From an uncultured Prevotellaceae bacterium (GTDB taxonomy: Bacteria > Bacteroidota > Bacteroidia > Bacteroidales > Bacteroidaceae): a stretch of DNA of 63,665 nt. The position numbers were made by a program, and so were the translations under genes. The DNA is taken from the NCBI GenBank assembly GCA_946402905.1, contig CAMIYC010000016.1:1-63665 (forward strand), written 5' to 3'. Position 1 is the stretch's first letter; each line of letters begins with the position of its first letter. Of the stretch, positions 1-63,665 are shown one piece after another. Below the pieces are notes generated by a model. The model was not told the origin of the DNA. It did not search any database and saw only the letters and a list, made by a program, of their open reading frames with translations.

Positions 1-22
1 GATAAAAAATGAATGAATTCAT

Positions 23-53
23 TTTGTTCTCCACTCGACTTTTCGTAACTTTG
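23..53 (+). promoter_or_regulatory. Promoter of the PurF-like gene
   Basis: A Bacteroidetes-type promoter: TTTG at 23-26, a 19-base spacer, and TAACTTTG at 46-53. This matches the known consensus TTTG/TAnnTTTG. Transcription would begin near 60, about 65 bases before the start codon. Confidence 0.7.
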
Positions 54-125
54 CCGCCGTAAAGTGAATGGTGGGTATTACGGTGCCCGGCCGAGTGACA
101 AACAAAATATATAGCAGACAAACCA

Positions 126-1553
126 ATGGGAGGCTTTTTTGGGACGATTTCCGTCAAAGATTGTGTGAACGACTTGTTTTATGGTACAGATTACAACTCA
201 CATCTTGGCACTAAGCGTGCCGGTATGGTGACCTTCGACAGCGTACTGGGCTTCAGTCGGTCGATACACAGTCTTGAGAGAGATTATTTCCGTTCGAAAT
301 TTGAAGATGAACTCGACCAATTCCATGGTTGTCAAGGTCTTGGCGTAATCAGTGATACCGACCCACAGCCCATCATCGTCAATTCACACCTGGGCAGATA
401 TGCGGTCGTCACCGTGGCCAAGATCAACAATGTGCGCGAGATTGCCGACCGGCTCCTGGCCGAACGTATGCATTTCAGCGAGTTGTCTGCCAACAAAATC
501 AATCAGACCGAGCTGGTCGCCCTGCTCATCAACATGGGCTCCTCTTTCGTCGACGGCATCAATAAAGTCTACGAACAGGTCGACGGCTCGTGCTCCATGC
601 TCATACTCACCGAAGACGGCATCATCGCCGCAAGAGACCGCTACGGCCGCACACCGATCGTCATCGGTAGCAAAGAGGGAGCCTTCGCAGCGTCTTCAGA
701 GAGTTCCAGCTTCCCCAACCTCGACTACACGCGTGTGCGCGACGTCGGGCCGGGCGAGATCGTGCGCCTGCGTGCCGATGGTATGGAGGTGCTCCAGCAA
801 CCCTTTGACTGCGAGCAGATTTGCGCCTTCCTATGGGTGTATTATGGGTTTCCCACCAGCGAATACGACGGGGTCAACGTCGAGGATATGCGCGAGCGTA
901 ACGGCTTCATCATGGGTCGTGAGGACGACACAGAGGCCGACTGTGTGTGTGGCGTGCCCGACAGTGGTGTGGGCATGGCCCTGGGCTATGCTGAGGGACA
1001 TGGCATCCCCTATAAGCGCGCTGTGCTGAAGTACACTCCCACCTGGCCTCGCAGCTTCACTCCGGGCAACCAGTCACGGCGCGACCTCGTGGCCAAGATG
1101 AAACTGATACCCAACCGCGCCATCCTTCTCGACAAGAGGGTGGTCTTCTGCGACGACTCCATCGTGCGAGGCACACAGCTGCGCGACAATGTGCGCACCT
1201 TCTTCGAATATGGCGCGCGCGAGGTGCATGCACGCATCTCCTGTCCGCCGCTGGTGTATGGATGTCCCTTTATCAACTTCACCAGTTCGAAGAGCGACCT
1301 CGAACTCATCACGCGTCGTGTGATACAGGAGTTTGAGGGCGACCCCAACAAAAACCTCGACCGTTACTCTACCACCGACAGCCCGGAATATCAGCGGATG
1401 GTCGACGAGATTGCACGCCGTCTGGGCATCACCTCGCTGAAGTTTAACAAAATCGAGAGCCTCATCGAGTCTATCGGCCTACCCAAGGAGCGCGTCTGCA
1501 CACACTGCTTTGATGGCAGCGGAAGGTGCTCGAAATGTGCAAAAAAAGGCTGA
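126..1553 (+). CDS. Amidophosphoribosyltransferase-like protein lacking the catalytic Cys
   Basis: A PurF-family protein of 475 aa. The N-terminal half has the class II glutamine amidotransferase (Ntn) fold and the C-terminal half is a phosphoribosyltransferase domain. The PRPP loop, FCDDSIVRGT around residues 341-350, is intact. The protein starts MGGFFG, so the residue after Met is Gly rather than the Cys nucleophile used by genuine PurF to release ammonia from glutamine. A small cysteine cluster, CTHC then RCSKC, lies in the last 20 residues. Bacteroidales commonly carry such a PurF-like paralogue next to a true PurF. Glutaminase activity is therefore unlikely; ammonia-dependent or another phosphoribosyl transfer is possible but unproven. 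A canonical promoter lies just upstream. Confidence 0.85.
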   Translation: MGGFFGTISVKDCVNDLFYGTDYNSHLGTKRAGMVTFDSVLGFSRSIHSLERDYFRSKFEDELDQFHGCQGLGVISDTDPQPIIVNSHLGRYAVVTVAKINNVREIADRLLAERMHFSELSANKINQTELVALLINMGSSFVDGINKVYEQVDGSCSMLILTEDGIIAARDRYGRTPIVIGSKEGAFAASSESSSFPNLDYTRVRDVGPGEIVRLRADGMEVLQQPFDCEQICAFLWVYYGFPTSEYDGVNVEDMRERNGFIMGREDDTEADCVCGVPDSGVGMALGYAEGHGIPYKRAVLKYTPTWPRSFTPGNQSRRDLVAKMKLIPNRAILLDKRVVFCDDSIVRGTQLRDNVRTFFEYGAREVHARISCPPLVYGCPFINFTSSKSDLELITRRVIQEFEGDPNKNLDRYSTTDSPEYQRMVDEIARRLGITSLKFNKIESLIESIGLPKERVCTHCFDGSGRCSKCAKKG

Positions 1554-1597
1554 AAATGTTACATTTCAGGGAAAAAGAGGAAAATTTTTAGGTTTTT

Positions 1598-1629
1598 TTT
1601 GGAGAAATAAAAAAAAATACATAATTTTG
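1598..1629 (+). promoter_or_regulatory. Promoter of small peptide gene
   Basis: TTTG at 1598-1601, a 20-base spacer and TAATTTTG at 1622-1629. A leader of roughly 125 bases separates it from the peptide start at 1764, which is long for so small a gene. Confidence 0.65.
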
Positions 1630-1763
1630 TTGCGTTTTCTTCCGCGTCGTATCGCTAATGGCAGTTTTCAAATCATATGAGACGTGGATAGTTCGCGGCC
1701 CGTTGACGCTATTTAGGAGCCGCTGATATAAGGATAAGTTTAACTAAATTATAATTAGTGTTT

Positions 1764-1973
1764 ATGAAAAAGGGATATTCAAAACCGTTGACCGAAATCG
1801 AGCTGAATGCGACACTTCAAGTGTCTATTTTAGGTGGTTCAGGTGGCAACACACAAGCATTGGATGACAGATTTGACCCCTCGGGGCTTAGCAATGCTGG
1901 ACTGGTAGGCAACAGTCCAAGACTTTCTTTGCAAAACAGGGCTTCCAACCTCTGGGACGAGAGTGAAGACTGA
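1764..1973 (+). CDS. Small YxxP/WDE peptide
   Basis: A 69-aa protein with its own promoter and its own terminator, so it is a single-gene transcription unit. The ATG at 1764 is preferred over a GTG two codons upstream. Residues 1-8 read MKKGYSKP; a hydrophobic stretch is followed by a Gly/Ser-rich LGGSGG, and the C-terminus is NLWDESED. The Tyr5-x-x-Pro8 start and the terminal W-acidic motif recur in two other small proteins in this window (6664-6867 and 20706-20870). There is no clear signal peptide. Prevotella genomes contain many short proteins with this Y-x-x-P opening (from memory). Function is unknown; a ribosomally made precursor peptide or an exported small protein are possibilities. 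Confidence 0.7.
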   Translation: MKKGYSKPLTEIELNATLQVSILGGSGGNTQALDDRFDPSGLSNAGLVGNSPRLSLQNRASNLWDESED

Positions 1974-2137
1974 TTCTCCTTTTGGTGTATAAGTAACTGA
2001 TACAGATTAATTGAATACCGAGCCTTTTATCCGTTATTGATTGAACAGAGAATGTATGGGGTGTGAACCCGAAAAATAGAATATTCCACAATTACTAAAT
2101 ACTAACTAAAAGATTTCTTCCAAAATTGAGATATCAG

Positions 2138-2164
2138 GGCAGTGTCAGTGGCACTGCCTTTTTT
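2138..2164 (+). terminator. Intrinsic terminator
   Basis: A 7-bp stem (GGCAGTG/CACTGCC, 2138-2144 and 2152-2158) is followed by six T. It ends the small peptide transcript. The rest of 1974-2318 holds only this hairpin and the promoter of the next gene. Confidence 0.75.
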
Positions 2165-2262
2165 GTGCCTATTTTTCCGACACTCAGATGCCGTTTCTTC
2201 ACCTTTATTTTTTTTATTATAATAATGTGTGAAAAAAAGTGACGAGTTTGGAAAATTTTTTG

Positions 2263-2270
2263 TAACTTTG
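2263..2270 (+). promoter_or_regulatory. -7 box upstream of zinc-ribbon/LysM gene
   Basis: TAACTTTG matches the Bacteroidetes -7 element and lies 49 bases before the ATG at 2319. No good TTTG -33 box sits at the usual spacing, so this is a partial match. Confidence 0.5.
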
Positions 2271-2318
2271 GCGCGACTTTAGGGTAATGTGTGATTACCC
2301 GCCAAAAATTGATTGATT

Positions 2319-2906
2319 ATGGATAGTAGTACAAAGTGCCCGGTCTGTGGTAGAGAGGGCATTCCCGATTATCATCAGGGAGAAGTAAGGTGTCCGGGTT
2401 GCGGAAGCAATTTGGAGGTGTTTCGTGTGCTCGACGCGCTGGACGACGAACTGAAAGCCAAGTCGTCTAAATGGAAACCCATCGCCATGGTCTGTGCCGG
2501 ACTGGCACTCATTTTCGCTCTCCTTTATTTTACGAAGGGCAGTAGCTCTTCCAGTGCTCAGGAAATGGGGATGATGCGCGACTCGATTGCTGCCTTGCAT
2601 GAGCAGATCAACGACCTCAAGGCTGCAGCACCCGTAAAGACGGCCGAAGCTCAGGACGGTAAGAAGAGTGAGACCGCTGAGCCTGCCAAGGCAGACGAGA
2701 AGAAAGAGGTGGTGACAGCTCCCGCCGGCAAGGTGACCGAGCGCAACGGTAAGAAGTATTATAAGGTAGAAAGAGGCGACAACCTTTGGAAGATCTGCCG
2801 TAAGCTTTATGGCGACGGCAAGGTGAAACCCGAAGATATCGCACGTCTCAACGGCATCAGCTCCACCGACCAGTTGGAAATCGACCAGGAACTCCAGGTG
2901 CAGTAG
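2319..2906 (+). CDS. Zinc-ribbon, single-TM, LysM-domain protein
   Basis: A 195-aa protein. The ATG at 2319 is chosen over an in-frame TTG two codons earlier. Residues 6-32 form a zinc ribbon with two Cys pairs (CPVCG and CPGCG). A membrane segment lies around residues 52-72, followed by a Lys/Glu/Ala-rich linker and a C-terminal LysM domain (YYKVERGDNLWKI onward, about 148-195). This order predicts a cytoplasmic metal-binding head and a periplasmic peptidoglycan-binding tail. The downstream GrpE-like gene is 26 bases away on the same strand, suggesting an operon. Function is not known; sensing or anchoring at the cell wall is an inference from the domains. Confidence 0.75.
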   Translation: MDSSTKCPVCGREGIPDYHQGEVRCPGCGSNLEVFRVLDALDDELKAKSSKWKPIAMVCAGLALIFALLYFTKGSSSSSAQEMGMMRDSIAALHEQINDLKAAAPVKTAEAQDGKKSETAEPAKADEKKEVVTAPAGKVTERNGKKYYKVERGDNLWKICRKLYGDGKVKPEDIARLNGISSTDQLEIDQELQVQ

Positions 2907-2932
2907 GTTTTAATTTTAAACGAACGAGGATT

Positions 2933-3376
2933 ATGAGCAAAATCGACGAAGTGAGAGATTACATCCGGATGTCTCTCAATGAGAATATAAAACTAAACAA
3001 CTGGATCTCCACTCAGGAGCAGGTGAGCGACGACAAAGTGGGTGAAATCTGCAAGGATTTCCTGCAAGTGCTCGAACAGTTTGAATGGGCCGAGAACACC
3101 ATCCATGAGCGTGGGCTCGATCAGAGCAAAATATCCACAGGCGCCATCACCCGGCTGCTCACAGCCAAGCAAAAACTGCTCGAGGTGCTCGAGACGTATG
3201 GAGTGAAGACGGTGACTTTCACCGATGGTATGGTCAATGCCAAGGCCAATATCGTGGATACCGTGACCGACCCCGAGAAGCGAGACGGACAGGTGGTCGA
3301 AATACGTCGCGATGGATTCTACCGCAAAGACAAGCTGTTGCGCCCCGCCGAGGTGGTGGTGGTGAGGAATGATTAG
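2933..3376 (+). CDS. GrpE-like protein
   Basis: A 147-aa mostly helical protein. The C-terminal part (about 105-147) resembles the GrpE beta domain: it contains GQVVEIRRDGFYRKDKLLRPAEVVV, similar to the G-Y-x-L-x-x-R-x-L-R-P-A-x-V-x-V ending of the DnaK nucleotide exchange factor (the quoted match is split here as G..VVE and LRPAEVVV). It is shorter than housekeeping GrpE (about 180-200 aa) and there is no dnaJ beside it, so it is probably not the main GrpE. It follows the zinc-ribbon/LysM gene in the same direction and may act with it. Confidence 0.6.
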   Translation: MSKIDEVRDYIRMSLNENIKLNNWISTQEQVSDDKVGEICKDFLQVLEQFEWAENTIHERGLDQSKISTGAITRLLTAKQKLLEVLETYGVKTVTFTDGMVNAKANIVDTVTDPEKRDGQVVEIRRDGFYRKDKLLRPAEVVVVRND

Positions 3377-3386
3377 CCCCAGGGCT

Positions 3387-4043
3387 TCATTCCTCGGCTT
3401 TGCCGTAGGTGTCGATAAACCATTTCATCTCTTCCGATTCTGTCACGTGGGCACCGTCGGAATAGAGAAAAGTAAAATCATCAAGCAACCATTCGTCTTT
3501 CTCGAAAGCCAGTTTGTATGACACTTCCTGGCCTTCAGGTTGCTCTTCGTTACCAATTTCGTAGCGCACGTCAACGTAGGCCGTATGCTCAGACACGTAG
3601 TACACCCTGAGTATACTGTCTCCCTTTACGTGTACGTCCTTACCCATGAGACCTTTGAAACTGAACGACCTGAAAACGGTGTCTGTGCCCTCTTCGCCGT
3701 AGGCAATCACGTTGTCGCATTGCTCGCGCAGAATGTTCATTCTCTCCGACCAGTTCTTGCCCCCCACATGATTGCGGCCGCTGCGCATCTCGTCGCGTAG
3801 CAACTGCTCCATCCGCAGCTTGATCACCTGCGTAGAGTGGGTCTTCTCATAGGCTGCAGCCGAGTCGCGGCGCGCCTGGTCGATGGCGGCCAGACGGGCA
3901 TTCTCCACCTCGCGGGCGTGCCTGATAGAGTCATGGGCAGCTTTCTCTGCTTTCTGTCGCTCCATCTCCTGATGATAGAAATAGTATCCGGTGCCGATAG
4001 CGGCTGTCAGCAGGATGCCGATGATAATAAATGCCTTTTTCAT
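3387..4043 (-). CDS. Membrane-anchored hypothetical protein
   Basis: A 218-aa protein beginning with a signal-anchor (about residues 4-22), then a charged coiled-coil segment rich in Lys/Glu/Ala/Arg (about 25-70), then a globular domain. The C-terminal half, with features such as YVDVRYEIG and WLLDDF, looks like the small alpha+beta folds that occur in Bacteroidetes periplasmic proteins (DUF3828/NTF2-like), but this is weak. It lies 12 bases after a lipoprotein gene on the same strand, so the two are probably co-transcribed from the promoter at 4450-4481. Function is not recognised. Confidence 0.65.
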   Translation of the reverse strand: MKKAFIIIGILLTAAIGTGYYFYHQEMERQKAEKAAHDSIRHAREVENARLAAIDQARRDSAAAYEKTHSTQVIKLRMEQLLRDEMRSGRNHVGGKNWSERMNILREQCDNVIAYGEEGTDTVFRSFSFKGLMGKDVHVKGDSILRVYYVSEHTAYVDVRYEIGNEEQPEGQEVSYKLAFEKDEWLLDDFTFLYSDGAHVTESEEMKWFIDTYGKAEE

Positions 4044-4055
4044 GTCTACCTCGGT

Positions 4056-4430
4056 TTAATGGTCTCCCTTGATGCGTTTCAACAACTGGGGGATTTCCTT
4101 GGCCAGCTCCTCGTAGCGCGTAGCGAAGGAGTCGAGCGGCAGTCGGGTGCCCTGCTCGTCATAGAAAAGGGCGGAGTCGGTGTGCGCCGGCTTGCTGAAA
4201 GCAATGTTGCCATTGGGGTGATAGAGGGTGAGCGACACAATCTCGCCCTCGGCAGCATCCATGCGATAGGTGGAGCCGTCGTCGCTCCATACCTCGCCCG
4301 TGAAAGGCTTGCCGGCCACAAGGGCTTTGCCGTCGCTGAACTCCACACCGCTCACGTTGGTCTTACTCTCGCCACACGATATGACAAAGAGGAGCGCCAT
4401 GGCTCCTGAAAGAATTCCCAGTCTGTTCAT
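4056..4430 (-). CDS. Small lipoprotein
   Basis: A 124-aa lipoprotein. The ATG at 4430 is preferred over a TTG two codons upstream. The signal peptide ends with a lipobox at VISC (Cys about residue 19). The rest contains a segment (GKPFTGEVWSDDG, then LYHPNGNIAFS) resembling MORN/toxin-antitoxin immunity-style repeats seen in Bacteroidetes outer-membrane lipoproteins. It forms a pair with the downstream membrane-anchored protein. Function is unknown. Confidence 0.65.
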   Translation of the reverse strand: MNRLGILSGAMALLFVISCGESKTNVSGVEFSDGKALVAGKPFTGEVWSDDGSTYRMDAAEGEIVSLTLYHPNGNIAFSKPAHTDSALFYDEQGTRLPLDSFATRYEELAKEIPQLLKRIKGDH

Positions 4431-4449
4431 TTCCAATCAATTGTTGATG

Positions 4450-4481
4450 CAAAGTTACACATTCATTTCATAACTCGCAAC
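4450..4481 (-). promoter_or_regulatory. Promoter of lipoprotein operon
   Basis: On the minus strand TAACTTTG occupies 4457-4450, with a GTTG near 4481-4478 in place of the usual TTTG about 20 bases upstream. It lies 19 bases before the lipoprotein ATG. Confidence 0.55.
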
Positions 4482-4551
4482 TTTTTTATACAAAAAAACA
4501 GGCACACCATGCGTGAACATGAGTGTACCTGTATACTTTCAATGTGTTCTC

Positions 4552-4764
4552 TTACTTAAGATCTTCGAGCTCTTTGCTGTAAATTTCGAAAAAGTTGTAA
4601 TTCAATATTCTCGAAATCCTGACCAAGTCGTAGGTGTCAATCGATTGCTTAGAGAAAATCTTGTATACGTTTGTGCGACTGCATGAAAGTTCTCCTGCAA
4701 ACCATACCACTGACTTGCGCTTCTGCTTCAGGGTCTGCTTGATTATTTCTCCTATATGTACCAA
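4552..4764 (-). CDS. Small XRE-type HTH regulator
   Basis: A 70-aa protein predicted to be almost entirely a helix-turn-helix domain: IGEIIKQTLKQ, then ELSCSRTNVYKIF as the recognition helix region, then the ending SRILNYNFFEIYS. Small regulators of this shape are frequent in Bacteroidales. No ATG is available in frame; TTG at 4764 is the best start. It has its own -7-like box, TATTTTTG at 4844-4837. It lies directly upstream of, and divergent from, the phage portal gene, so it could act on that promoter, but nothing shows this. Confidence 0.7.
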   Translation of the reverse strand: MVHIGEIIKQTLKQKRKSVVWFAGELSCSRTNVYKIFSKQSIDTYDLVRISRILNYNFFEIYSKELEDLK

Positions 4765-5093
4765 TTTTGTAAAGAATATGGGGGTTGTTCTTTTTAGAGT
4801 GAACAGCTTACTCTGTAGTTAATTTCTCTTTTGCCGCAAAAATAATCAATAAATCCACAATACGATTTTAATTTTTGTTAAAATCCTCTAAATGTAAACC
4901 GATAAGCGACGTTAAAACACTGAAATGTAATGATTTATCTAACATGTTAATCTTAATTTGACATGCTATCCTCTCAGCGGCTTTGTGGCAGATTTGATTA
5001 TGACATACAGACCTTGTCAAATATTCCTATTTTTGCGCTGTCACTGATTGTATAGAACGTGAGAATCAGCAATTATATAAAATGTCATAAGAT
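4765..5093. other. Intergenic region between HTH and portal genes
   Basis: A 329-base AT-rich region. It contains the divergent promoters of the HTH gene (-7 box 4837-4844) and portal gene (5001-5035), a perfect 10-bp palindrome TAACATGTTA at 4940-4949, and an additional TGACAT at 4959-4964. No gene is seen. Confidence 0.6.
5001..5035 (+). promoter_or_regulatory. Portal promoter, TGACA type
   Basis: TGACA at 5001-5005 and TATTTTTG at 5028-5035, with 27 bases from T to T. The normal TTTG -33 box is absent. The same arrangement precedes the terminase, scaffold, capsid and tail units. Here TGACA is also followed by TGTCA at 5015-5019, making an inverted repeat with a 9-base gap. Confidence 0.75.
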
Positions 5094-6632
5094 ATGCAAA
5101 TGAATTTACAATTATTGGATGAGGCAAGACGCTGCTGGTTGCAGATGTCGGCATTTCGTGACAACAGGGAGCGCTGCAAGCGTTATTGTTACGGCGACCA
5201 GTGGGGCGATATGGTGCGTGTGGGCAGGGAATGGGTGCGTGAGGACCAGTATATACGCAGCCAGGGCAGTGAACCCCTGAAAAACAATTTGATCCGCCGA
5301 CTGGTGCGGCAGGTGCTCGGCCTGTACCGTTCTTCTGCCAAGCCGCTGAACTGTGTGGCCAGTGGTGAGCACTCCAAGGCGAGTTCGGCCATGCTGTCGG
5401 CCATGCTGTCCTGCAACCATCGGCTCAACCATGCCGACGAACTCAATGCGAGGGCTCTCGAGGAGTTGCTCATCTCTGGAATGACGGTGCAGCGCAAGTC
5501 CTACACACGCAGGCGCGGCCATGCCGACTGCTATACTGACATCGTTTCGCCGGCGTCGTTTTTTGTCGATAGCTCCGGAGCCGACCTGAGAGGGTGGGAT
5601 GCACAGCTGCTCGGGCAGGTCCACGACTTGAGTTTCGACGCGCTCTGCCAGCAGTTTGCCCATAGTGCCGACGACTGCCGGCGCCTGGCGGGGGTGTATG
5701 ACCCGTCGGCTTATTCCGTCAGGGTGCGCGACACCATGTCACAGATGGGGGGCTGTTCATCCGGCGATGCCTTCTTCCAGCCTTCCCGACCATCGGCGTG
5801 TCGTGTGATCGAAGTGTGGCGCAGGGAGCGGGTGCCCGTCTATCTCTGCCATGACCGTGCCACGGCAAGTCTTTTCTATATCGATGTGGATGAATGCCCT
5901 CCTGAGTTGTTGTCCGACCCGCAGGTGAGCCTGCAGTGGATGTCGGTCGACGAGTGGCACTACTATTATCTCTCGCCTTTCGGCCATGTGCTGGAGCACG
6001 GTGTGACGCCTTTCGAGCACGGCGAGCATCCTTTTGTGTGGAAGGCTTATCCTTACATCGACGGGGAGATACACTCGTTTGTGGCGGATGTCATCGACCA
6101 GCAGCGTTATACCAACCGGCTTATCACACTCTACGACTGGGTGATGCGCTCTTCTGCCAAGGGGGTGCTCCTCGTGCCGGAGGAATGTGTGCCAGAGGGC
6201 TACAGCATCGACGATATCGCCGACGAGTGGGCACGGTTCAACGGCGTCATACCGGTGCGCACACGCAATGGCGCACAACTGCCGCAGCAGGTATCGGCCA
6301 ATGCCGTCAACGTGGGCATCAACGAGCTCCTGCAGACGCAGCTGCAGTTCATGGAAGATATCTCTGGAGTCACCGGGGCGTTGCAGGGCAAACTGAACAC
6401 CTCGAGCGTCAGTGGCACGCTCTTCGAACAGCAGACGCACAATGCCACACTCTCACAACTCGACTTGCTCGACACGTTCCACAGTTTTCTCGTCGAGGGG
6501 GCGGAGAAAGACCTCAGCCTCATGCGGCAGTATTACACCCGTCAGCGTGTCCTGCCTTCCGCCGATGGCAGCCCCTCCGTCGTCTACGATCCGGAGATGA
6601 TGAGGGGTGCGAGGAATATCATGGTCGAGTAA
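5094..6632 (+). CDS. Phage portal protein
   Basis: A 512-aa protein with the features of podovirus-type portal proteins of Bacteroidetes phages. It has an N-terminal YGDQWGD segment, then a helical EPLKNNLIRRLVRQVLGLYRS region, a wing domain, and a late helical stem with VTGALQGKLN, SGTLFEQQ and NATLSQLDLLDTF. Portals form the dodecameric ring at one capsid vertex through which terminase packages DNA. The frame is open throughout. No phage gene adjoins it: an HTH gene is on the left and a protease operon on the right, which is unusual because portal genes normally sit beside terminase and capsid genes. A TGACA-type promoter lies 59 bases upstream. Assignment is by sequence pattern, without a database search. 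Confidence 0.8.
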   Translation: MQMNLQLLDEARRCWLQMSAFRDNRERCKRYCYGDQWGDMVRVGREWVREDQYIRSQGSEPLKNNLIRRLVRQVLGLYRSSAKPLNCVASGEHSKASSAMLSAMLSCNHRLNHADELNARALEELLISGMTVQRKSYTRRRGHADCYTDIVSPASFFVDSSGADLRGWDAQLLGQVHDLSFDALCQQFAHSADDCRRLAGVYDPSAYSVRVRDTMSQMGGCSSGDAFFQPSRPSACRVIEVWRRERVPVYLCHDRATASLFYIDVDECPPELLSDPQVSLQWMSVDEWHYYYLSPFGHVLEHGVTPFEHGEHPFVWKAYPYIDGEIHSFVADVIDQQRYTNRLITLYDWVMRSSAKGVLLVPEECVPEGYSIDDIADEWARFNGVIPVRTRNGAQLPQQVSANAVNVGINELLQTQLQFMEDISGVTGALQGKLNTSSVSGTLFEQQTHNATLSQLDLLDTFHSFLVEGAEKDLSLMRQYYTRQRVLPSADGSPSVVYDPEMMRGARNIMVE

Positions 6633-6663
6633 AGATGATCTTAGGCTTTTGTTGACGCAGGGG

Positions 6664-6867
6664 CTATTTGCCTTTGTCAGGTTCGTTCCACAGACCGTCG
6701 CCGTAGTTGGAGAGGTCGTCTTCAAAACTGTCGTCGAAGTGCGAGGAATTGGAGTCAGCCCAGTCTTTGTCGGCTCCTATCCCTCCTCCCGAAATCGTTA
6801 GGAGGAGGTGGCTTTTCAAGAGGCTGGTGCAGATGTCTGTCTCTGGCTTGATATATCTGGTTTTCAT
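6664..6867 (-). CDS. Small YxxP/WNE peptide
   Basis: A 67-aa protein. The first eight residues are MKTRYIKP, then a hydrophobic stretch LLKSHLLLTISGGG, then an acidic, Ser/Asp/Asn-rich body ending in GLWNEPDKGK. It belongs to the same family as the proteins at 1764-1973 and 20706-20870 (Tyr5, Pro8 and a terminal W-[DN]-E). It starts 12 bases after the stop codon of the M6 metalloprotease on the same strand, so both are probably made from one message. The protease could process or co-export the peptide; that is inference. Confidence 0.7.
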   Translation of the reverse strand: MKTRYIKPETDICTSLLKSHLLLTISGGGIGADKDWADSNSSHFDDSFEDDLSNYGDGLWNEPDKGK

Positions 6868-6879
6868 GTCCGTCTGGTG

Positions 6880-9504
6880 TTATTTCACAATGTATTTGCT
6901 GCCTCCGATGATATATACACCTTTGGCCAGATGATGGATTTGTGCGGTCGTTCCTACTTTCTGTCCGTTCAGATTATAGATCACGCCGTCGTTCTCAGGC
7001 AGACTGATACGTGTCTCCTCGATACGGTCCAGGAAGGCATAAGGCGAGTCGGTGTCGCTGAGGTCTATTATCCAGGCGTCACCCCATCCTTCGTCGTCAT
7101 GCTCTTCAGGTGCTTCGCCGAAGTCGCAGACGAAGCTGTTGGCGTTCATGGTAGTGCCGGCGGGGGCTGTGAGGTAGGCCCTGTAGGCTTTGATCTTGGC
7201 ATTGCCGGTCGACTCGTAGTATTTGTTGTCTTTCAGGTAGTAATCACCTTCTGCAATGGTCGACACCTGCCGAGTGCCCACAAACTGCCATCCGTCGGCT
7301 GTGGTGGTGATGGGTGCTGTGGCCTCTTTCACCTGCATGGGATACTGAAAGGCGATGGGCTTCTGGTCGTCGTTGCTGCTCAGCGTCACAATCACGGGGG
7401 TATAGGCAGGCAGACCGCTGGTGGTGATGTCCTCGAAATTGAGGATGGTCTTGGCACTTTCGCCTTCACCAGTGGTCGTGACACCGGCGAATTGATATAC
7501 TCTTGCGTCCTCGCCGAAAAACTCCCTGATGTCGGCGCGGTTCATGTCAAAGGGTAGCCAGAGCGTGTTGTATTTGCCGTTTTGCAGCACCTTGTCTGTC
7601 TCCACCTCTGCATAGAGTCCGGGCGTGAATGCCACAGCCTCTTCCACATCCTCGTCGATGGTCAGCTTGTCGGTCGTTTTCCTGTAGGCAAAGTTCACGC
7701 TACGGTTGGGGTCATGGTTGTTCTCTATCTTCCAGATCTCCTGCCCTTCGAGCACTTGCCTGCCTTCCGTGGTCCAGTAGTAGGCTTGTGGGGTGGTGGT
7801 GGCGTCCAGGCTGTTGTTGTCAGTGGTGTTGTAGTGGTAGTAGTTGGTGTGGTCTGTGTAGTATGCGTTGAGCTTTTCTGCCATTGTCTTCCCGTCTTCA
7901 TTGTAGAAAGGCACCGTCGTTTTAAACACATTCGGCAAGTCGTCTACATGATACGGATAGGTATCCATTAAGAGGTGCGTATATCCGCTGTTCAGGAAGT
8001 CTTTTCCGCAGGCCTGGAAGTTGGTCAGGCGCTCATGGTCGTTGTCAGGGTAGAAGGTGGTGTTCAGGTGGTTGTTTTCCCATAGGTCGGCATCGAAGTG
8101 TACGTAGGTGATCAGCAGCCCGTACCAGGGCAGGGCGTAGTCCCAGTTGGCTCTTTGGCGGTTTTCCAGCAGATAGTACTGTCCTTCGATTTTTTTCTCA
8201 CTGCCCGGCATATACACCACGTAGGCTTCTCCATGGTCGAAAGGACCTCCCGAGGCGGTGCCTCCCAGAGGCTTGAGGTTGGTGACTTTCTCTGGGGCGT
8301 CCAGTTCTTTGGGCTCCATCCATCCTGCCCACCATCGTTCGAAGCTGGTATAGCCTGCCGGGCAGTAGCCCCCACGGAGGTCGCTCCAGTCGTCGTGGCC
8401 GCCGTTCCATGCGCCGTTGTAGCTGCCGGAGCACATCAGATCCCATAGTCCCATTTGATTGCCCTGATACTGGTATTTGATGTCGTACAGGTCGGGATAG
8501 CCCAGACAGTGGGAGAATTCATGGCAGAACGTGCCGATGCCCGACAATTGGGTGTGGTCGTTTCGCACTACGTTGTTTTCGTCGTAATAGCGGTTGGTGC
8601 TCAGCTCGTTGGAGCAGGCATAGGTTTTGATGGTTACCGTCTTGCCGTTGATGTTCTGCTTGATACCGCCAGCGATGCCTATAACAGTGCTCATGTGGGG
8701 CCAGATACATTCGGCCGGGCCACCGTCGTTCTCTCCTTGTCCGGCAAAGAGCACGAACACCTCCTCCACATCTCCGTCGTCATCCCAGTCGTATTGGCTG
8801 AAGTTCACGCCTGCGGCTATGGCCTTGTTGACAGCTTCCTGGATGAGCACCCTCCTGTTTGCGGTGTCGGTACCTCTTTCGCTGGTCGTGTTCCCTCCAT
8901 AATATGCTCTGTTGTAGTTGGAGGTATAAGGACCTACCACGTCAAATTCGATCTCGAATTTTCCGTCGCTTTGCTCGATGAAGTAGTCTCTCACGCTGCC
9001 TCTGAACGGGGCTTGCTTGAAGTTGCGCTCATTGATGAGATGCTGAAATAGCTCGAGAGTGCCGGTGTAGCCAAATTGTGAGGGGATGCTGCTGTCGAAC
9101 GCTACATCATTAAACTGCATCAGGATGACGATGGCACGTTTCTTGCCGAGGAAATAATGGGATGCGGCTCCGTTGCCGTCGGCAGAAGCGGCGCGGCGCA
9201 TGCGCAGCGGCCTGTCTGGAAGGTCTTGGATTTCTTCCTGCCTGTTGGCTTCCGCTCTCTGCATACATTCTTCGATGTCTGTCTTTCTGAAGACATCGGC
9301 TTTTGTCTCCACGAAGCAATGGTTCTCCGTGTCCATGTAGAAGTGGAAATGTTCGTCGCCGCGAAGCTCTGCCGTCACTTTGGTGCCGTCTTCGAGTGTG
9401 ATGACTCTCTTGACACCGGGCTTGGCCGGCACGGCGTATGTACTGGCTATCGCAAAGCAGCAACAAACGATACTGACAATCAGTCGGGTAGTGATTCTTT
9501 TCAT
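6880..9504 (-). CDS. Secreted M6-family metalloprotease with C-terminal sorting tail
   Basis: An 874-aa secreted protease. The start at 9504 (MKRITTRL) gives a clean signal peptide of about 24 residues; an upstream TTG would put 18 unneeded residues in front. A zinc-binding HEFSH with the following CLGYPDLYD lies near residues 326-340, typical of immune inhibitor A/M6 peptidases. After the catalytic part come beta-rich domains, and the C-terminus (VIYNLNGQKV ... GVYIIGGSKYIVK) resembles the type IX secretion sorting tail found in Prevotella. The protein is probably delivered to or through the outer membrane to degrade proteins outside the cell. A -7-like box TACTTTTG lies at 9662-9655. The small YxxP peptide follows directly. 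Confidence 0.85.
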   Translation of the reverse strand: MKRITTRLIVSIVCCCFAIASTYAVPAKPGVKRVITLEDGTKVTAELRGDEHFHFYMDTENHCFVETKADVFRKTDIEECMQRAEANRQEEIQDLPDRPLRMRRAASADGNGAASHYFLGKKRAIVILMQFNDVAFDSSIPSQFGYTGTLELFQHLINERNFKQAPFRGSVRDYFIEQSDGKFEIEFDVVGPYTSNYNRAYYGGNTTSERGTDTANRRVLIQEAVNKAIAAGVNFSQYDWDDDGDVEEVFVLFAGQGENDGGPAECIWPHMSTVIGIAGGIKQNINGKTVTIKTYACSNELSTNRYYDENNVVRNDHTQLSGIGTFCHEFSHCLGYPDLYDIKYQYQGNQMGLWDLMCSGSYNGAWNGGHDDWSDLRGGYCPAGYTSFERWWAGWMEPKELDAPEKVTNLKPLGGTASGGPFDHGEAYVVYMPGSEKKIEGQYYLLENRQRANWDYALPWYGLLITYVHFDADLWENNHLNTTFYPDNDHERLTNFQACGKDFLNSGYTHLLMDTYPYHVDDLPNVFKTTVPFYNEDGKTMAEKLNAYYTDHTNYYHYNTTDNNSLDATTTPQAYYWTTEGRQVLEGQEIWKIENNHDPNRSVNFAYRKTTDKLTIDEDVEEAVAFTPGLYAEVETDKVLQNGKYNTLWLPFDMNRADIREFFGEDARVYQFAGVTTTGEGESAKTILNFEDITTSGLPAYTPVIVTLSSNDDQKPIAFQYPMQVKEATAPITTTADGWQFVGTRQVSTIAEGDYYLKDNKYYESTGNAKIKAYRAYLTAPAGTTMNANSFVCDFGEAPEEHDDEGWGDAWIIDLSDTDSPYAFLDRIEETRISLPENDGVIYNLNGQKVGTTAQIHHLAKGVYIIGGSKYIVK

Positions 9505-9741
9505 GTACTTGTTGTCGTTTTTTGATGGGATCATATCTTCAGCTTTTGCAAGTTTCAATTTCCTCGTCGGCAGTACCTATCTCACGGAGGGTCAGATGCA
9601 AGCATCTAAAAGCAAACCTGAGGAGCTGATGTGAAACAGGCTGACAATAATTTGCAAAAGTAATAAAAATTGAGCAAATACACCCATTTCAAGGAAAGAC
9701 TTTATCCAAGTGTAAACCATTTGTCCACAAATTCCCTCTGT

Positions 9742-9807
9742 CCCCACCTCCCCTCCTTTGGAGGGGCCGGGGGAGGTTGTCGGAGGGGCCGGGGGAGATA
9801 AAAAGCG
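9742..9807. repeat. GC-rich palindromic repeat (CCCCTCC/GGAGGGG type)
   Basis: CCCCACCTCCCCTCCTTTGG and its complement form a hairpin at 9742-9778, followed by a second partial unit to 9807. The first 37 bases match positions 44390-44426, inside the phage fibre gene, at all but one base. Confidence 0.7.
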
Positions 9808-10019
9808 GAGGGGAGCCACCCCTATAGGAATGACCCCCCTGAAATAATCCTATCCGACATAGGATTATCATCAATCTTATGTTTGCAAATTTATAAAATT
9901 TTTCTCTTTGTTGTATCTTGAAACTCAATAATTTAACAATTTTTTAACTTAGTTGATTGTCAATAATTATCCTTTCTGTTTTTGTTTCATAATTTTTAAC
10001 ATTCCCAAGCACACGTCGT

Positions 10020-10109
10020 GACTCAGTTCACCATGGGGGCGCGGGCGCCCTCGCCCGCCACAGATTGCGGGCGGGGCGCCCGCGCTCCCAAGCGAAACGG
10101 GAAATTACA
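10020..10109 (+). repeat. GC-rich REP-like palindrome, copy A
   Basis: ACTCAGTTCACCATG followed by a GGGCGCGGGCG/CGCCCGCGCTCCC stem and the end GGAAATTAC. Related copies lie at 21331-21424 and, inverted, at 31742-31852. Ends of the form GTAATT and the long inverted arms suggest a mobile palindromic unit. Confidence 0.7.
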
Positions 10110-10160
10110 GAATGGTGATCCGATCAAGCGCATTTGTAATGCGATGAGAGGATTCAACCT

Positions 10161-10203
10161 TCGAAAAAGAAGAAGGCCTCCAGTGTCACCGACACTGGAG
10201 GCC
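10161..10203 (-). terminator. Terminator of the SusCD/GH2 operon
   Basis: A perfect 13-bp stem (10175-10187 and 10191-10203, loop of 3). On the minus strand it is followed by TTCTTCTTTTT. It lies 42 bases after the SusD stop codon. Confidence 0.75.
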
Positions 10204-10244
10204 CTTATTAATATTCAGCTATGGAAATAGCTGCGCACGCCATT

Positions 10245-12245
10245 TTATTGCTGTGCGGGCTGGTCTGTCTCTGTGGGCCAGTAAGGATTCTGATACATCG
10301 GGCTGGTGGAGATGGTGCTGTGGTCGGATGCTGTCAGCAGGAACTGTCTCAGCGGCAGTGGCTGCAGATAGTAGGCCATCCGCCATGTGAGTCCGTTGGC
10401 ATAGCTGTTGTTGGTCATATTCACCACATGCGGGCAGTGATACTCGCTGATTTTGCGCTGTGAGACGTTGGAGCTGCTTGTGCCGTCGGCCACAAGGTCA
10501 CTGTACCACGACTCCATGGTGGTGCCCCAGAGGTGTATGCCCTCGGCATAAACCGGTTTGGAGATCAACTGCTCGTATGAGCGCCAGCGCTTCAGGTCCA
10601 TGTCTCTCAGACCCTCGGCGAGAAACTCGCAGCTACGCTCACGACGAATGTTGTAGAGGATGGGGTCTGTCAGCACCTTGCCAGCGGTGTATGCGCCCCA
10701 GTCGAGTGTCTCTTTCGACATGTCGGTGGCGTTGATGGTCACCTGTGGGTCAAGGCCGTCGCCGGTGAATCCGGCGCATTCACGCACCTTTCTCCAGTAC
10801 TCCATGATTTTACCGGAGCTGAGGCTCTTGGTCAGCATATACTCTGCCTCGATATAGTTGAGCAGGGCCTCGGTGGCACGGAAGATGACACACACGTTGT
10901 AGCTTCCGCCGTTGGCGGTGAGCGAGCGGTCGAATGTCATGCCCTTGCGGATGGCATAGCCGGTGATGTATCCGTCCTCGGCGTTGGCGTTGGTGATGTT
11001 GGGCACAGGCTCTGTCTCTGTCCAGTGGGTGCCGGCGGCGTCGGTCACATTCTTGAAGCAGTTGACCTGTCCGGGCACCTTCAGCATCACAGCCAGACGC
11101 GGGTCGCGGTTGGCCACCACCTTGGCTATCTCAGAGTCGTCGTATGTATAAGCGGAGTTGTAGATGGGTTTTCCGTCAGCCATCAGATAACGCTCCACGA
11201 GCGAGCGTGTGACGCCTGTACCGATGTTGCCCTTCTCCACGGCCACCTCGATATCGTTCTGCACACCGAGCGACTTGCTGTATTCACGCCACAACAGGAT
11301 CTCGCCCTTACCGGCGCATGAAGTGGTGCCCCACAGTTCCAGGTATGGGTTGCTCTGGCCTTCAGCCTGAGGCACCACGCCGTTGTTGACGGTCAGGCTG
11401 CCTTTGTATTTGTCGGCCACTTGCTCAGCGGCGGCGGCAGCGGTCTCGAAGAAATACTTGGCTTCGTTGTCCAGCGAGCCGGAGGGGAAGCTGTATCCGC
11501 TGTTCTTCTCTGCTCCGGGCCATCCGTTGCCTAACGGCACGAATGGTGTGCCGGCGAAGTTGGTCAGCCACGAACCCATATACAGGGCGACCCTGGATTT
11601 GAACAGGCGGGCCACATCCACGGAGATGCGTGTGTGACGGCCGTCAAACCCGTCTTTCATGTAAGTGGCAGCCGTGTCAAGGTTGTTGATGATGAATCGG
11701 GCCACCTCATTGCAGGGTTGTCTGTTGCTGGCTGCCACGAGCACCGCCTCGTTGTCGGGCAGGGCCTCGGTGATGATGGGCAGGTCGCCGTATCTTTTCA
11801 GCAGCTCGAAGTAGGCGTAAGCCCTGAAGAAATAGATCTCGCCGATATACTGGCGTATGTTGGTCTCGTTGCCGCTGATGGCTCCCTGTGCCAGCTTATC
11901 CTTGAGCTGTGCGAGCTGGAAGTTGACATTGCGCACGTTGCCCCACGACCAGTCGCCTTCTGTCTGGCTGGTGCGCCAGAGGTTGCTCGAGAATTTGACA
12001 CTTGGTGTGCGCGATGCCTGCACGTCGGTATTGTTGTCGTTGGTATAAGTACCATAGTCCCATCCTCCGTGTCCGGGCATGATGTCCTGATAGAAACGGT
12101 TGGCCACAGCCTGCACTTGGTCTTCACTGGTATAGAAGTTTTCTGGTGTGAGTGACGATGGCGGCTCTTGCTCCAGGTAGTCGTTACAGGAGGTGACGCT
12201 TGCTGTGAGAGCCAATGCTATGAATGAATATTGATATAGTTTCAT
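10245..12245 (-). CDS. SusD/RagB-family outer-membrane lipoprotein
   Basis: A 666-aa glycan-binding lipoprotein from the start at 12245 (MKLYQYSF), whose signal peptide ends in a lipobox VTSC (Cys about residue 20) followed by NDYLEQEPPSSLTPENFYTS, the typical SusD opening. An alternative ATG at 12278 would add 11 residues and overlap the SusC stop as TAATG, which would couple translation. SusD proteins cap the SusC transporter on the cell surface and bind oligosaccharide. The C-terminal region carries the usual YNIRRERSCEFLAEGLRDMDLKRWR segment pattern, present as RRERS, EFLAEG and DLKRW. It is last in the GH2-SusC-SusD operon. Confidence 0.92.
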   Translation of the reverse strand: MKLYQYSFIALALTASVTSCNDYLEQEPPSSLTPENFYTSEDQVQAVANRFYQDIMPGHGGWDYGTYTNDNNTDVQASRTPSVKFSSNLWRTSQTEGDWSWGNVRNVNFQLAQLKDKLAQGAISGNETNIRQYIGEIYFFRAYAYFELLKRYGDLPIITEALPDNEAVLVAASNRQPCNEVARFIINNLDTAATYMKDGFDGRHTRISVDVARLFKSRVALYMGSWLTNFAGTPFVPLGNGWPGAEKNSGYSFPSGSLDNEAKYFFETAAAAAEQVADKYKGSLTVNNGVVPQAEGQSNPYLELWGTTSCAGKGEILLWREYSKSLGVQNDIEVAVEKGNIGTGVTRSLVERYLMADGKPIYNSAYTYDDSEIAKVVANRDPRLAVMLKVPGQVNCFKNVTDAAGTHWTETEPVPNITNANAEDGYITGYAIRKGMTFDRSLTANGGSYNVCVIFRATEALLNYIEAEYMLTKSLSSGKIMEYWRKVRECAGFTGDGLDPQVTINATDMSKETLDWGAYTAGKVLTDPILYNIRRERSCEFLAEGLRDMDLKRWRSYEQLISKPVYAEGIHLWGTTMESWYSDLVADGTSSSNVSQRKISEYHCPHVVNMTNNSYANGLTWRMAYYLQPLPLRQFLLTASDHSTISTSPMYQNPYWPTETDQPAQQ

Positions 12246-12277
12246 GATCTTCTGTTTGTTATTACGTGTTTTGTGCA

Positions 12278-15200
12278 TTAGAATGATACATTAAGACCGA
12301 ATGCAAACGTCTTCTGGAGAGGATAACCATTGTTTTGGTTGACAGAGGTAGACATCAGTTCGGGGTCAAACTGGTGAGGCATGTCAGTGATGGTAAAGAG
12401 GTTTTCTGCTGAGACGAAGACGCGCAGGTTGCTGATGCCCCACTGCTGTGTGAGCTTGCGTGGCAGGGTGTATCCCAGCTGCAGGTTCTTCAGCCTCACA
12501 TACGAGCCGTCCATGAGGTAGCGGGTCTGTGCTTGCTCGTTCTTGTCGCTGAACTGCACTCTTGGCAGCCATGCGTCCTGATTGGCAGTCTGATATCCGT
12601 TCTGCACCGACCAGGTGTTGGCGTCTCTGTAGTAGTCCTGCACGTCGGTGATACCTACGCTCCACCACTCCCATGAGTTGGTCGTACCGAAGAGATACTC
12701 CAGTCCGCCGCCCCATGAGCCGCCGAGCCACCAGTCGCGCTTCATGACACCCTGGAAGAAGGCGGAGATGTCGAAGCCTTTCCATGCGGCGTTGAGGTTT
12801 AGTCCCACGAGGTAGCGTGGTGTGCTGTTGCCGATGACTTTGAGGTCGCCGTGGTCGTCGAGTGTCTGTGCGCCGCGTGTGATCTGGTGGTCGCCGTTGA
12901 GGTCGCGATACATGATGTCGCCCGCTGCCCAGTTGCTGCCGAGCGAGCTCTGGTCGGCGTTGGCGAGGTGTGTGTTCATCTCTTCGTCGCTCTTGGCGAT
13001 GCCGATGGTCTCAAATCCCCAGATCTCATTGAGGTAGCGGCCCTCGATATAGTTGTTGATGGATTTGGTGGGGTTGTTGGGGTAGCGGGTGATCTTGGTG
13101 CGTGCGTCGGAGATGTTGAATGTGGCTCCGTATGACAGACCGTTCTTGAGCACGTCGCGCCAACTGATCTGCAGCTCCCATCCTGTGGTGCGGAGGTCGG
13201 TGTTGTTGGTCACGGGCACGTTGGTGCCAAGGATGGCCGGAAGCTCTGGTGCGTTGCCCACCATGTCGAGGGTGTTGCGCACGTAGAAGTCGAAGGTTGC
13301 GGTCAGTCTGTTGTTGAAGGCACCGACATCAAAACCGATGTCATAGCTTTCCACTTTCTCCCATGTCAGGAGGGCTGATACGAGGCTGGGGGCACTGGTG
13401 GTGTTGGGTCTCGCACCGTTCTGCAGCCAGTTGCCGGCCACGGAGTTGTAGGCGATGGTCTGGTAGGTCTGATACCAGTTGTCGATGTTCTGGTTGCCGA
13501 GCGAGCCATAGGATGCTCTCAGCTTGAGGGTGTTGACTTTGCCCACGAGGTTCTCCCAGAAGTGCTCACGTGCGATGTTCCATCCCAGTGATACGGAGGG
13601 GAACAGTTTCCACATCTTGTCCGTGCGGAAGCGTGAGGTACCGTCGTAGCGGAGGTTGGCCTCGAGCAGGTATCTCTCGTCATAGTTGTAGTTGATACGT
13701 CCGAAGAAGCCGGCGGTCTGCCACTGGTTGCGTGAACCGTTGACCGATGGCACGATGTTCTGTCCGGAATAGCTCAGACCGTTGGTCAGGTCTACCTCGG
13801 GCTTGCTGGGGTCGAGGATACCGTCACGCTGCATGCCAAAGACCAGCCGCTTCAGCTGCTCGGTCTGGAAACCGCCCATCACGTGGAAGTTGTGTTTCTC
13901 TGCCAGCGACCAGGTGTATTCCGTGTAGGCCTGGAAGTTCAGGTAGTTGTCCTTAGCCTCGTCTTCATGCACGTTGGAACTCTGGTTGTAGATCACTGCC
14001 TCGCCGGCCACGTTGTGGTTGTAGGTGCGCTGGCTGTCCCAGTGTCTCACGGCGTTGTCTATCTTGTAGTTGAAGTCGATGTGGGTGATCCAGTTCTTGA
14101 CCGGCTCCAGCACGAATCCTACCTGGTGGTTGATGATGTCTCTCTCGGTCGTGTCTTTACCGCCGGTCTCCAGGCCCAATGCAGGCGAAGGCGAGGAGTA
14201 GAGGTATCCGTTGCGGTCGTAGAGGGGCAGCATAGGCCATCCCTGGCGGGCCATGTCGTTGTAGAGTCCGTATCCCAGTGTGGCGGGACGGTGATAGTTG
14301 GTGCGGGCGAAGCGCATGTTATAGTTCATGCGGATCCACTTGGCCAGTTCGATGTTCATCTTGGCGGTGCCGTTATACCGCTTGTAGCCATCGCTGCCCA
14401 TATTCATGAAACCATCCTGGTCGAGATATCCGACGGAGGCGTAGAAGTTGAATTTTTCGTTGCCGCCGTTGACACTGGCATTGTGCTCCTGTGAGAAAGC
14501 AGAGCCTTTGTATACCACGTCATACCAGTCTACATCGTCGATGCCGTGTCCGTAGCCGTCATCCCAGGTCACGCCGTTTTGCGAACCAATGGCATAGACG
14601 GTCTTGCCGTCGGCGGTGATGCGTGTGCCCGGGCCTATAGGCTTGGCGTCATGATATTCTTTGATGGCAGCCATTCGCTCTGCATCAAAGAATACAGACT
14701 GACCCTGGTTGGTCTTGGCATCGTTGAGCCATGAGGCGTAGTCTACAGAGTTCATCATGTGCTTGCCGCGTATCAGACTGCTGAAGCGGAAACTGTTGTT
14801 GTAGTTGACCTTCACCCGGCTGTCTTTGCTGCCGCTCTTGGTGGTGACAAGGATGACACCGAAAGGAGCACGGCTACCGTAGATACTCGAGGCTGCTGCG
14901 TCTTTCAGCACAGAGATGCTCTGGATGTCCTGCGGGTTGATGGTGTTGAGGTCGCCCTCCATGCCGTCGATGAGGATGAGCGGCGAACCACTCGAACCCT
15001 CGCCGATGGTGGCCGTACCACGCACGTTGATCGATGGGCTGGAGTCAAGCGTACCGCTTGTCGAGGAGATTTGCAGACCGGGTACCACACCCTGCAATGC
15101 CTGTGTGGCATTGGCTACGGGCCGCTGTGCGAGGTCTTCACCGTCGACTACGGATACAGCTCCAGTGAGGTTGACTTTTTTCTGCACGCCGAATCCCACG

Positions 15201-15520
15201 ACGACCACTTCATTGAGGGCTTTGGCATCTTCCAGCAGTTTCACCTCCAGGTAGTTGCCCGTCACCTTCACCGCTTGTGTCTTATAGCCTATATACGACA
15301 CTTCCAGCTCGGCTCCCTTTTCTGCATCTACCGTGAAATTTCCGTCCAGGTCGGAGACGGCACCGGTGGTGCTTCCCTTTACTTTAACTGTGGCTCCGAT
15401 GATCGGCTCGCCATTCACTTCCACGATTTTACCAGTGATCTTGCTTTGTGCCATTGCTACTGACGAAGTAATAGCAAGCAATGCAAGGACTGTTAATCTT
15501 CGCATTTTGTTTTTCATCAT
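12278..15520 (-). CDS. SusC/RagA-family TonB-dependent transporter
   Basis: A 1080-aa outer-membrane receptor. It has a signal peptide (about 1-24), a carboxypeptidase-D-like beta-sandwich (about 28-105, with GEPIIGATVKVKG and SYIGYKTQ), a TonB-box/plug region (VVVGFGVQKK, QALQGVVPGLQI, LILIDGMEGD, SVLKDAAASSIYGSRA) and a C-terminal beta-barrel ending in Phe (ALGLNVSF-like, here FGLNVSF). It imports the oligosaccharide bound by the adjacent SusD using TonB energy. It forms an operon with GH2 upstream and SusD downstream. No regulator (hybrid two-component system, SusR or ECF/anti-sigma pair) is present next to it. Confidence 0.95.
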   Translation of the reverse strand: MMKNKMRRLTVLALLAITSSVAMAQSKITGKIVEVNGEPIIGATVKVKGSTTGAVSDLDGNFTVDAEKGAELEVSYIGYKTQAVKVTGNYLEVKLLEDAKALNEVVVVGFGVQKKVNLTGAVSVVDGEDLAQRPVANATQALQGVVPGLQISSTSGTLDSSPSINVRGTATIGEGSSGSPLILIDGMEGDLNTINPQDIQSISVLKDAAASSIYGSRAPFGVILVTTKSGSKDSRVKVNYNNSFRFSSLIRGKHMMNSVDYASWLNDAKTNQGQSVFFDAERMAAIKEYHDAKPIGPGTRITADGKTVYAIGSQNGVTWDDGYGHGIDDVDWYDVVYKGSAFSQEHNASVNGGNEKFNFYASVGYLDQDGFMNMGSDGYKRYNGTAKMNIELAKWIRMNYNMRFARTNYHRPATLGYGLYNDMARQGWPMLPLYDRNGYLYSSPSPALGLETGGKDTTERDIINHQVGFVLEPVKNWITHIDFNYKIDNAVRHWDSQRTYNHNVAGEAVIYNQSSNVHEDEAKDNYLNFQAYTEYTWSLAEKHNFHVMGGFQTEQLKRLVFGMQRDGILDPSKPEVDLTNGLSYSGQNIVPSVNGSRNQWQTAGFFGRINYNYDERYLLEANLRYDGTSRFRTDKMWKLFPSVSLGWNIAREHFWENLVGKVNTLKLRASYGSLGNQNIDNWYQTYQTIAYNSVAGNWLQNGARPNTTSAPSLVSALLTWEKVESYDIGFDVGAFNNRLTATFDFYVRNTLDMVGNAPELPAILGTNVPVTNNTDLRTTGWELQISWRDVLKNGLSYGATFNISDARTKITRYPNNPTKSINNYIEGRYLNEIWGFETIGIAKSDEEMNTHLANADQSSLGSNWAAGDIMYRDLNGDHQITRGAQTLDDHGDLKVIGNSTPRYLVGLNLNAAWKGFDISAFFQGVMKRDWWLGGSWGGGLEYLFGTTNSWEWWSVGITDVQDYYRDANTWSVQNGYQTANQDAWLPRVQFSDKNEQAQTRYLMDGSYVRLKNLQLGYTLPRKLTQQWGISNLRVFVSAENLFTITDMPHQFDPELMSTSVNQNNGYPLQKTFAFGLNVSF

Positions 15521-15585
15521 TTTTTAGTTTTTAGGTTTAAAATACGCACACTTTGTATGCTTGATAATTAATAGTTGTCTGTCGT

Positions 15586-18210
15586 TTATTCATAGATGGA
15601 TGTCGCGCTCGTCTTCTGCTCCGTGCTTTCTTCTTGCAGCAGACTGCGCAATTGTGTTGGGGTAAGTCTTGTCGTTGGTTGGAATTCGCTTTTCTGCATA
15701 TAGTTGGTCAGTGAATAGCGCATTTGGCGGATTTCGGGCAACTGACTGTCGGTCAGCAGGTCAATGGAGGAAAAGATGAGACGACCCTTGCCCACCTGGG
15801 CCTCGAAGACCAGTGCGAGTCGACGGTTGTTGACAAAATTGTCCACACTCTCGACGATGGGGCGCATGGGGGGCAGACTGTCGATCACCATCACACGGCT
15901 GCGTTTCACCAGGTTCCACCACTGCCAGTCGCTGTGCATGTCGGTGGGGAAGTCGCTCAGGGCGGGATGGCTCGGGTCGCACAGCAGCCCCATGGTGCCT
16001 GCTTGTTTGGGGAAGTGTACGGGGCTCCAGAAGACGGGCAGGAATTTCCCCTCCAGCCCCTTCACGGTCGACGTCTTAGGTGAGAAGAGCACCTTCTTGC
16101 CTTTTTTCAGGGCTTGGAGTGCCTGTCCGAGGTCTGCCGTGACAAGGATATCCCGGTCTTGGGGGATTGTCACTTCAGGATAGACCCAGATGTTCCAGCG
16201 ATTGCGCCAGGGGCTGTCCTTGATGGTGACCAGGAATTCCAGCCGCCGGGCCTTTCCCACCTTGTCGAGCGGCACATCCACACGGTTGCCGGTTCCTGTG
16301 GCGTATGTCACCCCTGATTCGTCGGCCAACTGCCAGTTGATTTCCTTTTCCTGGGGGGCTTCTGAGTAGTCAGCCACGTCAATGGTGGCGACAAATCGTT
16401 CGTTGGCGCTCCACACCGCTTTGTCAAATCGTGCCAGCGGCACCACGGGCGCACAAAACTCCCTGAAACGCTGGGGCTCGATGAGACCCTTTGAGTCCCC
16501 AAAGGCGTCGAGCAGCCCCACAAGTGCGGTGCCCTGACCTGGGAAGTCGTGCAGGTCGAGCAGCTGAAAACCACTCTGCTGGGGCGTCTTCAGGGCACGC
16601 TCGATTTCCTCTTTATAGAGGATGGAGGCGAACCGTCCGGAGGCCTGTAGGTAGTCGTCGGCGCGTCGGAGCAGACCCTTCCGCCGGAGGTCGTCGCGTA
16701 TGGCCTCGAAATTCAGGGGGGCGAGCACACCGGTGTACTTTTCCGTCTCGCGGATATTGGGATATACACTATACTGGCCTATCTCATGCGAGATGAGCGG
16801 CACGGTGATGTCTTGGGCAGCCTCGCGGTAGTCGCTCTTGAAATCGGGCATGTGTTCGTCAAACACGCCTTGTCCTCTTACCCATCCTTTGTCGGTCCAT
16901 TGCGTGACGAAAATGTCGTCCTCTGGTTCCTGCCTGCGACCGTGGCCTTTCTCGAACGTGAAGGTCGACGTGAGGTAGAGATGCCTCGGGTCGCGTGTCT
17001 TCATATAGCGTGTCAGCTTGTTGAGGAAGTCGAAGTCGGGCTGCAGCTCGTTGCCGCAACTGATGATACAGAGCGACGGGTGATTGCCGTAGTGTCGTAT
17101 GATATGCTCAAACTCGTCGTAGAGAAACTGTGCGGTGGCTGAGTCTTTGTTGACTGTCAGCGACCAGTTGGGCAGCTCCACCTGACAGTAGAAACCCATC
17201 TTGTCGGCGACACGGAAGGCGGCCTCGGGAGGGCACCAGGAGTGGAAGCGCAGGTGGTTGAGCCCGTATTCGCGGGCGGTAGAAAACACCTTCATCCACC
17301 CCCTTTCATCCATCGGTGGGGTGCCGGTCAGGGGAAAGATGCAACATTCCAGGGTGCCTCTGAGAAAGGTGGGACGGTTGTTGATGAGCAGCCGGTTGCC
17401 TTCAGCTGAGAATTTCCTCATGCCGAAACTGACGGTCTTGGTCTGTCCGCCTGCTGTCACGCTGAGGGTGTAGAGCCGGGGCGAGAACTCGCTCCACGGT
17501 CTCATGTCATCCATGGGCAGTACGTAGGAGCCATCGTCTTGCTTCTGAGGGCTGACCGCATTGCCGTCAAGCGCAAACCTCGCATCGGCTGCCCCCGTCA
17601 CCTTGATGAGTATCTGGCGGCGGTCAATGTCTGGGTATACCTGCACGTCACTGACGGTGGGGGAGACACACAACTTCATCTCTCCCAGCACACCATTCCA
17701 CATGATCTGTGTGTCGTTGGTGTAGGAGTGGGCGAGATGGTCCACGGAGATGTCGTGCTGCTGCCGGTTGTCGATGGTGAGGGTCAGCAGGTGGCTACCC
17801 TCTGTGAGCCCTTTCTCTATAGTAAATAGGTGTGGAGATACAAGGCTTTCCTGTGCTTGTCCCAGGTCCTGCCCGTCAATGGCCAGACGGCTCCGCCACA
17901 TCACTCTTTCAAGCGATAGCTGGAGGGGCTTCCCTGCCATCGGTCGTGGAATAAAGATTTCTCGTTGATAGACGGCTGTACCTATATAGGAATGTTTCCG
18001 GGTGAGACGTGACAACTGTGGCTTCTGCAACAGTGGCTGTAACTGGTTCTCCTGTCCTATGTTGGCACCGTCGAGCGTATTGGGTAGAGTGATGATTGAG
18101 CGTTCCTGCCCTGTAATGACAGTCCATGTTCCGCTCAAATCCAAAATCTGTTGTGCACTGCCCTGAAAGGATAATGTGCACAACAAAAATGCTGTGATCA
18201 ATACTCTCAT
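15586..18210 (-). CDS. Glycoside hydrolase family 2 enzyme
   Basis: An 874-aa enzyme with a signal peptide (residues 1-19, ending QGSA). The architecture is that of GH2: an N-terminal jelly-roll sugar-binding domain, an immunoglobulin-like domain, then a TIM barrel. The acid/base is likely Glu389 in SCGNELQP and the nucleophile Glu476 in LISHEIGQYS. GH2 includes beta-galactosidases, beta-glucuronidases and beta-mannosidases; the substrate cannot be read from sequence alone. Its position before SusC and SusD marks a small polysaccharide-utilisation locus. A -7-like TATTTTTG at 18277-18270 lies upstream. Confidence 0.85.
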   Translation of the reverse strand: MRVLITAFLLCTLSFQGSAQQILDLSGTWTVITGQERSIITLPNTLDGANIGQENQLQPLLQKPQLSRLTRKHSYIGTAVYQREIFIPRPMAGKPLQLSLERVMWRSRLAIDGQDLGQAQESLVSPHLFTIEKGLTEGSHLLTLTIDNRQQHDISVDHLAHSYTNDTQIMWNGVLGEMKLCVSPTVSDVQVYPDIDRRQILIKVTGAADARFALDGNAVSPQKQDDGSYVLPMDDMRPWSEFSPRLYTLSVTAGGQTKTVSFGMRKFSAEGNRLLINNRPTFLRGTLECCIFPLTGTPPMDERGWMKVFSTAREYGLNHLRFHSWCPPEAAFRVADKMGFYCQVELPNWSLTVNKDSATAQFLYDEFEHIIRHYGNHPSLCIISCGNELQPDFDFLNKLTRYMKTRDPRHLYLTSTFTFEKGHGRRQEPEDDIFVTQWTDKGWVRGQGVFDEHMPDFKSDYREAAQDITVPLISHEIGQYSVYPNIRETEKYTGVLAPLNFEAIRDDLRRKGLLRRADDYLQASGRFASILYKEEIERALKTPQQSGFQLLDLHDFPGQGTALVGLLDAFGDSKGLIEPQRFREFCAPVVPLARFDKAVWSANERFVATIDVADYSEAPQEKEINWQLADESGVTYATGTGNRVDVPLDKVGKARRLEFLVTIKDSPWRNRWNIWVYPEVTIPQDRDILVTADLGQALQALKKGKKVLFSPKTSTVKGLEGKFLPVFWSPVHFPKQAGTMGLLCDPSHPALSDFPTDMHSDWQWWNLVKRSRVMVIDSLPPMRPIVESVDNFVNNRRLALVFEAQVGKGRLIFSSIDLLTDSQLPEIRQMRYSLTNYMQKSEFQPTTRLTPTQLRSLLQEESTEQKTSATSIYE

Positions 18211-18341
18211 GTGTTGGTATTTTAATTTAGGTTACTTGGTAGATTGTGTGTACAAATAGGTTCTGGGTGCAAAAATACAATTTTTATTCCATAAACTTTT
18301 TTTTTTCAGCGTTTTTTTTCATGATTTGTTATTATTGTCTG

Positions 18342-20501
18342 TCAGTTCCAAAGACCACCGGTGGTATGCGACCGGCGCCTCTGCGTCTGGCGCGCGATCC
18401 ATTTCGGCAGTGGCATCTCGCGCAGGCAGATATGCAGCCCGATGGCACGTGTCATCAGCAGGTCGTCGTGCTTGCCCTCCACGGCGCCGTAACTGCCGTT
18501 CTGCCTGCGCACGTAGGTGTCCAGCTCGTCCAGGCACCGCTCGTCACGCTCTACGTAGAGCCGCTCTCGCACCACCTCCACCAGTGTGCTGATGATTTCG
18601 GGTTTCGTTTTCACATTGGTGTGAAAGCCGTATTTCACGGGGCGTCGATCCCTGATGTCCTCCGCACTCTGGCGCCGGGCGTAGAGATTGGGATACACGG
18701 CTTTGATCTCGTTGAGGATGTAGGCCGACTGGTCGCCGCCTTCCACCCATCTCGAGTCGTCGTGGGTCTCCAGCGTGTTCGACTCGATCACCAGCAGAGC
18801 GTCGTCATAGTAGCGGGCCACCTGGGCCGCCTTCCAGGCCAGCAGGTCGATGTCGGTATGTCCGTACCATTGGGCGCAGATGGTGGGCTTGTCGCCCTGC
18901 GTCATCCAGTAGCGGTCTATCACGCAGATCACCGACCAGTCGGCCTTCTCGCTGCGCCCGCCGATGTCTACCACCACCTCATAGCGGTCGCTCATGTATC
19001 CGTCGTCGAAGTGTTCTGGCTCATCCCATATCCACAGCAGACCGTCGTTGTCTTCCACAAAGCGTATTCCCTCCAGGGCGTTCTTGCCCTTGATGGCCAT
19101 GGCGGTGAGGTCTCCTTTGCGGCGCGGTGGGCGGCAGCCCTTGCGCAGGGCGTGTATCTGGTAGGTGTCGAATACGCGTGAACCGCTGTTCTGGAATGCC
19201 TCGATATCGTCCGAGGGGAATTCTGCCGCCATGTTGCCGTGGTCGTTGTATTTGCGGCGCTCGCTCACATACCATTTGATGGCTTCGAGGGTGGCTCCCA
19301 TCTCCCACAGTCGCCACAGGTAGCGGCCTGGCTCTTCACGCAGGCTGGCAGCGTGTTCTGACGCTCTGTTCTCCCAGAGCCAACGGGCAAACTGCTCCGG
19401 GCGGTCCACCCGCAGTGCATATTGTTCGATCTGCCACCATGCCACGAAGAGCGGCTTGAACTGCGAGAGTCCGCTCTTGGCGGCATCATACTCCCTCTGG
19501 AAGAAGTTGCCGGTGCCGTTGGCCGTCGACTCATACACAATCATCGTGCGCGGCTTGTAGGAGGCACCGGCACATGCCGAGCGTATGATGTCTTCGGGGG
19601 TCTTGTTGTCGGTCTTACGCCAGAATGCCACCTCTGTGCAGTGCACCAAGGCGGTGTCTCCGCCGCGGGCGGAGTTGGGGGTCTCTGCCGATCCTACTTT
19701 TATCTTGCAGTTGCGCAGGGGGATATACCTCATGAGGCGTGTGTTGCGGTCGCCGACTATCTTGGGCGTTTCTTTCTTCTTCCTCGCTGTCGTCTTCACG
19801 CTGTCTCCTGACCGAGAGAAGACGTCGCAGCAGTCGGCCAAGGATGGGGTGGGGAGGTCTTCGTCGTCCCCTTCGCTGGCGCATTCGAGCAACCGCAGTG
19901 GATAATTATCCATGAGTTTGTCAAACATACTGCTCACCTCTGCCGAGGCGGTCTTCACATGCCCTACGATGAGCGAGTTGAGGCCTTTGTGCTGTATCAG
20001 CTGAAGCCATGCCATGTAGATCTGTGTCACTGTCGAGCCGCCCCACTGACGGGCTTTCAGCACGATCACTCTGATAGGTTCGCCGCGCAGACGGGCTTCC
20101 TCGAGCAGCGACACCAGCCGTCTCTGCGGACGGTTCAGCACGAAGGGGATGTCTTCACCGCCGTCCTTGGGTTTGATGCGCACGTAGCGCCAGGCCCAGT
20201 AGCAGAAGTCGTGCTTGCATCTCGACAGTTCCAGTTGCTCAAGTGCCTCCATGTGGGTGAGTCCTCTACACTGGGCGTATCCCTTCACCGAGCCGCATTC
20301 CACGATGCCGCTCACCAGGGGTATTTCAAGCATCCTGTCGGGCAGATAGACATCGCGGGGCAGATAGTCGTCGATATGTACGTGGGTGCGGTGATGGAGA
20401 CATCCCTCACCGGTCTGTGGTTGGAAAATAGCTTGGATGGCATCGTTGCGGAGTCGGTTTTCCTCCAACATCCTGACGATGACTGATTGTTCGGTGTCCA
20501 T
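18342..20501 (-). CDS. Phage terminase large subunit
   Basis: A 719-aa terminase with both activities apparently intact. The ATPase Walker A is KARQWGGST near residues 148-156, Walker B with its catalytic Glu is CTEVAFW near 287-293, and the coupling motif ESTANG is near 324. The nuclease acidic residues lie in VVDIGG (about 509), VIESNT (about 570) and HDDLLM (about 677). It would translocate DNA into a procapsid through the portal and cut the DNA. The gene stands alone, with a GH2 gene on one side and a small peptide gene on the other. The frame is open end to end. A TGACA-type promoter sits 29 bases before the ATG. Confidence 0.9.
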   Translation of the reverse strand: MDTEQSVIVRMLEENRLRNDAIQAIFQPQTGEGCLHHRTHVHIDDYLPRDVYLPDRMLEIPLVSGIVECGSVKGYAQCRGLTHMEALEQLELSRCKHDFCYWAWRYVRIKPKDGGEDIPFVLNRPQRRLVSLLEEARLRGEPIRVIVLKARQWGGSTVTQIYMAWLQLIQHKGLNSLIVGHVKTASAEVSSMFDKLMDNYPLRLLECASEGDDEDLPTPSLADCCDVFSRSGDSVKTTARKKKETPKIVGDRNTRLMRYIPLRNCKIKVGSAETPNSARGGDTALVHCTEVAFWRKTDNKTPEDIIRSACAGASYKPRTMIVYESTANGTGNFFQREYDAAKSGLSQFKPLFVAWWQIEQYALRVDRPEQFARWLWENRASEHAASLREEPGRYLWRLWEMGATLEAIKWYVSERRKYNDHGNMAAEFPSDDIEAFQNSGSRVFDTYQIHALRKGCRPPRRKGDLTAMAIKGKNALEGIRFVEDNDGLLWIWDEPEHFDDGYMSDRYEVVVDIGGRSEKADWSVICVIDRYWMTQGDKPTICAQWYGHTDIDLLAWKAAQVARYYDDALLVIESNTLETHDDSRWVEGGDQSAYILNEIKAVYPNLYARRQSAEDIRDRRPVKYGFHTNVKTKPEIISTLVEVVRERLYVERDERCLDELDTYVRRQNGSYGAVEGKHDDLLMTRAIGLHICLREMPLPKWIARQTQRRRSHTTGGLWN

Positions 20502-20529
20502 AACTCTTATTCGTATCTAAAAACAGATA

Positions 20530-20564
20530 CAAAAATAAGGGTTTTTATACTGTCCGGACTGTCA
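20530..20564 (-). promoter_or_regulatory. Terminase promoter, TGACA type
   Basis: On the minus strand AAAATGACA (TGACA at 20564-20560) precedes TATTTTTG at 20537-20530, exactly 27 bases from T to T. TGACA continues into the dyad GTCCGGAC (20558-20551). A short inverted repeat GTATCT/AGATAC (20513-20530) overlaps the start region. Confidence 0.75.
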
Positions 20565-20705
20565 TTTTAGTGGTGTGGCCGACAAATTACACAGCGGGTA
20601 AGTCAAACAGAAAATTGTGTAAATCAAACTGCCAGATACAATAAATCCAACGATGGGGTATCACACTCCATCGGTGGCCAATAATTGTTGCCTATGAGTT
20701 GTAAA

Positions 20706-20870
20706 TTATTCGTCCCAGACAGAACCGCCGTTACTTAGCACCTCACTGCTTTCGGTGATGATCTCTTCATCTTTGCCCGAGTCTATCACTATGAGGCTCA
20801 CTGGTTCCATAATGTCTTCAGCCTCAATCGACTGAATGCGGATGGCGGGGGTTACATATACCTTATTCAT
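20706..20870 (-). CDS. Small YxxP/WDE peptide (54 aa)
   Basis: A 54-aa open frame. It starts MNKVYVTP, has an acidic middle with a VIDSGK segment, and ends NGGSVWDE. It shares Tyr5, Pro8 and the terminal W-D-E with the proteins at 1764-1973 and 6664-6867, which supports it being a real gene despite its size. A -7-like box TAATTTTG lies at 20924-20917. It is on the same strand as the terminase and scaffold-like genes between which it lies, but lacks their TGACA promoter. Function is unknown. Confidence 0.65.
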   Translation of the reverse strand: MNKVYVTPAIRIQSIEAEDIMEPVSLIVIDSGKDEEIITESSEVLSNGGSVWDE

Positions 20871-21097
20871 ATATACGAAGTTTATGTTGTTTTTATTATT
20901 TCAATCAATTTTCGTACAAAATTACTGTTTTTCTTTCTAATCCATAATCCTTTGTCATGATTTCTTGGTCTTGTTAACGTTTTTTAGCATTTTTGCACTT
21001 GTGGTAGTTACTTAGTCATAGCTCGTTTTTAGGGTCGCTAAGCTCAAAATCTTTCAAAATTGAATATAAAATCTTCACTTTGCCTTTATTTTGGTAG

Positions 21098-21245
21098 TAG
21101 GGTGTCCTTTTGTTTTCTTACACATCCACTCTCCATTTGCAGTGGTAATCAGTTCCCCCTCTAAGTTAGAGGGGGGTAGGGGGAGTGTGTATGCTTCATA
21201 GGAAACATTCACATGACATCTAAACTACAACAAAAGGACACCCTA
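21098..21245. mobile_element. MITE-like element with 17-bp terminal inverted repeats
   Basis: A 148-bp element whose ends are exact inverted repeats of 17 bp (TAGGGTGTCCTTTTGTT at 21098-21114 and its complement at 21229-21245). It is flanked by a 9-bp direct repeat TTTTGGTAG (21089-21097 and 21246-21254), a target-site duplication. It encodes nothing and contains a small CCCCCTCTAA/AGAGGGGG hairpin at about 21154-21176. Confidence 0.8.
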
Positions 21246-21330
21246 TTTTGGTAGATTTTACTATCAATTTTGTTTGATTTAGAGGCCGACAGGCCGACCT
21301 TTGAAGGGTGACTGAGTGATTACGTTTGTG

Positions 21331-21424
21331 GTAATTACTCAGTTCACCATGGGAGCGCGGGCGTCCTCGCCCGCAATTAGTGGCGGGCGGGGCGCCCGCG
21401 CTCCCAAGTGAAACAGGAAATTAC
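21331..21424 (+). repeat. GC-rich REP-like palindrome, copy B
   Basis: Starts GTAATTACTCAGTTCACC, contains long inverted GGGAGCGCGGGCG arms, and ends GGAAATTAC. It is the same family as copies at 10020-10109 and 31742-31852. Confidence 0.75.
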
Positions 21425-21469
21425 TCCCGTTCCCTCGTAGGGGAAGGGTAGGGGTGGGGTGACAAATCT

Positions 21470-22138
21470 TTATCCTCGCTTCACCCTTTTTTCGTTGCCA
21501 CGTTCCCATATCGACAGACGGTCGGCAGCTGAGAGGCCTCCTATCACGTGATGGGGCACTGCATGGCTGGCGTGCTGACTCGTGCCGCCGAGGTCGTGCA
21601 GTTCTGCCGCTTTGCGCCTTTCTATCAGGTATTCGTCGATTCGTGTGTTGCGGCCCTTGATTTCGCCTCTGATCTCGCCCTGACGGGCTGCCTCGGCTAC
21701 ATCGTGGTCGTAGTGTGCGGATTTGCGTATCATCTCGATGGTCTCCTCACAGAGTTTTCCTGACAGCAGTTCTTCTGCCAGCCTTCCTGCGAGTGCTTCC
21801 ACCTCTGGGTCTCCTTTCAATGTCTTCAGGGCCGAGCGCCATCGCTCTTCAGGCAGAGCCGGTGTCTGGGTTGGTGGTTGGATCGGTTTCTCTGATGCTC
21901 TCTCGTTCTCTGGGGCTTCCTGGCTTTCCGGGTCATTCACTTTCAGTGAGGCTTCTTGATTCTCGGGCTTCTCCTGGATTTCGGGCTTGTCCGGGGCTTC
22001 CTGGTTCTCTGGCTTCTTCGGGGCTTCCGTTTTCTCTTTTGTGACTTCCGGTCTTTCTGTGGTGGGTTGTTCAATGGGGGTGGTCGTGGAGACTTGCTCC
22101 ATTTCTGCATGGGGGGAAGATACTTTTTCCTTTTTCAT
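21470..22138 (-). CDS. Scaffold-like phage protein
   Basis: A 222-aa protein from the ATG at 22138; a TTG 15 codons upstream is unlikely. The first half is a low-complexity Pro/Glu/Lys linker with repeated KPENQE-like units. The second half is helical, ending with an ARQGEIRGEIKGRNTRIDEY segment and a short C-terminal GGLSAADRLSIWERG. This resembles proteins encoded just before the capsid gene in Bacteroidetes phages, which are likely scaffolding proteins (from memory, not searched). Here it is 19 kb from the capsid gene. A TGACA-type promoter lies 43 bases upstream, which links it to the capsid and terminase genes. Confidence 0.55.
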   Translation of the reverse strand: MKKEKVSSPHAEMEQVSTTTPIEQPTTERPEVTKEKTEAPKKPENQEAPDKPEIQEKPENQEASLKVNDPESQEAPENERASEKPIQPPTQTPALPEERWRSALKTLKGDPEVEALAGRLAEELLSGKLCEETIEMIRKSAHYDHDVAEAARQGEIRGEIKGRNTRIDEYLIERRKAAELHDLGGTSQHASHAVPHHVIGGLSAADRLSIWERGNEKRVKRG

Positions 22139-22180
22139 AATGGTCGGTTTTTTATTTGTGAAACGATGCGTTCTCTTGTG

Positions 22181-22215
22181 CAAAGATATGGTAAGTATGA
22201 CTCATGGATATGTCA
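22181..22215 (-). promoter_or_regulatory. Scaffold-like gene promoter, TGACA type
   Basis: On the minus strand AAAATGACA (TGACA at 22215-22211) precedes TATCTTTG at 22188-22181, exactly 27 bases from T to T. There is no TTTG -33 box. Confidence 0.75.
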
Positions 22216-22275
22216 TTTTAATGATCTCATGTCGTTTTTTTTATAAAAAAAAGAACCAAATCCGGCATTTTTCAT

Positions 22276-22283
22276 TATCTTTG
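22276..22283 (+). promoter_or_regulatory. -7 box of beta-helix protein gene
   Basis: TATCTTTG lies 72 bases before the ATG at 22356. No clear -33 box is seen. Confidence 0.5.
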
Positions 22284-22355
22284 CTTCACCATATATAAAG
22301 AGACTATGTCTTTTGTGAACTTATTAGCGAATTTATCAACCTATTCTTATCAACT

Positions 22356-23900
22356 ATGAGACCATTCAGACCGTTACTTTTCACCATGCTGATGTTTCTC
22401 TCACTGTTTGCCGTATCCTCACCAGCCACGGCTGACACAAAAGTGAGAGTGACCAACGGCGAGCAATTCTTGCGAGCTTTGAAGAGCAATACTCACATCG
22501 TCATTGCCAAGGGCTCGAAAATCATGCTTACAGAGGCCCTTGACAACGAGAGCCTCAGGGAAGAACTCTCTATCGGAGAGATCAACACCTATGAACCGGA
22601 CTATTCGCTTTACAACCATGTTGAGACCCTGGGCTATTACGACAACTTCGATGGCAACCAACTGGTTGTCGCCGGTCTGTCCAACCTCACCATCGAGGGA
22701 GAGGGCGGAGCACTCAACGGCCCTTCCATTATAGCCTCACCGCGCTATGCTTATGTGCTCTTCTTCGTATGCTGCAGAAATCTCAGCCTGGTCAATGTCA
22801 CGCTGGGACATACCGAGGAAGGCTATTGCGAAGGGGGCGTAGTGATGCTCGACCACTGTACCGACGTGGACATCTCGGGCTGCGACATGTATGGATGTGG
22901 CACAGAGGGTATCGGAGCCTCTCAGTCCGAAAACATCAGTTGCTCCAACTCTTATATACGCGACTGCTCCTACCAGATCATGACACTGAACGATTGTACC
23001 AACGTGGCTTTCAATGGATGCGAGTTCTTCCGCAACAAGGAGTTTTCCCTGGTCAATATCGGTGCTTGCACGGGTGTCAGCTTCGTAAAGTGCAAGTTTT
23101 ACGACAACCGCGGTCCACTCTTTTCTCTCTCTAATGCCCAGCCTGTGCTCGACGAATGTATGATACGCCATTCTCGCGAGATGCTCGGATCCATCGGCGA
23201 GGTGCAGTGGAACGCTACGCAGTTCTTTGGCAGCGACGGCGTTCAGTATGAGGCCGAGGTGGTGTATCCCGACGAAGAGGAGGTGTCCTACTACGACAAC
23301 GACTGGAAAGACCATGTGCTCAAAGTGAACGACCAGACGCCTCGTCCAGGCATTGCCGACTTCTTTATTGCCCTGGCCCACAAGAGCAACTCTCCGCTCA
23401 TCAAGGCGGCCTCGCTCGCACTCAATCCGCCTTATAAAAGTGCGGTCGACATCGTGGAGGTAGACAAGAAAAATGGCTATATTTTCGTGGCCAACCTGCC
23501 AGAGAATGCCAATGTCAATGACTACCGCGCCGTCGAGGCTTGCTTCTGGCGCTGCAATGACGGCACATGCCTCTTCGCCGTCAATCATCTCTTGCAGGAA
23601 GATGCCACCATCCTCAATTTCTACCGCTACGACCCGCGACGCCGGCTGCTCAGTCCTGTCGACGACATCAATGAGCTTACCACCCCCGTCAATGAACCGG
23701 TCTACGTCTCGCTGCCCCGCGTTGGCAAGACCATACAGTATCTGATGGGGGATAATCCTGAGAAGCAATATGGTACGGAGACCTTCGACGGAAAACGCTT
23801 CCTCTTCCGCAAGACCGGTGGGCGCAGTGTCTCTGTCGACAACGCTACCAACTCTTACGGCATAGGTAATATGGTCTCTTTCATGAGGAGGTATAATTAA
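22356..23900 (+). CDS. Secreted right-handed beta-helix protein
   Basis: A 514-aa protein with a signal peptide (about 1-26, ending PATA). Residues about 95-270 carry repeated beta-helix rungs of the pectate-lyase/NosD type, with short strands such as LTIEGEGG, LVNVTLGH, VDISGCDMYGCG and VAFNGCEFF. The C-terminal region (about 300-514) is a separate domain that I do not recognise. Proteins of this shape act on or bind carbohydrate outside the cytoplasm, but no catalytic residues could be assigned. It faces the opposite strand to the neighbouring phage-like genes. Confidence 0.7.
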   Translation: MRPFRPLLFTMLMFLSLFAVSSPATADTKVRVTNGEQFLRALKSNTHIVIAKGSKIMLTEALDNESLREELSIGEINTYEPDYSLYNHVETLGYYDNFDGNQLVVAGLSNLTIEGEGGALNGPSIIASPRYAYVLFFVCCRNLSLVNVTLGHTEEGYCEGGVVMLDHCTDVDISGCDMYGCGTEGIGASQSENISCSNSYIRDCSYQIMTLNDCTNVAFNGCEFFRNKEFSLVNIGACTGVSFVKCKFYDNRGPLFSLSNAQPVLDECMIRHSREMLGSIGEVQWNATQFFGSDGVQYEAEVVYPDEEEVSYYDNDWKDHVLKVNDQTPRPGIADFFIALAHKSNSPLIKAASLALNPPYKSAVDIVEVDKKNGYIFVANLPENANVNDYRAVEACFWRCNDGTCLFAVNHLLQEDATILNFYRYDPRRRLLSPVDDINELTTPVNEPVYVSLPRVGKTIQYLMGDNPEKQYGTETFDGKRFLFRKTGGRSVSVDNATNSYGIGNMVSFMRRYN

Positions 23901-23913
23901 AGCCGTCAATACC

Positions 23914-24414
23914 TCAATCCCTGAAGATCAAGGCTGAAAGCCTTCCTGCCACATAGCAGTAGAGATGAAACCCTACGGCGACACCGCCTACCAGCCATCC
24001 CATGGCGAGGTAGGCGGCCACCCACAGGTGAAATGACACAGGTGCTTTCGCACGTAGTGACAGCTCACCCAGCAGAGTGTAGACCACTCCCGAGAGTCCC
24101 ACTACGTGTGTTCCGACAGTGCCGCCCCATGTGGCTACGGCCGCCGGACAGCTGCAGGCGATCACCCAGGCCGTGAGCAGATGGCGGCTTCTCACCCCGC
24201 AGAAAAACACTATCTGCAGCCACACATAGACATTCAGCGTGGCATGGATGATGCCTGCGTGCGCCAACGGGTGAAGCAGACGTGCGTAGAGCGGACACGA
24301 TGGGTAGATGCCCAAAGACATGCCGCTCATACCGCACAGCCGGCAGAAGGCCATGGCCATCACGATACAGCCGACAACAAGCGACGCAGTCTTTGCATGG
24401 TCTCTTTCTTGCAT
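23914..24414 (-). CDS. Rhomboid-like intramembrane protease
   Basis: A 166-aa polytopic membrane protein. It shows the rhomboid catalytic layout in a small six-helix form: HATLN in an early loop/helix, GLSG with the likely nucleophile Ser108, and HLYCYVAG with the likely catalytic His150. Rhomboids cut membrane proteins within the bilayer. The start at 24414 overlaps the upstream gene by 55 bases and includes the first membrane helix; an alternative ATG at 24360 would overlap the upstream stop as TGATG but would cut that helix. It is co-transcribed with the phage-type 152-aa protein. The pairing is unusual for a housekeeping rhomboid. Confidence 0.65.
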   Translation of the reverse strand: MQERDHAKTASLVVGCIVMAMAFCRLCGMSGMSLGIYPSCPLYARLLHPLAHAGIIHATLNVYVWLQIVFFCGVRSRHLLTAWVIACSCPAAVATWGGTVGTHVVGLSGVVYTLLGELSLRAKAPVSFHLWVAAYLAMGWLVGGVAVGFHLYCYVAGRLSALIFRD

Positions 24415-24818
24415 CTCCGTTTCTCCTCACAGATGATTACATGTGCCATTGAGGGCGTAAGATAAAACCGTGGTGCCTCTCGATTGACCACATAATATAC
24501 CCGGCGGCTCAGAGGCCAGTCGGGATGGGTCTCGGAGAGGTGTTCGCACCGACGTTTGATCTCTTCATACATCTCTCGCTTCAGGGCATGGCATTTCGCC
24601 GGCAATGCGCGATGATACATCGACGACACCACCCTCAGCGCACGCTCTTCGCTCACCCAGAAACGGCTGGCTGGCTGGTTGACGGCGATCTTTACCACGT
24701 CGGCCATGTTGAGGCCGTCGCATAATTCAAATTCACGGTTGAATACTTCCAGGAGATTGCGGTTGCGCTCATCACGGTATTCAAATGCTGATCTCGGTTT
24801 TTTAGTGTTTTGTTTCAT
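24360..24818 (-). CDS. Phage-type 152-aa protein (possible small terminase or DNA-binding protein)
   Basis: A basic helical 152-aa protein. Segments such as RNRNLLEVFNREFEL, PASRFWVSEERA and REAPRFYLTPSMAHVIICEE match, from memory, a protein found in Bacteroidetes prophages close to terminase genes; the role there is not established. A small-terminase or DNA-binding role would fit its size and charge. It precedes and overlaps the rhomboid-like gene. Its promoter region carries a strong inverted repeat (24823-24873) rather than the TGACA box of the other particle genes, so it is probably regulated differently. Confidence 0.5.
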   Translation of the reverse strand: MKQNTKKPRSAFEYRDERNRNLLEVFNREFELCDGLNMADVVKIAVNQPASRFWVSEERALRVVSSMYHRALPAKCHALKREMYEEIKRRCEHLSETHPDWPLSRRVYYVVNREAPRFYLTPSMAHVIICEEKRRCKKETMQRLRRLLSAVS

Positions 24819-24822
24819 AAGG

Positions 24823-24924
24823 TTGTTTTCTATTTTTGCTGATGTTTTAATTCAATGCAAAAATAGAAAATAAACCCATAAAACTTTCTAAAAATAGAAA
24901 GAAAAAATAAAGAAACTTTCTATT
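24823..24924 (-). promoter_or_regulatory. Promoter with candidate operator array
   Basis: TTGTTTTCTATTTTTGC (24823-24839) and its near-perfect complement GCAAAAATAGAAAATAA (24857-24873) match at 16 of 17 positions with a 17-base gap. The right arm contains a minus-strand -7 box TATTTTTG (24865-24858). A further palindrome CTTTCTA-AAAA-TAGAAAG lies at 24884-24901 and another TTTCTATTT at about 24916-24924. This looks like a repressor-binding array over the promoter of the 24818 gene. Confidence 0.6.
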
Positions 24925-24993
24925 TATTAACCTTTCTTGCTGACTTTCAGGGTCGGTGGGTCATTATGTTGAAGTGATCCTCCAATCCATGCT

Positions 24994-25042
24994 CCGACGT
25001 AGCATCGACGTAGCCGACGTAGCAACGACGTAGTTGACGTAG
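24994..25042. repeat. Tandem ACGTAG repeat
   Basis: Degenerate short repeats built on CGACGTAG (for example GACGTAGCATCGACGTAG). They lie just after the DUF4236 gene stop and encode nothing. Confidence 0.65.
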
Positions 25043-25052
25043 GAACCCTCGC

Positions 25053-25784
25053 TTACTCGTTTCCGGTCAGTTGTTTCAGGCCTTCGGCGTATTCCTGTTC
25101 GATCACTTCCATGGCATCGTCGAAGTCCATGTCGAATACTTTCACGCCCAGTGGTTTGATGTTGGTATACATGATGTCGAGCACTTTGGTGTGGATGTCT
25201 TTCAGTTCGTCAGCACTTTCAGTAGCTGCCATCTTTTCAAGCAGGGTCTGTACCTCGTCGATATATGCGTCGGCGGAGGCTTTGTCTGTGCGGGTGGCAG
25301 TACGGCCTGAGGTACGTGTGCCGTTTTTCGGGCTACGGGTGGGGATGGTGGCTGTTTTCTTGCCGCTCTTTGTAGTGCCCGTCTTCTTGGTGCCCGTCTT
25401 TCTGTTGGTGGCAGGAATTTCTTCTTCCTCTACCACCACTTCTTGACGTTTCAGGCTTCTGGAGATAAAGAATGCTGCGATGCCCCCGAACAGGCCCAGC
25501 ACGCACATAACAATAAATAAGGTGAAGTTTTGTAGCAGGATGCCCAGGCAGTAGCCTATGGCCACGAAAGCCACCAGGGTGCCGGCACCCCACAACAGGC
25601 TGCTGCCCACCTTGGTCTTGTTGTACACCCCCGTGCCGGGAATGCTGGTGTTCACATAGGCTCCTTTCTTGCCGATGTTGAGTTTGGCTCCGCGTGGACC
25701 TATTGATACGCTCATGCCCGATTTGTTGATGTTCAGTGTCACCCAGGGCAGGATTTTAATGGTTTTTCTAAAGTAAGTAGCCAT
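25053..25784 (-). CDS. DUF4236-domain membrane protein
   Basis: A 243-aa protein. Residues 1-60 match the DUF4236 signature: RKTIKILPWVTLNINKSG, then SVSIGPRGAKLNIGKKG and GTGVYNKTK. Two membrane helices follow (about 66-110), then a Lys/Thr/Arg-rich linker containing TGTKKTGTTKSGKKT-type repeats, and a helical C-terminus. DUF4236 is widespread in bacteria with unknown function. No operon partner is evident. Confidence 0.75.
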   Translation of the reverse strand: MATYFRKTIKILPWVTLNINKSGMSVSIGPRGAKLNIGKKGAYVNTSIPGTGVYNKTKVGSSLLWGAGTLVAFVAIGYCLGILLQNFTLFIVMCVLGLFGGIAAFFISRSLKRQEVVVEEEEIPATNRKTGTKKTGTTKSGKKTATIPTRSPKNGTRTSGRTATRTDKASADAYIDEVQTLLEKMAATESADELKDIHTKVLDIMYTNIKPLGVKVFDMDFDDAMEVIEQEYAEGLKQLTGNE

Positions 25785-25865
25785 GTAGATATTTCGTTAT
25801 TATTTCGCATTTGCCAATGTAGGGACGCGGCGTGCCGCGTTTACATCACCTATAAGTATCACCTT

Positions 25866-25918
25866 GTCAACTAAAACCATCAACTCGTCAACTTGTCAAC
25901 TTGTCAACTCGTCAACTC
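25866..25918. repeat. Tandem TCAACTTG/TCAACTCG repeat
   Basis: Short direct repeats of CTTGTCAA/CTCGTCAA just downstream of serB, reaching its last codons. A similar CACTTGTC/CACTCGTC repeat occurs at 47146-47178, inside the 5' end of the endolysin gene. Confidence 0.6.
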
Positions 25919-27126
25919 CCAATATACGAATCCTTAAATCCCAGGAAATACAATACTCCGTCGAGGCCGATGGTGCTGATCGACTGTTTGGCAGTGGCTT
26001 TCACACGAGGCTTGGCATGGAAGGCGATACCCAGTCCCGCCTCCGAGATCATCGGCAGGTCGTTGGCACCGTCGCCCACGGCGATGGTCTGCGCCAAGTT
26101 TACCTTCTCCACTTGGGCGATGAGTTTCAGCAGTTCGGCTTTGCGGTGGCCGTCCACCACCTCGCCGAGGTATCTGCCTGTCAGCCTGCCTTCGTCATCA
26201 ATCTCCAGTTCGTTGGCATACATATAGTCGATGCCGTATTTCCGTTGCAGGTATTCTCCGAAGTAAGTGAATCCGCCGCTGAGGATGGCGATCTTGTAGC
26301 CGTAGCGTTTCAGCACGGTCATCAGGCGGTCTACACCCTCCGTGATGGGCAGGTGCTCAGCGATCTCCTGCATCACGCTCACGTCGAGGCCGCGCAGCAG
26401 AGCCACACGCTCGGTGAAGCTCTCCTTGAAGTCGATCTCACCCCTCATGGCACGCTCGGTGATGGCTTTCACTTGGTCGCCGACGCCGGCACGGATTGCC
26501 AGTTCGTCGATACACTCGGTCTGGATGAGGGTCGAGTCCATGTCGAAGCAGATGAGCCGTCGCATGCGGCGGTACATGTCGTCACGCTGCAGCGAGAAGT
26601 CGAAACCCATCTTCGACGAGAGTCTCATCAGCCTGGCCTGCATCGCTGTGCGGTCGGGGGTGCCGCGGAGGGAGAACTCGATACATGCCCGCACGTTGCG
26701 CTCCGGGTTCTTGATGCTCTGGCGTCCCGTGAGGCGCTTGATGGAGTCGATGTTCAGTCCTTCGCTGGCAATCACCTCCGTCGCGGCCTCTATCTGGGCG
26801 GCGGTCAGCGTGCGTCCTATCAGTGTGAGGATATAGCGGTTCTTGCCTTGTCGCGACACCCATTCCTCATACTCGTCATCTCCGATGGGCGAGAAGCCGA
26901 TGTTCACACCCAGTTCGGTGGCCTTGAAGAGCAACTCTTTCAGCATCTGTCCCGAATGTTGTTCGTCGATGCGGATCAGGATACCCAGCGAGAGGGTACT
27001 GTGGATGTCGGCCTGGCCGATGTCGAGAATCTGGGCGTTGTGCTTTGCCAGGATCTTCATCACAGAGGCGGTCAGGCCTGGGCGGTCTTGTCCGGTGATA
27101 CTCACCAAAATCTGTTCTTTATTCAT
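25912..27126 (-). CDS. serB: Phosphoserine phosphatase (ACT-HAD)
   Basis: A 404-aa enzyme that removes phosphate from O-phosphoserine in the last step of serine synthesis. The N-terminal 180 residues hold two ACT-like domains (GQDRPGLTASVM; YILTLIGRTLTAAQ). The HAD domain has the nucleophile motif FDMDSTL (near residue 194), the SGG motif ILSGGFTYF and the Mg-binding VGDGANDLPM. Length and order fit Bacteroidetes SerB. The -7-like TAAATTTG (27141-27134) sits only 8 bases before the ATG, so the message may be nearly leaderless. Confidence 0.92.
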   Translation of the reverse strand: MNKEQILVSITGQDRPGLTASVMKILAKHNAQILDIGQADIHSTLSLGILIRIDEQHSGQMLKELLFKATELGVNIGFSPIGDDEYEEWVSRQGKNRYILTLIGRTLTAAQIEAATEVIASEGLNIDSIKRLTGRQSIKNPERNVRACIEFSLRGTPDRTAMQARLMRLSSKMGFDFSLQRDDMYRRMRRLICFDMDSTLIQTECIDELAIRAGVGDQVKAITERAMRGEIDFKESFTERVALLRGLDVSVMQEIAEHLPITEGVDRLMTVLKRYGYKIAILSGGFTYFGEYLQRKYGIDYMYANELEIDDEGRLTGRYLGEVVDGHRKAELLKLIAQVEKVNLAQTIAVGDGANDLPMISEAGLGIAFHAKPRVKATAKQSISTIGLDGVLYFLGFKDSYIGS

Positions 27127-27221
27127 TGCCCTGCAAATTTAAATAAAATCGGGGGCATAACGAAAAAAACAATCACATAAATGTTATTTTTCGTGAAAAT
27201 AAAAGATTATGCGACGTTTAT

Positions 27222-27252
27222 TTTGCAATTACATCAAAAAACATTATCTTTG
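27222..27252 (+). promoter_or_regulatory. Promoter of secreted protein gene
   Basis: TTTG at 27222-27225, a 19-base spacer, and TATCTTTG at 27245-27252: a full match to the Bacteroidetes consensus. Confidence 0.75.
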
Positions 27253-27319
27253 CTTTCGAGTTGGAAATGATATCTGAACTCATGACCATACCCTTACGGA
27301 AACCTCAAAAACAAAGAAT

Positions 27320-28099
27320 ATGAAGAAATTTTACCTTATCGCAATGATGGCTTTGGCCACTCTGGGTGTCAATGCCCAGCAGAATGTCACACTGAGTACC
27401 TACAATGGCACACCCGTGGAGAAATACAACGGCACGGAGTGCAATGTCATAGTCAACCGTTATGTGTTCACGGGATGGAACACCATCTCCTTGCCTTTCG
27501 ATGTGAGCGAGAGTGAGCTCAACGAGGTCTTCGGCACTGACTGCCGTCTCGAGAAGCTCGTCGGTGCTGAGCAGGAAGCCAACGGCATACGTCTCGACTT
27601 CCAGGACTGCAAAGCTGCCGGTATACAGGCCAATGTGCCTTATCTGCTCCACTACACTGGTCAGAACGCCAACAAGGTCATCCGCAAGTTGGCTACTCTC
27701 GTGGCTGGAGAGGCTGAACTGACCTGTCCTGTCAAGGGTAGTGCTGCCTCTGTCACCATGGCTTGTGCACAGAAGCATATCAGTGGCGTGGGTCTCTATG
27801 GCGTGCTGGCTGTCGACAATGCCGAGGCCAACTTCACCAAGGTCGACGAGACCAAGAGTGGTTTCTATGCCACACGTTGCTATGTGCAGCTCTCTTCTGG
27901 CAATGATGCCCTGCTGCGCACCAACCACATCGCTGCCGGCGAACTGTCGAGCATCAATGCCGTGGCTGCTGCCAATGAGCGCGTCGATGTCTACACCATT
28001 TCCGGTGTGAAAGTGGCCAATGGTGTCCGCGCCTCCGAGCTTGGCAAGATGCAGCCCGGTGTCTACGTGGTCAACGGTCAGAAAGTGCTTGTCAAGTAA
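27320..28099 (+). CDS. Secreted protein with C-terminal sorting tail
   Basis: A 259-aa protein with a signal peptide (about 1-19, ending VNA). A beta-rich body includes GWNTISLPFDVSE, a segment frequent in Prevotella secreted proteins. The C-terminus, VYTISGVKV ... GVYVVNGQKVLVK, matches the tails of the M6 protease, the 33219-34310 protein and the LRR protein, and resembles a type IX secretion sorting signal. It has its own promoter and terminator. Function is not known. Confidence 0.75.
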   Translation: MKKFYLIAMMALATLGVNAQQNVTLSTYNGTPVEKYNGTECNVIVNRYVFTGWNTISLPFDVSESELNEVFGTDCRLEKLVGAEQEANGIRLDFQDCKAAGIQANVPYLLHYTGQNANKVIRKLATLVAGEAELTCPVKGSAASVTMACAQKHISGVGLYGVLAVDNAEANFTKVDETKSGFYATRCYVQLSSGNDALLRTNHIAAGELSSINAVAAANERVDVYTISGVKVANGVRASELGKMQPGVYVVNGQKVLVK

Positions 28100-28117
28100 C
28101 ATCCTACACACCCACAT

Positions 28118-28151
28118 AAAAAGGCGCCGGATTTCCTCCGGCGCCTTTTTT
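28118..28151 (+). terminator. Intrinsic terminator
   Basis: A 9-bp GC stem (GGCGCCGGA/TCCGGCGCC at 28123-28131 and 28137-28145) is flanked by A and followed by six T. The sequence is nearly symmetric and may also act on the convergent ATPase gene. Confidence 0.85.
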
Positions 28152-28210
28152 CGGGGCTTCTTTCTCCTCCTTCCCCTCTCCTTTCTCACCTCCATTTCCC
28201 TCCTCATTTA

Positions 28211-30190
28211 TCACTTTGTTTGTTGTTCTGGCGGATTTAATCCGCCAGCTCCGAGTCTCCACACGCTGTTTGCCACCACGCTCACGCTGGAGAAAGCCAT
28301 CAGGGCGCTGGCCCACATCGGTGTGATCTGAAACTCCCATCCGAAGAGATAAGGCAGGCCCGCGGCCAGGGGGATACATATTATATTATAGATGAAAGCC
28401 CAGAAAAGATTCTGATGTATCGTGCTCACCGTGCGACGGCTCAGGCGCACTGCCTCAGGTATGCGGCGCAGGTCGTCGCTCATCAGTGTCATTTGGGCCA
28501 CGTCCATGGCGATGTCGGTGCCCCGGCCCATGGCGATGCTGACGTCGGCCCTGGCCAGGGCCTGCGAGTCGTTGATGCCGTCGCCCACCATAGCCACGCA
28601 TCTGCCCTCCTGCCGCAGGCGGTTCACCAAGTCTTCCTTGTCCTGCGGCCGCACCTTGCTCTGGTAGTGGTCGATGCCCGCCTGTGCTGCCCAGTAGGCA
28701 GCGGCCTCCTCATGGTCGCCGCTCATCATGTAGACCTCTATGCCTCGTGCTCTCAGTTGGCTGATGGCCTCGCGGGCGTGAGGCTTCAGAGTCTCGCGCT
28801 CCTCCAGGGGGAGTGCGTCGGCGCGGGTGAAGTCGATGGCAGGGTTGGGGATCGTCAGCGTGCCGGTCTTGTCGGTCACCAGCGTGTCGATCTTGCAGAT
28901 ACGTTCCAGGGCGGTGGCGTCCTTGATCAGGATGTTGCGCTTCGCGGCACGGCCCATGCCTACCATCAGGGCGGTGGGGGTGGCCAGGCCTAAGGCACAG
29001 GGGCAGGCGATCACCAACACCGACACAGCAGAGAGGATGGCGTGGGGTAGGGCAGAGGATCCACCGGCAGCCCACCATACAATGAAGGTGAGCAGCGACA
29101 GTGCCGCCACCGTAGGTACGAAGACCAGTGCGACACGGTCTACGGCGCGTTGTACTGGGGCTTTGCTGCCCTGTGCTTCCTGTACCATGCGTATGATTTG
29201 CGCCAGGGCGGTGTCTTCACCGGTCTTCTTGGCGCGCAGACGCAGCTTGCCTTGACTCACCACGGTGCCCGCCAGGGCTGACGATCCCAGGCGCTTGGCT
29301 GCGGGCGAGGGTTCGCCTGTAATCATCGACTCGTCGACGTAGGCACTGCCGGGAGTCATGAAACTCTCGCCGTAGTTCACCATCCCGTCGACGGGTATTT
29401 TCTCTCCAGCGCGCACCTCTATCACGTCGCCCAGGGCGATGGTGCTGATGGGCACCTCCTCATATACAGACTGTTTCTCGCCTTTGTCATCGGTTTTCTC
29501 GCCTTTGTAGATCCTGGCGGTCTTCGGAGCCAGTCCCATCAGTTGACGTATCGCGCTGGCCGTGGTCTTGCGTGCCCGTTCCTCTATGAGTCTGCCCGTG
29601 AGCACAAAGGTGATGATCATCACCGACGCGTCGTAGTAGGTGTGCCACTCCATTCCGCGTGCCCCCCAGAAAGTGTCTCCCCAAAACGTGTTGAACACGC
29701 TGAATGCGAAGGCGATGCCCGTGGAGAGAGCCACCAGGGTGTCCATGTTGGCGGCACCGTGACGTAGCTGTTTCACGGCGTTGACGTAAAAGTGCCGTCC
29801 GCAGCACACCATGCAGGCTGCGGCAAGCAGCATCGAGGTCTGGTGGGCCACTGTCTTGCTGCCGATGTGCAGCCAGCCCATGGAGATGGCCATCACCAGG
29901 AGCGAGCAACCCCATGCTAATAGTGTGCGCCGCTTGAGCAGCGTATATTCGCGCCGCTCTATCTCCACCACGCTGCGGCCGGTCTCTATCACCATGTCAT
30001 AGCCGATGGCTGAGATTTCCTCCTTCATCTGTTCCAGGCTGATTACGCGTTCGTCGTATTCGATGGTGGCTGTGCGTGCCGGAAGCGACACGCTGGCGCT
30101 GCTCACCCCATTGAGCGAGTTGAGCTTTCGTTCCACATTGGCCGAGCATGCCGAGCATGCCATGCCGATCACCGGTACTGTCTTTTTCAT
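28211..30190 (-). CDS. P1B-type heavy-metal (copper) ATPase lacking most of its N domain
   Basis: A 659-aa metal exporter. It has an N-terminal HMA domain with the metal site CSAC (residues about 11-14), membrane helices, the actuator motif TGEPSP, the intramembrane metal site CPCALGLATP (about 394), the phosphorylation motif DKTGTLT (Asp about 440) and the hinge GDGINDSQAL. CPC and the HMA site point to copper or silver. Only about 43 residues separate DKTGTLT from MSGDH, where normal family members have roughly 150 or more, including the ATP-binding N domain with its HP motif. The frame is open with no sign of a frameshift. Either ATP binds differently or this is a non-pumping variant. A full TTTG-type promoter lies upstream. 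Confidence 0.85.
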   Translation of the reverse strand: MKKTVPVIGMACSACSANVERKLNSLNGVSSASVSLPARTATIEYDERVISLEQMKEEISAIGYDMVIETGRSVVEIERREYTLLKRRTLLAWGCSLLVMAISMGWLHIGSKTVAHQTSMLLAAACMVCCGRHFYVNAVKQLRHGAANMDTLVALSTGIAFAFSVFNTFWGDTFWGARGMEWHTYYDASVMIITFVLTGRLIEERARKTTASAIRQLMGLAPKTARIYKGEKTDDKGEKQSVYEEVPISTIALGDVIEVRAGEKIPVDGMVNYGESFMTPGSAYVDESMITGEPSPAAKRLGSSALAGTVVSQGKLRLRAKKTGEDTALAQIIRMVQEAQGSKAPVQRAVDRVALVFVPTVAALSLLTFIVWWAAGGSSALPHAILSAVSVLVIACPCALGLATPTALMVGMGRAAKRNILIKDATALERICKIDTLVTDKTGTLTIPNPAIDFTRADALPLEERETLKPHAREAISQLRARGIEVYMMSGDHEEAAAYWAAQAGIDHYQSKVRPQDKEDLVNRLRQEGRCVAMVGDGINDSQALARADVSIAMGRGTDIAMDVAQMTLMSDDLRRIPEAVRLSRRTVSTIHQNLFWAFIYNIICIPLAAGLPYLFGWEFQITPMWASALMAFSSVSVVANSVWRLGAGGLNPPEQQTK

Positions 30191-30278
30191 ATTTTTTCCC
30201 TATCTTTTTCCCTATGTGTTGTTGATATGTTAAGCCTTTTTTTCCTATGCCGATATAGAACCCTTTTCAATTCATTTG

Positions 30279-30310
30279 CAAAAGTAACGAAAAGTTGAGA
30301 GGAAAACAAA
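30279..30310 (-). promoter_or_regulatory. Promoter of metal ATPase gene
   Basis: On the minus strand TTTG at 30310-30307, a 20-base spacer, and TACTTTTG at 30286-30279. It is divergent from the kinase promoter. Confidence 0.7.
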
Positions 30311-30324
30311 ATAGGTAGATATTA

Positions 30325-30356
30325 TTTGTGCATTACAGATTTTTTGCTTAATTTTG
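30325..30356 (+). promoter_or_regulatory. Promoter of deoxynucleoside kinase genes
   Basis: TTTG at 30325-30328, a 20-base spacer, and TAATTTTG at 30349-30356. It shows that the kinase must start after about 30363 and so supports the GTG start at 30380. Confidence 0.7.
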
Positions 30357-30379
30357 TATACAAATTAAATCACAACGCA

Positions 30380-31003
30380 GTGCATATCGTCATAGCAGGA
30401 AATATCGGCAGTGGAAAAACCACTCTTACCTCGATGCTCGCACGACATTATGGATGGATACCTAAGTTTGAGGCTGTGGACTACAACCCATATCTCGAAG
30501 ACTACTACAAAGATATCCCCAGATGGTCGTTCGCACTCGAGGTGTATTTTCTCAAGCACCGTTTCCATGACCTGCTGCAGATCGCCCATTCCACACAGAC
30601 CGTCATACAAGACCGCAGTATCTTCGAGGGTGTCTATGTCTTCACAGCCAACAACCACGACATGGGCAACCTCGACGACCGAGACTTCAAGACATACATG
30701 GAACTCTTTGAGTCGATGATGACGGTCGTGAGATATCCCGACCTGATGATTTATCTCAGGGCTTCCATCCCACACCTGGTGTCAAATATCCAGAAACGAG
30801 GCAGGGATTATGAGCAGCAGATGCAGCTCGACTATCTCAAAAATCTTAATACGCGCTACGACGACTTCATCTTTCAGAAATATAAGGGCAAAGTACTCAC
30901 CGTAGATGTCGACCACCTCGACTTCCTCAACCGGCCCGCCGACTTCGCGCAGATCGCCGACCGCATCGATGCTCAGCTCTTCGGACTCTTTCCTCCCAAC
31001 TGA
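30380..31003 (+). CDS. Deoxynucleoside kinase (first copy)
   Basis: A 207-aa kinase that phosphorylates deoxynucleosides for nucleotide salvage. The start is GTG at 30380, giving VHIVIAGNIGSGKTT and matching the paralogue MHIAVAGNIGSGKTT; a longer frame back to 30326 would run through the promoter. The P-loop GNIGSGKTT is at residues about 7-15, followed by the DRS motif (QDRSIFEG) and a lid RGRDYEQ. It is paired with a second copy 66 bases downstream. Bacteroidales typically carry such tandem dNKs, whose two products may have different base preference; which is which cannot be told here. Confidence 0.85.
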   Translation: MHIVIAGNIGSGKTTLTSMLARHYGWIPKFEAVDYNPYLEDYYKDIPRWSFALEVYFLKHRFHDLLQIAHSTQTVIQDRSIFEGVYVFTANNHDMGNLDDRDFKTYMELFESMMTVVRYPDLMIYLRASIPHLVSNIQKRGRDYEQQMQLDYLKNLNTRYDDFIFQKYKGKVLTVDVDHLDFLNRPADFAQIADRIDAQLFGLFPPN

Positions 31004-31069
31004 TTGTCACCTCAACACCCCATAACCCCATAACCTCACCACCTCAAAAACCTCAAAAAAACTCATAAC

Positions 31070-31699
31070 ATGCACATTGCAGTAGCTGGAAACATAGGCA
31101 GTGGCAAGACCACACTCACCAAGATGCTTGCCCGCCGATATGGATGGGAGCCGCGATTCGAACCCGTCGACAACAACCCCTACCTCGCCGACTTCTATGC
31201 CGATATGGAGAGGTGGTCGTTTAACCTGCAGGTCTATTTCCTCAACAAACGATTCAAGGAGGTGGTTGAAATCTCAAAAAACAAAGGGTATATCATACAA
31301 GACCGCACCATATTCGAAGACGCCCGCATCTTCGCACCAAACCTACACGACCAGGGGATGATGAGCGACCGCGACTTCGCCAACTATAGTGACCTCTTCG
31401 ATCTGATGATCTCATTGGTGGGACTCCCCGACCTCATGATCTATATCCGGAGCAGCATACCCAACCTGGTGGCGCAGATCAGCAAGAGGGGGCGTGAGTA
31501 TGAGAAGTCGATACGCATCGACTACCTCCAGGGACTCAACAAGCGCTACGAGGAGTGGATCGCATCCTACAAAGGACATCTCATCATCGTCGACGGAGAT
31601 ACCTGTAAGTTTGAGAGCAATCCACAGGATTTCCAGAAGGTCACCAGTCAGATCGATGCCCAGCTCTACGGCCTCTTCCCCTTGGACGAGCAAAGATGA
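31070..31699 (+). CDS. Deoxynucleoside kinase (second copy)
   Basis: A 209-aa paralogue of the upstream kinase, with P-loop GNIGSGKTT (residues 7-15), QDRTIFED and the lid KRGREYEKS. The two proteins align over their full length. Likely roles are salvage of deoxyadenosine/deoxyguanosine or deoxycytidine. It is probably co-transcribed with the first copy. Confidence 0.87.
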   Translation: MHIAVAGNIGSGKTTLTKMLARRYGWEPRFEPVDNNPYLADFYADMERWSFNLQVYFLNKRFKEVVEISKNKGYIIQDRTIFEDARIFAPNLHDQGMMSDRDFANYSDLFDLMISLVGLPDLMIYIRSSIPNLVAQISKRGREYEKSIRIDYLQGLNKRYEEWIASYKGHLIIVDGDTCKFESNPQDFQKVTSQIDAQLYGLFPLDEQR

Positions 31700-31741
31700 C
31701 AGAAAGACAAAACGTCATGTAACTACTCTTAGTGAGACGCT

Positions 31742-31852
31742 CTGGGAGCGCGGGCGCCCTCGCCCGCCACTGATTGCAAGCGAGGGTGCCCGCCACTGAT
31801 TGCGGGCGAGGGCGCCCGCGCTCCCATGGTGAACTGAGTAATTATCAAGAAC
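31742..31852 (-). repeat. GC-rich REP-like palindrome, copy C (inverted)
   Basis: Same family as 10020-10109 and 21331-21424, in the opposite orientation: it ends CGCTCCCATGGTGAACTGAG then TAATTA. It has an extra internal CGCCACTGATTG unit, so it is longer. Confidence 0.7.
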
Positions 31853-31920
31853 GTCTCCTTAAAAAATCTTAATTCGGAAGATACATGCGGTTTTTCTTTC
31901 GGATTTAGAAGATTAAGTGT

Positions 31921-31928
31921 TAACTTTG
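31921..31928 (+). promoter_or_regulatory. -7 box of first dockerin-like gene
   Basis: TAACTTTG lies 20 bases before the ATG at 31948. The -33 position has TTTC rather than TTTG. Confidence 0.5.
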
Positions 31929-31947
31929 CACCCAAATTGAAATCAGA

Positions 31948-32343
31948 ATGAGAAATTGTCAGTTGATAGTCTTGTTTTTTTGCTTTGCTACGCTGTGTCA
32001 GGCGCAGGAAATACGTGCGCATGCCACAACTGACAATAACAATTCTGTGCAGGGAGACACCATTTTGTCGGTGAACAAACGTACGGCTACAGCCATCACG
32101 GGCGATGTCAATGGAGACAGCAAGGTCGATATCGTTGACGTCGTCGACCTCTCACGTTATCTCAAGGGCACGGCGAGAAGTGTTTTTGTCAAGTCGAAGG
32201 CTGACCTCAATGGAGACGGAAAAGTTAACAAAGAAGACCTCAACAGTCTCTCAAGACTTATCCTTGAGGATTTCCCACCGATGTCTCAAGAGGAGGAGGA
32301 AGTTCCGCTGCGTGGCGACTCCAACGCCAGCCCCACCCTGTGA
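31948..32343 (+). CDS. Small secreted dockerin-like protein
   Basis: A 131-aa protein with a signal peptide (about 1-19, ending CQA). It contains two calcium-binding dockerin-type repeats: GDVNGDSKVDIVDVVDLSRYL and ADLNGDGKVNKEDLNSLSRLI (each quoted motif is a 20-21 residue loop-helix; the key Asp/Asn are at loop positions 1, 3, 5 and 12). Little else follows except an acidic tail. Dockerins bind cohesins; the next gene has a cohesin-like domain. Confidence 0.7.
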   Translation: MRNCQLIVLFFCFATLCQAQEIRAHATTDNNNSVQGDTILSVNKRTATAITGDVNGDSKVDIVDVVDLSRYLKGTARSVFVKSKADLNGDGKVNKEDLNSLSRLILEDFPPMSQEEEEVPLRGDSNASPTL

Positions 32344-32481
32344 CCCACAGCCTTTTGTTATGTTGAAAGGAAAAGGTTAAAAAAACTATATTTTCTGTTC
32401 CTATTCCGCTGAAATATAACAAATTTGTTGAATATCAAAAAAAGTTTGATATTTCTTGTAGGTTTTTTAAAATATATTTCC

Positions 32482-32489
32482 TAATTTTG
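32482..32489 (+). promoter_or_regulatory. -7 box of cohesin-like gene
   Basis: TAATTTTG lies 51 bases before the ATG at 32541. No standard -33 box is seen. Confidence 0.45.
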
Positions 32490-32540
32490 CACATTGGAAG
32501 TGTTATAAGGTGATGCGACCTATAATCAATCAAAAGTATA

Positions 32541-33188
32541 ATGATAAAAAGAATAGCATTCTTAGCGGCTTTTATAGCCTTGACCCTAACAGAGAGTATT
32601 CATGCGAAAACCATCGTGGTGAGTAGTTTTAGTATGGCGAAAGGCGAGACATGTGCTTTTGAGGTCAATTGCAACAATAACAGCACCAAGCTGGTCTCTT
32701 TCCAGATGGACCTCATGCTCCCCAAAGGCGTGAGCCTCAACATCGAGAAATGCCGGCTCTCAGACCGCTTCACCGATACGACACAGGAGCTCCTGATCGA
32801 GGAGATGTATGAAGGGCGCTACCGCATCCTCACCACCTCCTACAATCTCAAGCCCCTGCAGAGCCATAGCGGAGCCATGCTCTACCTCTCTGTCACAGCC
32901 AATGAAGAGTTTGAGGGAGGAGAAGCCGCACTCTACGATATGTCGTGCGCCACCAGCACCTCCGTGCTGTATTCTTTGAAAGAAGAACTTTTTGACATCT
33001 CCCTCTCGCCATACGCTTTTGGAGATCTCAATAGAGACAAAATGGTAGACATCACAGACGTGACGCTGTTGGTGGATGTCATACTGTGTAAGGCCGCAAA
33101 ACCAGATGCCGACTGCGACATCAACGGCGACGGTTTAATCGACATCACTGATGTCCTGACTCTGGCTGATATTATATTGAATATGTAA
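32541..33188 (+). CDS. Secreted cohesin-like plus dockerin-like protein
   Basis: A 215-aa protein with a signal peptide (about 1-22). Residues 24-150 resemble a cohesin-like beta-sandwich (VSFQMDLMLPKGVSL, then SGAMLYLSV). Residues about 157-215 form a dockerin-like pair (GDLNRDKMVDITDV and CDINGDGLIDITDV). The 40174-40833 gene has the same two-domain plan, so these may bind one another or the LRR protein. The gene that follows starts 30 bases downstream. Confidence 0.7.
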   Translation: MIKRIAFLAAFIALTLTESIHAKTIVVSSFSMAKGETCAFEVNCNNNSTKLVSFQMDLMLPKGVSLNIEKCRLSDRFTDTTQELLIEEMYEGRYRILTTSYNLKPLQSHSGAMLYLSVTANEEFEGGEAALYDMSCATSTSVLYSLKEELFDISLSPYAFGDLNRDKMVDITDVTLLVDVILCKAAKPDADCDINGDGLIDITDVLTLADIILNM

Positions 33189-33218
33189 AAATAAAATAAT
33201 AATTTAAACAAAACCATT

Positions 33219-34310
33219 ATGAAAAAAATCTTACTTGGTATTGCGCTGCTCTTCATGGCAGGTAATTTGATGGCACAGGATGATTTATTTACTTTTAGGT
33301 ATTTAGATCCCTCCTATCCAACAGTCCATCAGCTTAAAAATGGAGATATGACTTTTATTATCCTTTGTATAGATCGTCATTCCGATAATAAGTATACAGG
33401 TGGACAATTTGATATCGTATTGCCAGAAGGGTTGTCTATTTATTCAGATGGTGGAATAACCAAAGCTGGTGCTTTAGCACAGACAGTGAAAGTGGGTGTC
33501 GGACCTCTTGCTAAGGAGCATGATTGCTTCCAAATCGGTACAAATGTTGTTGATGAATCAACAGTGAGAGTTGTTATCTATCCCGATCTTGATTATGGTG
33601 ATGGAAAATATTTCCCCCTTGAAGGAAGTATAGAGGATGGTGCCTGTGATCTCCTGTATTTAGTCGTTGTTGCGACTTCAGACAATATTCGTCAGGACAT
33701 TTGCCCCATTTATGTGAAAGATGCCAAGTTGGCCTCTTCTGAGTTGTCTGCAGAAATTCCCTCATCCGCAATGATTTCTTATGCCGTTGGTGATAGTGGA
33801 TACGGTACATTAAGCGTTGATGCCCCTTTGGATTTTACAAATTCGGAACTTTCCGCTTATACAGTTAGTAATTTTACTTCTACTTTTGCATCATTAACAA
33901 AAATAGATAAGGTTCCTGCTGGCACACCCGTCGTTATTAAGGGAGAACCAAAGGAGTATATCCTTTCACAGTTGGTTGGCGATGCCGACGCTGTTACCAC
34001 CAACCTGCTCAAAGGTACACCTGATGCAGAGTTTACAGCTGATGCCAACACCTTCGCTCTCGCCACCAAGACTCCCGGCACAGGATTCTATCGCTGCAAG
34101 GCTGGTGTGGTCATCCCACAATATAAAGCCTACCTGGAGAATGCAACCTCTACCAACGAGGCATTCCTCTTCGAGGAGACTACTGGCATCAACAAGGTGG
34201 AGACCACCAATGCCGATACAGATGTCTACACCATCACTGGCGTGAAAGTGAACGGTGCCGCACAGAAAGGTATCTATATCCAGAACGGTAAGAAAGTTGT
34301 AGTCAAATAA
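33219..34310 (+). CDS. Secreted protein with AT-rich N-terminal part and sorting tail
   Basis: A 363-aa protein with a signal peptide (about 1-19, ending LMA). Residues about 20-200 look like a cohesin-like beta-sandwich; about 200-320 form another domain found in Prevotella secreted proteins; the tail VYTITGVKV ... GIYIQNGKKVVVK is sorting-like. Codon use changes within the gene: about 33275-33965 is AT-rich with TTT, ATT, GAT and AAT codons, whereas the remainder uses GC-ending codons like its neighbours. This suggests that the 5' part was acquired by recombination. It lies in the secreted-protein cluster and ends at a terminator. Confidence 0.7.
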   Translation: MKKILLGIALLFMAGNLMAQDDLFTFRYLDPSYPTVHQLKNGDMTFIILCIDRHSDNKYTGGQFDIVLPEGLSIYSDGGITKAGALAQTVKVGVGPLAKEHDCFQIGTNVVDESTVRVVIYPDLDYGDGKYFPLEGSIEDGACDLLYLVVVATSDNIRQDICPIYVKDAKLASSELSAEIPSSAMISYAVGDSGYGTLSVDAPLDFTNSELSAYTVSNFTSTFASLTKIDKVPAGTPVVIKGEPKEYILSQLVGDADAVTTNLLKGTPDAEFTADANTFALATKTPGTGFYRCKAGVVIPQYKAYLENATSTNEAFLFEETTGINKVETTNADTDVYTITGVKVNGAAQKGIYIQNGKKVVVK

Positions 34311-34330
34311 CATACTACGTCTATAGAACA

Positions 34331-34379
34331 AATCCCTCCTTCGGCCAATTTGTAAAAGGGGTCTTGGGAGGGATTTTTT
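34331..34379 (+). terminator. Terminator after secreted protein gene
   Basis: AATCCCTCC (34331-34339) pairs with GGAGGGATT (34367-34375), with a T run following. Confidence 0.6.
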
Positions 34380-34432
34380 CAAGGCCGCCGGCCTTTATAA
34401 TATAATAAGGTGTAAGTGCCTTATCATCTTTA

Positions 34433-37400
34433 ATGAAATCCAAACTTTTTTATAATCCATCATTTATGAGACATTTAAGATTATTGATGACTTTTATGTC
34501 AGTCCTGATGCTCAATACAGCCTTCGCCTGGAATGTCGAGGGTCTGAGCTATAGCATCACCGACAGCGGCAACCGCACGGTATCGGTGACAGGCTGGGAT
34601 AAAAATTATTACACCTTCATCACCGACCCCGACAATCCCAATGTGGGGGATATCGATGAGGATGCCTTGGGACCAGTAGAGCTGACCATCCCCTGGCGAG
34701 TATATTACAATGGTGCATGGTATAGAGTGACCGGCATCGCTGAGGATGCTTTCTCTAGCTGCTTGTCCATTACCAGTGTCACTATCCCCAACACCGTAGA
34801 GGAGATTGGCAATTATGCTTTCCAGGACTGTGAAAACCTGAAGTCGGTCTATGCACAGTGGCTCAATCCCATCACCATCGATGAGAGCGTGTTCGAGGGC
34901 GTCGACTACGAGACCTGCCAGCTCAATGTGCTGTCTGGTTATAAGAGCGTGTATCAGGCTGCTGATGTATGGAAGAATTTCTTGACCGTCAAGGAGTATG
35001 CCGATATCGAGGTACTCATGATGTTTGAAGATCCTAAGGTCAAGCAGATCTGTGTGTCGAAGTGGGACTCCAACCACGATGGCGAATTGACCTACCGTGA
35101 GGCGATGGCCGTGAAGGATAAGGATATTGTCGGTGTCTTCACTGGCAACACCGAGATCACCGCCTTCTCTGAGTTGCGCTCGTTCAACGGCCTCACCGTC
35201 ATTCCTGAGTCCGCTTTCGAGGGCTGTACCAGTCTGGGTGCTGTCACCATTCCTCCCAAAGTGACTACCATCGGGGCTAATGCATTCAAAGGCTGTGCCA
35301 ACCTCAAAGTCACACAGTCTGCTCCCAACGTGCTGGTCACTATCGGCGAGCATGCTTTCGACGGATGTGCATCGCTGACCACTTTCAATATCGGTTCTAA
35401 GGTCGCTACCATCGGTGAGGGTGCTTTCGCTAACTGTTCCTCACTCACTACCTTCACGGTGCATGGCAGTAACAAGACTTTTGCACGTAATACTGCAAGC
35501 AACAACCGCTATATCCTCTCCAAGGACAAGACCGTGATGGTGAGCTTTGCCACCGGCCACAAGGGTATCTGTGATATACCTGCCACTGTCAGCGAGATCC
35601 TTCCATACGCTGCCGCTGGCGCCTCTATCACGTCGCTCAGCCTCAACAATGTCGAGGCCATCGGACGGGCTGCTTTCAAAGGTAGTTCTGCACTGGCCTC
35701 TCTCACCATCCCCGAGAAGGTGATGTTCATCAATGAGCAGGCTTTTGCCGACTGCCAGAAACTCTATACCCTCATCATCCCCACCACCGTGTCGAGCATT
35801 GGCGACAAAGCCTTCGCAGGTGTGGCCAAGGGTATCCGTGTGCAGGTCTCTGACCAGACACCGAAAACCATCACCGACGGCACGTTCAGCAATTTCGAGA
35901 CCATCGCCGAAGGTGAGATCACCGGTCGTCTGTTCGTACCTCAGGGCACCTTGGATGCCTATGCCGCAGCTCCGGGCTGGAAGTGGTTCAACTTCATGCG
36001 CGAGGGCACCATCGCCGACTATGCCTCTGAGCTCATCATCTTCGAGGATGAGAATGCCGAGGCCATCTGCGTGGCCAATTTCGATGCCGACCATGACGGC
36101 TACGTCACCTACGACGAGGCTGCAGCTGTCACCTCTTTCGGCACCTTGTTCAAAGGAGCGCAGATTGCATCTTTCGATGAGATGAAATATTTCACCGCTG
36201 TCACATCCATCGCCGACGATGCCTTCAATGGCAGCACCCTTTCATCTGTGACCTTCCCCGAGGGACTGCTCACTATCGGCAGCCATGCCTTCGCCAACTG
36301 CAACTCGCTCAAGACGGTCACCATACCGGCAGCAGTCAAAGAGATCGGCGACGGAGCCTTCGCAGCTTGTGCTGCCCTCACCGCCATCAATGTGGATGAG
36401 GCCAACCCCGTGTTCATCGGTTCTACCAGCGGCGCACTGTTCAGCCACGACCATGCACGCCTGCTCCAGTTCCCGGCCAATGCCAAGAACACCAGCGTTT
36501 CCGTCACCGACGGCATCGTTACCATTTCACCCGAGGCTTTCAGCGGAGCCAAGAAACTCACCTCTGTCACTATCTACAACTCGGTGGCTGAGATCGGAGA
36601 AAAAGCTTTCGCCGGTTGTGAGAAACTGACCAACGTCAAGGTCTACTGGGCTACACCGCTGGAGGTGCCCGCCGATGTCTTCGAGGGCGTCGACGTGACT
36701 AAAGCCAAACTCAACGTGCCCAACGGCACCACTGAACTGTACCAGGCCGCTGATGTGTGGAAAGACTTCGGTTCCATGGCCGAGTTCGCCGATGCCTATA
36801 CGGCTATCGTCTTTGCCGACAGCAAGGTGGAGGCTATCTGTGTGGCCAACTGGGACGAGAATGGCGACGGCAAGCTGAGCCAGAATGAGGCAAAAGTCGT
36901 GACCAGCCTGGGCGGTAAGTTCAGAGGCAACACCGAGATTGCTACATTCAACGAATTACGCTATTTCACCGCACTGACAGAGATACCTGCCAATGAGTTC
37001 AAAGGCTGTACCGCTCTCACCAGCGTCACCTTCTCTACAGCGATCACTGCCATCGGCGAGAGCGCTTTCGAGGGCTGTTCATCACTGGCTACCGCCGTGC
37101 TGCCCACCGCGCTCACCACGATCGGCAAAAAAGCATTCTACCGCACTGCCCTCAAGACAGTGGCCATACAGAAGAATGTGGCCAGCATCGGAGAGGGTGC
37201 CTTCGGTAGTGTGCCCACCATCACCAAGATTACTGTGTCGGCTTCCAACCCCGAATTCGTGGCTTACAGCAACGCTATCTTTAGCAAGGATACCACCGTG
37301 CTCATCACTTATCCCGCTTACAAGGCCATTAAGACCACTATCCTCACTAATGTGAAAACGCTCTATGGCTACGCCTTCAGCGGATGTGAGAGCGTGACGG

Positions 37401-40174
37401 GTGTCAACTTCAGCAATGTGGAGACCATTGGCGAGTATTGCTTCGAGAATTGTACGAGTCTCACCGACATCTCCCTGGGCGAGAAAGTCACCACCGTAGG
37501 CGACTATGCGTTCACGGGCTGCTCCAATCTCGAGAGCATCATCATACCCGACAATGTCACCTCTATCGGCAAGGGTGCCTTCACAGGCATGCCAGTGGGC
37601 GTGAGATGCCAGGTGTCGTGGCCTGCACCGCTCGCCATTTCGGCAGGCACCTTCTCCAACGCCGTGGCTCCTGAGGCCGGTAAGGCTAAGGGATTGCTCT
37701 TCGTTCCAGAGGGGACCAAGGCCCTCTATGAGGCAGCTGCCGGATGGGACTTCTTCACGCTCGTACATGAGGGCACGATGGCTGAATATGCTGCCACCCT
37801 CATCGAGTTTGACGACAAAACTGTGGAGCAGTTGGCCGTGGCCGCTTGGGATACCGACGGCGACAACAAACTGAGTTACGACGAGGCTGCTGTAGTCACA
37901 ACGCTTGGCCAGGTGTTCACCGGCAAGACGATCTCTACCTTCGATGAACTGCAGTATTTCACCTCACTGACTGAGATCGGCGACAACGCCTTCAAGGATA
38001 CGGGGCTGAAGAAGATCACTATGCCTGAGGGTATCACCCGCTTCGGCAACTCTTCTTTCCAGGGCACAGCTCTCAGCACCTGGAACAGACTGGAAAATCT
38101 TACCGAGATTGGCGACAGCGCCTTTGCCTATAATACAGGTATCACCAGCGCAGGTACATTCGCCAAGATCACCAAGATTGGCGTAGGTGCATTCAAGGGA
38201 TGCAGCAAGCTGACCAAGATTACGGTAGACGCTTCCAATCCTAATTATTCGTCCAAGGGCGATGTGCTCTACGACAAGACCGGCACACGCCTGATGCAGT
38301 TCCCTGCTGCCAAGAAGATGACCGGCGACTTCGTCATCCCGGAGGCCGTCACCTCCATTGATGAGGATGCCTTCCTGCTCGCAGCCAACCTCACTTCTGT
38401 CACTATCTCTGAGAACGTGACCACAATCGGTGAGAACGCCTTCCGCAACTGTGCAAAACTCGACTCCGTCACCGTGGGATGGCGCACACCTCTTGCAGTG
38501 CCCGCCAATATCTTTGACGGCGTAGATGTGGCCAATGCTTACCTCTGCGTGCCCAAGGGCACCGTGGCTGCTTACAAAGCTGCTGAGGTGTGGAAAGAGT
38601 TCGGACTGATGACTGAGTTCCTCGACGACACCTCCATTATCGACTTCGCTGATGCCAAGGTCAAGGCTATCTGTCTGGCCATGGGCTGGGACACCAGTGG
38701 CGACGGCGAGATCACCGTGGCTGAGGCCAAGGCTGTGAAGAAACTCGACGGTGCCTTCAATGCCAACAGCGAGATTACCTCGTTTGATGAACTGAAATAT
38801 TTCACCGGCATCACCACCATCGGCGACGGAGAGTTCCAAAACTGCTCCAGCCTTGCTTCCATCGAATTGCCCAATTCGGTCACTATTATCGGCGAGACAG
38901 CTTTCTCTTATTGCAACAGCCTGACCACTATCGAGCTGCCGGCCAAGGTGGCAACGGTAGAGCGTGGAGCTTTCGGTATGTGCGAAAAACTGGAGTCCAT
39001 CACCGTCGATGCAGCCAACACCAAGTTCGTATCTGTCGACGGCGTGCTGCTCAACAAAGCCAAGACAGCACTCGTGGCTTACCCCACCGGGCGTGAGGGT
39101 GACTATGAGATGCCTTCCACTGTGAAGACCATCAAGAGCTATTCCTTCGCCGGAGCCACCAAGCTGACCGGCATCAAGATGTCACAGTCGGTAACGACTA
39201 TTGAGGAGGGTGCCTTCCGTTACAGCACCATGCCTTACATCTTCTTGTCTTCGACCATTACAAAAATCGAAAGGTGGTCGTTCAGAGACTGCCCGAATCT
39301 CAATGTCATCAAAGTAGGATGGGAGACACCCTACACCGTGCTCCAGACCGTGTTCATGGATATGGACTATAGCAGCAAGCGACTCTATGTGCCCGCTGGC
39401 TCCAAGTCTGAATACGAGGAGAAAGACGTATGGAAAAACTTCGGAACCATCAAGGAGTACCCCAACTGCGACGTCAACGACGACGGCTATGCCGACATGG
39501 TCGATGCTGTAGATATCGTGAAATACGTGGTGGGCTCACCGGCACAGGAGTTTGACCAGTATCTGGCAGATTTCGATGCTGACGACGAAGTCACCGTGGC
39601 CGATGCCGTGAAGCTCGTAGGCATGATTGCTGAGGGCACTGCAGCACCCAATATCAACGCTGCACCTCCCTACCTGGGTGGAGAGGAAGTGCTCACACTC
39701 ACCAAGGATGTCAACAACACGCTCTCTCTCGCACTCACCAGCATGATGCCGTATACGGCATTCCAGTTTGACCTGACACTGCCCGAAGGCTCACAGATCG
39801 ACCTGGCTCAGCTCACACAGCGCATGAAGGGACATCAGATGATCTATCATCAGATTGCTGAGCGCACATGGCGCTTTGCAGCCATCTCACTGTCCAACAA
39901 GCGTTTCGAAGAGTATGAGGGTGCTCTCGTCAATATCAAGGCCGGCAATCCTGACTACGATGAGGTGATGGCCAGCAATATACGCTTCGTCACTGCCGAC
40001 GGTACGACCTATCGTTTCGACGATGTGGCCACGGCCACACCTACTGGCATCGTTGAGATGATGACCACCGACGCACGTGAGGACGGGGTCTACTATAACC
40101 TCAACGGTGTCAGGGTCAGCAGTCCTGACAAGGGCGTGTATATCCTGAACGGTAAGAAAGTAATTATCAAATAA
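34433..40174 (+). CDS. Giant BspA-like LRR protein with EF-hand-like loops and dockerin-like domain
   Basis: A 1913-aa secreted protein. After a signal peptide (about 1-32) it consists of blocks of BspA/LRR_5 repeats (for example SITSVTIPNTVEEIGNYAF). Five blocks open with a calcium-loop segment: about residues 208 (WDSNHDGELT), 548 (FDADHDGYVT), 805 (WDENGDGKLS), 1138 (WDTDGDNKLS) and 1416 (WDTSGDGEIT). Each is followed by a F-x-G-x-x-I-x-x-F-x-E-L-x-x-F segment, then by LRRs. A dockerin-like pair lies at about 1679-1730, a cohesin-like sandwich at about 1745-1860, and a sorting-like tail (VYYNLNGVRV ... GVYILNGKKVIIK) ends the protein. BspA proteins are known for adhesion to host or other bacteria. 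Its stop overlaps the next start as TAATG. Confidence 0.85.
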   Translation: MKSKLFYNPSFMRHLRLLMTFMSVLMLNTAFAWNVEGLSYSITDSGNRTVSVTGWDKNYYTFITDPDNPNVGDIDEDALGPVELTIPWRVYYNGAWYRVTGIAEDAFSSCLSITSVTIPNTVEEIGNYAFQDCENLKSVYAQWLNPITIDESVFEGVDYETCQLNVLSGYKSVYQAADVWKNFLTVKEYADIEVLMMFEDPKVKQICVSKWDSNHDGELTYREAMAVKDKDIVGVFTGNTEITAFSELRSFNGLTVIPESAFEGCTSLGAVTIPPKVTTIGANAFKGCANLKVTQSAPNVLVTIGEHAFDGCASLTTFNIGSKVATIGEGAFANCSSLTTFTVHGSNKTFARNTASNNRYILSKDKTVMVSFATGHKGICDIPATVSEILPYAAAGASITSLSLNNVEAIGRAAFKGSSALASLTIPEKVMFINEQAFADCQKLYTLIIPTTVSSIGDKAFAGVAKGIRVQVSDQTPKTITDGTFSNFETIAEGEITGRLFVPQGTLDAYAAAPGWKWFNFMREGTIADYASELIIFEDENAEAICVANFDADHDGYVTYDEAAAVTSFGTLFKGAQIASFDEMKYFTAVTSIADDAFNGSTLSSVTFPEGLLTIGSHAFANCNSLKTVTIPAAVKEIGDGAFAACAALTAINVDEANPVFIGSTSGALFSHDHARLLQFPANAKNTSVSVTDGIVTISPEAFSGAKKLTSVTIYNSVAEIGEKAFAGCEKLTNVKVYWATPLEVPADVFEGVDVTKAKLNVPNGTTELYQAADVWKDFGSMAEFADAYTAIVFADSKVEAICVANWDENGDGKLSQNEAKVVTSLGGKFRGNTEIATFNELRYFTALTEIPANEFKGCTALTSVTFSTAITAIGESAFEGCSSLATAVLPTALTTIGKKAFYRTALKTVAIQKNVASIGEGAFGSVPTITKITVSASNPEFVAYSNAIFSKDTTVLITYPAYKAIKTTILTNVKTLYGYAFSGCESVTGVNFSNVETIGEYCFENCTSLTDISLGEKVTTVGDYAFTGCSNLESIIIPDNVTSIGKGAFTGMPVGVRCQVSWPAPLAISAGTFSNAVAPEAGKAKGLLFVPEGTKALYEAAAGWDFFTLVHEGTMAEYAATLIEFDDKTVEQLAVAAWDTDGDNKLSYDEAAVVTTLGQVFTGKTISTFDELQYFTSLTEIGDNAFKDTGLKKITMPEGITRFGNSSFQGTALSTWNRLENLTEIGDSAFAYNTGITSAGTFAKITKIGVGAFKGCSKLTKITVDASNPNYSSKGDVLYDKTGTRLMQFPAAKKMTGDFVIPEAVTSIDEDAFLLAANLTSVTISENVTTIGENAFRNCAKLDSVTVGWRTPLAVPANIFDGVDVANAYLCVPKGTVAAYKAAEVWKEFGLMTEFLDDTSIIDFADAKVKAICLAMGWDTSGDGEITVAEAKAVKKLDGAFNANSEITSFDELKYFTGITTIGDGEFQNCSSLASIELPNSVTIIGETAFSYCNSLTTIELPAKVATVERGAFGMCEKLESITVDAANTKFVSVDGVLLNKAKTALVAYPTGREGDYEMPSTVKTIKSYSFAGATKLTGIKMSQSVTTIEEGAFRYSTMPYIFLSSTITKIERWSFRDCPNLNVIKVGWETPYTVLQTVFMDMDYSSKRLYVPAGSKSEYEEKDVWKNFGTIKEYPNCDVNDDGYADMVDAVDIVKYVVGSPAQEFDQYLADFDADDEVTVADAVKLVGMIAEGTAAPNINAAPPYLGGEEVLTLTKDVNNTLSLALTSMMPYTAFQFDLTLPEGSQIDLAQLTQRMKGHQMIYHQIAERTWRFAAISLSNKRFEEYEGALVNIKAGNPDYDEVMASNIRFVTADGTTYRFDDVATATPTGIVEMMTTDAREDGVYYNLNGVRVSSPDKGVYILNGKKVIIK

Positions 40175-40833
40175 TGAGAGACATGAATAAGAAAATCATA
40201 TTCCTGGCCATGGCACTGATGTGCCTCGCCAATATCTCCAAGGCAGAAGATATCAATATCCAGGATTTCACCATCACCCCGGGTGAGTCCATGACTGTGC
40301 CACTCCAACTGACCAACACCAAGACCAACCTCACTGCGTTTGAGATCACAGTGGAGGTGCCAGCGGGTGTGACCATCGATATTGAAAATTGCGCATTGAC
40401 AGACCGTTATCAGGGTATGCTCGAAATCAGAAACCCGGAGGAGAATATCTACCGCTTCTGCGGACTGGCTGTCGATATGGGTACCATCAGCGGTACTTCC
40501 GGCGCACTCATCAATATCTCCTTCAAAGCCGCTGAAGGATTCCGGGGAGGCAAAGGACAGATCCTTGACTCCTATTTCGTCACTACTTCGCGTGAGCGTG
40601 TCATGGTCGACGACAAGGAGTTCAAGATCGACTATTTCATCCCTGCGGGATCGCTCATGGGTGATGCCAATGGCGATGGTAGCGTTGATATCTCCGACGT
40701 GCTCCTCACGGTAGATTATGTGCTGGGCAAGAGCGTCTCGTCATTCATCTTCCTGAATGCTGACATGGATCAGAGTGGCAGAATCGATATCTCTGATGTG
40801 CTCGCCATCGTCGACAAGATCCTGGGAAAATAA
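40174..40833 (+). CDS. Secreted cohesin-like plus dockerin-like protein (second)
   Basis: A 219-aa protein with a signal peptide (about 4-24; MNKKII at 40183 is an alternative start). Residues 25-150 are cohesin-like (TVPLQLTNTKTNLTAFEITV ... GALINISFKA). Residues about 163-219 are dockerin-like (GDANGDGSVDISDV and ADMDQSGRIDISDV). It overlaps the LRR gene stop by one base, so translation is coupled, and the two products may be partners. It closes the secreted-protein cluster at a terminator. Confidence 0.72.
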   Translation: MRDMNKKIIFLAMALMCLANISKAEDINIQDFTITPGESMTVPLQLTNTKTNLTAFEITVEVPAGVTIDIENCALTDRYQGMLEIRNPEENIYRFCGLAVDMGTISGTSGALINISFKAAEGFRGGKGQILDSYFVTTSRERVMVDDKEFKIDYFIPAGSLMGDANGDGSVDISDVLLTVDYVLGKSVSSFIFLNADMDQSGRIDISDVLAIVDKILGK

Positions 40834-40870
40834 ATTCTCATCTTGGGATAATAAATTCTCATCCCATCAT

Positions 40871-40907
40871 AAAAAGGCCGCAAACAATCCGTTTGCGGCT
40901 TTTTTTT
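40871..40907 (+). terminator. Intrinsic terminator after the secreted-protein cluster
   Basis: A 9-bp stem GCCGCAAAC/GTTTGCGGC is flanked by A5 and followed by T8. It separates the cell-surface cluster from the capsid promoter at 40973. Confidence 0.85.
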
Positions 40908-40972
40908 AGCCCATCCAGCCCATCCTCTCTCCATTTCCAGGCTGCCAAAAATATATTCCGTCTATTCTAAAA

Positions 40973-41007
40973 TGACATGACACTCTCCAGTCATTGCTTT
41001 ACTTTTG
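40973..41007 (+). promoter_or_regulatory. Capsid-operon promoter, TGACA type
   Basis: AAAATGACA (TGACA at 40973-40977) precedes TACTTTTG at 41000-41007, exactly 27 bases from T to T. The upstream context, CTAAAATGACA, is identical to that of the terminase promoter. TTTG is absent at the -33 position. Confidence 0.75.
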
Positions 41008-41045
41008 CATTGTCAATCATTTATTATCCTTATTATTCATCTAAA

Positions 41046-42521
41046 ATGCAAAAGACAATGAAAAAGAAGACAACTTTAGTGAAAAATTTGGTGAGCCTTG
41101 CCGCTAATGGCGTGGCCATGGCACTCGGTGCCGACGCTGGCGTGCTGATGGCCGCTGCTGCCACACTGCCCGACGCGGGCAAGACCGTGGGCGGCCACGA
41201 GAGTTACAAGGGCACCACCGAGCGCATCCGCACCGCGGGTGCCGAGGCCGCCAACCCGACCAACCCCGACGGCATCATGACCGAGACCGCCGGACGAGGC
41301 GAGGGCGACCCGGAGATGTATCAGAAGGACATCGACGAGCGCATCACCAAGATCCGGCCCATGGCCACGCCCATCGACCAGATCTCGCGATTCGCCACGG
41401 CTCAGAAGAGCTCCAGCTTCGAGGTGAAGTACTACAGCGTGGGCACACGCCCGGTGCGCACGAAGTTGACCGCAGCGGTGACGGCGAGCACGGGCACGTC
41501 GTGCGCCATCCAGGTGGCCGACCCCGACATCTTCACCCTCGACGACACCATCCGCGTGGTGGGGGTCAAGGCCATCACCGACTACAAGGGCGCGGCCTAC
41601 AACCGCAACGACCGGCGCACACCCGACCTGGTGCTGTGCGTGGTGGGCAAGACGGCAGAGGGACAGCCCATCGTCTATGCGGTCAACGGCAACGACGTCA
41701 ACGGACAGCCCATCGGCCTGCCCGCCATCGGGTCGAACACCACGCTCATCCGCATGGGCAAGAGCTGCGGCGAGCTTGACGTGCAGACCGGACGCTTCAA
41801 CAACATCCCCACGAGCGAGATGCAGTACTGCCAGAACTTCATGGCACAGATCGAGCAGTCGACGCTTGACAAGATCGCGGCAAAGGAGGTCGACTGGGGC
41901 TTCACCGACCTGGAGGAGGACAGCATCTACGACATGCGACTGGCCATGGAGAACTCGTTCCTCTTCGGCGACATGGGAAAGGTCAACCACCAGGCCAAGG
42001 ACGGCATGTCGCAGTGGTTTACCAAGGGCATCTGGTGGCAGGCCGGCAAGGACATCGAGGTGGGCAGCTACGACGAGGAGGCCGACGAGACGGTGGTCAC
42101 GGACGAGGACCTGGTCGACATCTCCAAGGACCTGTTCGTGGGCACGGGCATCGGCAACAAGCGCAAGGTGCTGCTCTGCGGCAGTGACTTCCTGGCGGCC
42201 CTGTCCAAGATCAAGAGCGAGAAGTTCCGCCTGAAGGACACCGTCGAGGTGTGGAACCTGAAGTTCAAGTCGTGGGAGACGGACTTCGGCGAGATCCTGG
42301 CGATGCACGACGAGCTGTTTGACCTGAACGGCATGTCGGATCGTGCCTTCGCGCTCGACCCGGAGTTCCTCACCAAGAAGACCCACCTGAGCTGGAGCCG
42401 CAACATCCTCGACCTGAAGAAGGCGGGCGTGCGCAACACCGACGCCGTGGTCATCCAGGAGATCTCCTGCCTCTACCTGCGCTATGCCAAGGCTCACGCG
42501 CGCCTCTCGCTGGCAGGATAG
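41046..42521 (+). CDS. Major capsid protein (HK97/SU10-like)
   Basis: A 491-aa protein from the ATG at 41046; the frame is open further up but the promoter lies at 40973-41007. The pattern (QKDIDERITKIRPMATPIDQI, then KSSSFEVKYYSVGTRPV, RLAMENSFLFGDMGK, KVLLCGSDFLAALS and FDLNGMSDRAFALDPEFL) fits the SU10-type/DUF5309 capsid family of HK97 fold. It would form the icosahedral shell. Codons are strongly GC-ending, with higher GC than the surrounding surface-protein genes. It heads the run of phage genes to 48437 and probably shares transcript with them, though gaps of 94-211 bases separate them. Confidence 0.82.
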   Translation: MQKTMKKKTTLVKNLVSLAANGVAMALGADAGVLMAAAATLPDAGKTVGGHESYKGTTERIRTAGAEAANPTNPDGIMTETAGRGEGDPEMYQKDIDERITKIRPMATPIDQISRFATAQKSSSFEVKYYSVGTRPVRTKLTAAVTASTGTSCAIQVADPDIFTLDDTIRVVGVKAITDYKGAAYNRNDRRTPDLVLCVVGKTAEGQPIVYAVNGNDVNGQPIGLPAIGSNTTLIRMGKSCGELDVQTGRFNNIPTSEMQYCQNFMAQIEQSTLDKIAAKEVDWGFTDLEEDSIYDMRLAMENSFLFGDMGKVNHQAKDGMSQWFTKGIWWQAGKDIEVGSYDEEADETVVTDEDLVDISKDLFVGTGIGNKRKVLLCGSDFLAALSKIKSEKFRLKDTVEVWNLKFKSWETDFGEILAMHDELFDLNGMSDRAFALDPEFLTKKTHLSWSRNILDLKKAGVRNTDAVVIQEISCLYLRYAKAHARLSLAG

Positions 42522-42530
42522 AGACAATTA

Positions 42531-42595
42531 CCCTAGTGATACTAGATATCCTGGTGTTCCTAGTGATACTAGCTCTACTAGGAATACTATATCCA
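42531..42595. repeat. CCTAGTGATACTAG repeats
   Basis: Two near copies of CCTAGTGATACTAG plus related fragments fill the gap after the capsid gene. Each copy is itself a dyad (CTAGT/ACTAG). Confidence 0.6.
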
Positions 42596-42615
42596 CCATA
42601 TAATACCTCTCACCA

Positions 42616-43068
42616 ATGAAAACATACCGCTCTCAAACAGAAATCGTTATCAGCGTGCGCAAAGCGCACGCTGATAAAAACACACGGGTGAGGTTCGAGC
42701 CTTTCACCCTCGGTGGAAGCATGTTTGCCACCGACGACCATGAACTGCAGGACGCCATCGAGCGTCACCGCTATTTTGGCTCCCTCTTTATACTCGACGA
42801 GACACCCGCTGTCGACATGACGCCTCCGGCCGACATCACCGCACGACAACCGTCAAAAGAAACAGCATCCGACCACATTCAAGTGATGGATTTCGAATCG
42901 CTGTCTGACGCCAAAGATCATATCGCTGAGGCTTATGGCGTCAGCCGCACCTCTATGCGTACCAAAGAACAGATTGAGACGGCAGCTGCGCAGCATGGAC
43001 TTACCATCCGCTGGCAAAACGTCGCTCCGATGCACAATGACCGTCCTCGGCTTTTAGAATTTGTATAG
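42616..43068 (+). CDS. Phage head accessory protein (hypothetical)
   Basis: A 150-aa protein. The first half has a small beta-rich domain (VRFEPFTLGGSMFATDD) resembling proteins encoded next to capsid genes in Bacteroidetes phages; the second half (SLSDAKDHIAEAYGVSRTSMRT) looks like a LEM/HeH-type DNA-binding or head-completion helix pair. A perfect 14-bp hairpin with a 3-base loop lies within codons 11-21 (42647-42677), an odd feature inside a coding sequence. The stop codon TAG at 43066-43068 overlaps the first bases of the 194-bp repeat element. Confidence 0.6.
   Translation: MKTYRSQTEIVISVRKAHADKNTRVRFEPFTLGGSMFATDDHELQDAIERHRYFGSLFILDETPAVDMTPPADITARQPSKETASDHIQVMDFESLSDAKDHIAEAYGVSRTSMRTKEQIETAAAQHGLTIRWQNVAPMHNDRPRLLEFV
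42647..42677. promoter_or_regulatory. Perfect hairpin inside coding sequence
   Basis: TTATCAGCGTGCGC (42647-42660), AAA, then the exact complement (42664-42677). It is too strong to be coincidence and lies about 30 bases after the start codon, where it could affect translation or transcription. Confidence 0.6.
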
Positions 43069-43260
43069 GTGGGTTCTATTAATTATGTCGAGGCGATTTT
43101 TGATTTTTAGTCGAGTGCAGAGTGTAAGTTGAAAAGGGAGTATAGCGGGCTATACGACCGATGAGACTTGACACTATGCACCGAATAAAAACAAAAAGCG
43201 ACCGAAACAGATTGAGCAGAATAATGCCTATATATCAAACAGAATTAATAGAACACACCT
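43067..43260 (+). mobile_element. 194-bp palindromic MITE-like element, copy 1
   Basis: The ends are inverted repeats: AGGTGGGTTCTATTAATT at the left and the complement of AGGTGTGTTCTATTAATT at the right (17 of 18). Inside, a nested hairpin brings together GTGCAGAGTGTAAGT with ACTTGACACTATGCAC, with TATAGCGGGCTATA at its tip (43141-43154). A second copy at 55196-55388 is about 90% identical and in the same orientation. Both end 12-19 bases before a start codon, so a role as a structured 5' leader is possible. Confidence 0.75.
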
Positions 43261-43279
43261 ATAAATTATTCTCATACGC

Positions 43280-43870
43280 ATGAAATATCATCAAGAAGAC
43301 ATGATGAGGGATGTGCGCGTCGAACTCGGATATAACCCCGACAATATGGCGCTCATCGAGGCAGATGACATCGAAACCTTACGTCTCGACGAGATGATCC
43401 GCCGGCAGGTCATCCCGTCGGCGTGCCAGGTGCTCTGCACGGCACCAGTGGAGCGCATAGACACCTGCCGGCCACTCAGGGGCACGCTGGCATGGGCAGA
43501 ACAGGAGGGGACGGGGATGGCTTTTATGGTATTGCCCGACGACTTCCTCAGGCTCATCTCGATCAGTATGACCAACTGGCGGCGACCGGCGAAGATCATC
43601 GCTGAGTCAGATCCGCTCTATCCGTTGCAGTCGAGTCCTTTTCCCGGCGTGAGGGGCAATCCCGACCGCCCGGTGGCTGCCATCGTAAGATATCCCGCCG
43701 CATTGGTCGTGGAACTCTATGCCGCCACGGGTGGGGTGGAGGCAAAGCTCCAGCGTGCTCTTTATGTCGCCGCACCGCGTTTTAATTCCGAGGGATACAT
43801 TGATCTCCCGGCTCCTCTCTATCACGACATTATCCGTCAGATAGCAGAGACCGTGCGCACAGTAGTATGA
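43280..43870 (+). CDS. Head-tail connector/adaptor protein (probable)
   Basis: A 196-aa protein. Its opening (MKYHQEDMMRDVRVELGYNPD) and the segments DDIETLRLDEMIRRQVIPSA and VLPDDFLRLISISMTNWRRP resemble the adaptor or ring protein encoded after the capsid gene in Bacteroidetes podovirus-like phages. It would sit below the portal and join the tail. The 194-bp repeat element ends 19 bases before its ATG. Assignment is by pattern and position and is tentative. Confidence 0.6.
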   Translation: MKYHQEDMMRDVRVELGYNPDNMALIEADDIETLRLDEMIRRQVIPSACQVLCTAPVERIDTCRPLRGTLAWAEQEGTGMAFMVLPDDFLRLISISMTNWRRPAKIIAESDPLYPLQSSPFPGVRGNPDRPVAAIVRYPAALVVELYAATGGVEAKLQRALYVAAPRFNSEGYIDLPAPLYHDIIRQIAETVRTVV

Positions 43871-43885
43871 TCATTCCATCGACCA

Positions 43886-43982
43886 TTCTCTCATCCACTC
43901 TCTCATCCACTCTCTCATCCACACTCTCATCCACACTCTCATCCACACCCTCATCCACTCTCTCATCCTCTCATTTTCTCAT
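43886..43982. repeat. CTCTCATCCACT tandem repeat
   Basis: About eight units of 10-12 bases (CTCTCATCCACT/CACTCTCATC) fill the gap between the connector and fibre genes. A poly AT stretch (TTTTTAATTTTTA) follows to 44030. Confidence 0.75.
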
Positions 43983-44036
43983 CTTAATTTTTACTTTTTA
44001 ATTTTTACTTTTTAATTTTTAATTTTTCAAATCTCC

Positions 44037-46982
44037 ATGTCATATCCCATGAATCATCTCCAGGGCGACCTGATGGTTGACAACGACTTGTTTGTAGGCG
44101 GCAGGCATCAAGTGGCACAAAACGCGCGTTTTAAGCGTGATGTCTTCATCGAGGGGACGCTCTACTGCCGCCAGTTGAAAAATGCGGACCAACCGCCAGA
44201 AGATACTCAAACCACGCTCGAGACGGAAATCTCCGTAGCCAATAAAAACTCCAAGAACCCCGCCACCACCGAGGCCATCTACAATGCCATCGACTCCGTG
44301 CAGGGCGACGTCGACGTCAACACCCAGGACATTGACACACTCACTGAACGTATCACCACCCTCGAACAAAACGCCGCCTCCGCCCCAACCCCCACCTCCC
44401 CTCCTTCGGAGGGGCCGGGGGAGGTTCCCGAGGACGACGACGAGACGCTCTATCCTGAATACTACGGTGCCGTGGCCGACGGCATCGACTACTACGACTG
44501 GCCGCTGCGATGCTACAACGGCGAGGTGGAGCTGCAGGCGAGCCAGATCGAGACCGGCGTCTACCCCCAGAAGGTCTTCGCACCGTCCGAGCGCATCGCA
44601 TACCGATTTGCCGACATGCCCGGCTTCATCTCCACCGACCAGGTGTACTACAACACCGTCACCCGCCAGTTCGTCCTGGGCGTCGACGACGGGGGAGTGA
44701 CCAAGTACTACGCACGATGGGGAGGAGAGTTCGGATGGAACCGCTCCTGGGGCGACGACTTCGCCATGTGGGCGCAGTTCTGCGGCTCGTCGGCCGAGTG
44801 GAACGACGAGGGAGACGTCTCCGTCAGCGGAGTCGTCAGGCGCGCCGGTACCGGACGGGCACGCACCGACTGCATCTACTCCGACATATCGCCGCGCGAC
44901 GACGGCTCGGGCAAGCTGCGCCGCGTGACCAGCGTGGTGAGAAACGGACAGCTCGTCGACATCGTCACGACCATGACCTCCGACGAGGAGGCGCTCTATG
45001 CCTGCATACGCGCCACGAAGGGCAACATGCGCCTGCACAGCGGCAAGATCTACTTCGTCAACCGCACACAGACCTACGACAGCGCGGCCAACTCGCCGCT
45101 GAGCGGCCTCTCCGACTTCGTCCTCGACGGACAGGGCGGAGTGGTCTTCTGCTGGGGAGCGGCCACCGTGGCATACAACGGACAGACCGGAGGCTCCAGC
45201 GCCGGAAGCCTCTTCCCAATGTTCAACTGCGAGCGAGGCGTGGTCAGACGCCTCAAGCTGCGCACCCTGCGCGACCGCGACAACGGAGCGCCATCCGGCC
45301 ACCGGCGCTTCTCATCGTCGTGCGGACGCCGCACGGCCTTCGGAGTCTTCGGGTCGCAGTCAAAGGGGACGTACTGCCGCAACCTGCGATTCGAGGACAT
45401 CTCCTTCAAGGGCTTCTACCAGGACTTCGACATCCGCGGCAACGGCGTGCGGGACATCGAGATCACAGGATACACGTCGCGGGAGATGTGCCAGAACTTC
45501 ATCTCGGGAGCCAAAAACGTGCTCATACGCGACGTCGACGTCATGCAGAACGGATTCTGCGCCGGCGGACTGCACGTCATCTACGGCTCGTCGGGGCTCA
45601 CCGGCATCACCGTCCAGGACGGAGTCATCGCCACCAGTGCACCATGGGTGGGAGTGATGCTGACGTATCACGGATCCGTCACCGCACAGGACGAGGAAAT
45701 CGACGACACGACGGGCGATGTGACCGTCGTCTCCACCAACGTCAAGCCCGCCGACATCCACTACCACAACATGCGTCTCTATGCCTCGCGCATCGCACAG
45801 GGTGGCTCCGGCACCAACCGGCCCCAGTGGCAGCACTTCCACGACTGCCTGCTGGTGCAGACATGGGACGGCAAGATACTCACCGACGCATCATGGGACC
45901 GCAACATCAACGGAATGATCATCGGGTCGGCAGTCAACTTCGAATTCGACAACTGCCGCTTCGTGCTCGCAGGCAGCCGCCTGATGACCTACAACAACGA
46001 GACGTGGACACAGCTCCTGATGCGCAACTGCGGCATCTACTCTCACGACGTCTACGGCGACAACGCACAGATGACACTCGTGGCAGGATTCCGCGGCACA
46101 CTCCTCGCCGACTCCGTCACCGTCGACTGGGCAGGACAGACGGGAGTCGACTTCACGCGCGGCACCAGGGAGGCGCGGCGCGAGTTGCAGGAGGCGTCGG
46201 CCGAGGCGCTGGAGCTCTCGCGGCGACACGACGCAGTGCTCTACGACGCCGACGTGAGCGGCGCCGGCAGAGGCCCCGAGGCAGAGCTCTACATGCGCGA
46301 CCCCGAGGAGGGCGAGACCTACCTGGCCACCGACACCGACAAGCTCTTCACATGCGCCACCGCGGGCGTCAAGGGAGCGTGGCTCATCTACGGCAAGGCC
46401 GACAACTTCACCGCTGGCGACTTCCACGGCACCGTCACCATGCGCTTCTCCGAGGTCGAGACCGAGACGGTCAGGGTCGACGCCACCGGCGTGGAGACGC
46501 TCACCGACCTGTACCATGCCATCGGAGCGGCGTTCGCCGCCGCAGGCCACCGCGTGGCTTATCCCGGCGACACCAACTCGGGCCACTACGGCGTGCTGGT
46601 GTATGAGAAGTGGCCCTATCCCATGCCATCCGGCGTGCGCAGCGTGAGCCGCTCGTGGGAGAACACCTCCACGGGCGCCGCCAGCCTGCTGCTGGGATCG
46701 GGCGCGCTCTGGCAGTACGTCACCGGCATAGCCCCAGTCTGGGAGGAGACCGAGGCCGAGGGAGTGGTCACGCGCCTGGAGCGACTACAGGAGCGCGTGG
46801 CAGTGGCAGCCTCAGGAGAGGCGGAGCTGCCCGAGAACCTGCACGTGGGATACACCTACTTCGACGAGACGGCCGGCAAGCCCCTCTGGCTGCACAGCAT
46901 CGCCCAGGACGGCACCTACAACTGGGTCGACGCCACCGGCACCCCCTACCTGGGAAGCGGCAGCGGCCAGGCCGGACTCTAA
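44037..46982 (+). CDS. Phage fibre/tailspike protein with beta-helix domain
   Basis: A 981-aa protein. Residues 1-110 form an N-terminal attachment region with a trimeric coiled-coil-like part (NAIDSVQGDVDVNTQDIDTLTERI). A repeat-derived linker at about 118-132 (TSPPSEGPGEVPE) comes from an intergenic GC-rich element at 44389-44426. The central part (about 330-700) has beta-helix rungs of the pectate-lyase/P22 tailspike sort (FVLDGQGG, LRFEDISFKGFYQDFDIRGNG, VLIRDVDVMQNG). The C-terminus has small beta domains for receptor binding or trimerisation. It would bind or degrade cell-surface glycan. GC content is higher than the host average. The frame is intact. Confidence 0.75.
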   Translation: MSYPMNHLQGDLMVDNDLFVGGRHQVAQNARFKRDVFIEGTLYCRQLKNADQPPEDTQTTLETEISVANKNSKNPATTEAIYNAIDSVQGDVDVNTQDIDTLTERITTLEQNAASAPTPTSPPSEGPGEVPEDDDETLYPEYYGAVADGIDYYDWPLRCYNGEVELQASQIETGVYPQKVFAPSERIAYRFADMPGFISTDQVYYNTVTRQFVLGVDDGGVTKYYARWGGEFGWNRSWGDDFAMWAQFCGSSAEWNDEGDVSVSGVVRRAGTGRARTDCIYSDISPRDDGSGKLRRVTSVVRNGQLVDIVTTMTSDEEALYACIRATKGNMRLHSGKIYFVNRTQTYDSAANSPLSGLSDFVLDGQGGVVFCWGAATVAYNGQTGGSSAGSLFPMFNCERGVVRRLKLRTLRDRDNGAPSGHRRFSSSCGRRTAFGVFGSQSKGTYCRNLRFEDISFKGFYQDFDIRGNGVRDIEITGYTSREMCQNFISGAKNVLIRDVDVMQNGFCAGGLHVIYGSSGLTGITVQDGVIATSAPWVGVMLTYHGSVTAQDEEIDDTTGDVTVVSTNVKPADIHYHNMRLYASRIAQGGSGTNRPQWQHFHDCLLVQTWDGKILTDASWDRNINGMIIGSAVNFEFDNCRFVLAGSRLMTYNNETWTQLLMRNCGIYSHDVYGDNAQMTLVAGFRGTLLADSVTVDWAGQTGVDFTRGTREARRELQEASAEALELSRRHDAVLYDADVSGAGRGPEAELYMRDPEEGETYLATDTDKLFTCATAGVKGAWLIYGKADNFTAGDFHGTVTMRFSEVETETVRVDATGVETLTDLYHAIGAAFAAAGHRVAYPGDTNSGHYGVLVYEKWPYPMPSGVRSVSRSWENTSTGAASLLLGSGALWQYVTGIAPVWEETEAEGVVTRLERLQERVAVAASGEAELPENLHVGYTYFDETAGKPLWLHSIAQDGTYNWVDATGTPYLGSGSGQAGL
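44389..44426. repeat. Intergenic GC-rich repeat captured inside the fibre gene
   Basis: CCCACCTCCCCTCCTTCGG and its complement form a hairpin. It matches the intergenic copy at 9742-9778 at 36 of 37 bases and is translated in frame here. Confidence 0.75.
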
Positions 46983-47002
46983 ACCCCATCATCCCCTCCA
47001 AC

Positions 47003-47041
47003 CCCTCCCTAACCCTCCCCAAAGGGGAGGGTTAGGGAGGG
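47003..47041 (+). terminator. Perfect 18-bp hairpin after fibre gene
   Basis: CCCTCCCTAACCCTCCCC (47003-47020), AAA, and its exact complement (47024-47041). There is no T run, so this is either a repeat of the intergenic GC-rich type or a weak terminator. Confidence 0.55.
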
Positions 47042-47048
47042 TCCGCCC

Positions 47049-47103
47049 CCCATCAAGCCCATCAAGCCCATCCACCCCATCCACCCCATCCACCCCATCC
47101 CCC
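47049..47103. repeat. CATCAAGCC / CATCCACCC tandem repeat
   Basis: Units of 9-10 bases (CCCATCAAG, CCCATCCAC) fill the gap between the fibre gene and the endolysin gene. Confidence 0.7.
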
Positions 47104-47127
47104 CCAAAAAAAGAAAAAAGAAAAGCA

Positions 47128-47613
47128 ATGAATAAAGTGCAAACAACTCGTCCACTTGTCCACTCGTCCACTCGTCAACTACCCTGGCACGGCAAATACT
47201 TCACCCTGGAGGAAATGACCGCCAGCCCCACCGCCCGGCGGCTGTCCATCGACAACACCCCCACGCCAAGGATCGTGGAAAACCTCCAGCTGCTCGTCGA
47301 CCACGTCCTCGACCCCCTGCGGCAAAAGTGGGGCCACCCGGTCATCGTCACCTCCGGATACCGCTGCCCGCTTCTCAATACTGCGGTGCACGGTGCGGTG
47401 AAGAGTCAGCACCGCCTCGGCCAGGCCGCCGACATCCGCACCCTGAGCGACAGCCGTGACGACAACATGGCCCTGCTGAGATGCCTGATCGACTCGCAAT
47501 TACCCTTCGACCAGCTCATCGCTGAATATACAGACCGTCAGGGACGCCCCGACTGGATACATGTGTCATACTCCGACCGCCACCGCCGGATGATCTTAAA
47601 GAAACCCCTCTGA
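47128..47613 (+). CDS. M15-family peptidoglycan peptidase (probable endolysin)
   Basis: A 161-aa D-Ala-D-Ala carboxypeptidase-like enzyme. Residues about 18-160 cover the peptidase M15 core with the zinc-binding HRLGQAADI (His about 95, Asp about 102) and the catalytic/His motif DWIHVSY (about 141-147). The first 20 residues derive from a simple repeat (CACTTGTC/CACTCGTC) also seen near serB, so the N-terminus has been rewritten or is disordered. It has no signal peptide and lies next to a holin-like gene, which fits a phage lysis pair. Confidence 0.8.
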   Translation: MNKVQTTRPLVHSSTRQLPWHGKYFTLEEMTASPTARRLSIDNTPTPRIVENLQLLVDHVLDPLRQKWGHPVIVTSGYRCPLLNTAVHGAVKSQHRLGQAADIRTLSDSRDDNMALLRCLIDSQLPFDQLIAEYTDRQGRPDWIHVSYSDRHRRMILKKPL

Positions 47614-47722
47614 ATACTCTGAAGACTCGGAGTATTCAGAGCTCTCTGAGTACTCTGAGCTCTCTGAGTTCTCCGAGCACTCTGAGTACTCCGAGTACTC
47701 CGAGCACTCTGAATACTCCGAC
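47612..47722. repeat. CTCTGAGTA tandem repeat
   Basis: About twelve 9-base units (CTCTGAGTA, CTCCGAGCA, CTCTGAGCT) fill the gap between endolysin and holin-like genes. Confidence 0.75.
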
Positions 47723-47751
47723 AATCCCCAACATCTTACTCCAAAAAAACT

Positions 47752-47982
47752 ATGAACTCAAAAGACATCATACAGTATGCTTCGGCCATCGCAATGATCG
47801 TTTCGGGCATCACGCTGGCATTCCTCTCGTTTTTCAAAAACGACGGGGATATCTCTGAGGGCGTGCTATGGTATGTGGCACAGGCCCTGACCTACGCTGG
47901 AGGCATCTTCGGCGTGAGCATCTATTTCAAGACCAAACTCTCCGACCTCGAGAAACGTATCAATCATCATCCAAAACCATGA
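47752..47982 (+). CDS. Holin-like small membrane protein
   Basis: A 76-aa protein with two hydrophobic helices (about 5-28 and 42-62) and a short charged C-terminus (TKLSDLEKRINHHPKP). Size, topology and position directly after an endolysin gene fit a phage holin. The stop codon overlaps the start of the next gene as ATGA, so translation is coupled. Confidence 0.6.
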   Translation: MNSKDIIQYASAIAMIVSGITLAFLSFFKNDGDISEGVLWYVAQALTYAGGIFGVSIYFKTKLSDLEKRINHHPKP

Positions 47983-48437
47983 CATTCACCATTACCATCT
48001 ATCGTGACGACATCTTGCGGAGGGTGAAAATGACCACCGCCTATCTCGCCGTCAACCACCACGACGCACCGGCGTCATTCGACCGCATCGCTGCGGCCAG
48101 TGCCGATGACGACATCCTGCGACACTACTGGCAGGATGCCTGCGAAGAGTCCAACGCTTGTCTGCGCTCATGGATACATACAGCCGCGACTTTACCTTCG
48201 GTTGATGCTGACCGCTACGAGGTCATGCTTCGAATGCGCCCTCCTGAGGTGAGCCTCAGGCAGGAGTCCGTATCGAGCATGCTCCAGGCCATGATGGTGG
48301 CGTCGATACTCTCACGCTGGACCTCCATCACCTGTCCGGAGGCGGAAAACCGGTTTGTGGCAGAGACGCAAGACTGGCGAGCCCGACTCGCCCGTCTCCT
48401 CTCATTCAAACCGCACCGCCGCCGTGGCGTATGGTGA
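47979..48437 (+). CDS. Phage structural accessory protein (hypothetical)
   Basis: A 152-aa helical protein. The start at 47979 overlaps the holin-like stop (ATGA), which decides it against a frame that opens 111 bases earlier. Segments such as RDDILRRVKMTTAYLA and DDDILRHYWQDACEESNACLR recall, from memory, proteins near the connector genes of Bacteroidetes phages. It may be a head- or tail-completion protein. No enzyme motif is seen. Confidence 0.55.
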   Translation: MTFTITIYRDDILRRVKMTTAYLAVNHHDAPASFDRIAAASADDDILRHYWQDACEESNACLRSWIHTAATLPSVDADRYEVMLRMRPPEVSLRQESVSSMLQAMMVASILSRWTSITCPEAENRFVAETQDWRARLARLLSFKPHRRRGVW

Positions 48438-48483
48438 CTGTAAGGGATAATGCGACGGATAGTGACGGAAAAAGTAAAAATAG

Positions 48484-48515
48484 TTTGGAGGTTCGTCAAG
48501 TTTTGACTAAATTTG
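48484..48515 (+). promoter_or_regulatory. TTTG-type promoter upstream of 73-aa gene
   Basis: TTTG at 48484-48487, a 20-base spacer and TAAATTTG at 48508-48515. This is the cellular promoter form, not the TGACA form. Confidence 0.65.
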
Positions 48516-48543
48516 CACTCAAATATTAAAAATACACACCGCT

Positions 48544-48765
48544 ATGTTTTACGCAATTATCGGATTCGTCGGCTTTTTCGCCATCGCCATCATAGGATGG
48601 GCCATCGCAGAGATGAAAGCCAAGGCATGTACTTATCAAAAGAACGAGGAGGAGATAGAAGCTGAAAGAAAAGCTGCGGAACTCCTTCACACCAACGGAT
48701 ATTCAGAGATGAGCATCCGTGACGTGGTCAAGAACATCAGCACAAAGGGCTTCCAGACCACCTGA
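48544..48765 (+). CDS. Small membrane protein
   Basis: A 73-aa protein with one N-terminal membrane helix (about 3-22) and a charged, coiled-coil-like region (YQKNEEEIEAERKAAELL). A spanin-like role is conceivable next to holin and endolysin genes, but it has its own TTTG-type promoter and so may be a cellular gene. Unknown function. Confidence 0.6.
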   Translation: MFYAIIGFVGFFAIAIIGWAIAEMKAKACTYQKNEEEIEAERKAAELLHTNGYSEMSIRDVVKNISTKGFQTT

Positions 48766-48808
48766 TGAATGAAATGGCGTCACACCACGGAGGTGTGAAC
48801 TGACAGCA

Positions 48809-48853
48809 CGAAAGAAGACGGGATGGCATATCATGCCATCCCGTCTTCTTTCG
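48809..48853. terminator. Bidirectional terminator
   Basis: A perfect 21-bp stem (48809-48829 and 48833-48853) with a 3-base loop and A- and T-rich outer ends. It lies between the convergent 73-aa and 615-aa genes and can end both. Confidence 0.85.
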
Positions 48854-48896
48854 TAAAAACGCAGGTGAATGCGCCCCGTGCATGTACGCGGCCGCG

Positions 48897-50744
48897 TTAA
48901 TATCCAGTGCCTGACGGTGCATTGGTCACGCCGGCCTGTGGCTGCGGCTTGACGCCGTCTGAAGGGAGCTGATGCTTGTTGAGTTCCTCAAAAAGGCGCA
49001 CCAGGTCGAGTGTGTTCTGGTCGGCGGTCATCGCAGCGCTGAAAGCCTTGCGCACCTCGTCGGGGTGAATGTTGTTGGGTACGATGAAGTTGCGCCAGAT
49101 CTGGTCCCACCAACTGTTGTTGATCACCTTGGAGTTGATGTTTTTCAGACGGATCTCGCTGATGCTACCGTTGAAGATCGTGTTGACCACATCTATGTAT
49201 TTATTGCTCTTGAGCGAGTCTTTGCGCCACACATTGTTGCTGTTGAGGTAGGTGGCATCGGCAGCGGAAAGACTCACCTGGTCGCCCTCTTTCACAATGA
49301 GCATACTGTCGTCGATCTCCTCCTCGGTCACTTCGGTCACCTCGCCCATCTTGTCGACACGAGCCTTGGTCACGGTGGCCTTCGCCTCGCGCTCAATGGG
49401 CCAGGGCCAGTGGCTGGTGAAGACGTAGGTGGTGATGGCATAGGCTCCCAGGACAAGGGCCGCCAGGAAGGCAGACTTCAGAAAGCGGAGGATGTTGCTC
49501 GACGACTTCGACATCTTCCGGGGGATGTACATCGTAAACTCCTCGCCCTCTTGTTTCACCCGGTAGCCTTTCACCTTGCCGTCGCGCAGCTGATGGAAAA
49601 GGCGGTCGTTGGTGCCTACGTCGATATGGGTCTTGATGGGGTTGCCGTCGCTGAAGTCGAGTGTCACCTTCGTCACGTCGTGCTTGGGGTCGGGAGTATA
49701 GACGTATTCCAGCTGGCGCACGATACCGGGCGTGACCTGGATGTCGGCGTCTTTGAAATTCTCGCCCGTGAAGTGGATGTAGCCGGCGTCCTGCACCTGG
49801 TCTTCATATACCTTGATGGGGTAGTTGCCATTGGGGTCGGGGATCACCTGCTCGCCATTGTATCTCACGATACAACTCCGCAGCACACGGCCGTTGCTCT
49901 TGACGATGAAGTTGAGCTCGTAGTAAAACTTGATGGTGCGCTCGTCGATGCGGATCGTGTTGGTGGCGGTGTCGAAATAGCCGTAGGGACTGGGCTTCGT
50001 CACATCGCCCACCACGTCGGCTGTCATCGGCAGCATGCCTTCCTTGCCTTTGAGGTGGATGCGCTGGGTCTCGCCCTCCTTCACTTGGCCATACTCATAG
50101 CCGTCGGGGGCCTTGATCTTAAAGGTGCGGCGCACCAGCGAGTGGATATGCTTGCAGGCCTGCGGGGTGGCAGGGTGTACGTGGTCGGGGATGAGATAGA
50201 GCGAAGAGGTCTGGTTGAAAAACTCCTGGTCGGGGAATTTCAACAGTGTGGATATTTCACCCTCCGTCTTGTAGTTCATGTAAAACGTCAGATGCTGCTT
50301 GTCGCCGGCACTGGACACGGGCAAGACCTTGGGGTAGCCGGGCGTGGCGTGGTCGGCCAGCTCGCGGTGAATGGCGGCTATGGCCTTCTGAAAAGCAGTG
50401 TTGGCACTGGGTTTGGCATCGTTGGAAGCGAGACTCTCGTAGCAGGAGGCCAGTGCGCTCAGGCTCGAGAGCAGGTGGCTCCCCTCGATGGTGGAGCGGC
50501 TGATGTCCATCAGTACGGCATATTGCAGATAGCCGCCGTCGATACCCTGGATGAGTGAGAACTGTACATTCTTGCCGTCGGGGTAGATGCGCATCTCATA
50601 GGCACTCTGTGTCGAGAGGTTGCGCATGTCGTCAATGCAGTTGTGGCTCCTGAAGTCGTAGGCGGCTTCGGCCGGGTAGGCAATGACGGGTACCAGCCCG
50701 TCACGGCCAAGCTGTTTGATGATGTTGATTCTGATAGATGCCAT
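48897..50744 (-). CDS. Single-TM protein of unknown function
   Basis: A 615-aa protein. Residues about 1-400 are soluble with no signal peptide, a membrane helix lies at about 418-440 (AFLAALVLGAYAITTYVF), and about 440-600 is a second soluble part. The orientation suggests an N-terminal cytoplasmic part and a periplasmic C-terminus. Its start codon is preceded by a perfect TTTG-N19-TATCTTTG promoter, unlike the phage genes on both sides, so it is probably a cellular gene. I do not recognise any domain. It ends in a Pro/Gln/Gly-rich tail. Confidence 0.7.
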   Translation of the reverse strand: MASIRINIIKQLGRDGLVPVIAYPAEAAYDFRSHNCIDDMRNLSTQSAYEMRIYPDGKNVQFSLIQGIDGGYLQYAVLMDISRSTIEGSHLLSSLSALASCYESLASNDAKPSANTAFQKAIAAIHRELADHATPGYPKVLPVSSAGDKQHLTFYMNYKTEGEISTLLKFPDQEFFNQTSSLYLIPDHVHPATPQACKHIHSLVRRTFKIKAPDGYEYGQVKEGETQRIHLKGKEGMLPMTADVVGDVTKPSPYGYFDTATNTIRIDERTIKFYYELNFIVKSNGRVLRSCIVRYNGEQVIPDPNGNYPIKVYEDQVQDAGYIHFTGENFKDADIQVTPGIVRQLEYVYTPDPKHDVTKVTLDFSDGNPIKTHIDVGTNDRLFHQLRDGKVKGYRVKQEGEEFTMYIPRKMSKSSSNILRFLKSAFLAALVLGAYAITTYVFTSHWPWPIEREAKATVTKARVDKMGEVTEVTEEEIDDSMLIVKEGDQVSLSAADATYLNSNNVWRKDSLKSNKYIDVVNTIFNGSISEIRLKNINSKVINNSWWDQIWRNFIVPNNIHPDEVRKAFSAAMTADQNTLDLVRLFEELNKHQLPSDGVKPQPQAGVTNAPSGTGY

Positions 50745-50803
50745 GTCGTGTCTGATGTGATGATTCCTCGGTGGGTCTCAAGCAGAAAAGGTGAAATTTC
50801 AAG

Positions 50804-50834
50804 CAAAGATAGCAATAAAAGGGGGAATATCAAA
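50804..50834 (-). promoter_or_regulatory. Promoter of single-TM protein gene
   Basis: On the minus strand TTTG at 50834-50831, a 19-base spacer, and TATCTTTG at 50811-50804. It abuts the 3' end of the phage tail gene. Confidence 0.75.
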
Positions 50835-50840
50835 GAAAAA

Positions 50841-53036
50841 TCATGTTTTTTTGTAAAAACTCACACCCATGCCCGAAATCCTTTCGTGGCCGAGCAGCGT
50901 GCCGGTGACCACGACACGGTGCCAGCGGAAGGGGGTGCCGCGCAGGTGTGTGAGCCATCGGTTGCGGCTCGTAGCTACAAGGTGCCAGTGGGCGAGGTCG
51001 TTGCTGCCATAGAGTGCCATGCCGATATGGCTGTGATGGAAGGTGTCATCGAAACAGCCTCTCAATATCACACTGTCGACCGTCTTGGGCACATGGCGGA
51101 GGTCAAAGCTGAGCGCGCGGGTGCACAGCAGGAATGGAAGACCGGCGGGGGTGACTGTCATAGTGTCGGCGGCGATGGCACCCCACTGCTGCGAACGGAG
51201 TGAGTAGACCAGTGCATAGGGGTGCTCTGACGTGCTGAGGACGAGGTGCTCACGGCAGGTGTCGATGCTGAGTCGTGCGCTGGGCAGAAACCGGCTCCTG
51301 AAGGGTGCATAGCGACACGTGCCGCGTGAGATGCCTGTCTGGGTGGCGATGATGTCGTCGATATGGGGCAGTCGCGAGAGGTCGAATGGGCGGCCATGCA
51401 GGGGAACGGACACACAAGTGGTCTTGCCCAGCGCCGTCAACATGACACCTTGCTGGGTGGTGAGGGCACTGATGCCGTCGGCGGCAGCAGCGTGAAAACC
51501 CGTCAGCATGACTTCCGGAAGCGGAGCGGCGATGGCTTTCGATTTAGCCAACTCGAAATCCTCGGTCCGCTCTGTCTGCCACAGCATGCTACCGCCCTCA
51601 TATAAGCCGCTGGCATTGTCGAGATAGACGGTGCGCACCTGATGCAGCAGTAGGGAATGAAACGCAGGGCGCGACGCGCGGTGGGCTCCACCTTCTGTGG
51701 CGAAAACCGCGGCCCGGAAACCGTGGTCGCCCATCTGCCGCAGGTATACGGTGGCGGTGTGATAGTGATCGCCGTCGGGGGCCATGACACGTAGATGCAA
51801 CTCTGCGTAGGATGCGTTCACATAGGGATACATCAGTACGCCGGGGAGAGGGTAGGGCACCTCGGCGAAAAACCAGGCTTCCTGATCGCTCCCGACAGAG
51901 AGTCTGATGGCCAGTTGCGCTCGTATCCCCTCGGCATGGTCGTAAATGTCGGGACGGAAGTCGGCCAGCTTCTCCGACCGTAGCAGCTCTTCCTGTGCTA
52001 CACCGGTGGCGTCGCGCCGGGCCTGTGCGGTGGCGGTGGGGTAGATATAGGTGAGTCCGATGGCAAAAGGGTGGGGGAGCGTCTGCGGAGAGTGAAGGAG
52101 ATAACGGTGTCCGTGGCTGGTGATGGTGTGGTTGACGGTCGGAGGCAGGCGGCGCAGATGACCGGGTGTAAGGGGGGCGGACAGGGTTGATATGTTTTGC
52201 AGGGCGACGGCATGGCCGAATTGTTCGCGACCGATGGTGGTGGAGGGGTAGAAGTCCAGATGCTCAAACACTTCTGCTGTGTCTTGCGGACCCAGTATGC
52301 CAAAGGTGAGCGAGGTGGCCAGCCCCTCCGCGTTGACTGTCGACTGGAGCGCACGGCGCATGTCGAGGAAGCTGACGGGGCGACTCAGGTACACCTGTGC
52401 GCTCTCTACCAGCCGATGCACCTCGGCGGTGGGATGACGCATCGTCACGGTGATGCGGTGACGGTGAAGCGAGACACTGCATGAGAGCTCCTCCGCGGCG
52501 TAGTCGGCAGTGATGGCGCCAGGCATCGTGGCTGGGATGAGCGCGAAGATGGGGGAGTATAAAACACTGGAACCGTCGGTCAACTGCAGGGTCACGATGC
52601 CGAAGCAGATATGCTTGAACACACCGTTGCCCCGGCGAGAGGCCTCGCGGTCGATGGCGGCCTCCATGTGGGCGGCGATCATCGTCGCACCGGTGGCGTA
52701 TGACTCCCGGCTGTCGTAAAAATGGGGAAATATCCGGTCTATCAGCGTGCGACGGGTGGGGAGCGGCTCGCCGACAGCTTTCAGGTGGGATTTCAGCGTG
52801 GAGGTCAGACGGGTGGTGACAGTGCAGAACACGGGCGTGTCCTGGCTGACCTCTATGTCATAAAGCAGGTGGTCGTAGGGGATGATGGCCTCATAGCTGT
52901 CGTCTGCCTGCATCCAGGGCCTCAACTCTCCGTCTTCCGACAGCAGGTTGACCATGGCGCAGAGCGCTCCGTCCGGAGCCTCATGCTCCGACGGATTCCA
53001 ACTCATGCCCGAAAAAGGTATCTCTCTCTTCTCCAT
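50841..53036 (-). CDS. Phage tail protein, beta-propeller type (probable)
   Basis: A 731-aa protein from the ATG at 53036; a TTG two codons earlier is less likely. The start FSGMSWNPSEHEAPDGALCAMVN and the following EDGELRPWM resemble the opening of phage tail tube/stabilisation proteins of the P22 gp10 or tail-tubular B kind, where an N-D/E-x-G-x-L-x-P motif introduces a beta-propeller. It is mostly beta-strand with no membrane helix. It is last in a leftward operon with two small phage-like genes, driven by a TGACA-type promoter at 53799-53833. Assignment is from pattern only. Confidence 0.55.
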   Translation of the reverse strand: MEKREIPFSGMSWNPSEHEAPDGALCAMVNLLSEDGELRPWMQADDSYEAIIPYDHLLYDIEVSQDTPVFCTVTTRLTSTLKSHLKAVGEPLPTRRTLIDRIFPHFYDSRESYATGATMIAAHMEAAIDREASRRGNGVFKHICFGIVTLQLTDGSSVLYSPIFALIPATMPGAITADYAAEELSCSVSLHRHRITVTMRHPTAEVHRLVESAQVYLSRPVSFLDMRRALQSTVNAEGLATSLTFGILGPQDTAEVFEHLDFYPSTTIGREQFGHAVALQNISTLSAPLTPGHLRRLPPTVNHTITSHGHRYLLHSPQTLPHPFAIGLTYIYPTATAQARRDATGVAQEELLRSEKLADFRPDIYDHAEGIRAQLAIRLSVGSDQEAWFFAEVPYPLPGVLMYPYVNASYAELHLRVMAPDGDHYHTATVYLRQMGDHGFRAAVFATEGGAHRASRPAFHSLLLHQVRTVYLDNASGLYEGGSMLWQTERTEDFELAKSKAIAAPLPEVMLTGFHAAAADGISALTTQQGVMLTALGKTTCVSVPLHGRPFDLSRLPHIDDIIATQTGISRGTCRYAPFRSRFLPSARLSIDTCREHLVLSTSEHPYALVYSLRSQQWGAIAADTMTVTPAGLPFLLCTRALSFDLRHVPKTVDSVILRGCFDDTFHHSHIGMALYGSNDLAHWHLVATSRNRWLTHLRGTPFRWHRVVVTGTLLGHERISGMGVSFYKKT

Positions 53037-53073
53037 TTTCAATTTACAAATCTTAATTTTTAATTTTTAATTT

Positions 53074-53451
53074 TTAATTTTTCCTGACCAGTGTGACCGC
53101 ATTGCCTATTCCCGGTATGAGCTTCAGTTCCCCGGCGATGAACGTCACTTTGTCTGCCCCGCGGGCCGAGCGCAACAGATAGGCCGACAACGACTTGCTG
53201 AACATGCGCATATAGCGGCCTGCGCCTTTGACCGAATGACAGCGGCAGGTGTGGCGACCCGTGGTGTCGCCCTTGCGGTGTGCCACGTATAGGTAGTATT
53301 CCCTGACGGTGTCGTCGGAGACGGCAATGCTGAGGATGTCGCCATCGCACAAATGTAGCAACTCCGACAGATGGGCGGTGATGTCTATGCGGCCACTGGC
53401 ATGGAAGGTGAGGTCGCCGCATCGGGTGAGGGGTGCTAACGGACGGATCAT
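53074..53451 (-). CDS. Small phage protein
   Basis: A 125-aa protein with no recognised domain. Its ATG overlaps the stop of the upstream gene (ATGA), so translation is coupled. The downstream tail gene starts 37 bases later, across a TTTTTAATTTTTAA low-complexity stretch. It has features of Bacteroidetes phage accessory proteins (short beta segments such as LTFHASGRIDITAHL, DILSIAVSDDTVREYYLYVA). Function unknown. Confidence 0.6.
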   Translation of the reverse strand: MIRPLAPLTRCGDLTFHASGRIDITAHLSELLHLCDGDILSIAVSDDTVREYYLYVAHRKGDTTGRHTCRCHSVKGAGRYMRMFSKSLSAYLLRSARGADKVTFIAGELKLIPGIGNAVTLVRKN

Positions 53452-53678
53452 AGGACATCGGTTTTAAAGTAGGCATGGCGTGAACGGAATGCCACGGTCT
53501 CAATATAAACATAGGTGCGGGTCTCCTCGATGCGATGGCGGTGAGCCTCGGCCGAAGCGCGTGTGAGATGTATCTGCGAGGCTATGTCGTAGCGGTCGCT
53601 GCCACGCTCGCCGATAATGACGGCGTAGTATACCCTGCCAAATAAAAACTCGGAAATAGCGGAAAATAGTCTTTTCAT
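53448..53678 (-). CDS. Small phage protein, first gene of the tail operon
   Basis: A 76-aa basic protein starting MKRLFSAISEFLFG; an ATG four codons upstream at 53690 is an alternative. Segments YYAVIIGERGSDRYDIASQIHLTRASAEAHR and VETVAFRS-like YIETVAFRSRHAYF recur, from memory, in small proteins of Bacteroidetes phages. A TGACA-type promoter lies about 120 bases upstream. It overlaps the next gene by four bases. Confidence 0.55.
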   Translation of the reverse strand: MKRLFSAISEFLFGRVYYAVIIGERGSDRYDIASQIHLTRASAEAHRHRIEETRTYVYIETVAFRSRHAYFKTDVL

Positions 53679-53720
53679 GTCTCTGGTCATAACATTATTA
53701 AAATTAATTTTATATTTTCT

Positions 53721-53751
53721 TTTGCGTATTAGTTTAATTTTATTAATTTTG
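53721..53751 (+). promoter_or_regulatory. Promoter of S24 repressor gene
   Basis: TTTG at 53721-53724, a 19-base spacer and TAATTTTG at 53744-53751: the cellular promoter form, with a leader of about 125 bases before the ATG. Confidence 0.7.
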
Positions 53752-53798
53752 CAGCGAAATAGAACTGAAAAATGAAATGATAGTTTATATTTATGGCA

Positions 53799-53833
53799 CA
53801 AATATAAAGAATTATGCCCTAAAGAAATTGTCA
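53799..53833 (-). promoter_or_regulatory. Tail-operon promoter, TGACA type, with overlapping palindrome
   Basis: On the minus strand AAAATGACA (TGACA at 53833-53829) precedes TATATTTG at 53806-53799, exactly 27 bases from T to T. A 25-base inverted repeat TTTATATTT-N7-AAATATAAA (53784-53808) covers the -7 box and start region and is a candidate operator for the adjacent S24 repressor. Confidence 0.75.
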
Positions 53834-53882
53834 TTTTCATATATTAACATCTTTTTAACATAAATACGCACGTCGCCTGAGC

Positions 53883-54668
53883 ATGGGAAAACAAGAGAAT
53901 ATACGTAAAGTGGTGGCATGGTGCATCTCGCAGGGGTATGCTTCATCGCAGAGAGAACTCGCCGAACTCCTTGGATATAAAGAGTCGTCATTCTCGCAGA
54001 TTCTCAACGGGCATGTGCCCCTGAGTGAAAAGTTTCTCAACCGGCTGAACCGACTCGACAACAGAATCAATATCGACTGGATCAAGACCGGCTATGGGAA
54101 AATGATTGCCACCACGGGAGGTAAGCATGAAGTGGTGCCTTACGAGGACGAGGAAATGGAGTACGTCACGGAGAACACCACTGGAGCAAGGTTCTACCGC
54201 AAAGGTGACAAACTATACATGACCGTCAAACATGTGCCATACGCTGCCTTCGGGCAGTTTGCCAACATGGCAGACAACCTGGAGCCTCTCAACGACGAAT
54301 GGGGGGAGGAAACTTATGAGGTGGACCATGTGGCACACGGGCATTACCTCTCGTTTGAAGTCAAGGGCGACTCCATGGACACAGGGTCAAGACAAAGTTT
54401 TGAGGCCGGCGACAAAATCCTTGTCAGAGAACTCAGCCGCATACACTGGCAAAGTCATATCCGCTTCAACGATAGTCCGTTCTGGGTGGTGGTCTTCGGA
54501 TCCAGTGTGCTGCTCAAGCAGATGATCGCACAAGACCTGGAAAAGGGAATACTCACTTTTCATTCCCTCAACCCTTCACCGGAATATGCCGACTTCTCAC
54601 TCTGTCAGGATGAGATCAGGTGCCTCTACTACGTCATCAAGAAAAAACCCAAAGAGGTGGTCTTCTAA
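53883..54668 (+). CDS. LexA/CI-type repressor (HTH plus S24 peptidase)
   Basis: A 261-aa regulator. Residues 1-70 form a phage-type helix-turn-helix (SQRELAELLGYKESSFSQILNG). The C-terminal S24 peptidase-like domain has GDSMDTG with Ser about 163 and SVLLKQMI with Lys about 212, the Ser/Lys dyad of LexA, UmuD and CI proteins. The linker contains AAFGQFA rather than an obvious Ala-Gly cleavage pair, so self-cleavage is uncertain. It divergently faces the tail operon promoter. It may link DNA damage to expression of the phage particle genes; this is an inference. It has a TTTG-type promoter. Confidence 0.8.
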   Translation: MGKQENIRKVVAWCISQGYASSQRELAELLGYKESSFSQILNGHVPLSEKFLNRLNRLDNRINIDWIKTGYGKMIATTGGKHEVVPYEDEEMEYVTENTTGARFYRKGDKLYMTVKHVPYAAFGQFANMADNLEPLNDEWGEETYEVDHVAHGHYLSFEVKGDSMDTGSRQSFEAGDKILVRELSRIHWQSHIRFNDSPFWVVVFGSSVLLKQMIAQDLEKGILTFHSLNPSPEYADFSLCQDEIRCLYYVIKKKPKEVVF

Positions 54669-54702
54669 CCCAGGCCAACAGCTAACAACAAACAACAATA
54701 AT

Positions 54703-55134
54703 ATGGTAATATCAGTAGACTTCGATGGAACTGTGGTAGAGCACAGATATCCAAAAATTGGTGAGGAGATACCTCATGCCACAGAAACGTTGAGGAAACT
54801 CATGGCCGATGGACACAAACTGGTCTTGTGGACCGTGAGAGAAGGTGCTTTGCTCGACGAGGCCGTAGAGTGGTGCCGGGAGCGAGGCGTGGAGTTCGCA
54901 GCCATCAACGAGACACTCCGGGGCGACAGCAACGAGCGAAGCCACAACACCCGGAAGATAGACGCCGACGTCTATATCGACGACTGCAATATCGGGGGGC
55001 GTTTCGAATGGGAGCAGGTGTATCACATGATACACGACCACTGCTCGTATCATGAGCTCATCAGGGAGGCCAAGCGCGCCGCCGTAGCTCAAAACATGGT
55101 GAAGCCCAAGAAAAAGAACTGGCTCGGATTCTGA
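54703..55134 (+). CDS. HAD-family hydrolase
   Basis: A 143-aa protein; the ATG at 54703 follows a clear intergenic gap and gives the HAD motif I at once (SVDFDGTVVEH, with the DxD pair). A later DVYIDDCN has the pair of acidic residues of motif IV. It resembles small phosphatases that occur in Bacteroidetes phages and genomes. The substrate cannot be inferred. It follows the S24 repressor and may be co-transcribed with it (34 bases apart). Confidence 0.7.
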   Translation: MVISVDFDGTVVEHRYPKIGEEIPHATETLRKLMADGHKLVLWTVREGALLDEAVEWCRERGVEFAAINETLRGDSNERSHNTRKIDADVYIDDCNIGGRFEWEQVYHMIHDHCSYHELIREAKRAAVAQNMVKPKKKNWLGF

Positions 55135-55195
55135 GGATGATGGGAGCCGGGGAGCTCTGCTCACCGGTCCCTGTAAATGACGAAATTTGAATTAA

Positions 55196-55388
55196 AGGTG
55201 ATTTCTATTAATTATGTCGAGGCGATTTTTGATTTTTAGCCGAGTGCAGAGTGTAAGTCAAAGAGGGAGTATAGCGGGCTATACGACCGATGCGACTTGA
55301 CACTATGCACCGAATAAAAACAAAAAGCGACCGAAACGAATTCAATAGAATATTGCCTAAACATAAACAGAATTAATAGGAAGCACCT
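55196..55388 (+). mobile_element. 193-bp palindromic MITE-like element, copy 2
   Basis: About 90% identical to 43067-43260 and in the same orientation. Ends are AGGTGATTTCTATTAATT and the complement of AGGTGCTTCCTATTAATT (16 of 18). The inner hairpin tip TATAGCGGGCTATA is unchanged. It ends 12 bases before the proS start codon. The 40 bases before the right end vary most between copies. Confidence 0.75.
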
Positions 55389-55400
55389 AAATACAATAAA

Positions 55401-56882
55401 ATGGCAAAAGAATTAAAAGAACTGACAAAAAGAGCTGACAATTACAGTCAGTGGTACAATGACTTAGTGGTAAAGGCCGACCTCGCAGAACAGTCGGCCG
55501 TGAGAGGATGTATGGTGATCAAACCCTACGGATACGCCATCTGGGAGAAAATGCAGCACCAACTCGACAGCATGTTCAAGGAGACGGGCGTGCAGAATGC
55601 CTACTTCCCGCTGCTCATACCCAAGTCGTTTCTCTCTCGTGAGGCAGAGCACGTGGAAGGCTTTGCCAAAGAGTGTGCCGTGGTGACACACTACCGCCTG
55701 AAAGCCAAGGAAGACAAAAGCGGCGTGGAGGTAGACCCCGCAGCAAGGCTGGAGGAGGAACTGATCATAAGGCCCACCTCGGAGACCATCATCTGGAACA
55801 CATACAAGAACTGGATACACTCCTGGCGTGACCTGCCTCTGCTTTGCAACCAGTGGTGCAACGTCATGAGGTGGGAGATGCGCACAAGGCCGTTCCTGCG
55901 TACATCCGAGTTCTTGTGGCAGGAAGGCCATACCGCACATGCCACACGTGAGGAGGCTGAAGAGGAAGCCAAGAGGATGCTCAAGGTGTATGCCGAATTC
56001 GCTGAGAAATGGATGGCTGTCCCCGTGGTGCAGGGCGTGAAGAGCGAGACCGAACGATTCGCAGGGGCACTCGACACCTATACCATCGAGGCCATGATGC
56101 AGGACGGAAAGGCCCTGCAAAGCGGCACCTCTCATTTCCTCGGACAGAATTTCGCCAAGGCGTTTGACGTCACGTTCCTCAACAAAGACAATAAGCCCGA
56201 ACTGGTGTGGGCCACCTCTTGGGGCGTTTCCACACGACTCATCGGAGCACTCATCATGACACACTCCGACGACAACGGACTGGTGCTCCCGCCACGGCTC
56301 GCACCCATACAGGTGGTCATCGTGCCCATCACCAAGGGGGCTGAACAGCTGGCTGCTATCAGCGAGCGCCTCGCACCGGTGATCGACGCACTGCGCAAGG
56401 CAGGCATCAGCGTGAAATATGATGACGCTGACAACAAGCGCCCGGGATTCAAGTTCGCCGACTATGAGCTCAAGGGTGTGCCCGTGAGACTCGTCATGGG
56501 TGGACGTGACCTGGAAAACGGAACCATCGAGGTGATGCGGCGCGACACGCTCGAGAAAGAGACACGCAGCATCGACGGCATCGTGGAGTATGTGGAGCAA
56601 CTGCTCGAGGATATACAGCAGAACATCTTCGAGAAAGCCCGAAAGTACCGCGACGAGCGTATCTACGAATGCGACAACTACGAGGAGTTCAAGGAGCGCG
56701 TCAAGGACGGCGGGTTCTTCCTCTGTCACTGGGACGGCACCGCCGAGACGGAGGCTCGTATCAAGGAGGAGACACAGGCCACCATACGATGCGTGCCTTT
56801 CGGAGTGGAGCAGACACCCGGCGTAGACATGGTCAGCGGCAAACCGTCCAAGGCACGTGTCATCATCGCAAGAAGTTATTGA
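55401..56882 (+). CDS. proS: Prolyl-tRNA synthetase
   Basis: A 493-aa enzyme that charges tRNA-Pro. It has the class II synthetase core with motif 2 ([21 protein letters not shown], split as NVMRWEMR and PFLRTSEF) and motif 3 ([17 protein letters not shown]), followed by an anticodon-binding domain and a zinc-binding-like C-terminal region. It is of the shorter archaeal/eukaryotic type, with no editing insertion between motifs 2 and 3, as is usual in Bacteroidetes. The start at 55401 lies 12 bases after a repeat element. Confidence 0.95.
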
Positions 56883-56892
56883 CCCTTCTCCA

Positions 56893-56995
56893 CAGGCCTT
56901 CTGGCGCTCCGCCTCCGCAGGCCTCCTGGCGCTCCTCCGCAGGCCTCCTGGCGCTCCGCCTCCGCAGGCCTCCTGACGCTCCGCCTTCGCCATGC
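56893..56995. repeat. CAGGCCTCCTGGCGCTCCGC tandem repeat
   Basis: About five units of 19-25 bases (AGGCCTCCTGGCGCTCC with a varying CGCCTCCGC spacer) lie between proS and the M16 gene. No gene. Confidence 0.75.
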
Positions 56996-57081
56996 GCCTT
57001 CTCCGCAGGGCTCCCCTTTGGGGAGCTTCGCAAATGAGCCATGCGCCCTTCCCCATCTAAAAACCTCAAAACACCTCAGAT

Positions 57082-59913
57082 ATGAGAAAACTATTCCTTT
57101 CGCTGGCACTGCTCCTGGTGAGCGCAGCTGCCACGGTGGCACAGCAGATGCCACCCATCCCCGTCGACCCCGAAGTGAGAATCGGAAAACTCGACAATGG
57201 GCTCACCTATTATATACGCCACAATGACTATCCTGAGCATGTGGCCAACTTCTACATCGCACAGCGCGTGGGAGCCATCCAGGAGGATGACTCGCAGCGC
57301 GGACTGGCTCACTTCCTGGAGCACATGGCTTTCAATGGCTCTGAGCATTTCAAGGGCAATGGTATCATCGAGTTCACACGTTCGCTCGGTGTGCAGTTCG
57401 GATCCGACCTCAATGCCTACACATCCATCGACCAGACCGTATACCGCGTGTGCAACGTGCCCACCAAGCGTGCCACCGCCCTCGACTCCTGCCTGCTCAT
57501 CCTCAAAGACTGGAGCAACGGACTCTTGCTGGAGCCCGATGAGATAGACAAGGAGCGCGACGTGGTGCACAACGAGTGGAGACTCGGCGAAGGCCCCAGC
57601 CAGCGTATGATCACACGGACCCTGCCGCAGATGTATCCCGGCTCGAAATATGGCGAGCGCATGCCGATCGGCTTGATGAGCGTCATCGATAGCTTCAAGC
57701 CCAAGACCCTGCGCGACTATTACCACAAATGGTACCGTCCAGACAACCAGGCCATCATCGTAGTGGGTGATATCGATGTAGACCACATGGAGGCGCAGAT
57801 CAAGAGCTTGTTTGGCGGCATCGTCGTGCCGGCTGACGCCGCACAGGTGGTCGACGAACAGGTGCCAGACAACAACGAGGCCATCTATATCGTCGACAAA
57901 GACAAGGAGATGCAGGTGAGCAACGTGATGGTGATGATGAAACACGACGCTACACCGCCTGAGGAAAAGAAAAACATGGACTATCTCATGGCTCAATACC
58001 TCACCTCGGTGATCTCTAACATGCTCAACGCGCGACTCTCGGAGATGACTCAGGAGGAGACTTGTCCCTTCCTCGCGGGAGAGGCAGAAGACGGACAATA
58101 CATGCTCTCGAAGACAAAAGACGCCTTCATGCTCTATGGTGTGCCCAAGGAGGGCAAGGAACTGGAGACGCTCGCCGCCCTCATGCGCGAGGCAAAACGA
58201 GCTCTCGAACATGGTTTCACCGCTACTGAGTATGAGCGTGCCAAGGCCGACTACCTCAGCGCACTGGAGAAACAGTATACCAACCGCAATAAGATCAGAA
58301 ACGATGCCTTTGGCAATGACTATCGCGACCACTATCTCTCCAATGAACCTATCCCCTCGATTGAGAACCTGTATCAGGTGATGAACCAGATTGCGCCCAA
58401 CCTGCCCGTGCAGGTAGTCAATATGGCGGTGCCAGAGCTCATACATGTGACCGACACCAACCTCGTGGCTCTTATATGGACACAAGAGGCTGACGGAAAG
58501 GTGTATCCCACCGTCGAGCAGATGAAGCAGACCGTAGAGGCCGTGCGTGCCGAGAAAGTCGAAGGATATGTCGACAACGTGAAGAACGAACCGCTTATCA
58601 CACAGCTGCCTAAACCCGGAAAAATCGTGAAAGAGTCGGAGAACACCACGCTCGGGTTCAAGGAGCTGAAACTCTCCAACGGCGTCAGTGTCATCCTCAA
58701 AAAGACCGACTTCAAAGACGATGAGGTGCAGATGCAAGCCTTCGCCAAAGGCGGAAAATGTCTCTATGGACCCGCCGACTACACCAACCTCAAAGTCTTT
58801 GACCAGTTGATCGGTCTCAGCGGTATCGGCAATTTCTCCAGCAATGAGCTGAGCAAAGCCCTTGCAGGCAAAAACTGCAACGCCGACCTCTCCATGGGCA
58901 TGACTCGCAAGTATGTCACCGCACACTCCACTCCCAAAGACATCGAGACCATGATGCAGATGGTGTATCTCTACTTCACGAAAGTGAATAAAGATGAGAA
59001 ACAGGTGCAGAACCTGCTCACCATGCTCGAGACACAGCTCAAGAACAAGAGTCTCTCGCCCGACGCCGTGTTCAGCGACTCGCTCTCTGCCACTTTCTAC
59101 AGCCACAACCCGCGATTCACCAATATCAACGCCGAAGACGTGAAGGACATCAACTACGACCGTGTGCTCGAGATCGCCAAGGACCTCTGCAAGGATGCTG
59201 CACAGTTCACCTTTGTCTTTGTGGGCAATTTCGACGAGACTACGCTCCGTCCGCTCATCGAGCAGTATGTGGCATCGTTGCCCGCCGCCAAGAAGTCGAA
59301 GGAAGAAAAGGTGACCGATGTGACCTCTTTCGCCAAAGGAAAGGTGAAGAACTACTTCAACGTGAAGACCGACTCGCCTAAGGCTACTGCTTTTATGGCA
59401 TGGACTGCCGACGCACCCTACACTCTGGAGAATGAAGTGAAACTCGATGCCGTGGCACAGGTGCTCTCCATGATCTACCTCAAGACCATACGCGAGGAGG
59501 AAAGTGCCGCATACTCCTGCGGAGCCAGCTCTACCTTCAACCTCAGCGGAGCCAAACCGATGATGATGCTCCAGGCATATTGCCCCATGAACCCCGACAA
59601 GCAGGAGGTGGCGCTCAGACTGCTGCATGAAGGCATCGAAAACGCTGCCAAGAGCATGGACACCGACATGGTGGCTAAGGTGAAGGAGTATATGCTCAAA
59701 CAGGCTGATGTCAGTGCCAAGAACAACGGACACTGGGTCAACGTCATCACCACGTTCAAGGACTTTGGCATTGATATGCATACCGACTATAAGAAGGTGG
59801 TGGAAAGCCTCACCCCGCAGTCTCTCCAGACCTTCCTCAAAGACATGATACTCAGCAGCGGAAATTGCGTTGAGGTCGTCATGAAGCCGGAAAATTCAAT
59901 AATTGAAAAATAA
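57082..59913 (+). CDS. M16-family zinc peptidase, full length
   Basis: A 943-aa secreted protease with a signal peptide (about 1-20, ending VAQ). The inverted zinc motif HFLEH (residues 77-81) is in the N-terminal half, with the downstream Glu of the M16 site in the next helices. Four alpha/beta M16 domains in two halves follow the pitrilysin-like plan. It degrades peptides in the periplasm or at the cell surface. It ends at a hairpin shared with the next gene's promoter region. Confidence 0.9.
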   Translation: MRKLFLSLALLLVSAAATVAQQMPPIPVDPEVRIGKLDNGLTYYIRHNDYPEHVANFYIAQRVGAIQEDDSQRGLAHFLEHMAFNGSEHFKGNGIIEFTRSLGVQFGSDLNAYTSIDQTVYRVCNVPTKRATALDSCLLILKDWSNGLLLEPDEIDKERDVVHNEWRLGEGPSQRMITRTLPQMYPGSKYGERMPIGLMSVIDSFKPKTLRDYYHKWYRPDNQAIIVVGDIDVDHMEAQIKSLFGGIVVPADAAQVVDEQVPDNNEAIYIVDKDKEMQVSNVMVMMKHDATPPEEKKNMDYLMAQYLTSVISNMLNARLSEMTQEETCPFLAGEAEDGQYMLSKTKDAFMLYGVPKEGKELETLAALMREAKRALEHGFTATEYERAKADYLSALEKQYTNRNKIRNDAFGNDYRDHYLSNEPIPSIENLYQVMNQIAPNLPVQVVNMAVPELIHVTDTNLVALIWTQEADGKVYPTVEQMKQTVEAVRAEKVEGYVDNVKNEPLITQLPKPGKIVKESENTTLGFKELKLSNGVSVILKKTDFKDDEVQMQAFAKGGKCLYGPADYTNLKVFDQLIGLSGIGNFSSNELSKALAGKNCNADLSMGMTRKYVTAHSTPKDIETMMQMVYLYFTKVNKDEKQVQNLLTMLETQLKNKSLSPDAVFSDSLSATFYSHNPRFTNINAEDVKDINYDRVLEIAKDLCKDAAQFTFVFVGNFDETTLRPLIEQYVASLPAAKKSKEEKVTDVTSFAKGKVKNYFNVKTDSPKATAFMAWTADAPYTLENEVKLDAVAQVLSMIYLKTIREEESAAYSCGASSTFNLSGAKPMMMLQAYCPMNPDKQEVALRLLHEGIENAAKSMDTDMVAKVKEYMLKQADVSAKNNGHWVNVITTFKDFGIDMHTDYKKVVESLTPQSLQTFLKDMILSSGNCVEVVMKPENSIIEK

Positions 59914-59919
59914 ATATTC

Positions 59920-59964
59920 AACCTCGGAATAAAAAATGTTAAATTATTTTTTAATTCCGAGGTT
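59920..59964 (+). terminator. Terminator hairpin after M16 gene
   Basis: AACCTCGGAAT (59920-59930) pairs with its complement ending at 59964, with A- and T-rich inner arms. It overlaps the promoter of the OmpA gene. Confidence 0.65.
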
Positions 59965-59969
59965 AATAT

Positions 59970-59977
59970 TATCTTTG
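59970..59977 (+). promoter_or_regulatory. -7 box of OmpA lipoprotein gene
   Basis: TATCTTTG, 52 bases before the ATG at 60030. The upstream -33 position is TTTT, a partial match. Confidence 0.55.
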
Positions 59978-60029
59978 CAAAGAATATAGCAGAACGTAAT
60001 CCAATTTTTAACAATTAAAATTTATAATT

Positions 60030-60716
60030 ATGAAGAAAACAAATTTTGTGGCATACTTGATGTGTGCGCTCATGGTCATGGGATGCACCACAAACGCCGG
60101 CACAGGTTCTCTGCTCGGTGCTGGTGGTGGAGCTGCCCTCGGTGGAATCATTGGTAACATTATCGGAAAGAACACCAAGAGTACGGTGATCGGTGCCGCT
60201 ATCGGTACTGCCGTCGGTACTACCGCTGGTGCCCTCATTGGAAAGCACATGGACAAGGTGAAGGCTAAGGCCGCTGCCGTGGAGAACGCTACAGTGACTG
60301 AAATCACTGACCAGAACGGTCTCGCCGCAGTGAAAGTGGCTTTCGACTCGGGCATCCTCTTCGCCACAGGCAAATATGCCCTCAACAACGCATCAAAGAC
60401 CGCACTCACCAAATTTGCCCAGATGCTCAAAGCTGAGCCACAGCTGATGATCGACATCCAGGGACACACCGACAGCACCGGCAGTGACAAGGTGAACAAC
60501 CCGCTGTCTCAGAACCGTGCTCAGGCCGTGGCCAACTATCTCGTCAACTGCGGCGTGCCAAGCTCACAGTTCCAGAATGTATCCGGATTCGGCTCTACAC
60601 AGCCCGTCGCTGACAACAGCACAGCAGCCGGACGCCAGCAGAACCGCCGTGTGGAGATCTATATGTATGCCAGCCAGGCTATGATCGACGCTGCCAACGC
60701 AGGTACACTCCAGTAA
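60030..60716 (+). CDS. OmpA-family lipoprotein with glycine zipper
   Basis: A 228-aa lipoprotein (lipobox VMGC, Cys about residue 15). A glycine-zipper region (LLGAGGGAALGGIIG, VIGAAIGTAVGTTAGALIG; about 25-75) precedes a C-terminal OmpA domain with the peptidoglycan-binding HTDSTGS and NRRVEIYM. It would tether the outer membrane to the cell wall. The layout is common in Bacteroidetes YiaD-type proteins. It has its own promoter and terminator. Confidence 0.9.
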   Translation: MKKTNFVAYLMCALMVMGCTTNAGTGSLLGAGGGAALGGIIGNIIGKNTKSTVIGAAIGTAVGTTAGALIGKHMDKVKAKAAAVENATVTEITDQNGLAAVKVAFDSGILFATGKYALNNASKTALTKFAQMLKAEPQLMIDIQGHTDSTGSDKVNNPLSQNRAQAVANYLVNCGVPSSQFQNVSGFGSTQPVADNSTAAGRQQNRRVEIYMYASQAMIDAANAGTLQ

Positions 60717-60737
60717 TCTGAAACATCACTCCAAATA

Positions 60738-60767
60738 GGGCGGATTGAAAAATCCGCCCATTTTTTT
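60738..60767 (+). terminator. Intrinsic terminator
   Basis: A 9-bp GC-rich stem GGGCGGATT/AATCCGCCC with loop GAAA, followed by A and seven T. Confidence 0.9.
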
Positions 60768-60783
60768 CTGATTCCACCACAGT

Positions 60784-61521
60784 ATGTTCATCATCAAGTT
60801 TGTGCTGAAAATCGTCAGATGGACGGTCGTGCTCTTTTTTGCAAGCTCTATACTGGCCGTCATCGCCTATAGGTTCATACCCGTACCCGCCACGCCCCTG
60901 ATGTTCTCAAGGAGCTTCCACCAGTTGTCGGCGGGAGAGCAGGTGAGGTGGAAGCATTCATGGAAGTCGCTCGACGAGATCTCGCCGCATCTGCCGGTAG
61001 CTGTCATGGCCAGTGAAGACCAGTGGTTTCTCAAGCACCATGGATTCGACTTCGACGCTATACAAGACGCGATAGAATACAACAAGACTCATAAGAAACA
61101 GAGGGGTGGAAGCACCATCTCTCAGCAGACCGCCAAGAACGTGTTCCTCTGGCAGGGAAAAACCATGGTGAGAAAGGGACTGGAGACCTATTTCACATTC
61201 CTGATCGAACTCTTCTGGAGCAAACAGCGCATCATGGAGGTGTATCTCAACTCCATAGAGATGGGCGACGGCATCTACGGCGCTGAAGCGGTGGCGATGA
61301 ATCATTTCTCCAAACATGCCGCCGACCTCTCAAGGGCGGAATGTGCACTGATTGCAGCCACACTGCCCAACCCGCTGCGATTCAGCTCGAAACACCCAAG
61401 CTCATACATGCTCAAACGGCAACGGAAGATAGAGCACGAGATGAAGTTCATACCCAAATTCCCCAAAGAAGGACAAGACTATGACCCCAACACCACCTCG
61501 GGCGGCATCTATCACCAGTAA
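60784..61521 (+). CDS. mtgA: Monofunctional peptidoglycan transglycosylase
   Basis: A 245-aa GT51 enzyme with an N-terminal membrane anchor (about 5-28). GT51 motifs are present: [17 protein letters not shown] (catalytic Glu about 79), [16 protein letters not shown], and [16 protein letters not shown]. There is no transpeptidase domain. It polymerises lipid II into glycan strands. The gap to the next gene carries a short CTCAGAAC-type repeat (61523-61585). Confidence 0.92.
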
Positions 61522-61522
61522 A

Positions 61523-61585
61523 CTCACACCTCTCAGAGCACTTGGAGTACTCAGAACCCTCAGAATCTTCAGAACCCTCACAATA
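61523..61585. repeat. CTCAGAACC tandem repeat
   Basis: Degenerate short units (CTCAGAGCA, CTCAGAACC, CTTCAGAAC) between mtgA and the helicase gene. Similar in kind to the repeats at 47612-47722. Confidence 0.6.
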
Positions 61586-61599
61586 CCTCTTTATTTTTA

Positions 61600-63665
61600 A
61601 TGAATTCAGAAGAAATCCTCTCTACACTCAATGACAGTCAGCGGGCTGCCGTGGAGTATATCGACGGGGCGTCGCTGGTCATCGCAGGCGCTGGGTCGGG
61701 AAAGACTCGCGTGCTCACCTTTAAGATAGCCTATCTGCTGCAGCAGGGCTTCCAGCCCTGGAGCATACTCGCCCTGACCTTCACCAACAAGGCTGCCAGC
61801 GAGATGAAGCAGCGCATCGCACAGCTGGTTGGCGACGAGATGGCCAAAGGGCTCTATATGGGCACTTTCCACAGCATCTTCGCCCGCATCCTCCGGATCG
61901 AGGCGCAGGCGATAGGCTTCCAGCCCAACTATACCATCTACGACGAGACCGACTCGCGCTCGCTCCTGAAAAACATCATCAAGGAGCTGGGACTTGACGA
62001 CAAGACCTACAAGCCTGCCACGGTGAGCAATCTCATCTCACTGGCGAAAAACCACTTGATCACAGCCGGACAATACGCTCTGGACCCGGAGGCATACGAG
62101 CGCGACAAGTCTATGAAAGTGCCTGAGGTCAAGACTATATACCAGATCTATGAACAACGGTGCCGGCAAGCCAATGCTATGGACTTCGACGACCTCTTGC
62201 TATACACCTGGCGACTCTTTGAGGAGCATGAAGATATCCGGCTCAAATATGCCACACGATTCAGGTATGTGCTCGTAGATGAATATCAGGACACCAACTA
62301 TGCGCAGCAGTGTATCGTACTGCAGCTCGCACGCGAGCACCAGCATGTGTGCGTGGTGGGTGACGACGCGCAGAGCATCTACTCATTTCGCGGGGCCAAT
62401 ATCGACAATATATTAGGATTCCAGAAAATCTTCGATGATACACGGCTGTTCAAGCTGGAGCGCAACTATCGTTCCACGCAGCGTATCGTCAGTGCGGCCA
62501 ACAGCCTGATACACCAGAATAAATGGCAAATACAGAAGGATGTGTACAGCCGGAATGAGGAGGGGGAGAAAATCAGGTATGTCTCCGTCTATACCGACAA
62601 GGAGGAGGCCTTGATGGTGAGCAGGGAGATCAGGAGAATACGCCGTGAGGAACAGGGTGCATACGACGATTTCGCCATCCTCTACCGCACCAATGCACAG
62701 AGCCGTGTCTTCGAGGAGCAACTGCTCAAAGACAACATCCCATACCGTATCTATGGCGGGCTGAGCTTCTATCAGCGTAAGGAAATCAAGGATGTGATGG
62801 CTTACTTCCGCCTGGTGGTCAACCCCAATGACGAGGAGGCTTTCAGGAGAGTGATCAATTATCCAGCAAGAGGCATTGGCGCCACGACGCTCAACAAGAT
62901 TGTCGAGGCGGCACACAAGCATGGAGTCAGCCTCTGGACAGCAGCTGCCAACCCGATCCCGTTTGAACTGCAACTCACCAAGCGCACTGTGGAGAAAATA
63001 GAGGGATTCCTGTCGTTGGTGAAAGGATATCAGGACCGCCTGCGAGACACCGATGCCCACACGTTAAGCCAGGAGATTGTCAAGACCACTGGCATCATGC
63101 AGGAAATCATCGACGACGTCACCACTGAAGGGGTGGCACGCAAGGAAAACCTCGAGGAACTGCTCTCCAGCATCAAGGATTTCGTCGACACACGAAGGGA
63201 GGAAGACCGGGAGAGGGAGGTTTCGCTCACGGATTTCCTCGCCGAGGTGGCTCTCTACACCGACCAGGACGGCGGCGAAGAGGAAGCGGGGAAGGTGTCG
63301 CTCATGACCATACATAGTGCCAAGGGGCTGGAGTTTCCTACCGTCTTTGTCGTCGGACTTGAGGAGAATATCTTTCCCAGCCCTATGGCACAGGGACCAC
63401 GCCAACTGGAAGAGGAGCGCCGCCTGTTGTATGTGGCCATCACAAGGGCAGAGAAACACTGTGTGCTCTCGAGCGCGCAGATGAGGATGAGATATGGCAA
63501 AATGGAATTCAATCCCAAAAGCCGCTTTGTGCGCGACCTCGATCCCCGCTACGTCACCGTCGGCGGCGGAAATAAGACCGGCTCGCGGAATAATGGTTTC
63601 CAAGGCAACAGTTTCCAAGGCAACAGTTTCCAAGGCAACAGTTTCCAAGGCAACAGTTTCCAAGG
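61600..63665 (+). CDS. UvrD/PcrA-family DNA helicase (3' end outside window)
   Basis: The first 688 codons of a superfamily 1A helicase; the gene runs off the window. Motifs: Walker A IAGAGSGKTRVLT (about 33-45), DEYQDTN (Walker B, about 221-227), GDDAQSIYSFRGAN, KLERNYRST and, late, SAKGLEFPTVF and LEEERRLLYVAITRAE. It unwinds DNA in repair and replication restart; UvrD/PcrA rather than Rep is most likely, but the end is missing. The visible C-terminal part is a run of GNSFQ repeats (63597 onward). Confidence 0.92.
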   Translation, partial: MNSEEILSTLNDSQRAAVEYIDGASLVIAGAGSGKTRVLTFKIAYLLQQGFQPWSILALTFTNKAASEMKQRIAQLVGDEMAKGLYMGTFHSIFARILRIEAQAIGFQPNYTIYDETDSRSLLKNIIKELGLDDKTYKPATVSNLISLAKNHLITAGQYALDPEAYERDKSMKVPEVKTIYQIYEQRCRQANAMDFDDLLLYTWRLFEEHEDIRLKYATRFRYVLVDEYQDTNYAQQCIVLQLAREHQHVCVVGDDAQSIYSFRGANIDNILGFQKIFDDTRLFKLERNYRSTQRIVSAANSLIHQNKWQIQKDVYSRNEEGEKIRYVSVYTDKEEALMVSREIRRIRREEQGAYDDFAILYRTNAQSRVFEEQLLKDNIPYRIYGGLSFYQRKEIKDVMAYFRLVVNPNDEEAFRRVINYPARGIGATTLNKIVEAAHKHGVSLWTAAANPIPFELQLTKRTVEKIEGFLSLVKGYQDRLRDTDAHTLSQEIVKTTGIMQEIIDDVTTEGVARKENLEELLSSIKDFVDTRREEDREREVSLTDFLAEVALYTDQDGGEEEAGKVSLMTIHSAKGLEFPTVFVVGLEENIFPSPMAQGPRQLEEERRLLYVAITRAEKHCVLSSAQMRMRYGKMEFNPKSRFVRDLDPRYVTVGGGNKTGSRNNGFQGNSFQGNSFQGNSFQGNSFQ
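63597..63665 (+). repeat. 15-bp tandem repeat in helicase gene
   Basis: At least four units of the 15-base repeat encoding GNSFQ, running into the window edge. The reading frame is kept, so copy number changes would alter linker length only. Confidence 0.85.

Follow-up and report, generated by a model that had tools for sequence, protein, structure and literature searches.

Phage-type units and box promoters in the window

The analyzed stretch of DNA, hereafter the window, comprises positions 1-63,665 (63,665 nt, forward strand) of contig CAMIYC010000016.1 from the assembly GCA_946402905.1 of an uncultured Prevotellaceae bacterium. Phage-type genes are found in five units that are spread over 49 kb of the window, with cellular genes in between (Table 1). 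Profile matches identified the genes behind the five promoters as phage type (portal, terminase, scaffold-like, SU10-type capsid and g53/tail), in agreement with an earlier sequence-only reading of this DNA. The portal gene is solitary and is flanked by grpE on one side and a peptidase M6 gene on the other. The scaffold-like protein was named after its phage counterpart, which is encoded directly 5' of the capsid gene. An intact prophage of the BKO1-TP3 type, i.e., a contiguous genome with an integrase, was not found: the units are separated by cellular genes and no integrase was identified among the 41 window proteins scanned.

Table 1. Box promoters and phage-type genes located in the window.
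Feature	Position	Strand	Matches and remarks
Box promoter, portal unit	5001..5035	+	GATTATGACA, without AAAA
Portal protein	5094..6632	+	PF16510 7.5e-36, phrog_156 1e-67
Terminase large subunit, solitary gene	18342..20501	-	phrog_2, phrog_5989, phrog_24361
Box promoter, terminase unit	20530..20564	-	AAAATGACA
Scaffold-like protein, likely start 22138	21470..22138	-	phrog_22323 (no function named)
Box promoter, scaffold unit	22181..22215	-	AAAATGACA
Rhomboid-like membrane protein	23914..24414	-	adjoins g24, also in phages; "rhomboid" in phage records
g24, two tandem three-helix modules	24360..24818	-	phrog_27246; model pLDDT 92
Box promoter, capsid unit	40973..41007	+	AAAATGACA
Major capsid protein, SU10 type	41046..42521	+	PF17236 6.6e-31, phrog_26635 1.1e-218
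g42, 3' of capsid	42616..43068	+	phrog_23743 (no function named); adjoins capsid in relatives
g43, 3' of g42	43280..43870	+	phrog_22135 (no function named); same place in phages
Large fibre-like protein, named by position	44037..46982	+	weak phrog_20787
Peptidase M15 endolysin	47128..47613	+	PF08291, phrog_894
g47, phage-type protein	47868..48437	+	phrog_35482
g48, small protein, one hydrophobic stretch	48544..48765	+	conserved at the end of the capsid unit
Tail-type protein (name from the sequence-only reading)	50841..53042	-	phrog_32516 (no function named); homologue in BKO1-TP3, BS-TP4
g53, small phage-type protein	53448..53690	-	phrog_30965 (no function named); homologue in BKO1-TP3, BS-TP4
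Box promoter, g53/tail unit	53799..53833	-	AAAATGACA
HTH and S24-type repressor, divergent from g53 unit	53883..54668	+	phrog_4; weak HTH and S24 Pfam matches

The five promoter sites were located at the positions and on the strands that had been claimed, and at each of them TGACA lies exactly 27 bases ahead of TAnnTTTG. AAAATGACA is present, as had also been claimed, at four of the five sites (terminase, scaffold, capsid and g53), and the portal site reads GATTATGACA. All five lie 28-108 bases 5' of phage-type genes; the likely start codon follows the -7 box at a distance of 28 (terminase), 38 (capsid), 42 (scaffold), 58 (portal) and 108 bases (g53), counted from the last base of the box. The start originally listed for the capsid ORF (40977) falls within the promoter, and the likely start is at 41046. 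Six matches to TGACA-N22-TAnnTTTG were found in the window, compared to 0.02 expected from dinucleotide shuffles, and none of 100 shuffles reached six. The sixth match (32076-32110, minus strand) is located within a dockerin-type gene on the opposite strand, does not carry the A-run and is probably due to chance. TTTG-N19/20-TAnnTTTG could be recovered at all eight promoters previously listed as cellular.

The promoter motif in other genomes and in related phages

The whole-genome search that had been proposed gave 14 matches to the motif, compared to one for a reversed-pattern control. For a broader comparison 398 genomes of the same genus were used, 26 of which are capsid-positive and 372 capsid-negative. 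AAATGACA-N22-TAnnTTTG occurred at 80 sites in the capsid-positive genomes versus 31 sites in the 372 others (Mann-Whitney p 7e-17, for genomes that are not phylogenetically independent), and 15 of the 26 capsid-positive genomes contained at least one AAATGACA-N22 site. When AAATGACA was allowed at N10 to N34, 35 of the 77 matches had the N22 spacing and the next best spacing had seven. Among 71 distinct sites examined in the capsid-positive genomes, 57 precede genes of six phage-type families, on many contigs: 28 replication-initiator-like, 9 scaffold, 8 capsid, 6 spanin-like lipoprotein, 4 terminase and 2 portal genes. In the capsid-negative genomes, the genes 3' of the 23 sites examined (of 31) form no family, and none of the 23 belongs to the six phage-type clusters. 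A motif common before ordinary genes would have spoken against a shared switch, and the longer motif is rare in capsid-negative genomes (31 sites in 372 genomes). The proposed shared switch for the dispersed phage units is thus strongly supported; it is genome-wide and tied to the capsid gene. Outside the window, the boxed set also takes in replication-initiator-like genes and genes of the lysis type in other parts of the genome. Units sit among housekeeping genes, and one of them lies directly 5' of rpsL.

Related temperate phages carry a different box, TTAAnnGATAAA, in precisely this register. Across 80 viral contigs, GATAAA was found before TAnnTTTG at N23 in 63 of 69 cases and TTAAnnGATAA in the N23 register in 32 of 32. 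Of the 76 g24-bearing viral loci tested, 74 have a TAnnTTTG with TA at its -27 position on the strand that diverges from g24. TTAAnnGATAAA-N23-TAnnTTTG is likely to serve as late promoter in a group of Bacteroidales phages. Intermediates between the phage and host forms could also be identified (GATAACA, GATGACA and TTAAACGGATGACA). The TGACA box most likely stems from the late promoter used by a group of temperate phages.

The Bacteroides temperate phages BKO1-TP3 (PQ571269), BS-TP4 (PQ571277) and BF1-TP2 (PQ571263) encode the same capsid family with 49-68% identity, and all three contain homologues of g24, rhomboid, terminase, scaffold, capsid, g43 and portal in compact order. Two of them carry an annotated integrase or tyrosine recombinase (bases 1-50000 being covered for BS-TP4). 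BKO1-TP3 and BS-TP4 have TAAAC 27 bases ahead of TAnnTTTG at scaffold and portal, whereas no such box was found at these two genes in BF1-TP2. The phage genomes are compact (64-68 kb), while the host units described here are dispersed. In the compact phages the terminase gene comes after g24 and rhomboid, and the capsid gene lies directly behind scaffold and lacks a separate promoter; the letters of the phage box also differ from those found here.

Regulation and retention of the units

Primary-sigma promoters of Bacteroidota consist of TTTG at about -33 and TAnnTTTG at -7, according to the available part of PMC7366714. The -33 TTTG was absent from all 71 boxed sites, in which the -7 TAnnTTTG is given by the search pattern; by comparison, 9 of 44 TAnnTTTG in the window have a -33 TTTG. 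The TGACA box is located 27-23 bases ahead of TA, farther upstream than the usual -33 position. The sequence-only reading had left the choice between an alternative sigma factor and an activator. The activator fits better than the alternative sigma factor, since TAnnTTTG at -7 belongs to the primary sigma factor, none of the 71 sites retains the -33 TTTG and the box lies farther upstream than -33 would. A phage-derived activator, predicted to bind near -41 as a substitute for the -33 element, is likely to switch the units on.

That TGACA is the -35 element of an ECF-type sigma factor would agree with the fixed spacing to the start-side box, with ECF-like genes near some boxed units and with the richness of the phylum in ECF sigma factors (stated in the available part of PMC7366714). 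This is nevertheless quite unlikely given the primary-sigma -7 box and the position of TGACA noted above, and the phage group has a different box in the same register. The box might also be the operator of the HTH-S24 repressor, so that derepression, e.g., after DNA damage, would turn the units on. A boxed unit diverges from the repressor gene, which is present in 20 of the 26 capsid-positive genomes and whose product is 43% identical to the repressor of phage BF1-TP2. However, the repressor was not found in G393, a genome with five boxed sites, an operator would not need the exact 22-base distance to the -7 box, and the loss of the -33 TTTG in every boxed site makes the promoters look activator-dependent; such an operator is considered quite unlikely. 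An activator instead of a sigma factor or a repressor is the likely regulator. The best candidate is g24, which was found in 26 of 26 capsid-positive genomes and could equally be a small terminase. No box was found in the upstream region of g24 itself. A resemblance of g24 to the late activator C of phage Mu and to class II activation was within noise, and Mu C differs from g24, a single-chain two-module protein with putative DNA binding.

In nine genomes the capsid gene lies near the same pair of kinase genes, and 21 genomes fall into one capsid clade (support 100/99); both observations lend support to a mostly vertical inheritance, which may have followed the divergence of the host. Terminase identity correlates with that of copper-ATPase (rho 0.82, 15 pairs), and the agreement with host distances is good for terminase and g24 and moderate for capsid. 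With dN/dS values of 0.06-0.22 for capsid (21 pairs) and 0.10-0.18 for terminase (6 pairs), both genes are, by this sequence measure, under purifying selection. Decay of a prophage, leaving old phage promoters and no joint function, could account for the truncated capsid gene with lost downstream genes in genome G063, for the truncation of some initiator copies and for the lack of an integrase among the scanned proteins. It is unlikely in view of the intact capsid and terminase genes, which are under purifying selection between species, and of the neighbors retained in nine genomes. Moreover, capsid and terminase each have their own box promoter here, unlike in the compact phages, where capsid comes after scaffold and terminase after g24 and rhomboid, so that these promoters were gained and not merely left over. 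For the replication-initiator-like units, it is conceivable, though rather doubtful, that they are independent mobile elements which took over their promoter from the phage element. They are multi-copy, and near-identical boxed copies occur on four contigs of one genome (C23, C40, C62 and C90 of G000), but one initiator-like gene is followed by a DnaB-like gene in the same order in two genomes (G009 and G200).

Comparison with gene transfer agents

The explanation that is considered fairly probable is a domesticated, dispersed element in Bacteroidota that resembles a gene transfer agent (GTA), with phage late promoters, one phage-derived activator and particles packaging host DNA. The five window promoters are part of a genome-wide set before scattered phage-type genes in a group of Prevotella-type genomes, and they likely stem from a late promoter of Bacteroidales temperate phages. 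By acting on the TGACA box in place of a -33 element, the activator would turn all units on together, and joint expression may yield GTA-like particles by which host DNA is packaged and moved. Phage-type initiators around the chromosome might drive local replication that feeds the packaging motor. The sequences themselves show the motif with its rigid spacing and the genes that follow it, the chromosomal places held in common, the purifying selection on capsid and terminase and the same-register phage box with its intermediates; from them we infer the descent of the box, an activator and not a sigma factor or repressor as the regulator, continued assembly of the products and initiator-driven local replication. 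More tentatively, and with somewhat less than even probability, the element may be a Bacteroidota GTA derived from a dismantled temperate phage, with separate structural, lysis and replication units that each have a copy of the phage late promoter, a retained activator, and amplification of host DNA at many sites followed by its packing. In this case the box would have drifted along with its activator, its position being kept to the base.

GTAs, as viriforms, are described in the available part of PMC9662315 by structural proteins related to those of tailed phages, endogenized genes, often at several loci, mostly vertical inheritance, packaging of mostly random host DNA, particles too small for their own genes and delivery to other cells. 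Here, portal, terminase, SU10-type capsid and endolysin are structural proteins of the tailed-phage type, and the genes are fully endogenized at several loci, with five units in 49 kb and further ones on different contigs, embedded between cellular genes. Since the genes are on many contigs, one packaged piece could hardly hold all of them.

GTAs have been reported from other phyla (PMC9662315 and PMC12946183, as far as available), to which an element in Bacteroidota would add. The available text of PMC9662315 contains no word beginning with Bacteroid-, and the gut study PMC12946183 assigns GTA activity mainly to Ruminococcaceae and Oscillospiraceae, with no mention of Prevotella in the available part. 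If the explanation is true, a dispersed, promoter-tagged element of gut Prevotella would open a new path by which genes are exchanged in the rumen. The promoter motif is a practical tool for scattered parts that are overlooked by gene clustering, and the graded series of boxes allows regulator and sites to be followed as both change.

In the GTA of Rhodobacter capsulatus (RcGTA), the activator GafA binds both the promoter of the structural cluster and the lysis promoter (PMC6363796 and PMC9662315, available parts). The present element would resemble RcGTA in its endogenized structural genes and in the single, here predicted, activator. RcGTA has one main structural cluster, whereas here the capsid, scaffold, terminase, portal and tail units lie apart from one another; unlike in RcGTA, a common promoter box can be recognized in the sequence and the set includes replication-initiator-like genes. 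In the Bartonella GTA (BaGTA), run-off replication from a phage-derived chromosomal start is linked to the packaging of host DNA. Phage-derived replication functions in the chromosome, here putative ones of initiator-like genes, are common to both, and in contrast to BaGTA many initiator-like genes share the promoter of the particle genes.

Box promoters in the window and in related genomes

The sequence-only reading had proposed that dispersed phage units, separated by cellular genes, share one promoter, here called the box (TGACA 27 bases before TAnnTTTG, or TGACA-N22-TAnnTTTG). All five of its sites, at the portal, terminase, scaffold-like, capsid and g53/tail units (g53 is a small phage-type gene), were present, each before its phage-type gene, these genes being identified via PHROG and Pfam. 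The pattern matched six times in the window versus 0.02 expected, and the sixth match falls within a dockerin-type gene. Family matches placed ordinary genes between the units, in agreement with the proposal: purF and grpE types, peptidase M6, SusC/SusD, a glycosidase, a serB-type phosphatase, an ATPase of copper type, prolyl-tRNA synthetase, a pair of deoxynucleoside kinases, and dockerin and leucine-rich-repeat proteins. Some of these names are our reading of the matches. An integrase was not found with Pfam or PHROGs among the 41 window proteins scanned; outside this set lie the smaller ORFs, as well as three ORFs measuring 199-300 codons. Between the scaffold and terminase units lies a GC-rich, REP-like inverted repeat (gagcgcgggcgccccgcccgcc ... 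gcgggcgaggacgcccgcgctc).

The own genome held 14 motif matches on several contigs, and one match of the reversed pattern. At an E-value cut-off of 0.001, the capsid search matched 35 times in 398 genomes from this genus; matches with E below 1e-60 defined 26 capsid-positive genomes, the own genome included, and the nine weaker matches were counted as negative. AAATGACA-N22-TAnnTTTG occurred at 80 sites in the capsid-positive genomes, with at least one site in 15 of the 26, and at 31 sites in the 372 other genomes, with at least one site in 30. Genes behind the motif were listed for 71 distinct sites from 14 capsid-positive genomes (7 sites were left out and two identical copies merged). Six protein clusters, all of phage type, took in 57 of these 71 sites. 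Unclustered singles included a g42-like head protein, an amidase endolysin and g53, and also cellular-looking or very short frames. From the capsid-negative genomes 23 of the 31 sites were analyzed, and none clustered with anything. The portal in two genomes (G049 and G063) was also preceded by AAGATGACA sites. At the sequence level both the shared promoter and a regulon are borne out, and what had been proposed for one stretch extends over the genome. Another group of TGACA-N22-TAnnTTTG sites (TGACAAGTGACTTTC.., TGACATTCCTGTTTCC..) was observed, clustered, in genomes without this capsid (G079 contigs C38 and C65, G080 contigs C90 and C93, G045 contig C1), so there is at least one further setting for the shorter motif.

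Features, their positions, and the units behind box promoters
Feature	Location	Box promoter to likely start codon, window (bases)	Sites in cluster
Replication-initiator-like			28
Scaffold (scaffold-like in window)		42	9
Capsid		38	8
Spanin-like lipoproteins	one unit at L274:8157-9842 (genome G009)		6
Terminase		28	4
Portal		58	2
g53/tail unit		108	
Candidate activator g24	window 24360-24818 (-)		
S24-type repressor	window 53883-54668 (+)		
GC-rich inverted repeat	window 21330-21450		
ECF-sigma-like gene trio	L273:12342-16251; L281:10433-18127; L237:1-1801		

Promoter architecture and candidate regulators

Eleven capsid-positive genomes were scanned with gaps of 10 to 34; of the 77 AAATGACA matches, 35 had a gap of exactly 22, and the runner-up gap had 7. 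In 82 non-redundant sites, a set that takes in sites of capsid-negative genomes and in which TGACA and the -7 box were fixed by the search, information was found in an upstream A/T stretch (roughly ATATTAAAA), TGACA, the -7 box and a C after it, with little at the expected -33 TTTG position. TTTG 22-25 bases before TA was present at 0/71 boxed sites versus 9/44 TAnnTTTG in the window. With TA set at -14, TGACA covers roughly -41 to -37, the position expected for a class II activator. The common regulator had been suggested to be either an alternative sigma factor or an activator; because of this position and the unchanged -7 box the activator is preferred over the sigma factor, and the box promoters would likely be switched by it.

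Two window genes were considered as regulator. The small gene g24 was present in all 26 capsid-positive genomes; of the 35 genomes that carry it in a sample of 396, 34 were also among the 35 capsid matches. The S24-type repressor (HTH plus S24) was present in 20 of the 26 and was not found in G393 despite five boxed sites there, which makes g24 the better candidate for the activator. The g24 model (pLDDT 92) has two three-helix modules in tandem. The place of the gene before the terminase also fits a small terminase, however, and evidence from the fold is weak. Within 260 bases upstream of g24 on its own strand, no TGACA-N22 box was found in six genomes, two of which had a standard TTTG -33 promoter there. 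In L536 and L537 (genomes G298 and G155) g24 is close in sequence to the compact group (67-79% to the nearest query), and the nearby capsid has only ∼25% identity. This mismatch is modular exchange and makes both loci useful for telling what g24 goes with.

Phage relatives and origin of the promoter

Among annotated phages, the closest are BKO1-TP3 (PQ571269), BS-TP4 (PQ571277) and BF1-TP2 (PQ571263), temperate phages of Bacteroides with genomes of 64-68 kb. In each, homologs of g24, rhomboid, terminase, scaffold, capsid, g43 (a gene of the capsid unit) and portal are arranged in compact order. The annotated BF1-TP2 repressor and the window repressor share 43% identity. Two of the phages have an annotated integrase or tyrosine recombinase; the third was covered for bases 1-50000. 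In PQ571269.1 and relatives the terminase is annotated as 'tail spike protein', and a single reading frame some 5,550 codons long adjoins the portal.

TAAAC stands exactly 27 bases before TAnnTTTG at scaffold and portal in two of these phages and was not found there in BF1-TP2. A set of 80 viral contigs whose capsids are related gave 69 GATAAA matches before TAnnTTTG, 63 of them with a gap of 23; TTAAnnGATAA was in the gap-23 register in 32/32. Searching the whole viral collection for TTAACGGATAAA-N23-TAnnTTTG yielded 31 stretches, spread over 22 contigs; in the DNA examined, 14 of these contigs carried g24, one more carried other element genes, and seven had neither. Enough upstream DNA was available for 76 of 80 g24-bearing viral loci, and 74 of these 76 had TA at -27 of a divergent-strand TAnnTTTG. 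Intermediate boxes were GATAAAC (compact element of G143), GATAACA/C (G113 and G182), GATGACA (G182) and TTAAACGGATGACA (G142 and G019). We read these as one late promoter whose letters changed and whose place was kept, and an origin of the box promoter from a phage late promoter is strongly supported. In the phages the capsid follows the scaffold and the terminase follows g24 and rhomboid, whereas in the window capsid and terminase each have their own box, indicating that promoters were gained while the genes moved apart.

Inheritance, hosts and chromosomal settings

In a capsid tree of 32 rows, 21 capsid-positive genomes formed one clade (support 100/99); outside it were the eight phages sampled, G065, G053, and also G143, which groups with phages. 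The capsid has both kinase genes as near neighbors in nine genomes (G000, the own genome, and G009, G036, G063, G176, G200, G236, G319 and G376), and grpE and purF adjoin the portal in G000 and G376. Identity tracked that of the neighboring ATPase for terminase (rho 0.82, 15 pairs) and g24 (0.78, 28 pairs) and more weakly for the capsid (0.44, 36 pairs), the pairs being non-independent. With dS high, dN/dS was 0.06-0.22 for the capsid (21 pairs) and 0.10-0.18 for the terminase (6 pairs); dN/dS is informative for these two only, since dS was saturated in 9/10 portal and 8/10 scaffold pairs. Three observations speak against an element that works fully everywhere: in G063 the capsid is truncated and the genes after it are absent, certain initiator copies are shortened or disrupted, and the compared spanin-like units are not at common places.

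The carriers are uncultured Prevotella/Prevotellaceae, several tied to rumen or omasum; those labeled RUG we take to be rumen genomes. Several large contigs join phage-type and cellular genes, which argues against a binning artefact. Of six listed criteria for a gene transfer agent, two hold in the sequence: structural proteins related to those of tailed phages, and genes endogenised at several loci. For one more, mainly vertical inheritance, the common neighborhoods and the single capsid clade speak in favor, and the ATPase comparison agrees well for terminase and g24 and moderately for the capsid. The other three bear on what the particle packages, how much it holds and whether it delivers DNA, so the agent is classed as putative, not as proven.

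The replication-initiator-like cluster was built by single linkage. Of seven scanned representatives, four (L013, L245, L230, L243) matched replisome organizer, replication initiation or helicase loader families and three (L010, L116, L255) only unknown-function families (DUF6291, phrog_19415), phrog_19415 being also matched by L230 and L243. Short lipoproteins behind boxes are, in our reading, spanin-like; their scanned representatives had no family at or above its cut-off. With gene names read from sequence, the boxed spanin-like unit of G009 lies 195 bases upstream of rpsL, rpsG and fusA, an initiator-like unit of G009 adjoins pyrimidine- and asparagine-type genes, and initiator copies of G000 lie ∼5 and 12 kb from pheS and gapA.

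Read by eye, an ECF-sigma-like gene and another small gene lie just downstream of boxed units in three genomes, together with a large gene of outer-membrane type (one pair was compared by tblastn); the arrangement may be due to chance. Boxed initiator-like genes of L129, L106, L128, L132, L234, L255 and L267 contain 12-base iteron-like repeats (TGTGACG/TGTTACG type), as if the origin were inside the gene. On G000 contigs C23, C40, C62 and C90 (L010-L012, L014) one boxed DUF6291 initiator-like unit recurs in four copies, some of them truncated, and in the two compared, L010 and L014, the directly upstream DNA is nearly identical too.
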